A DNA stretch of 35,384 nt from Saccoglossus kowalevskii (Eukaryota > Hemichordata > Enteropneusta > Harrimaniidae), in NCBI RefSeq assembly GCF_000003605.2, contig NW_003145787.1, positions 353,681 through 389,064 of the forward strand. Reading direction: 5' to 3'. The notes under the pieces are model-generated. The model did no database searches. It had not been told where the DNA came from and was given only the letters and a program-made list of their open reading frames with translations. Below, piece by piece: positions 1-35,384 of the stretch. Both the position numbers and the translations under genes were made by a program. Numbering within the stretch: the stretch's first letter is position 1; each line of letters begins with the position of its first letter.

Positions 1-252
1 AACTGAATGTCCTGTTTGGTACATATGTGCTAAAAACCAAACGTCGAGCCACTGAATCCACTGTTTGATTCATATTTGCTACAAACCAAACTTTGAGCCA
101 CTGAATGTACTGTTTGGGCCATGTGCACTACAAATCAAACTTTGAGCCACTGAATGTACTCTTTCGTACATATGCGTTACAAACCAAACATTTAGCCACT
201 GAATGTACTGGTTAGTACCTATTTACTACAAACCAAACTTTGAGCCACTGAA
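1..252 (+). repeat. Tail of a C-plus cassette, cut by the window edge
   Basis: This stretch equals the last 252 bases of the 494-bp C-plus cassette (compare 2124-2375). The order is tgtcctg with cgtcgag, gattcatatttgc, gggccatgtgcac, ctctttcg with acatttagcc, then ggttagtaccta. It differs from the other copies by tttactac instead of tttgctac near 230. Confidence 0.85.
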
Positions 253-595
253 TGTACTGTTTGGTACATGTGTGTTACAAACCAAACTTTGAGCCACTGA
301 ATGTACCGTTTTGGTCATGTGCACTAAAAACCAAACTTTGAGCCACTGAATGTACTGTTTGATTCATATTTGTTACAAACCAAACTTTGAGCCACTGAAT
401 GTACTGTTTGGTACATATGTGTTACAAACAAAACTTTGAGCTACCGAATGCACTGGTTGGCACATATGTGGTACAATCCAAACTTTGAGCCACTTAATGT
501 ACTGTTTGGTACATGTGTGTTACAAACAAAATTTTGAGCCACTGAATGTACTGTTTGGTACATATGCGTTATAAACCAAACTTTGAGCCACTGAA
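253..595 (+). repeat. Seven mixed monomers leading into the first C cassette
   Basis: The block is exactly seven 49-bp units: canonical, ccgttttggtcatg, gattcatatttgtt, an aaacaaaac/gagctaccgaa unit, ggcacatatgtggtacaatcc, aaacaaaattttgag, and catatgcgttata. The same series recurs at 10668-11010, so this is the left arm of a long duplicated segment. Confidence 0.8.
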
Positions 596-795
596 TGTAC
601 CGGTTGGTACATATGTGCTGTAAACTAAACCAAACATTGAGACACTAAACCTACTGATTGGTACATATGTGCTAAAAACCAAACGTCGAGCCACTGAATC
701 CACTGTTTGGCCCATGTGCACTACATACCAACTTTGAGCCACTGAATGCACCGTTTGGGCCATGTGCACTACAAACCAAACTTTGAGCCACTGAA
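596..795 (+). repeat. C cassette, 200 bp (copy 1)
   Basis: Four marker monomers in fixed order: a 54-bp unit with gctgtaaactaaaccaaac and gagacactaaa, a 49-bp unit with gctaaaaacc and cgtcgag, a 48-bp unit starting tccactg with ggcccatg, and a 49-bp unit starting tgcaccg with gggccatg. The sum is 200 bp. This copy has ccggttgg at its start and a private aacctactg. It is followed by gggcc rather than by the ggttag unit that follows a full C-plus cassette. Confidence 0.9.
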
Positions 796-1236
796 TGTAC
801 TGTTTGGGCCATGTGCACTACAAATCAAACTTTGAGCCACTGAATGTACTGTTTGGTACATATGTGTTACAAACAAAACTCTGAGCTACCGAATGCACTG
901 GTTGGCACATGTGTGGTACAATCCAAACTTTGAGCCACTGAATATACTGTTTGGTACATGTTACAAACCAAACTTTGAGCCACTTAATGTACTGTTTGGT
1001 ACATATGTGTTATAAACCAAACTTTAAGCCACTGAATGTACTGTTTGGTACATATGCGGTACAAACCAAACTTTGAGCCACTTAATGTACTGTTTGGTAC
1101 ATATTTGTTACAAACCAAACTTTGAGCGACTGAATGTACTGTTTGGGCCATGTGTACGTGTTACAAACCAAACTTTGAGCCACTGAATGCACTGTTTGGT
1201 ACATGTGTGTTACAAACCAAACTTTGAGCCACTGAA
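796..1236 (+). repeat. Monomers between C copies 1 and 2
   Basis: The block contains gggcc, a gagctaccg unit, ggcacatgtgtgg, a 45-bp unit shortened to gtacatgttac after tatactg, catatgcggtac, catatttgtt with gagcgac, and a 53-bp unit with gtgtacgtgtt. This is the order found in the tail of the D block, so the 641-bp repeat looks like C joined to a D tail. Confidence 0.75.
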
Positions 1237-1436
1237 TGTACCGGTTGGTACATATGTGCTGTAAACTAAACCAAACATTGAGACACTAAATGTACTGATT
1301 GGTATATATGTGCTAAAAACCAAACGTCGAGCCACTGAATCCACTGTTTGGCCCATGTGCACTACACACCAACTTTGAGCCACTGAATGCACCATTTGGG
1401 CCATGTGCACTACAAACCAAACTTTGAGCCACTGAA
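1237..1436 (+). repeat. C cassette, 200 bp (copy 2)
   Basis: Begins 641 bp after copy 1. It carries the private variants ggtatatatg and actacacacc, which are shared only with the segment near 9.59-9.67 kb. Together with the intervening monomers it forms the second unit of a local 641-645 bp higher-order repeat. Confidence 0.9.
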
Positions 1437-1881
1437 TGTACTGTTTGGGCCATGTGCACTACAAATCAAACTTTGAGCCACTGAATGTACTGTTTGGTAC
1501 ATATGTGTTACAAACAAAACTTTGAGCTACCGAATGCACTGGTTGGCACATGTGTGGTACAATCCAAACTTTGAGCCACTGAATATACTGTTTGGTACAT
1601 ATGTGTTATAAACCAAACTTTAAGCCACTGAATGTACTGTTTGGTACATATGCGGTACAAACCAAACTTTGAGCCACTTAATGCACTGTTTGGTACATAT
1701 TTGTTACAAACCAAACTTTGAGCCACTGAATGTACTGTTTGGGCCATGTGTACGTGTTACAAACCAAACTTTGAGCGACTGAATGTACTGTTTGGTACAT
1801 ATGTGTTATAAACCAAACTTTGAGCGACTGAATGTACTGTTTGGTACATATGTGTTATAAACCAAACTTTAAGCCACTGGA
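1437..1881 (+). repeat. Monomers between C copy 2 and the first C-plus
   Basis: A second version of the D-like tail, here with tatactg followed by the full gtacatatgtgttata unit instead of the 45-bp unit, and ending in two gagcgac/gttataaacc units and a ttaagccactgga unit. It is repeated at 9729-10173 with the same private bases. Confidence 0.75.
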
Positions 1882-2375
1882 TGTACTGGTTGGTACATAT
1901 GTGCTGTAAACTAAACCAAACATTGAGACACTAAATGTACTGATTGGTACATATGTGCTAAAAACCAAACGTCGAGCCACTGAATCCACTGTTTGGCCCA
2001 TGTGCACTACAAACCAACTTTGAGCCACTGAATGCACCGTTTGGGCCATGTGCACTACAAACCAAACTATGAGACACTGAATGTACTGGTTAGTACATAT
2101 GTGTTACAAACAAAACCTTGAGACACTGAATGTCCTGTTTGGTACATATGTGCTAAAAACCAAACGTCGAGCCACTGAATCCACTGTTTGATTCATATTT
2201 GCTACAAACCAAACTTTGAGCCACTGAATGTACTGTTTGGGCCATGTGCACTACAAATCAAACTTTGAGCCACTGAATGTACTCTTTCGTACATATGCGT
2301 TACAAACCAAACATTTAGCCACTGAATGTACTGGTTAGTACCTATTTGCTACAAACCAAACTTTGAGCCACTGAA
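1882..2375 (+). repeat. C-plus cassette, 494 bp (copy 1)
   Basis: The 200-bp C cassette continues into six more marker monomers: ggttagtacatatg with caaaacc, tgtcctg with gctaaaaacc/cgtcgag, gattcatatttgc, gggcc with aaatcaaac, ctctttcg with catttagcc, and ggttagtaccta. Eight full copies in the window are 494 or 495 bp long, so the order and length are fixed. In this copy the tgtcctg unit is preceded by gagacactg and the fifth unit has catatgcg. Confidence 0.9.
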
Positions 2376-2424
2376 TGTACTGTTTGGTACATGTGTGTTA
2401 CAAACCAAACTTTGAGCCACTGAA

Positions 2425-2719
2425 TGTACCGTTTTGGTCATGTGCACTACAAACCAAACTTTGAGCCACTGAATGTACTGTTTCATACATATGTGTTACA
2501 AAACAAACTTTGAGCCACTGAATGTACTGTTTGGGCCATGTGCACTACAAATCAAACTTTGAGCCACTGAATGTACTCTTTCGTACATATGTGTTACAAA
2601 CCAAACATTTAGCCACTGAATGTACTGGTTAGTACATATGTGCTACAAACCAAACTTTGATGTCACTGAATGTACTGGTTAGTACATGTGTGTTACAAAC
2701 CAAACTTTGAGCCACTGAA
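2425..2719 (+). repeat. E block, 295 bp (copy 1)
   Basis: Six monomers in fixed order: ccgttttggtcatgtgcac, tttcatacat with acaaaacaaac, gggcc, ctctttcg, ggttagtacatatgtgctac ending in gatgtcactgaa (50 bp, one extra base), and ggttagtacatgtg. The sum of 5 x 49 + 50 fits exactly. Confidence 0.85.
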
Positions 2720-2768
2720 TGTACTGTTTGGTACATGTGTGTTACAAACCAAACTTTGAGCCACTGAA
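2720..2768 (+). repeat. Reference canonical 49-bp monomer
   Basis: This copy matches the majority unit at all positions I can judge. It has 10 G and 9 C (39% GC) and no CpG. It contains GTAC twice, eleven bases apart, and the palindrome ACATGT. Two inverted repeats overlap in it: ATGTAC/GTACAT with a 6-nt loop (its first base being the last a of the preceding unit) and GTTTGGT/ACCAAAC with a 15-nt loop. Common substitutions elsewhere change catgtg to catatg, tgtact to tgcact, aaactt to aagctt, and gagccactg to gagacactg. Confidence 0.95.
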
Positions 2769-3160
2769 TGCACTGTTTGGTACATGTGTGTTACAAACCA
2801 AACTTTGAGCCACTGAATGTACTGTCTGGTACATGTGTGTTACAAACCAAACTTTGAGCCACTGAATGCACTGTTTGGTACATGTGTGTTACAAACCAAA
2901 CTTTGAGCCACTGAATGTACTGTTTGGTACATGTGTGTTACAAACCAAGCTTTGAGCCACTGAATGTACTGTTTGGTACATGTGTGTTACAAACCAAACT
3001 TTGAGCCACTGAATGTACTGTTTGGTACATGTGTGTTACAAACCAAACTTTGAGACACTGAATGTACTGTTTGGTACATGTGTGTTACAAACCAAACTTT
3101 GAGCCACTGAATGTACTGTTTGTTACATGTGTGTTACAAACCAAACTTTGAGCCACTGAA
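2720..3160 (+). repeat. Canonical run of 9 monomers
   Basis: Exactly 441 bp of near-identical units. Point markers come in the order tgcact, tgtctgg, tgcact, aagctttgag (HindIII site at 2947), then gagacactg. The same nine-unit series with the same order of markers recurs at 24646-25086 and 26912-27352. Confidence 0.85.
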
Positions 3161-3455
3161 TGTACCGTTTTGGTCATGTGCACTACAAACCAAACTTTGA
3201 GCCACTGAATGTACTGTTTCATACATATGTGTTACAAAACAAACTTTGAGCCACTGAATGTACTGTTTGGGCCATGTGCACTACAAATCAAACTTTGAGC
3301 CACTGAATGTACTCTTTCGTACATATGTGTTACAAACCAAACATTTAGCCACTGAATGTACTGGTTAGTACATATGTGCTACAAACCAAACTTTGATGTC
3401 ACTGAATGTACTGGTTAGTACATGTGTGTTACAAACCAAACTTTGAGCCACTGAA
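3161..3455 (+). repeat. E block, 295 bp (copy 2)
   Basis: Lies 736 bp (15 monomers plus one base) downstream of copy 1 and appears identical to it. The two E blocks with the nine-unit run between them make a local tandem duplication. Confidence 0.85.
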
Positions 3456-4932
3456 TGTACTGTTTGGTACATGTGTGTTACAAACCAAACTTTGAGCCAC
3501 TGAATGCACTGTTTGGTACATGTGTGTTACAAACCAAACTTTGAGCCACTGAATGTACTGTTTGGTACATGTGTGTTACAAACCAAGCTTTGAGCCACTG
3601 AATGTACTGTTTGGTACATGTGTGTTACAAACCAAACTTTGAGCCACTGAATGTACTGTTTGGTACATGTGTGTTACAAACCAAACTTTGAGACACTGAA
3701 TGTACTGTTTGGTACATGTGTGTTACAAACCAAACTTTGAGCCACTGAATGTACTGTTTGGTACATGTGTGTTACAAACCAAACTTTGAGCCACTGAATG
3801 TACTGTTTGGTACATGTGTGTTACAAACCAAACTTTGAGCCACTGAATGTACTGTTTGGTACATGTGTGTTACAAACCAAACTTTGAGCCACTGAATGTA
3901 CTGTTTGGTACATGTGTGTTACAAACCAAACTTTGAGCCACTGAATGTACTGTTTGGTACATGTGTGTTACAAACCAAACTTTGAGCCACTGAATGCACT
4001 GTTTGGTACATGTGTGTTACAAACCAAACTTTGAGCCACTGAATGTACTGTTTTGGTACATGTGTGTTACAAACCAAGCTTTGAGCCACTGAATGTACTG
4101 TTTGGTACATGTGTGTTACAAACCAAACTTTGAGCCACTGAATGTACTGTTTTGGTACATGTGTGTTACAAACCAAACTTTGAGACACTGAATGTACTGT
4201 TTGGTACATGTGTGTTACAAACCAAACTTTGAGCCACTGAATGTACTGTTTGGTACATGTGTGTTACAAACCAAACTTTGAGCCACTGAATGCACTGTTT
4301 GGTACATGTGTGTTACAAACCAAACTTTGAGCCACTGAATGTACTGTTTGGTACATGTGTGTTACAAACCAAACTTTGAGCCACTGAATGCACTGTTTTG
4401 GTACATGTGTGTTACAAACCAAACTTTGAGCCACTGAATGTACTGTTTGGTACATGTGTGTTACAAACCAAGCTTTGAGCCACTGAATGTACTGTTTGGT
4501 ACATGTGTGTTACAAACCAAACTTTGAGCCACTGAATGTACTGTTTGGTACATGTGTGTTACAAACCAAACTTTGAGACACTGAATGTACTGTTTGGTAC
4601 ATGTGTGTTACAAACCAAACTTTGAGCCACTGAATGTACTGTTTGGTACATGTGTATTACAAATCAAACTTTGAGCCACTGAATGTACTGTTTGGTAAAT
4701 GTGTGTTACAAACCAAACTTTGAGCCACTGAATGTACTGTTTGGTACATGTGTGTTACAAACCAAACTTTGAGCCACTGAATGTACTGTTTGGTACATGT
4801 GTGTTACAAACCAAACTTTGAGCCACTGAATGTACTGTTTGGTACATGTGTACGTGTTACAAACCAAACTTTGAGCCACTGAATGTACTGTTTGGTACAT
4901 GTGTGTTACAAGCCAAACTTTGAGCCACTGAA
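3456..4932 (+). repeat. Longest canonical run, 30 monomers
   Basis: The 1477 bp equal 30 x 49 plus 7; the seven extra bases are accounted for by one four-base gtgtacgtgtt unit near 4850 and three single T insertions (gttttgg near 4051, 4149 and 4394). HindIII-type aagctt markers at 3585, 4076 and 4470 are 491 and 394 bp apart (10 units plus one T, 8 units plus two T), and each is preceded by a tgcact unit and followed by a gagacactg unit, which shows a sub-repeat of 8 to 10 monomers. Near 4651-4700 gtgtattacaaatc and ggtaaatg units are shared with 21.4 kb. Confidence 0.85.
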
Positions 4933-5672
4933 TGTACTGGTTGGTACATATGTTCTGTAAACTAAACCAAACATTGAGACACTAAATGTACTGATTTGTA
5001 CATATGTGCTAAAAACCAAACGTCGAGCCACTGAATGTACTGGTTAGTACATATGTGTTACAAACCAAACTTTGAGCCACTGAATGCACTGTTTCGTACA
5101 TACGTGTTACAAATCAAACTTTGAGCCACTGAATGTACTGTTTGATTCATATTTGTTACAAACCAAACTTTGAGCCACTGAATGTACTGTTTGATTCATA
5201 TTTGTTACAAACCAAACTTTGAGCCACTGAATGTACTGTTTGGTACATATGTGTTACAAACAAAATTTTGAGCTACCGAATGCACTGGTTGGCACATGTG
5301 TGGTACAATCCAAACTTTGAGCCACTGAATATACTGTTTGGTACATGTTACAAACCAAACTTTGAGCCACTTAATGTACTGTTTGGTACATATGTGTTAT
5401 AAACCAAACTTTAAGCCACTGAATGTACTGTTTGGTACATATGCGGTACAAACCAAACTTTGAGCCACTTAATGTACTGTTTGGTACATATTTGTTACAA
5501 ACCAAACTTTGAGCGACTGAATGTACTGTTTGGGCCATGTGTACGTGTTACAAACCAAACTTTGAGCGACTGAATGTACTGTTTGGTACATATGTGTTAT
5601 AAACCAAACTTTGAGCGACTGAATGTACTGTTTGGTACATATGTGTTATAAACCAAACTTTAAGCCACTGCA
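4933..5672 (+). repeat. D block, 740 bp (copy 1)
   Basis: Fifteen marker monomers: a 54-bp unit with catatgttctgtaaac, a gatttgtac/cgtcgag unit, ggttag, tttcgtacatacg, two gattcat units, an aaaattttgagctaccg unit, ggcacatg, a 45-bp gtacatgttac unit, ttataaacc/ttaagcc, catatgcgg, catatttgtt/gagcgac, a 53-bp gggccatgtgtacg unit, and two ttataaacc units ending in actgca. The unit lengths sum to 740, exactly the observed size. Confidence 0.88.
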
Positions 5673-6166
5673 TGTACTGCTTGGTACATATGTGCTGTAA
5701 ACTAAACCAAACATTGAGACACTAAATGTACTGATTGGTACATATGTGCTAAAAACCAAACGTCGAGCCACTGAATCCACTGTTTGGCCCATTTGCACTA
5801 CAAACCAACTTTGAGCCACTGAATGCACCGTTTGGGCCATGTGCACTACAAACCAAACTATGAGACACTGAATGTACTGGTTAGTACATATGTGTTACAA
5901 ACAAAACCTTGAGCCACTGAATGTCCTGTTTGGTACATATGTGCTAAAAACCAAACGTCGAGCCACTGAATCCACTGTTTGATTCATATTTGCTACAAAC
6001 CAAACTTTGAGCCACTGAATGTACTGTTTGGGCCATGTTCACTACAAATCAAACATTGAGCCACTGAATGTACTCTTTCGTACATATGTGTTACAAACCA
6101 AACATTTAGCCACTGAATGTACTGGTTAGTACCTATTTGCTACAAACCAAACTTTGAGCCACTGAA
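5673..6166 (+). repeat. C-plus cassette, 494 bp (copy 2)
   Basis: Starts tgtactgcttgg directly after the actgca end of the D block. Relative to copy 1 it has ggcccatttgc, gggccatgttc with aaatcaaacattg, and ccttgagcc before tgtcctg. These same variants are shared with the four copies of the 22-29 kb tandem. Confidence 0.9.
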
Positions 6167-6805
6167 TGTACTGTTTGGTACATGTGTGTTACAAATCAAA
6201 CTTTGAGCCACTGAATGCACTGTTTGGTACATGTGTGTTACAAACCAAACTTTGAGCCACTGAATGCACTGTTTGGTACATGTGTGTTACAAACCAAACT
6301 TTGAGCCACTGAATGTACTGTTTGGTACATGTGTGTTACAAACCAAGCTTTGAGCCACTGAATGTACTGTTTGGTACATGTGTGTTACAAACCAAACTTT
6401 GAGCCACTGAATGTACTGTTTGGTACATGTGTGTTACAAACCAAACTTTGAGACACTGAATGTACTGTTTGGTACATGTGTGTTACAAACCAAACTTTGA
6501 GCCACTGAATGTACTGTTTGGTACATGTGTGTTACAAACTAAATCTTTGAGCCACTGAATGCACTGTTTGGTACATGTGTGTTACAAACCCAAACATTGA
6601 GCCACTGAATGTACTGTTTGGTACATGTGTGTTACAAACCAAACTTTGAGCCACTGAATGTACTGTTTGGTACATGTGTGTTACAAACCAAACTTTGAGC
6701 CACTGAATGCACTGTTTGGTACATGTGTGTTACAAACCAAACTTTGAGCCACTGAATGTACTGTTTGGTACATGTGTGTTACAAACCAAACTTTGAGACA
6801 CTAAA
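6167..6805 (+). repeat. Canonical run of 13 monomers
   Basis: The 639 bp are 13 units plus two single-base insertions, in aaactaaatctttg near 6538 and aaacccaaacattg near 6586. The aagctt marker is at 6345. The run closes the first A zone. Confidence 0.8.
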
Positions 6806-7005
6806 TGTACTGTTTGGTACATATGTGTTAGAAACCAAACTTTCAGCCACTGAATGTACTGTTTCGTACATATGTGTTACAAAACAAGCTTTAAGCCACT
6901 GAATGTACAGGTTACTACATATGTGCTACAAACCAAACTTTGAGCCACTGAATGTACTGTTTGGTACATGTGTACGTGTTACAAACCAAACTTTGAGCCA
7001 CTGAA
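6806..7005 (+). repeat. Transition monomers from A zone to B zone
   Basis: Contains gttagaaacc/ttcagcc, tttcgtac with acaaaacaagctttaagcc, acaggttactac, and a 53-bp gtgtacgtgtt unit. The same approach recurs before the B cores at 8715 and 32755. Confidence 0.7.
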
Positions 7006-7722
7006 TGTACTGGTTGGTACATATGTGCTAAAAACCAAACGTCGAGCCACTGAATCCACTGTTTGGCCCATGTGCACTACAAACCAACTTTGAGCCACTG
7101 AATGCACCGTTTGGGCCATGTGCACTACAAACCAAACTTTGAGCCACTTAATGTACTGGTTAGTACATATGTGTTACAAACCAAACTTTGAGCCACGTGC
7201 ACTACAAACCAAACTTTGAGCCACTGAATGTACTGTTTCATACATATGTGTTACAAAACAAAGTTTGAGCCACTGAATGTACTGTTTGGGCCATGTGCAC
7301 TACAAATCAAACTTTGAGCCACTGAATGTACTCTTTCGTACATATGTGTTACAAACCAAACATTTAGCCACTGAATGTACTGGTTAGTACATATGTGCTA
7401 CAAACCAAACTTTGATGTCACTGAATGTACTGGTTAGTACCTATTTGCCAGAAACCAAACTTTGAGCCACTGAATGTACTGTTTGGTACATGTGTGTTAC
7501 ATACCAAACTGAGCTACCGAATGCACTGGTTGGTACATATGTGGTACAATCCAAATTTTGAGCCACTTACTGTACTGTTTGGTACATGTGTACGTGTTAC
7601 AAACCAAGCTTTGAGCCACTTAATGTACTGTTTGGTACATATGCAGTACAAACCAAACTTTGAGCCACTGAATGTACTGGTTTGGTACATGTGTGTTACA
7701 AACCAAACTTTGAGCCACTGAA
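7006..7722 (+). repeat. B core, 717 bp (copy 1)
   Basis: Begins with a shortened C cassette of 146 bp (ggttgg...gctaaaaacc/cgtcgag, tccactg, tgcaccg), then a 77-bp fused double monomer with CACGTG at 7194. It continues with tttcatac/acaaaacaaagtttgag, gggcc, ctctttcg, a gatgtcactg unit, ggttagtaccta, acataccaaactgagctaccg (47 bp), ggttggtacatatgtggtacaatcc ending acttac, a 53-bp tacgtg unit, catatgcagtac, and ggttggtacatgtg. One extra T (ggtttgg) at the end makes it 717. It has the private variant tttgccagaaacc, shared only with the core at 32755. Confidence 0.9.
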
Positions 7723-8714
7723 TGTACTGTTTGGTACATGTGTGTTACAAACCAAACTTTGAGCCACTGAATGTACTGTTTGATTCATATTTGTTACAAA
7801 CCAAACTTTGAGCCACTGAATGTAATGTTTGGGCCATGTGCACTACAAATCAAACTTTGAGCCACTGAATGTACTGTTTGGTACATATGTGTTACAAACA
7901 AAACTTTAAGCTACCGAATGCACTGGTTGGTACATATGTGGTACAATCCAAACTTTGAGCCACTGAATGTACTGTTTGGTACATATGCGGTACAAACCAA
8001 ACTTTGAGCCACTTAATGTACTGTTTGGTACAGGTGTACGTGTTACAAACAAAATTTTGAGCCACTGAATATACTGTTTGGTACATGTGTACGTGTTACA
8101 AACAAAATTTTGAGCCACTGAATGTACTGATTGGTACATGTGTGTTATAAACCAAACTTTGAGCCACTGAATGTACTGTTTGGTACATGTGTGTTACAAA
8201 TTAAACTTTGAGCCACTGAATGCACTGTTTGGTACATGTGTGTTACAAACCAAACTTTGAGCCACTGAATGTACTGTTTGGTACATGTGTGTTACAAACC
8301 AAACTTTGAGCCACTGAATGTACTGTTTGGTACATGTGTGTTACAAACCAAACTTTGAGCCACTGAATGCACTGTTTGGTACATGTGTGTTACAAACCAA
8401 ACTTTGAGCCACTGAATGTACTGTTTGGTACATGTGTGTTACAAACCAAACTTTGAGACACTAAATGTACTGTTTGGTACATATGTGTTACAAACCAAAC
8501 TTTGAGCCACTGAATGTACTGTTTCGTACATATGTGTTACAAAACAAGCTTTAAGCCACTGAATGTACAGGTTACTACATATGTGCTACAAACCAAACTT
8601 TGAGCCACTGAATGTACTGTTTGATTCATATTTGTTACAAACCAAACTTTGAGCCACTGAATGTACTGTTTGGTAAATGTGTACGTGTTACAAACCAAAC
8701 TTTGAGCCACTGAA
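7723..8714 (+). repeat. Filler between B cores 1 and 2, with a 6-unit canonical run
   Basis: Contains a canonical unit, gattcat, tgtaatgtttgggcc, an aaactttaagctaccg unit, catatgcgg, and two 53-bp tacgtg units of which the first reads tacaggtgtacg at 8029. A canonical run of exactly six monomers occupies 8172-8465. Then come gagacactaaa, tttcgtac/aagctttaagcc, acaggttactac, gattcat and a taaatgtgtacg unit. Confidence 0.75.
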
Positions 8715-9430
8715 TGTACTGGTTGGAACATATGTGCTAAAAACCAAACGTCGAGCCACTGAATCCACTGTTTGGCCCATGTGCACTACAAACCAACTTT
8801 GAGCCACTGAATGCACCGTTTGGGCCATGTGCACTACAAACCAAACTTTGAGCCACTGAATGTACTGGTTAGTACATATGTGTTACAAACCAAACTTTGA
8901 GCCACGTGCACTACAAACCAAACTTTGAGCCACTGAATGTACTGTTTCATACATATGTGTTACAAAACAAAGTTTGAGCCACTGAATGTACTGTTTGGGC
9001 CATGTGCACTACAAATCAAACTTTGAGCCACTGAATGTACTCTTTCGTACATATGTGTTACAAACCAAACATTTAGCCACTGAATGTACTGGTTAGTACA
9101 TATGTGCTACAAACCAAACTTTGATGTCACTGAATGTACTGGTTAGTACCTATTTGCTACAAACCAAACTTTGAGCCACTGAATGTACTGTTTGGTACAT
9201 GTGTGTTACATGCCAAACTGAGCTACCGAATGCACTGGTTGGTACATATGTGGTACAATCCAAATTTTGAGCCACTTACTGTACTGTTTGGTACATGTGT
9301 ACGTGTTACAAACCAAGCTTTGAGCCACTTAATGTACTGTTTGGTACATATGCAGTACAAACCAAACTTTGAGCCACTGAATGTACTGGTTGGTACATGT
9401 GTGTTACAAACCAAACTTTGAGCCACTGAA
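8715..9430 (+). repeat. B core, 716 bp (copy 2)
   Basis: CACGTG lies at 8903, 1709 bp after copy 1. Private variants are ggttggaacat at the start and acatgccaaactg near 9209; the latter is shared with the core at 19738. Confidence 0.92.
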
Positions 9431-10173
9431 TGTACTGTTTGGTACATGTGTGTTACAAACCAAACTTTGAGCCACTGAATGTACTGTTTGGTACATGTAT
9501 GTTACAAACCAAACTTTGAGCCACTGAATGCACTGTTTGGTACATATGTGCTGTAAACTAAACCAAACATTTAGCCACTGAATGTACTGATTGGTATATA
9601 TGTGCTAAAAACCAAACGTCGAGCCACTGAATCCACTGTTTGGCCCATGTGCACTACACACCAACTTTGAGCCACTGAATGCACCGTTTGGGCCATGTGC
9701 ACTACAAACCAAACTTTGAGCCACTGAATGTACTGTTTGGGCCATGTGCACTACAAATCAAACTTTGAGCCACTGAATGTACTGTTTGGTACATATGTGT
9801 TACAAACAAAACTTTGAGCTACCGAATGCACTGGTTGGCACATGTGTGGTACAATCCAAACTTTGAGCCACTGAATATACTGTTTGGTACATATGTGTTA
9901 TAAACCAAACTTTAAGCCACTGAATGTACTGTTTGGTACATATGCGGTACAAACCAAACTTTGAGCCACTTAATGCACTGTTTGGTACATATTTGTTACA
10001 AACCAAACTTTGAGCCACTGAATGTACTGTTTGGGCCATGTGTACGTGTTACAAACCAAACTTTGAGCGACTGAATGTACTGTTTGGTACATATGTGTTA
10101 TAAACCAAACTTTGAGCGACTGAATGTACTGTTTAGTACATATGTGTTATAAACCAAACTTTAAGCCACTGGA
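9431..10173 (+). repeat. Junction and copy of the 1.29-1.88 kb segment
   Basis: Two canonical units and a gtatg unit are followed near 9529 by a hybrid: tgcactgtttgg joined to catatgtgctgtaaactaaaccaaac, then catttagcc instead of cattgagac. From about 9590 on the sequence follows 1300-1881 at a constant offset of 8292, including ggtatatatg and actacacacc. It is a recombinant C cassette whose first unit is a chimera. Confidence 0.8.
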
Positions 10174-10667
10174 TGTACTGGTTGGTACATATGTGCTGTA
10201 AACTAAACCAAACATTGAGACACTAAATGTACTGATTGGTACATATGTGCTAAAAACCAAACGTCGAGCCACTGAATCCACTGTTTGGCCCATGTGCACT
10301 ACAAACCAACTTTGAGCCACTGAATGCACCGTTTGGGCCATGTGCACTACAAACCAAACTATGAGACACTGAATGTACTGGTTAGTACATATGTGTTACA
10401 AACAAAACCTTGAGACACTGAATGTCCTGTTTGGTACATATGTGCTAAAAACCAAACGTCGAGCCACTGAATCCACTGTTTGATTCATATTTGCTACAAA
10501 CCAAACTTTGAGCCACTGAATGTACTGTTTGGGCCATGTGCACTACAAATCAAACTTTGAGCCACTGAATGTACTCTTTCGTACATATGCGTTACAAACC
10601 AAACATTTAGCCACTGAATGTACTGGTTAGTACCTATTTGCTACAAACCAAACTTTGAGCCACTGAA
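10174..10667 (+). repeat. C-plus cassette, 494 bp (copy 3)
   Basis: The offset of 8292 from copy 1 continues here, with matching gagacactg before tgtcctg and catatgcg in the ctctttcg unit. Just upstream, near 10134, the two differ by gtttagtac versus gtttggtac. Confidence 0.9.
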
Positions 10668-11010
10668 TGTACTGTTTGGTACATGTGTGTTACAAACCAA
10701 ACTTTGAGCCACTGAATGTACCGTTTTGGTCATGTGCACTAAAAACCAAACTTTGAGCCACTGAATGTACTGTTTGATTCATATTTGTTACAAACCAAAC
10801 TTTGAGCCACTGAATGTACTGTTTGGTACATATGTGTTACAAACAAAACTTTGAGCTACCGAATGCACTGGTTGGCACATATGTGGTACAATCCAAACTT
10901 TGAGCCACTTAATGTACTGTTTGGTACATGTGTGTTACAAACAAAATTTTGAGCCACTGAATGTACTGTTTGGTACATATGCGTTACAAACCAAACTTTG
11001 AGCCACTGAA
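10668..11010 (+). repeat. Seven mixed monomers, copy of 253-595
   Basis: Same order and same length as the seven units at the window start, at an offset of 10415. The ccgttttggtcatg unit has gcactaaaaacc as at the window start, not gcactacaaacc as at 2440, so this is where the template changes between the two overlapping parent segments. Confidence 0.8.
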
Positions 11011-11210
11011 TGTACCGGTTGGTACATATGTGCTGTAAACTAAACCAAACATTGAGACACTAAACCTACTGATTGGTACATATGTGCTAAAAACCAAACG
11101 TCGAGCCACTGATTCCACTGTTTGGACCATGTGCACTACAAACCAACTTTGAGCCACTGAATGCACCGTTTGGGCCATGTGCACTACAAACCAAACTTTG
11201 AGCCACTGAA
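11011..11210 (+). repeat. C cassette, 200 bp (copy 3)
   Basis: Offset 10415 from the copy at 596 and sharing its private aacctactg and ccggttgg. Its own changes are actgattccac and ttggaccatg. After it the sequence diverges from the 596 copy: ggttag follows instead of gggcc. Confidence 0.88.
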
Positions 11211-11553
11211 TGTACTGGTTAGTACATATGTGTTACAAACCAAACTTTGAGCCACTGAATGTACTGTTTGGTACATGTGTGTTACAAACCAAACTTTGAG
11301 CCACTGAATGTACCGTTTTGGTCATGTGCACTACAAACCAAACTTTGAGCCACTGAATGTACTGTTTCATACATATGTGTTACAAAACAAACTTTGAGCC
11401 ACTGAATGTACTGTTTGGGCCATGTGCACTACAAATCAAACTTTGAGCCACTGAATGTACTCTTTCGTACATATGTGTTACAAACCAAACATTTAGCCAC
11501 TGAATGTACTGGTTAGTACATATGTGCTACAAACCAAACTTTGAGCCACTGAA
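11211..11553 (+). repeat. Short A-zone filler and partial E block
   Basis: A ggttag unit and a canonical unit are followed at 11309 by the first five monomers of the E block. The fifth ends in gagccactg and not gatgtcactg, so the E block here is incomplete or a hybrid. Confidence 0.75.
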
Positions 11554-11945
11554 TGTACTGTTTGGTACATGTGTGTTACAAACCAAACTTTGAGCCACTG
11601 AATGCACTGTTTGGTACATGTGTGTTACAAACCAAACTTTGAGCCATTGAATGTACTGTTTGGTACATGTGTGTTACAAACCAAACTTTGAGCCACTGAA
11701 TGCACTGTTTTGTACATGTGTGTTACAAACCAAACTTTGAGCCACTGAATGTACTGTTTGGTACATGTGTGTTACAAACCAAACTTTGAGCCACTGAATG
11801 TACTGTTTGGTACATGTGTGTTACAAAACAAACTTTGAGCCACTGAATGTACTGTTTGGTACATGTGTGTTACAAACCAAACTTTGAGCCACTGAATGTA
11901 CTGTTTGGTACATGTGTGTTACAAACCAAACTTTGAGCCACTGAA
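11554..11945 (+). repeat. Canonical run of 8 monomers
   Basis: Exactly 392 bp. Scattered point changes are gagccattg near 11645, gttttgtac near 11706 and acaaaacaaac near 11824. Confidence 0.8.
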
Positions 11946-12436
11946 TGCACTGTTGGGCCATGTGCATTACAAACCAAACTTTGAGACACTGAATGTATTG
12001 TTTGGTACATATGTGTTACAAACCAAACTTTGAGCCACTGAATGTACTGGTTAGTACATATGTGTTACAAACCAAACTTTGAGCCACTGAATGTACTGTT
12101 TCGTACATATGTGTTACAAATCAAACTTTAAGCCACTGAATGTACAGGTTACTACATATGTGCTACAAACCAAACTTTGAGCCACTGAATGTACTGTTTG
12201 ATTCATATTTGTTACAAACCAAACTTTGAGCCACTGAATGTAAAGTTTGGGCCATGTGCACTACAAATCAAACTTTGAGCCACTGAATGTACTGTTTGGT
12301 ACATATGTGTTACAAACAAAACTTTGAGCTACTGAATGCACTGGTTGGTACATATGTGGTACAATCCAAACTTTGAGCCACTTAATGTACTATTTGGTAC
12401 ATGTGTACGTGCTACAAACCAAACTTTGAGCCACAA
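11946..12436 (+). repeat. Mixed monomers before C copy 4
   Basis: Contains tgcactgttgggccatgtgcattac with gagacactg, tgtattg, ggttag, tttcgtac/ttaagcc, acaggttactac, gattcat, tgtaaagtttgggcc, a gagctactg unit, ggttggtacatatgtgg and a tacgtgctac unit. The last unit is cut to gagccacaa, so the join to the next cassette lost several bases of actgaa. Confidence 0.7.
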
Positions 12437-12636
12437 TGTACTGGTTGGTACATATGTGCTGTAAACTAAACCAAACATTGAGACACTAAATGTACTGATT
12501 GGTACATATGTGCTAAAAACCAAACGTCGAGCCACTGAATCCACTGTTTGGCCCATGTGCACTACAAACCAACTTTGAGCCACTGAATGCACCGTTTGGG
12601 CCATGTGCACTACAAACCAAACTTTGAGCCACTGAA
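12437..12636 (+). repeat. C cassette, 200 bp (copy 4)
   Basis: Complete four-unit cassette that follows the shortened gagccacaa junction. It is joined downstream to B-type monomers, which makes the region at 12.4-12.8 kb the main mosaic of A and B material. Confidence 0.88.
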
Positions 12637-12833
12637 TGTACTGGTTAGTACATATGTGTTACAAAACAAAGTTTGAGCCACTGAATGTACTGTTTGGGCC
12701 ATGTGCACTACAAATCAAACTTTGAGCCACTGAATGTACTCTTTCGTACATATGTGTTACAAACCAAACATTTAGCCACTGAATGTACTGGTTAGTACAT
12801 ATGTGCTACAAACCAAACTTTGATGTCACTGAA
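12637..12833 (+). repeat. B-type fragment inside an A zone
   Basis: Starts with a hybrid ggttagtacatatgtgttac unit joined to acaaaacaaagtttgag, then gggcc, ctctttcg and a gatgtcactg unit. The acaaaacaaagtttgag word otherwise occurs only after the CACGTG junction. The same hybrid starts the partial core at 18600, so the 77-bp fused unit was lost once or twice here. Confidence 0.75.
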
Positions 12834-13274
12834 TGTACTGTTTGGTACATGTGTGTTACAAACCAAACTTTGAGCCACTGAATGTACTGTTTGGTACATG
12901 TGTGTTACAAACCAAACTTTGAGCCACTGAATGTACTGTTTGGTACATGTGTGTTACAAACCAAGCTTTGAGCCACTGAATGTACTGTTTGGTACATGTG
13001 TGTTACAAACCAAACTTTGAGCCACTGAATGTACTGTTTGGTACATGTGTGTTACAAACCAAACTTTGAGCCACTGAATGTACTGTTTGGTACATGTGTG
13101 TTACAAACCAAACTTTGAGCCACTGAATGTACTGTTTGGTACATGTGTGTTACAAACCAAACTTTGAGCCACTGAATGTACTGTTTGGTACATGTGTGTT
13201 ACAAAACAAACTTTGAGACACTGAATGTACTGTTTGGTACATGTGTGTTACAAACCAAACTTTGAGCCACTGAA
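12834..13274 (+). repeat. Canonical run of 9 monomers
   Basis: Exactly 441 bp, with aagctt at 12963 and a gagacactg unit near 13216. It lacks the tgcact units of the standard nine-unit series. Confidence 0.8.
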
Positions 13275-13822
13275 TGTACTGTTTGGTACATATGTGTTAT
13301 AAACCAAACTTTAAGCCACTGCATGTACTGCTTGGTACATATGTGCTGTAAACTAAACCAAACTTTAAGCCACTAAATGTACAGGTTACTACATATGTGC
13401 TAAAAACCAAACGTCGAGCCACTGAATCCACTGTTTGATTCATATTTGTTACAAACCAAACTTTGAGCCACTGAATGCACCGTTTGGGCCATGTGCACTA
13501 CAAACCAAACTATGAGCCACTGAATGTACTGTTTGGTACATATGTGTTACAAACAAAACTTTGAGCTACCGAATGCACTGGTTGGTACATATGTGGTACA
13601 ATTCAAACTTTGAGCCACTTAATGTACTGTTTGGTACATGTGTACGTGTTACAAACAAAGTTTTGAGCCACTGAATGTACTGTTTCATACATGTTCACTA
13701 CAAATCAAACATTGAGCCACTCAATGTACTCTTTCGTACATATGTGTTACAAACCAAACATTTAGCCACTGAATGTACTGGTTAGTACCTATTTGCTAAA
13801 AACCAAACTTTGAGCCACTGAA
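13275..13822 (+). repeat. Recombinant C cassette and divergent monomers
   Basis: After the actgca end of a D-type unit, the 54-bp unit at 13324 runs tgcttgg...gctgtaaactaaaccaaac but then switches to tttaagccactaaa and acaggttactac. A gctaaaaacc/cgtcgag unit, tccactgtttgattcat, tgcaccg, a gagctaccg unit, caattcaaac and a 53-bp tacgtg unit follow. From about 13694 (gttcac, actcaatg, gctaaaaacc, ggaacatg) the sequence follows 29152 onward at offset 15458. Two former cassettes have been joined here. Confidence 0.75.
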
Positions 13823-14459
13823 TGTACTGTTTGGAACATGTGTGTTACAAACCAAACTTTGAGCCACTGAATGCACTGTTTGGTACATGTGTGTTACAAA
13901 CCAAACTTTGAGCCACTGAATGTACTGTTTGGTACATGTGTGTTACAAACCAAACTTTGAGCCACTGAATGCACTGTTTGGTACATGTGTGTTACAAACC
14001 AAACTTTGAGCCACTGAATGTACTGTTTGGTACATGTGTGTTACAAACCAAGCTTTGAGCCACTGAATGTACTGTTTGGTACATGTGTGTTACAAACCAA
14101 ACTTTGAGCCACTGAATGTACTGTTTGGTACATGTGTGTTACAAACCAAACTTTGAGACACTGAATGTACTGTTTGGTACATGTGTGTTACAAACCAAAC
14201 TTTGAGCCACTGAATGTACTGTTTGGTACATGTGTGTTACAAACCAAACTTTGAGCCACTGAATGTACTGTTTGGTACATGTGTGTTACAAACCAAACTT
14301 TGAGCCACTGAATGTACTGTTTGGTACATGTGTGTTACAAACCAAACTTTGAGCCACTGAATGTACTGTTTGGTACATGTGTGTTACAAAACAAACTTTG
14401 AGCCACTGAATGTACTGTTTGGTACATGTGTGTTACAAACCAAACTTTGAGCCACTGAA
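13823..14459 (+). repeat. Canonical run of 13 monomers
   Basis: Exactly 637 bp, with aagctt at 14050. Most of it matches the run starting at 29281 at offset 15458, including ggaacatg at its start and acaaaacaaac near 14383. Confidence 0.85.
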
Positions 14460-14508
14460 TGTACTGTTTGGTACATATGTGTTATAAACCAAACTTTAAG
14501 CCACTGCA
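14460..14508 (+). repeat. Single D-end monomer
   Basis: A gttataaacc/ttaagccactgca unit. It is the last monomer of the D block and stands alone between a canonical run and a C-plus cassette, which marks a deletion of the other 14 D monomers. Confidence 0.75.
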
Positions 14509-15002
14509 TGTACTGCTTGGTACATATGTGCTGTAAACTAAACCAAACATTGAGACACTAAATGTACTGATTGGTACATATGTGCTAAAAACCAAACGTC
14601 GAGCCACTGAATCCACTGTTTGGCCCATTTGCACTACAAACCAACTTTGAGCCACTGAATGCACCGTTTGGGCCATGTGCACTACAAACCAAACTATGAG
14701 ACACTGAATGTACTGGTTAGTACACATGTGTTACAAACAAAACCTTGAGCCACTGAATGTCCTGTTTGGTACATATGTGCTAAAAACCAAACGTAGAGCC
14801 ACTGAATCCACTGTTTGATTCATATTTGCTACAAACCAAACTTTGAGCCACTGAATGTACTGTTTGGGCCATGTTCACTACAAATCAAACATTGAGCCAC
14901 TGAATGTACTCTTTCGTACATATGTGTTACAAACCAAACATTTAGCCACTGAATGTACTGGTTAGTACCTATTTGCTACAAACCAAACTTTGAGCCACTG
15001 AA
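14509..15002 (+). repeat. C-plus cassette, 494 bp (copy 4)
   Basis: Private changes are gtacacatgtg near 14722 and cgtagagcc near 14793. The cgtagag change is shared with the copy at 26418, which suggests a recent common ancestor for these two. Confidence 0.9.
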
Positions 15003-15394
15003 TGTACTGTTTGGTACATGTGTGTTACAAACCAAACTTTGAGCCACTGAATGCACTGTTTGGTACATGTGTGTTACAAACCAAACTTTGAGCCACTGAA
15101 TGTACTGTCTGGTACATGTGTGTTACAAACCAAACTTTGAGCCACTGAATGCACTGTTTGGTACATGTGTGTTACAAACCAAACTTTGAGCCACTGAATG
15201 TACTGTTTGGTACATGTGTGTTACAAACCAAGCTTTGAGCCACTGAATGTACTGTTTGGTACATGTGTGTTACAAACCAAACTTTGAGCCACTGAATGTA
15301 CTGTTTGGTACATGTGTGTTACAAACCAAACTTTGAGACACTGAATGTACTGTTTGGTACATGTGTGTTACAAACCAAACTTTGAGCCACTGAA
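15003..15394 (+). repeat. Canonical run of 8 monomers
   Basis: Exactly 392 bp, with the standard order tgcact, tgtctgg, tgcact, aagctt (15230), gagacactg. It ends the second A zone. Confidence 0.83.
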
Positions 15395-15791
15395 TGTACT
15401 GGTTAGTACCTATTTGCTACAAACCAAACTTTGAGCCACTGAATGTACTGTTTGGTACATGTGTGTTACATACCAAACTGAGCTACCGAATGCACTGGTT
15501 GGTACATATGTGGTACAATCCAAATTTTGAGCCACTTACTGTACTGTTTGGTACATGTGTACGTGTTACAAACCAAACTTTGAGCCACTGAATGTACTGT
15601 TTGGTACATGTGTGTTACAAACCAAACTTTGAGCCACTGAATGCACTGTTTGGTACATGTGTGTTACAAACCAAACTTTGAGCCACTGAATGCACTGTTG
15701 GACCATATTTGTTACAAACCAAACTTTGAGCCACTGAATGTACTGTTTCGTACATGTGTACGTGTTACAAACCAAACTTTGAGCCACTGAA
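15395..15791 (+). repeat. Partial B core (198 bp) and B-zone filler
   Basis: The first 198 bp are the ggttagtaccta to tacgtg section of the B core without its 5' half. Canonical and tgcact units follow, then tgcactgttggaccatatttgtt and a tttcgtacatgtgtacg unit. The set recurs at 33667-34161 at offset 18272, changing to 18370 after two extra monomers in the later copy. Confidence 0.78.
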
Positions 15792-16507
15792 TGTACTGGT
15801 TGGTACATATGTGCTAAAAACCAAACGTCGAGCCACTGAATCCACTGTTTGGCCCATGTGCACTACAAACCAACTTTGAGCCACTGAATGCACCGTTTGG
15901 GCCATGTGCACTACAAACCAAACTTTGAGCCACTGAATGTACTGGTTAGTACATATGTGTTACAAACCAAACTTTGAGCCACGTGCACTACAAACCAAAC
16001 TTTGAACCACTGAATGTACTGTTTCATACATATGTGTTACAAAACAAAGTTTGAGCCACTGAATGTACTGTTTGGGCCATGTGCACTACAAATCAAACTT
16101 TGAGCCACTGAATGTACTCTTTCGTACATATGTGTTACAAACCAAACATTTAGCCACTGAATGTACTGGTTAGTACATATGTGCTACAAACCAAACTTTG
16201 ATGTCACTGAGTGTACTGGTTAGTACCTATTTGCTACAAACCAAACTTTGAGCCACTGAATGTACTGTTTGGTACATGTGTGTTACATCCCAAACTGAGC
16301 TACCGAATGCACTGGTTGGTACATATGTGGTACAATCCAAATTTTGAGCCACTTACTGTACTGTTTGGTACATGTGTACGTGTTACAAACCAAGCTTTGA
16401 GCCACTTAATGTACTGTTTGGTACATATGTGGTACAAACCAAACTTTGAGCCACTGAATGTACTGGTTGGTACATGTGTGTTACAAACCAAATTTTGAGC
16501 CACTTAC
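15792..16507 (+). repeat. B core, 716 bp (copy 3)
   Basis: CACGTG at 15980. Private variants are tttgaaccac near 16002, actgagtgtac near 16207 and acatcccaaactg near 16287; the last two are shared with the copy at 34162. Its last monomer is changed to aattttgagccacttac, which runs straight into a repeat of the tacgtg/aagctt unit. Confidence 0.9.
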
Positions 16508-16956
16508 TGTACTGTTTGGTACATGTGTACGTGTTACAAACCAAGCTTTGAGCCACTTAATGTACTGTTTGGTACATGTATGTTACAAACCAAACTTTGA
16601 GCCACTGAATGTACTGTTTGGTACATGTGTGTAACAAACCAAACTTTAAGCCACTGAATGTACTGATTCATACATGTGAGTTACAAACCAAACTTTGAGC
16701 CACTGAATGTACTGATTCATACATATGTGTTACAAGCCAAACTTTGAGCCACTGAATGTACTGGTTAGTACATATGTGCTACAAACCAAACTTTGAGCCA
16801 CTGAATGCACTGTTTGGTACATGTGTGTTACAAACCAAAACTTTGAGCCACTGAATGCACTGTTGGGCCATATTTGTTACAAACCAAACTTTGAGCCACT
16901 GAATGTACTGTTTGGTACATGTGTACGTGTTACAAACCAAACTTTGAGCCACTGAA
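16508..16956 (+). repeat. B-zone filler with duplicated tacgtg unit
   Basis: The 53-bp unit with tacgtg, caagctttgag and acttaa, already present at 16355, occurs again at 16508, so about three monomers were duplicated in tandem. Then come gtatg, gtgtaac, two tgattcatac units, ggttag, a 50-bp aaaactttg unit and tgcactgttgggccatatttgtt. The tail from about 16560 is repeated at 29869-30214 (offset 13308), minus the 50-bp unit. Confidence 0.75.
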
Positions 16957-17672
16957 TGTACTGGTTGGTACATATGTGCTAAAAACCAAACGTCGAGCCA
17001 CTGAATCCACTGTTTGGCCCATGTGCACTACAAACCAACTTTGAGCCACTGAATGCACCGTTTGGGCCATGTGCACTACAAACCAAACTTTGAGCCACTG
17101 AATGTACTGGTTAGTACATATGTGTTACAAACCAAACTTTGAGCCACGTGCACTACAAACCAAACTTTGAGCCACTGAATGTACTGTTTCATACATATGT
17201 GTTACAAAACAAAGTTTGAGCCACTGAATGTACTGTTTGGGCCATGTGCACTACAAATCAAACTTTGAGCCACTGAATGTACTCTTTCGTACATATGTGT
17301 TACAAACCAAACATTTAGCGACTGAATGTACTGGTTAGTACATATGTGCTACAAACCAAACTTTGATATCACTGAATGTACTGGTTAGTACCTATTTGCT
17401 ACAAACCAAACTTTGAGCCACTGAATGTACTGTTTGGTACATGTGTGTTACATACCAAACTGAGCTACCGAATGCACTGGTTGGTACATATGTGGTACAA
17501 TCCAAATTTTGAGCCACTTACTGTACTGTTTGGTACATGTGTATGTGTTACAAACCAAGCTTTGAGCCACTTAATGTACTGTTTGGTACATATGCGGTAC
17601 AAACCAAACTTTGAGCCACTGAATGTACTGGTTGGTACATGTGTGTTACAAACCAAACTTTGAGCCACTGAA
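16957..17672 (+). repeat. B core, 716 bp (copy 4)
   Basis: CACGTG at 17145, 1165 bp after copy 3. Private changes are tttagcgactg near 17318, gatatcactg near 17365 and gtgtatgtgtt in place of gtgtacgtgtt near 17542. The last one removes the CpG. Confidence 0.92.
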
Positions 17673-17820
17673 TGTACTGTTTGGTACATGTATGTTACAA
17701 ACCAAACTTTGAGCCACTGAATGTACTGTTTGGTACATATGTGTTACAAACCAAACATTTAGCCACTGAATGTACTGGTTAGTACATATGTGCCACAAAC
17801 CAAACTTTGATGTCACTGAA
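17673..17820 (+). repeat. Linker monomers
   Basis: A gtatg unit, a catatgtg/catttagcc unit and a ggttagtacatatgtgccac unit ending gatgtcactg. The tgtgccac variant also occurs at 33685. Confidence 0.7.
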
Positions 17821-18256
17821 TGTACTGGTTAGTACCTATTTGCTACAAACCAAACTTTGAGCCACTGAATGTACTGTTTGGTACATGTGTGTTACATACC
17901 AACTGAGCTACCGAATGCACTGGTGGTACATATGTGGTACAATCCAAATTTGAGCCACTTACTGTACTGTTGGTACATGTGTACGTGTTACAAACCCAAG
18001 CTTGAGCCAGTAATGTACTGTTAGTTCATATGTGGTACAAACCTAAACTTGAGCCACTGAATGTATGGTTGGTACATGTGTGTTACAAACCAAACATTGA
18101 GCCACTGAATGTAATGTTTGGTACATGTGTGTTACAAACCAAACTTTGAGCCAGTGAATGTAGTGTTTGGTACATGTATGTTACAAACCAAACTTTGAGC
18201 CAATGAATGTATTGTTTGGTACATATGTGTTACAAACCAAACATTTAGCCACTGAA
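17821..18256 (+). repeat. Degraded partial B core
   Basis: This follows the 3' part of the B core (ggttagtaccta onward) but carries many single-base changes not seen in other copies. Examples are accaactg for accaaactg, ctggtgg for ctggttgg, aaatttg for aaattttg, ctgttgg for ctgtttgg, acccaagcttg for accaagctttg, gccagtaatg for gccacttaatg, acctaaacttg, and tgtatgg. From 18110 on tgtaatg, gccagtg, tgtagtg, gccaatg and tgtattg units follow. Most changes shorten or lengthen a homopolymer, so low-quality consensus is as likely as true decay. Confidence 0.8.
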
Positions 18257-18599
18257 TGTATTGTTTGGTACATGTGTGTTACAAACCAAACTTTGAGCCA
18301 CTGAATGTACTGTTTGGTACATGTGTGTTACAAACCAAACTTTGAGCCACTGAATGTACTGTTTGGTACATGTGTGTTACAAAACAAACTTTGAGCCACT
18401 GAATGTACTGTTTGGTACATATGTGTTACAAACCAAACATTTAGCCACTGAATGTACTGTTTGGGCCATGTGCATTACAAACCAAACTTTGAGACACTGA
18501 ATGTATTGTTTGGTACATATGTGTTACAAACCAAACTTTGAGCCACTGAATGTACTGGTTAGTACATATGTGTTACAAACCAAACTTTGAGCCACTGAA
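18257..18599 (+). repeat. Seven B-zone filler monomers
   Basis: Exactly 343 bp: a tgtattg unit and canonical units, one with acaaaacaaac, then catttagcc, gggccatgtgcattac with gagacactg, tgtattg and ggttag. The same run without the errors is near 32159-32400. Confidence 0.7.
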
Positions 18600-19094
18600 T
18601 GTACTGGTTAGTACATATGTGTTACAAAACAAAGTTTGAGCCACTGAATGTACTGTTTGGGCCATGTGCACTACAAATCAAACTTTGAGCCACTGAATGT
18701 ACTCTTTCGTACATATGTGTTACAAACCAAACATTTAGCCACTGAATGTACTGGTTAGTACATATGTGCTACAAACCAAACTTTGATGTCACTGAATGTA
18801 CTGGTTAGTACCTATTTGCTACAAACCAAACTTTGAGCCACTGAATGTACTGTTTGGTACATATGTGTTACAAACAAAACTTTGAGCTACCGAATGCACT
18901 GGTTGGTACATATCTGGTACAATCCAAATTTTGAGCCACTTACTGTACTGTTTGGTACATGTGTACGTGTTACAAACCAAGCTCTGAGCCACTTAATGTA
19001 CTGTTTGGTACATATGCGGTACAAACCAAACTTTGAGCCACTGAATGTACTGGTTGGTACATGTGTGTTACAAACCAAACTTTGAGCCACTGAA
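18600..19094 (+). repeat. Partial B core lacking its CACGTG head, 495 bp
   Basis: Begins with the hybrid ggttag/acaaaacaaagtttgag unit and then follows the core to its end. The 47-bp acataccaaactgag unit is replaced by a full 49-bp acaaacaaaactttgag unit; the two added bases explain 495 rather than 493. Near 18913 catatctgg is private. Confidence 0.8.
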
Positions 19095-19737
19095 TGTACT
19101 GTTTGGTACATGTGTGTTACAAACCAAACTTTGAGCCACTGAATGTACTGTTTGGTACATGTGTGTTACAAACCAAACTTTGAGCCACTGAATGTACTGT
19201 TTGGTACATGTGTGTTACAAACCAAACTAAGCTACCGAATGTACTGTTTGGTACATGTGTGTTACAAACCAAACTTTGAGCCACTGAATGTACTGTTTGA
19301 TTCATATTTGTTACAAACCAAACTTTGAGCCACTGAATGTAATGTTTGGGCCATGTGCACTACAAATCAAACTTTGAGCCACTGAATGTACTGTTTGGTA
19401 CATATGTGTTACAAACAAAACTTTGAGCTACCGAATGCACTGGTTGGTACATATGTGGTACAATTCAAACTTTGAGCCACTTAATGTACTGTTTGGTACA
19501 TGTGTACGTGTTACAAACAAAGTTTTGAGCCACTGAATGTACTGTTTCATACATATGTGTTACAAAACAAACTTTGAGCCACTGAATGTACTGTTTGGTA
19601 CATATGTGTTACAAACAAAACTTTGAGCTACTGAATGCACTGGTTGGTACATATGTAGTACAATCCAAACTTTGAGCCACTTAATGTACTGTTTGGTACA
19701 TGTGTACGTGCTACAAACCAAACGTCGAGCCACTGAA
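19095..19737 (+). repeat. B-zone filler
   Basis: Canonical units, an acaaaccaaactaagctaccg hybrid near 19221, gattcat, tgtaatgtttgggcc, a gagctaccg unit, caattcaaac (19461), a 53-bp tacgtg/aaagttttgag unit, tttcatac, a gagctactg unit, catatgtagtac, and a tacgtgctac unit with cgtcgag. The part 19300-19560 is repeated at 31480-31740 (offset 12180). Confidence 0.72.
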
Positions 19738-20453
19738 TGTACTGGTTGGTACATATGTGCTAAAAACCAAACGTCGAGCCACTGAATCCACTGTTTGGAC
19801 CATGTGCACTACAAACCAACTTTGAGCCACTGAATGCACCGTTTGGGCCATGTGCACTACAAACCAAACTTTGAGCCACTGAATGTACTGGTTAGTACAT
19901 ATGTGTTACAAACCAAACTTTGAGCCACGTGCACTACAAACCAAACTTTGAGCCACTGAATGTACTGTTTCATACATATGTGTTACAAAACAAAGTTTGA
20001 GCCACTGAATGTACTGTTTGGGCCATGTGCACTACAAATCAAACTTTGAGCCACTGAATGTACTCTTTCGTACATATGTGTTACAAACCAAACATTTAGC
20101 CACTGAATGTACTGGTTAGTACATATGTGCTACAAACCAAACTTTGATGTCACTGAATGTACTGGTTAGTACCTATTTGCTACAAACCAAACTTTGAGCC
20201 ACTGAATGTACTGTTTGGTACATGTGTGTTACATGCCAAACTGAGCTACCGAATGCACTGGTTGGTACATATGTGGTACAATCCAAATTTTGAGCCACTT
20301 ACTGTACTGTTTGGTACATGTGTACGTGTTACAAACCAAGCTTTGAGCCACTTAATGTACTGTTTGGTACATATGCAGTACAAACCAAACTTTGAGCCAC
20401 TGAATGTACTGGTTGGTACATGTGTGTTACAAACCAAACTTTGAGCCACTGAA
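19738..20453 (+). repeat. B core, 716 bp (copy 5)
   Basis: CACGTG at 19926. It shares acatgccaaactg with copy 2 and ttggaccatg with the C cassette at 11011. It is followed at once by a stretch with expanded homopolymers. Confidence 0.92.
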
Positions 20454-20605
20454 TGTACTGTTTGGTACATGTGTGTTACAAAACCAATCTTTTGAGCCAG
20501 TGAATGTATTGTTTTGGTACATGTGTGTTACAAACCAAACTTTTGAGACACTGAATGTACTGTTTTGGTACATGTGTGTTACAAACCAAACTTTGAGCCA
20601 CTGAA
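20454..20605 (+). repeat. Three monomers with expanded homopolymers
   Basis: The 152 bp equal three units plus five inserted bases: acaaaacc, aatcttttgag, tgttttgg, aacttttgag and tgttttgg. One unit also has gccagtg and tgtattg. The pattern is the reverse of the contractions near 17.9-18.1 kb. Confidence 0.78.
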
Positions 20606-21687
20606 TGTACTGTTTGGTACATGTGTGTTACAAACCAAACTTTGAGCCACTGAATGTACTGTTTGGTACATGTGTGTTACAAACCAAACTTTGAGCCACT
20701 GAATGTACTGTTTGGTACATGTGTGTTACAAACCAAACTTTGAGCCACTGAATGCACTGTTTGGTACATGTGTGTTACAAACCAAACTTTGAGCCACTGA
20801 ATGTACTGTTTGGTACATGTGTGTTACAAACCAAGCTTTGAGCCACTGAATGTACTGTTTGGTACATGTGTGTTACAAACCAAACTTTGAGCCACTGAAT
20901 GTACTGTTTGGTACATGTGTGTTACAAACCAAACTTTGAGACACTGAATGTACTGTTTGGTACATGTGTGTTACAAACCAAACTTTGAGCCACTGAATGT
21001 ACTGTTTGGTACATGTGTGTTACAAACCAAACTTTGAGCCACTGAATGTACTGTTTGGTACATGTGTGTTACAAACCAAACTTTGAGCCACTGAATGTAC
21101 TGTTTGGTACATGTGTGTTACAAACCAAACTTTGAGCCACTGAATGCACTGTTTGGTACATGTGTGTTACAAACCAAACTTTGAGCCACTGAATGTACTG
21201 TTTGGTACATGTGTGTTACAAACCAAGCTTTGAGCCACTGAATGTACTGTTTGGTACATGTGTGTTACAAACCAAACTTTGAGCCACTGAATGTACTGTT
21301 TGGTACATGTGTGTTACAAACCAAACTTTGAGACACTGAATGTACTGTTTGGTACATGTGTGTTACAAACCAAACTTTGAGCCACTGAATGTACTGTTTG
21401 GTACATGTGTATTACAAATCAAACTTTGAGCCACTGAATGTACTGTTTGGTAAATGTGTGTTACAAACCAAACTTTGAGCCACTGAATGTACTGTTTGGT
21501 ACATGTGTGTTACAAACCAAACTTTGAGCCACTGAATGTACTGTTTGGTACATGTGTGTTACAAACCAAACTTTGAGCCACTGAATGTACTGTTTGGTAC
21601 ATGTGTACGTGTTACAAACCAAACTTTGAGCCACTGAATGTACTGTTTGGTACATGTGTGTTACAAGCCAAACTTTGAGCCACTGAA
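20606..21687 (+). repeat. Canonical run of 22 monomers
   Basis: The 1082 bp equal 22 x 49 plus four bases from one tacgtg unit near 21607. The aagctt markers at 20833 and 21225 are exactly 392 bp (8 units) apart. The right end with gtgtattacaaatc (21406) and ggtaaatg (21451) matches 4651-4700 at offset 16755. Confidence 0.87.
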
Positions 21688-22374
21688 TGTACTGGTTGGA
21701 ACATATGTTCTGAAAACTAAACCAAACATTGAGACACTAAATGTACTGATTTGTACATATCGTGCTAAAAACCAAACGTCGAGCCACTGAATGTACTGGT
21801 TAGTACATATGTGTTACAAACCAAACTTTGAGCCACTGAATGCACTGTTTCGTACATACGTGTTACAAATCAAACTTTGAGCCACTGAATGTACTGTTTG
21901 ATTCATATTTGTTAAAACCAAACTTTGAGCCACTGAATGTACTGTTTGATTCATATTTGTTACAAACCAAACTTTGAGCCACTGAATGTACTGTTTGGTA
22001 CATATGTGTTACAAACAAAATTTTGAGCTACCGAATGCACTGGTTGGCACATGTGTGGTACAATCCAAACTTTGAGCCACTGAATATACTGTTTGGTACA
22101 TGTTACAAACCAAACTTTGAGCCACTTAATGTACTGTTTGGTACATATGTGTTATAAACCAAACTTTAAGCCACTGAATGTACTGTTTGGTACATATGCG
22201 GTACAAACCAAACTTTGAGCCACTTAATGTACTGTTTGGTACATATTTGTTACAAACCAAACTTTGAGCGACTGAATGTACTGTTTGGTACATATGTGTT
22301 ATAAACCAAACTTTGAGCGACTGAATGTACTGTTTGGTACATATGTGTTATAAACCAAACTTTAAGCCACTGCA
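21688..22374 (+). repeat. D block, 687 bp (copy 2), lacks one 53-bp monomer
   Basis: Identical in order to copy 1 except that the gggccatgtgtacg unit between the two gagcgac units is absent, a clean loss of one 53-bp monomer. Small changes are ggttggaacat, ttctgaaaac, atatcgtgc (one extra base) and gttaaaacc (one base lost), the last shared with the copy at 25676. Confidence 0.88.
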
Positions 22375-22868
22375 TGTACTGCTTGGTACATATGTGCTGT
22401 AAACTAAACCAAACATTGAGACACTAAATGTACTGATTGGTACATATGTGCTAAAAACCAAACGTCGAGCCACTGAATCCACTGTTTGGCCCATTTGCAC
22501 TACAAACCAACTTTGAGCCACTGAATGCACCGTTTGGGCCATGTGCACTACAAACCAAACTATGAGACACTGAATGTACTGGTTAGTACATATGTGTTAC
22601 AAACAAAACCTTGAGCCACTGAATGTCCTGTTTGGTACATATGTGCTAAAAACCAAACGTCGAGCCACTGAATCCACTGTTAGATTCATATTTGCTACAA
22701 ACCAAACTTTGAGCCACTGAATGTACTGTTTGGGCCATGTTCACTACAAATCAAACATTGAGCCACTGAATGTACTCTTTCGTACATATGTGTTACAAAC
22801 CAAACATTTAGCCACTGAATGTACTGGTTAGTACCTATTTGCTACAAACCAAACTTTGAGCCACTGAA
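22375..22868 (+). repeat. C-plus cassette, 494 bp (copy 5)
   Basis: Private change tccactgttagattcat near 22679. Together with the D block before it and the canonical run after it, this makes the first unit of the 22-30 kb tandem. Confidence 0.9.
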
Positions 22869-23411
22869 TGTACTGTTTGGTACATGTGTGTTACAAACCA
22901 AACTTTGAGCCACTGAATGCACTGTTTGGTACATGTGTGTTACAAACCAAACTTTGAGCCACTGAATGTACTGTCTGGTACATGTGTGTTACAAACCAAA
23001 CTTTGAGCCACTGAATGCACTGTTTGGTACATGTGTGTTACAAACCAAACTTTGAGCCACTGAATGTACTGTTTGGTACATGTGTGTTACAAACCAAGCT
23101 TTGAGCCACTGAATGTACTGTTTGGTACATGTGTGTTACAAACCAAACTTTGAGCCACTGAATGTACTGTTTGGTACATGTGTGTTACAAACCAAACTTT
23201 GAGACACTGAATGTACTGTTTGGTACATGTGTGTTACAAACCAAACTTTGAGCCACTGAATGTACTGTTTGGTACATGTGTGTTACAAACCAAACTTTGA
23301 GCCACTGAATGTACTGTTTGGTACATGTGTACGTGTTACAAACCAAACTTTGAGCCACTGAATGTACTGTTTGGTACATGTGTGTTACAAGCCAAACTTT
23401 GAGCCACTGAA
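22869..23411 (+). repeat. Canonical filler, 11 monomers
   Basis: The 543 bp equal 11 units plus four bases (tacgtg near 23332). Marker order is tgcact, tgtctgg, tgcact, aagctt (23096), gagacactg. There is no E block in this filler, unlike the next two units. Confidence 0.85.
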
Positions 23412-24151
23412 TGTACTGGTTGGTACATATGTTCTGTAAACTAAACCAAACATTGAGACACTAAATGTACTGATTTGTACATATGTGCTAAAAACCAAAC
23501 GTCGAGCCACTGAATGTACTGGTTAGTACATATGTGTTACAAACCAAACTTTGAGCCACTGAATGCACTGTTTCGTACATACGTGTTACAAATCAAACTT
23601 TGAGCCACTGAATGTACTGTTTGATTCATATTTGTTACAAACCAAACTTTGAGCCACTGAATGTACTGTTTGATTCATATTTGTTACAAACCAAACTTTG
23701 AGCCACTGAATGTACTGTTTGGTACATATGTGTTACAAACAAAATTTTGAGCTACCGAATGCACTGGTTGGCACATGTGTGGTACAATCCAAACTTTGAG
23801 CCACTGAATATACTGTTTGGTACATGTTACAAACCAAACTTTGAGCCACTTAATGTACTGTTTGGTACATATGTGTTATAAACCAAACTTTAAGCTACTG
23901 AATGTACTGTTTGGTACATATGCGGTACAAACCAAACTTTGAGCCACTTAATGTACTGTTTGGTACATATTTGTTACAAACCAAACTTTGAGCGACTGAA
24001 TGTACTGTTTGGGCCATGTGTACGTGTTACAAACCAAACTTTGAGCGACTGAATGTACTGTTTGGTACATATGTGTTATAAACCAAACTTTGAGCGACTG
24101 AATGTACTGTTTGGTACATATGTGTTATAAACCAAACTTTAAGCCACTGCA
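23412..24151 (+). repeat. D block, 740 bp (copy 3)
   Basis: Full fifteen-monomer block with no length change relative to copy 1. A ttaagctactg change near 23893 is shared with the copy at 25676. Confidence 0.9.
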
Positions 24152-24645
24152 TGTACTGCTTGGTACATATGTGCTGTAAACTAAACCAAACATTGAGACA
24201 CTAAATGTACTGATTGGTACATATGTGCTAAAAACCAAACGTCGAGCCACTGAATCCACTGTTTGGCCCATTTGCACTACAAACCAACTTTGAGCCACTG
24301 AATGCACCGTTTGGGCCATGTGCACTACAAACCAAACTATGAGACACTGAATGTACTGGTTAGTACATATGTGTTACAAACAAAACCTTGAGCCACTGAA
24401 TGTCCTGTTTGGTACATATGTGCTAAAAACCAAACGTCGAGCCACTGAATCCACTGTTTGATTCATATTTGCTACAAACCAAACTTTGAGCCACTGAATG
24501 TACTGTTTGGGCCATGTTCACTACAAATCAAACATTGAGCCACTGAATGTACTCTTTCGTACATATGTGTTACAAACCAAACATTTAGCCACTGAATGTA
24601 CTGGTTAGTACCTATTTGCTACAAACCAAACTTTGAGCCACTGAA
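24152..24645 (+). repeat. C-plus cassette, 494 bp (copy 6)
   Basis: Starts exactly 1777 bp after copy 5 and appears to have no private change apart from the common set of this tandem (ggcccatttgc, gggccatgttc). Confidence 0.92.
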
Positions 24646-25086
24646 TGTACTGTTTGGTACATGTGTGTTACAAATCAAACTTTGAGCCACTGAATGCACT
24701 GTTTGGTACATGTGTGTTACAAACCAAACTTTGAGCCACTGAATGTACTGTTTGGTACATGTGTGTTACAAACCAAACTTTGAGCCACTGAATGCACTGT
24801 TTGGTACATGTGTGTTACAAACCAAACTTTGAGCCACTGAATGTACTGTTTGGTACATGTGTGTTACAAACCAAGCTTTGAGCCACTGAATGTACTGTTT
24901 GGTACATGTGTGTTACAAACCAAACTTTGAGCCACTGAATGTACTGTTTGGTACATGTGTGTTACAAACCAAACTTTGAGACACTGAATGTACTGTTTGG
25001 TACATGTGTGTTACAAACCAAACTTTGAGCCACTGAATGTACTGTTTGGTACATGTGTGTTACAAACCAAACTTTGAGCCACTGAA
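24646..25086 (+). repeat. Canonical run of 9 monomers
   Basis: Exactly 441 bp, aagctt at 24873. An acaaatc change in the first unit is shared with 6167-6215, which hints that the 6.2 kb and 24.7 kb units are close relatives. Confidence 0.85.
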
Positions 25087-25381
25087 TGTACCGTTTTGGT
25101 CATGTGCACTACAAACCAAACTTTGAGCCACTGAATGTACTGTTTCATACATATGTGTTACAAAACAAACTTTGAGCCACTGAATGTACTGTTTGGGCCA
25201 TGTGCACTACAAATCAAACTTTGAGCCACTGAATGTACTCTTTCGTACATATGTGTTACAAACCAAACATTTAGCCACTGAATGTACTGGTTAGTACATA
25301 TGTGCTACAAACCAAACTTTGATGTCACTGAATGTACTGGTTAGTACATGTGTGTTACAAACCAAACTTTGAGCCACTGAA
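25087..25381 (+). repeat. E block, 295 bp (copy 3)
   Basis: Inserted between a nine-unit and a six-unit canonical run. Its presence, plus a different number of canonical units, accounts for the 2264-2266 bp spacing of this unit against 1724-1777 bp for the one before. Confidence 0.87.
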
Positions 25382-25675
25382 TGTACTGTTTGGTACATGT
25401 GTGTTACAAACCAAACTTTGAGCCACTGAATGTACTGTTTGGTACATGTGTGTTACAAACCAAACTTTGAGCCACTGAATGTACTGTTTGGTACATGTGT
25501 ATTACAAACCAAACTTTGAGCCACTGAATGTACTGTTTGGTAAATGTGTGTTACAAACCAAACTTTGAGCCACTGAATGTACTGTTTGGTACATGTGTGT
25601 TACAAACCAAACTTTGAGCCACTGAATGTACTGTTTGGTACATGTGTGTTACAAGCCAAACTTTGAGCCACTGAA
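25382..25675 (+). repeat. Canonical run of 6 monomers
   Basis: Exactly 294 bp. It includes a gtgtattac unit, a ggtaaatg unit and a final acaagcc unit that precedes every D block. Confidence 0.83.
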
Positions 25676-26417
25676 TGTACTGGTTGGTACATATGTTCTG
25701 TAAACTAAACCAAACATTGAGACACTAAATGTACTGATTTGTACATATGTGCTAAAAACCAAACGTCGAGCCACTGAATGTACTGGTTAGTACATATGTG
25801 TTACAAACCAAACTTTGAGCCACTGAATGCACTGTTTCGTACATACGTGTTACAAATCAAACTTTGAGCCACTGAATGTACTGTTTGATTCATATTTGTT
25901 AAAACCAAACTTTGAGCCACTGAATGTACTGTTTGATTCATATTTGTTACAAACCAAACTTTGAGCCACTGAATGTACTGTTTGGTACATATGTGTTACA
26001 AACAAAATTTTGAGCTACCGAATGCACTGGTTGGCACATGTGTGGTACAATCCAAACTTTGAGCCACTGAATATACTGTTTTGGTACATGTTACAAACCA
26101 AACTTTGAGCCACTTTAATGTACTGTTTGGTACATATGTGTTATAAACCAAACTTTTAAGCTACTGAATGTACTGTTTGGTACATATGCGGTACAAACCA
26201 AACTTTGAGCCACTTAATGTACTGTTTGGTACATATTTGTTACAAACCAAACTTTGAGCGACTGAATGTACTGTTTGGGCCATGTGTACGTGTTACAAAC
26301 CAAACTTTGAGCGACTGAATGTACTGTTTGGTACATATGTGTTATAAACCAAACTTTGAGCGACTGAATGTACTGTTTGGTACATATGTGTTATAAACCA
26401 AACTTTAAGCCACTGCA
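25676..26417 (+). repeat. D block, 742 bp (copy 4)
   Basis: Three single-base insertions (tgttttgg near 26080, actttaatg near 26113, aacttttaag near 26152) and one deletion (gttaaaacc near 25900) give the net two extra bases. All are homopolymer changes. Confidence 0.88.
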
Positions 26418-26911
26418 TGTACTGCTTGGTACATATGTGCTGTAAACTAAACCAAACATTGAGACACTAAATGTACTGATTGGTACATATGTGCTAAAAA
26501 CCAAACGTCGAGCCACTGAATCCACTGTTTGGCCCATTTGCACTACAAACCAACTTTGAGCCACTGAATGCACCGTTTGGGCCATGTGCACTACAAACCA
26601 AACTATGAGACACTGAATGTACTGGTTAGTACATATGTGTTACAAACAAAACCTTGAGCCACTGAATGTCCTGTTTGGTACATATGTGCTAAAAACCAAA
26701 CGTAGAGCCACTGAATCCACTGTTTGATTCATATTTGCTACAAACCAAACTTTGAGCCACTGAATGTACTGTTTGGGCCATGTTCACTACAAATCAAACA
26801 TTGAGCCACTGAATGTACTCTTTCGTACATATGTGTTACAAACCAAACATTTAGCCACTGAATGTACTGGTTAGTACCTATTTGCTACAAACCAAACTTT
26901 GAGCCACTGAA
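26418..26911 (+). repeat. C-plus cassette, 494 bp (copy 7)
   Basis: Begins 2266 bp after copy 6. It carries cgtagagcc near 26702, shared only with the copy at 14509. Confidence 0.9.
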
Positions 26912-27352
26912 TGTACTGTTTGGTACATGTGTGTTACAAACCAAACTTTGAGCCACTGAATGCACTGTTTGGTACATGTGTGTTACAAACCAAACTTTGA
27001 GCCACTGAATGTACTGTCTGGTACATGTGTGTTACAAACCAAACTTTGAGCCACTGAATGCACTGTTTGGTACATGTGTGTTACAAACCAAACTTTGAGC
27101 CACTGAATGTACTGTTTGGTACATGTGTGTTACAAACCAAGCTTTGAGCCACTGAATGTACTGTTTGGTACATGTGTGTTACAAACCAAACTTTGAGCCA
27201 CTGAATGTACTGTTTGGTACATGTGTGTTACAAACCAAACTTTGAGACACTGAATGTACTGTTTGGTACATGTGTGTTACAAACCAAACTTTGAGCCACT
27301 GAATGTACTGTTTGTTACATGTGTGTTACAAACCAAACTTTGAGCCACTGAA
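26912..27352 (+). repeat. Canonical run of 9 monomers
   Basis: Exactly 441 bp with the order tgcact, tgtctgg, tgcact, aagctt (27139), gagacactg, gtttgttac. The last marker is also at 3120, so this run and 2720-3160 look like copies of each other. Confidence 0.85.
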
Positions 27353-27647
27353 TGTACCGTTTTGGTCATGTGCACTACAAACCAAACTTTGAGCCACTGA
27401 ATGTACTGTTTCATACATATGTGTTACAAAACAAACTTTGAGCCACTGAATGTACTGTTTGGGCCATGTGCACTACAAATCAAACTTTGAGCCACTGAAT
27501 GTACTCTTTCGTACATATGTGTTACAAACCAAACATTTAGCCACTGAATGTACTGGTTAGTACATATGTGCTACAAACCAAACTTTGATGTCACTGAATG
27601 TACTGGTTAGTACATGTGTGTTACAAACCAAACTTTGAGCCACTGAA
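27353..27647 (+). repeat. E block, 295 bp (copy 4)
   Basis: Starts exactly 2266 bp after the E block at 25087. No private change was noticed. Confidence 0.87.
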
Positions 27648-28043
27648 TGTACTGTTTGGTACATGTGTGTTACAAACCAAACTTTGAGCCACTGACTGTA
27701 CTGTTTGGTACATGTGTGTTACAAACCAAACTTTGAGCCACTGAATGTACTGTTTGGTACATGTGTATTACAAACCAAACTTTGAGCCACTGAATGTACT
27801 GTTTGGTAAATGTGTGTTACAAACCAAACTTTGAGCCACTGAATGTACTGTTTGGTACATGTGTGTTACAAACCAAACTTTGAGCCACTGAATGTACTGT
27901 TTGGTACATGTGTGTTACAAACCAAACTTTGAGCCACTGAATGTACTGTTTGGTACATGTGTACGTGTTACAAACCAAACTTTGAGCCACTGAATGTACT
28001 GTTTGGTACATGTGTGTTACAAGCCAAACTTTGAGCCACTGAA
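27648..28043 (+). repeat. Canonical run of 8 monomers
   Basis: The 396 bp equal 8 units plus the four-base tacgtg insertion near 27962. The two additional monomers (102 bp with the insertion) are the full difference between this higher-order unit (2368 bp) and the preceding one (about 2266 bp). An actgactgtac change is private (near 27692). Confidence 0.85.
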
Positions 28044-28785
28044 TGTACTGGTTGGTACATATGTTCTGTAAACTAAACCAAACATTGAGACACTAAATGT
28101 ACTGATTTGTACATATGTGCTAAAAACCAAACGTCGAGCCACTGAATGTACTGGTTAGTACATATGTGTTACAAACCAAACTTTGAGCCACTGAATGCAC
28201 TGTTTCGTACATACGTGTTACAAATCAAACTTTGAGCCACTGAATGTACTGTTTGATTCATATTTGTTACAAACCAAACTTTGAGCCACTGAATGTACTG
28301 TTTGATTCATATTTGTTACAAACCAAACTTTGAGCCACTGAATGTACTGTTTGGTACATATGTGTTACAAACAAAATTTTGAGCTACCGAATGCACTGGT
28401 TGGCACATGTGTGGTACAATCCAAACTTTGAGCCACTGAATATACTGTTTGGTACATGTTACAAACCAAACTTTGAGCCCACTTAATGTACTGGTTTGGT
28501 ACATATGTGTTATAAACCAAACTTTAAGCCACTGAATGTACTGTTTGGTACATATGCGGTACAAACCAAACTTTGAGCCACTTAATGTACTGTTTGGTAC
28601 ATATTTGTTACAAACCAAACTTTGAGCGACTGAATGTACTGTTTGGGCCATGTGTACGTGTTACAAACCAAACTTTGAGCGACTGAATGTACTGTTTGGT
28701 ACATATGTGTTATAAACCAAACTTTGAGCGACTGAATGTACTGTTTGGTACATATGTGTTATAAACCAAACTTTAAGCCACTGCA
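28044..28785 (+). repeat. D block, 742 bp (copy 5)
   Basis: Two single-base insertions, gagcccactta near 28477 and ctggtttgg near 28491, account for the two extra bases. Confidence 0.88.
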
Positions 28786-29280
28786 TGTACTGCTTGGTAC
28801 ATATGTGCTGTAAACTAATCCAAACATTGAGACACTAAATGTACTGATTGGTACATATGTGCTAAAAACCAAACGTCGAGCCACTGAATCCACTGTTTGG
28901 CCCATTTGCACTACAAACCAACTTTGAGCCACTGAATGCACCGTTTTGGGCCATGTGCACTACAAACCAAACTATGAGACACTGAATGTACTGGTTAGTA
29001 CATATGTGTTACAAACAAAACCTTGAGCCACTGAATGTCCTGTTTGGTACATATGTGCTAAAAACCAAACGTCGAGCCACTGAATCCACTGTTTGATTCA
29101 TATTTGCTACAAACCAAACTTTGAGCCACTGAATGTACTGTTTGGGCCATGTTCACTACAAATCAAACATTGAGCCACTCAATGTACTCTTTCGTACATA
29201 TGTGTTACAAACCAAACATTTAGCCACTGAATGTACTGGTTAGTACCTATTTGCTAAAAACCAAACTTTGAGCCACTGAA
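28786..29280 (+). repeat. C-plus cassette, 495 bp (copy 8)
   Basis: One inserted T (ccgttttggg near 28942) makes it 495. A ctaatccaaac change is in the 54-bp unit. Its last part, with actcaatg (29179) and gctaaaaacc, matches 13694-13822. Confidence 0.9.
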
Positions 29281-29868
29281 TGTACTGTTTGGAACATGTG
29301 TGTTACAAACCAAACTTTGAGCCACTGAATGCACTGTTTGGTACATGTGTGTTACAAACCAAACTTTGAGCCACTGAATGTACTGTTTGGTACATGTGTG
29401 TTACAAACCAAACTTTGAGCCACTGAATGCACTGTTTGGTACATGTGTGTTACAAACCAAACTTTGAGCCACTGAATGTACTGTTTGGTACATGTGTGTT
29501 ACAAACCAAGCTTTGAGCCACTGAATGTACTGTTTGGTACATGTGTGTTACAAACCAAACTTTGAGCCACTGAATGTACTGTTTGGTACATGTGTGTTAC
29601 AAACCAAACTTTGAGACACTGAATGTACTGTTTGGTACATGTGTGTTACAAACCAAACTTTGAGCCACTGAATGTACTGTTTGGTACATGTGTGTTACAA
29701 ACCAAACTTTGAGCCACTGAATGTACTGTTTGGTACATGTGTGTTACAAACCAAACTTTGAGCCACTGAATGTACTGTTTGGTACATGTGTGTTACAAAC
29801 CAAACTTTGAGCCACTGAATGTACTGTTTGGTACATGTGTGTTACAAAACAAACTTTGAGCCACTGAA
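29281..29868 (+). repeat. Canonical run of 12 monomers
   Basis: Exactly 588 bp, starting with ggaacatg, with aagctt at 29508 and an acaaaacaaac unit near 29841. It ends the third A zone; the expected next D block is missing and B-type filler follows. Confidence 0.85.
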
Positions 29869-30214
29869 TGTACTGTTTGGTACATGTATGTTACAAACCA
29901 AACTTTGAGCCACTGAATGTACTGTTTGGTACATGTGTGTAACAAACCAAACTTTAAGCCACTGAATGTACTGATTCATACATGTGAGTTAGAAACCAAA
30001 CTTTGAGCCACTGAATGTACTGATTCATACATATGTGTTACAAGACAAACTTTGAGCCACTGAATGTACTGGTTAGTACATATGTGCTACAAACCAAACT
30101 TTGAGCCACTGAATGGACTGTTGGGCCATATTTGTTACAAACCAAACTTTGAGCCACTGAATGTACTGTTTGGTACATGTGTACGTGTTACAAACCAAAC
30201 TTTGAGCCACTGAA
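29869..30214 (+). repeat. B-zone filler, copy of 16.56-16.95 kb
   Basis: Contains gtatg, gtgtaac, two tgattcatac units (the first with gttagaaacc), ggttag, tggactgttgggcc and a 53-bp tacgtg unit. It matches the earlier segment at offset 13308, becoming 13258 after one 50-bp monomer is absent here. Confidence 0.78.
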
Positions 30215-30930
30215 TGTACTGGTTGGTACATATATGCTAAAAACCAAACGTCGAGCCACTGAATCCACTGTTTGGCCCATGTGCACTACAAACCAACTTT
30301 GAGCCACTGAATGCACCGTTTGGGCCATGTGCACTACAAACCAAACTTTGAGCCACTGAATGAACTGGTTAGTACATATGTGTTACAAACCAAACTTTGA
30401 GCCACGTGCACTACAAACCAAACTTTGAGCCACTGAATGTACTGTTTCATACATATGTGTTACAAAACAAAGTTTGAGCCACTGAATGTACTGTTTGGGC
30501 CATGTGCACTACAAATCAAACTTTGAGCCACTGAATGTACTCTTTCGTACATATGTGTTACAAACCAAACATTTAGCCACTGAATGTACTGGTTAGTACA
30601 TATGTGCTACAAACCAAACTTTGATGTCACTGAATGTACTGGTTAGTACCTATTTGCTACAAACCAAATTTTGAGCCACTGAATGTACTGTTTGGTACAT
30701 GTGTGTTACATACCAAACTGAGCTACCGAATGCACTGGTTGGTACATATGTGGTACAATCCAAATTTTGAGCCACTTACTGTACTGTTTGGTACATGTGT
30801 ACGTGTTACAAACCAAGCTTTGAGCCACTTAATGTACTGTTTGGTACATATGCGGTACAAACCAAACTTTGAGCCACTGAATGTACTGGTTGGTACATGT
30901 GTGTTACAAACCAAACTTTGAGCCACTGAA
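30215..30930 (+). repeat. B core, 716 bp (copy 6)
   Basis: CACGTG at 30403. Private changes are catatatgc near 30232, tgaactgg near 30361 and aaattttgag near 30667. Confidence 0.92.
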
Positions 30931-32754
30931 TGTACTGTTTGGTACATGTGTGTTACAAACAAAACTTTGAGCCACTGAATGTACTGTTTGGTACATGTAT
31001 GTTACAAACCAAACTTTGAGCCACTGAATGTACTGTTTGGTACATATGTGTGACAAACCAAACATTTAGCCACTGAATGTACTGTTTGGTACATGTGTGT
31101 TACAAACCAAACTTTGAGCCACTGAATGTACTGTTTGGTACATGTGTGTTACAAACCAAACTTTGAGCCACTGAATGTACTGTTTGGTACATGTGTGTTA
31201 CAAACCAAACTTTGAGCCACTGAATGCACTGTTGGGCCATGTGCATTACAAACCAAACTTTGAGACACTAAATGTATTGTTTGGTACATATGTGTTACAA
31301 ACCAAACTTTGAGCCACTGAATGTACTGGTTAGTACATATGTGTTACAAACCAAACTTTGAGCCACTGAATGTACTCTTTCGTACATATGTGATACAAAA
31401 CAAACTTTAAGCCACTGAATGTACAGGTTACTACATATGTGCTACAAACCAAACTTTGAGCCACTGAATGTACTGTTTGATTCATATTTGTTACAAACCA
31501 AACTTTGAGCCACTGAATGTAATGTTTGGGCCATGTGCACTACAAATCAATCTTTGAGCCACTGAATGTACTGTTTGGTACATATGTGTTACAAACAAAA
31601 CTTTGAGCTACCGAATGCACTGGTTGGTACATATGTGGTACAATTCAAACTTTGAGCCACTTAATGTACTGTTTGGTACAAGTGTACGTGTTACAAACAA
31701 AGTTTTGAGCCACTGAATGTACTGTTTCATACATATGTGTTACAAAACAAACTTTGAGCCACTGAATGTACTGTTTGGTACATATGTGTTACAAACAAAA
31801 CTTTGAGCTACCGAATGCACTGGTTGGTACATATGTGGTACAATCCAAATTTTGAGCCACTTACTGTACTGTTTGGTACATGTGTACGTGTTACAAACCA
31901 AGCTTTGAGCCACTTAATGTACTGTTTGGTACATATGTGGTACAAACCAAACTTTGAGCCACTGAATGTACTGGTTGGTACATGTGTGTTACAAACCAAA
32001 CATTGAGCCACTGAATGTACTGTTTGGTACATGTGTGTTACAAACAAAACTTTGAGCCACTGAATGTACTGTTTGGTACATGTATGTTACAAACCAAACT
32101 TTGAGCCACTGAATGTACTGTTTGGTACATATGTGTTACAAACCAAACATTTAGCCACTGAATGTACTGTTTGGTACATGTGTGTTACAAACCAAACTTT
32201 GAGCCACTGAATGTACTGTTTGGTACATGTGTGTTACAAACCAAACTTTGAGCCACTGAATGTACTGTTTGGTACATGTGTGTTACAAAACAAACTTTGA
32301 GCCATTGAATGTACTGTTTGGTACATATGTGTTACAAACCAAACTTTGAGCCACTGAATGTACTGTTTGGGCCATGTGCATTACAAACCAAACTTTGAGC
32401 CACTGAATGTACTGTTTGGTACATGTGTGTTACAAACCAAACTTTGAGCCACTGAATGCACTGTTTGGTACATGTGTGTTACAAACCAAACTTTGAGCCA
32501 CTGAATGTACTGTTTGGTACATGTGTGTTACAAACCAAACTTTGAGACACTAAATGTACTGTTTGGTACATATGTGTTACAAACCAAACTTTGAGCCACT
32601 GAATGTACTGTTTCGTACATATGTGTTACAAAACAAGCTTTAAGCCACTGAATGTACAGGTTACTACATATGTGCTACAAACCAAACTTTGAGCCACTGA
32701 ATGTACTGTTTGGTACATGTGTACGTGTTACAAACCAAACTTTGAGCCACTGAA
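30931..32754 (+). repeat. Long B-zone filler with a partial B core at 31767-32015
   Basis: Opens with canonical, acaaacaaaac and gtatg units and a gtgtgacaaacc change near 31050, then three canonical units (31078-31224) and tgcactgttgggccatgtgcattac. A tttcgtac to caattcaaac series (31.37-31.74 kb) copies 19.3-19.56 kb. The 249-bp partial core at 31767-32015 matches 18846-19094. The last part, from about 32540, matches 6.79-7.0 kb (offset 25749). Confidence 0.7.
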
Positions 32755-33470
32755 TGTACTGGTTGGTACATATGTGCTAAAAACCAAACGTCGAGCCACT
32801 GAATCCACTGTTTGGCCCATGTGCACTACAAACCAACTTTGAGCCACGGAATGCACCGTTTGGGCCATGTGCACTACAAACCAAACTTTGAGCCACTGAA
32901 TGTACTGGTTAGTACATATGTGTTACAAACCAAACTTTGAGCCACGTGCACTACAAACCAAACTTTGAGCCACTGAATGTACTGTTTCATACATATGTGT
33001 TACAAAACAAAGTTTGAGCCACTGAATGTACTGTTTGGGCCATGTGCACTACAAATCAAACTTTGAGCCACTGAATGTACTCTTTCGTACATATGTGTTA
33101 CAAACCAAACATTTAGCCACTGAATGTACTGGTTAGTACATATGTGCTACAAACCAAACTTTGATGTCACTGAATGTACTGGTTAGTACCTATTTGCCAG
33201 AAACCAAACTTTGAGCCACTGAATGTACTGTTTGGTACATGTGTGTTACATACCAAACTGAGCTACCGAATGCACTGGTTGGTACATATGTGGTACAATC
33301 CAAATTTTGAGCCACTTACTGTACTGTTTGGTACATGTGTACGTGTTACAAACCAAGCTTTGAGCCACTTAATGTACTGTTTGGTACATATGCAGTACAA
33401 ACCAAACTTTGAGCCACTGAATGTACTGGTTGGTACATGTGTGTTACAAACCAAACTTTGAGCCACTGAA
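32755..33470 (+). repeat. B core, 716 bp (copy 7)
   Basis: CACGTG at 32943. It shares the rare tttgccagaaacc with copy 1 at the same internal position (offset 25749), and has a private gccacggaatg near 32846. Confidence 0.92.
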
Positions 33471-34161
33471 TGTACTGTTTGGTACATGTGTGTTACAATC
33501 CAAACTTTGAGCCACTGAATGTACTGTTTGGTACATGTATGTTACAAACCAAACTTTGAGCCACTGAATGTACTGTTTGGTACATGTGTGTTACAAACCA
33601 AACTTTGAGCCACTGAATGCACTGTTTGGTACATATGTGTTACAAACCAAACATTTAGCCACTGAATGTACTGGTTAGTACATATGTGCCACAAACCAAA
33701 CTTTGAGCCACTGAATGTACTGTTTGGTACATGTGTGTTACATACCAACCTGAGCTACCGAATGCACTGGTTGGTACATATGTGGTACAATCCAAATTTT
33801 GAGCCACTTACTGTACTGTTTGGTACATGTGTACGTGTTACAAACCAAACTTTGAGCCACTGAATGTACTGTTTGGTACATGTGTGTTACAAACCAAACT
33901 TTGAGCCACTGAATGTACTGTTTGGATCATGTGTGTTACAAACCAAACTTTGAGCCACTGAATGTACTGTTTGGTACATGTGTGTTACAAACCAAACTTT
34001 GAGCCACTGAATGCACTGTTTGGTACATGTGTGTTACAAACCGAACTTTGAGCCACTGAATGCACTGTTGGACCATATTTGTTACAAACCAAACTTTGAG
34101 CCACTGAATGTACTGTTTCGTACATGTGTACGTGTTACAAACCAAACTTTGAGCCACTGAA
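33471..34161 (+). repeat. B-zone filler with partial B core at 33667-33864
   Basis: Includes acaatcc and gtatg units, a canonical pair, catttagcc, then a hybrid ggttagtacatatgtgccac unit that starts a 198-bp partial core. Private changes are accaacctgag near 33746, ttggatcatg near 33924 and accgaac near 34041. Confidence 0.72.
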
Positions 34162-34779
34162 TGTACTGGTTGGTACATATGTGCTAAAAACCAAACGTTG
34201 AGCCACTGAATCCACTGTTTGGCCCATGTGCACTACAAACCAACTTTGAGCCACTGAATGCACCGTTTGGGCCATGTGCACTACAAACCAAACTTTGAGC
34301 CACTGAATGTACTGGTTAGTACATATGTGTTACAAACCAAACTTTGAGCCACGTGCACTACAAACCAAACTGTGAGCCACTGAATGTACTGTTTCATACA
34401 TATGTGTTACAAAACAAAGTTTGAGCCACTGAATGTACTGTTTGGGCCATGTGCACTACAAATCAAACTTTGAGCCACTGAATGTACTCTTTCGTACATA
34501 TGTGTTACAAACCAAACATTTAGCCACTGAATGTACTGGTTAGTACATATGTGCTACAAACCAAACTTTGATGTCACTGAGTGTACTGGTTAGTACCTAT
34601 TTGCTACAAACCAAACTTTGAGCCACTGAATGTACTGTTTGGTACATGTGTGTTACATCCCAAACTGAGCTACCGAATGCACTGGTTGGTACATATGTGG
34701 TACAATCCAAATTTTGAGCCACTTACTGTACTGTTTGGTACATGTGTACGTGTTACAAACCAAACTTTGAGCCACTGAA
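34162..34779 (+). repeat. Shortened B core, 618 bp (copy 8)
   Basis: CACGTG at 34350. It is exactly 98 bp (two monomers) shorter than the others because the tacgtg unit is joined directly to a canonical end, losing the catatgcagtac and ggttggtacatgtg units. It has cgttgag in place of cgtcgag near 34197 and shares actgagtgtac and acatcccaaactg with copy 3. Confidence 0.88.
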
Positions 34780-35384
34780 TGTACTGTTTGGTACATGTGT
34801 GTTACAAACCAAACTTTGAGCCACTGAATGTACTGTTTGTTACATGTGTGTTACAAACCAAACTTTGAGCCACTGAATGTACTGTTTGGTACATGTGTGT
34901 TACAAACCAAACTTTGAGCCACTGAATGCACTGTTTGGTACATGTGTGTTACAAACCAAACTTTGAGCCACTGAATGCACTGTTGGGCCATGTGCATTAC
35001 AAACCAAACTTTGAGCCACTGAATGTACTGTTTGATTCATATTTGTTACAAACCAAACTTTGAGCCACTGAATGTAATGTTTGGGCCATGTGCACTACAA
35101 ATCAAACTTTGAGCCACTGAATGTACTGTTTGGTACATATGTGTTACAAACAAAACTTTAAGCTACCGAATGCACTGGTTGGTACATATGTGGTACAATC
35201 CAAACTTTGAGCCACTTAATGTACTGTTTGGTACATGTGTGTTATAAACCAAACTTTAAGCCACTGAATGTACTGTTTGGGTACATATGCGGTACAAACC
35301 AAACTTTGAGCCACTTAATGTACTGTTTGGTACAGGTGTACGTGTTACAAACAAATTTTGAGCCACTGAATATACTGTTTGGTA
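34780..35384 (+). repeat. B-zone filler running off the window end
   Basis: Canonical units, gtttgttac, tgcact, tgcactgttgggccatgtgcattac, gattcat, tgtaatgtttgggcc, an aaactttaagctaccg unit and a 53-bp tacaggtgtacg unit. It follows 7770-8070 at offset 27252, shifting to 27302 after one extra monomer and one G (tttgggtac). The array continues past the window. Confidence 0.75.

Follow-up and report, generated by a model that had tools for sequence, protein, structure and literature searches.

A stretch of 35.4 kb from Saccoglossus kowalevskii (the window; C3651:353681-389064) consists of tandem repeats and raises the question of whether a satellite array carries order above its higher-order repeats and, if so, how that order arose. 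In the assembly searched here (572 Mb, 4830 contigs), the window is bounded exactly by N runs, one of 15266 and the other of 38419 bases. The host is an animal by its 30 matches to wnt, an animal gene family that had no match in 14 control genomes. A period-49 tandem repeat spans positions 2 to 35384 in 713 copies, with 83% matches between adjacent monomers. Cutting the window into monomers gave 720 complete ones, of which 206 are distinct and which fall into 88 clusters; by length, 571 are of 49 bp, 38 of 53 bp, 18 of 54 bp, and eight of 28 bp, with 85 of other lengths. Strict self-BLAST retrieved higher-order repeat (HOR) units of 1.7–2.4 kb at 98.6–99.7% identity among the matches listed. 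The locus is a HOR satellite array, composed of head-to-tail monomers of one family and of multi-monomer units far more alike than the monomers themselves. Two test words were absent from the opposite strand in a scan of the window.

Within the readable assembly, the family is confined to this one locus, and gaps may hide more of it. A 22-base monomer word allowing up to two mismatches has 584 matches in the genome and a 23-base word allowing up to three has 609 forward matches, every one of them inside the window. The lone reverse match to the 23-base word (C2480:14731-14753, three mismatches) is probably due to chance, since control patterns for that search matched 2 and 3 times. Of the properties expected of a centromeric satellite, these searches covered occurrence elsewhere in the genome, and both words were otherwise limited to the one contig. 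A literature search with three monomer stretches returned no match. A coding reading of the array was dropped, given that no long frame runs across the repeats and the longest of 52 frames of at least 60 aa reaches 111 aa. Hairpin folding of five monomer types was no better than that of most shuffles (z −1.65 to 1.22), and a function other than repeat turnover is not supported.

Markers and monomer repertoires alternate along the window in the order A-B-A-B-A-B that an earlier note on this DNA had proposed, whereas its count of four cassettes (C) in every A zone, its clean separation of the two zone types, and its copied blocks of 8–15 kb were not borne out. The eight CACGTG sites are all where that note had placed them, with no others in the window, and each of its 12 cassette positions leads into the GCTGTAAAC unit. 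The exact CTGTAAACTAAACC and CACGTG markers follow the order C5 B2 C6 B3 C6 B3, which makes 6 runs where shuffling gives 11.9 on average (sd 2.1, P 0.006), the shuffle assuming independent markers, which copied repeats are not. The actual cassette numbers are 5, 6, and 8 in A1, A2, and A3: the window holds 18 units of 54 bp plus one 52-bp form at 12425, and the word GCTGTAAAC occurs 14 times, with the occurrences at 9550 and 13345 missing from the earlier list. A fair map of the array is A1-B1-A2 with an unmarked B-like insert-B2-A3-B3 (Table 1), in which we set the zone limits after viewing the sequence, between the two markers.

Table 1. Zones of the satellite array and selected features within them (window coordinates)
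Feature	Position	Strand	Description
Zone A1	1..6544	+	Five units of 54 bp; B-marker types in 0/132 monomers
Zone B1	6545..9500	+	CACGTG cores (28-bp monomers) at 7187, 8896
Example 28-bp monomer	8896..8923	+	One of eight identical; CACGTG at the joint of the 70-bp gap
Zone A2	9501..15401	+	Five 54-bp units plus a 52-bp one; B-type monomers mixed in
Unmarked B module within A2	11100..11539	+	Has 70 bp absent from all eight B modules
B-like tract within A2	11528..12419	+	Partner 30807-31698 in B3, 96.9% over 892 bp, among the matches listed
Zone B2	15402..20510	+	CACGTG cores at 15973, 17138, 19919
Zone A3	20511..29973	+	Eight units of 54 bp, tandem HORs; 23333-25692 vs 25597-27958 at 99.5%
Example 54-bp monomer (CTGTAAACTAAACC)	23398..23451	+	Variant with TTCTGTAAAC; absent from the list in the earlier note
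Zone B3	29974..35384	+	CACGTG cores at 30396, 32936, 34343; cut where the ungapped sequence ends

The alternation was also recovered at the level of monomers. For runs of eight monomers, the nearest homologue was of the same zone type in a fraction of 0.929, whereas 680 label rotations averaged 0.546 and never exceeded 0.719; when restricted to another zone, this fraction was 0.916, and 56 rotations averaged 0.475 and stayed at or below 0.663, such rotations controlling for zone lengths and not for the choice of zone limits. Copies of at least 10 monomers, after generic ones were dropped, joined the same zone type in 76 of 76 cases, 52 of them between zones. This filter removed copies with at least 70% generic monomer types. 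At 10 monomers it took out 172 of 248 copies, and the same-type count covers the 76 that were kept; at 14 monomers it would leave 45 of 89, but here zone type was checked before filtering (89/89 same type, 0 cross-type). At a length of 8 monomers, 7 of the 92 copies kept were cross-type, all located at 6349-6791 on the A1-B1 limit. Order above the 1.7–2.4 kb HOR is thus real, in the form of two monomer repertoires in alternating zones. Two HOR forms alternate in the array as interleaved lineages, in an order that depends on the assembly.

That the zone types barely mix is true of the markers, with CACGTG absent from the A zones and 54-mers from the B zones (within limits that we drew), but not of the monomers. 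Twenty-eight of the 88 clusters are found in zones of both types, and shared generic monomers form the majority: of the 443 A-zone monomers, 258 belong to shared clusters and 185 to zone-exclusive ones, and of the 277 B-zone monomers, 185 and 92, respectively. The difference between the zone types lies in the non-shared monomers plus monomer order. Near-identical runs of generic monomers with inner patterns like AAAANAAM (2902-4851, 13800-14525, and 20564-21606) recur in all A zones.

Zone A2 is mixed. With A- and B-marker monomer types of our own selection, B-marker types account for 10 of 119 monomers in A2 (at 11197-13609), for 1 of 192 in A3 (at the zone edge), and for none in A1, and A-marker types occur once in B1, never in B2, and twice in B3. 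Beyond the unmarked B module, the B-marker monomers of A2 lie at 11932-13609, and the nearest homologues of A2 segments from 11638 to 12029 fall in B3. A hybrid-looking monomer is identical at 12623 (A2) and 18586 (B2), and its ending is unique to these two in the window.

The unmarked B module, which stands beside a 54-bp unit at 10997, bears on the origin of the CACGTG marker. It aligns to the eight B modules at 98.6–99.5% over 370 bp, interrupted by one 70-bp gap, and to eight A modules at 93.6–94.4% with a 49-bp gap (free-ends alignment). In the B modules, CACGTG is formed at the 70-bp gap by the ...CCAC of one monomer joined to the GTGCAC... of the next, and the 28-bp monomers carrying it are all identical. 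Since the unmarked module matches the B modules except for that one gap, CACGTG is best read as the scar of a deletion that probably had a single origin, and we infer that the module keeping the 70 bp represents the older state. The existence of two lineages and of an unmarked B module is independent of zone order.

To the explanation that we prefer for the alternation we give an even chance: a patchwork of short tracts, in which two sister HOR lineages at one locus exchanged sequence mostly like with like. The A lineage would be the one marked by the 54-bp monomer and the B lineage the one marked by the 70-bp deletion that yielded the 28-bp CACGTG monomer. Older out-of-register exchanges would have brought the zones side by side, and later homologous recombination, whether as gene conversion or as short unequal exchange, would have acted mostly between like sequences, laying tracts no longer than about 2.4 kb over the older mosaic and blurring any older block structure. 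Like-with-like exchange is suggested because, in the module compared, A-A and B-B pairs are about 98–100% identical and A-B pairs only about 94% (A-A 98.2–100%, B-B 99.2–99.7%, A-B 93.5–94.8%). Like-type zones that lie about 7–27 kb apart share near-identical copies with lengths reaching about 2.4 kb. It is possible, and we put it tentatively, that exchange selective for likeness is what keeps the lineages apart while reaching across an unlike zone, from A to A and from B to B over those distances, with the intervening zone remaining different.

Simulations point in the same direction, although toy models of this kind are weak evidence and the seed of the second set is not exactly repeatable. 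Of all 8-monomer segments, 58% were informative, and for 67% of these the nearest best copy lies beyond 160 monomers; simulations with short tandem events only placed at most 0.04 of informative segments past that distance. In the second set, which required four statistics to be matched, short tandem events succeeded in 0 of 330 runs and three models of distant short-tract copying, each run 330 times, in 21, 17, and 11 cases. Only 3 of these 49 matching runs kept 4–8 zones, so that the models do not explain how many zones there are. One assembled haplotype cannot separate conversion, unequal exchange or crossing-over, and break-induced replication.

A rather unlikely alternative, in line with the copying of 8–15 kb blocks suggested by the earlier note, is that whole A+B blocks of this size were copied by unequal crossing-over and that later small events blurred the pattern. 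No copying on this scale was found by self-BLAST. Loose scoring did yield alignments of 8–15 kb, which were rejected as block copies and attributed to monomer background, given their identity of about 85–88% at very many offsets. Colinear composite copies were likewise missing: in two sets of alignments at ≥95% identity (6286 and 459), none held both markers. Among the matches listed, the longest strict copies measure 2363 bp (99.5%, neighboring A3 units), 2143 bp (A1-A3, 99.2%), and 1729 bp (A1-A3, 99.5%). A middle penalty gave three pairs above 2.4 kb, of 3525 bp (96.0%), 2855 bp (98.4%), and 2507 bp (95.1%). The first of these (3439-6959 / 26552-30071) crosses the A1-B1 and A3-B3 limits, in favor of block copying, and ends before the cores. 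Among the matches listed, partner order between A1 and A2 is reversed (1158-2534 with 9450-10826, 2-802 with 10417-11217), and A1 segments 2664-3770, 3806-5533, and 4397-6539 pair with A3 at 26856, 20564, and 22876, a scrambled order. Of 90 ends of copied segments, 56% fall on a generic monomer or next to one, where the background is 38%; that copies end in generic monomers is only suggestive, as the segments overlap.

The zone junctions bear on block copying in both directions. At all three A-to-B junctions the A unit is left in the same phase, just past the string N-A-A-M, and the distances from the last 54-mer start to the first 28-bp core start are 1528, 1478, and 1624 bp; phase and spacing leave room for an old block copy. 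The B sides of these junctions show three different contexts, which speaks against recent block copies, and the two B-to-A distances differ (619 and 1755 bp). Moreover, the A1-A3 copies at 99.2 and 99.5% are no older than the tandem pair in A3 at 99.5%, and had whole blocks been copied recently, colinearity should have survived. In the simulations, none of 329 runs with large events alone matched the four statistics, and a mixture of sizes did so once in 330 runs.

A module tree, from which 1 of 29 anchored modules (too close to the window start) and the module at 11100 (whose anchor word differs) were excluded, placed the eight B modules in one clade (100/99) without resolving them by zone. 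The A rows are intermixed, with A1, A2, and A3 requiring 6, 7, and 6 changes for 6, 7, and 7 rows, respectively. With all six labels, some zone clustering is present (14 changes, where shuffles averaged 17.5 and 2 of 200 gave a count that low). This clustering counts against the exchange of short tracts that we prefer, as do the seven cross-type copies at 8 monomers and two features that suit an older block copy, namely the shared junction phase and the 3.5-kb pair at 96%.

The zone order may instead be partly an artifact of assembly, with near-identical units of 1–2.4 kb misjoined or two haplotypes merged, which we consider unlikely. The array is bounded by the two N runs, and copies of 1–2.4 kb at 99–99.7% identity, among the matches listed, are hard for assemblers; against this, the monomer phase is kept across the junctions, and many copies differ at several sites, which aids correct assembly. 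CACGTG is the core of E-box sites, and it is highly improbable that the zones are functional domains around a putative protein-binding site under selection, a function set aside here because the motif sits exactly at the joint of the 70-bp gap and because the identity of all eight 28-bp monomers, which might seem to favor it, is explained by copying, whole B modules being 99.2–99.7% alike.

Well-studied HOR mosaics are mostly those of primate or plant centromeres, often megabases long. The α-satellite of orangutan chromosome 13 is described as carrying interspersed and cascading HORs, with an array of 18mers, 27mers, and 45mers (PMC11276891). The array described here resembles that system in having one monomer family, monomer types repeated within the unit, and related HOR forms interleaved (PMC11276891). 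The orangutan array is built from 171-bp primate centromeric monomers and is far longer, whereas the present one has 49-bp monomers and spans 35 kb at one locus in a non-primate. Orangutan centromeres more generally are described as patchworks of HOR blocks that share 80–90% identity and represent independent expansions (PMC12428378). Distinct HOR blocks adjoin in one array in both cases (PMC12428378), but in the present array each of the two lineages returns in three zones and is nearly identical from zone to zone. Concerted evolution of satellites is attributed to unequal crossing-over, gene conversion, or break-induced replication, processes that would give copying and homogenization as in the present array (PMC8122249; PMC11034957); here the pattern is read from one assembled sequence.

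The array can accordingly be regarded as a small representative, in another animal, of the interleaved or patchwork HOR arrays described in primate centromeres. With two lineages, eight identical scars, and one undeleted module at a single locus of 35 kb, it is small enough for stepwise reconstruction and could serve to test whether satellites are homogenized by large unequal crossovers or by short tracts. If exchange is indeed selective, the scar and the surviving predeletion form would record how a divergence of about 6% limits satellite recombination.

The sequence outside the window contains other features. Minisatellites with periods of 35, 38, and about 45 lie at C3651:431576-432099, C3651:438397-438718, and C3651:333353-333607, respectively, with consensus sequences that are unrelated by eye. 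In the left flank, an N run separates a pair of open frames that are closely alike and each some 370 aa long (C3651:308669-309775 and C3651:329498-330607), and a Pfam scan of one of them returned no family. The same flank holds a reverse-transcriptase-like frame with a match to DUF6451 (C3651:315942-316784) and a frame with a match to Gly_transf_sug (C3651:256935-257696).
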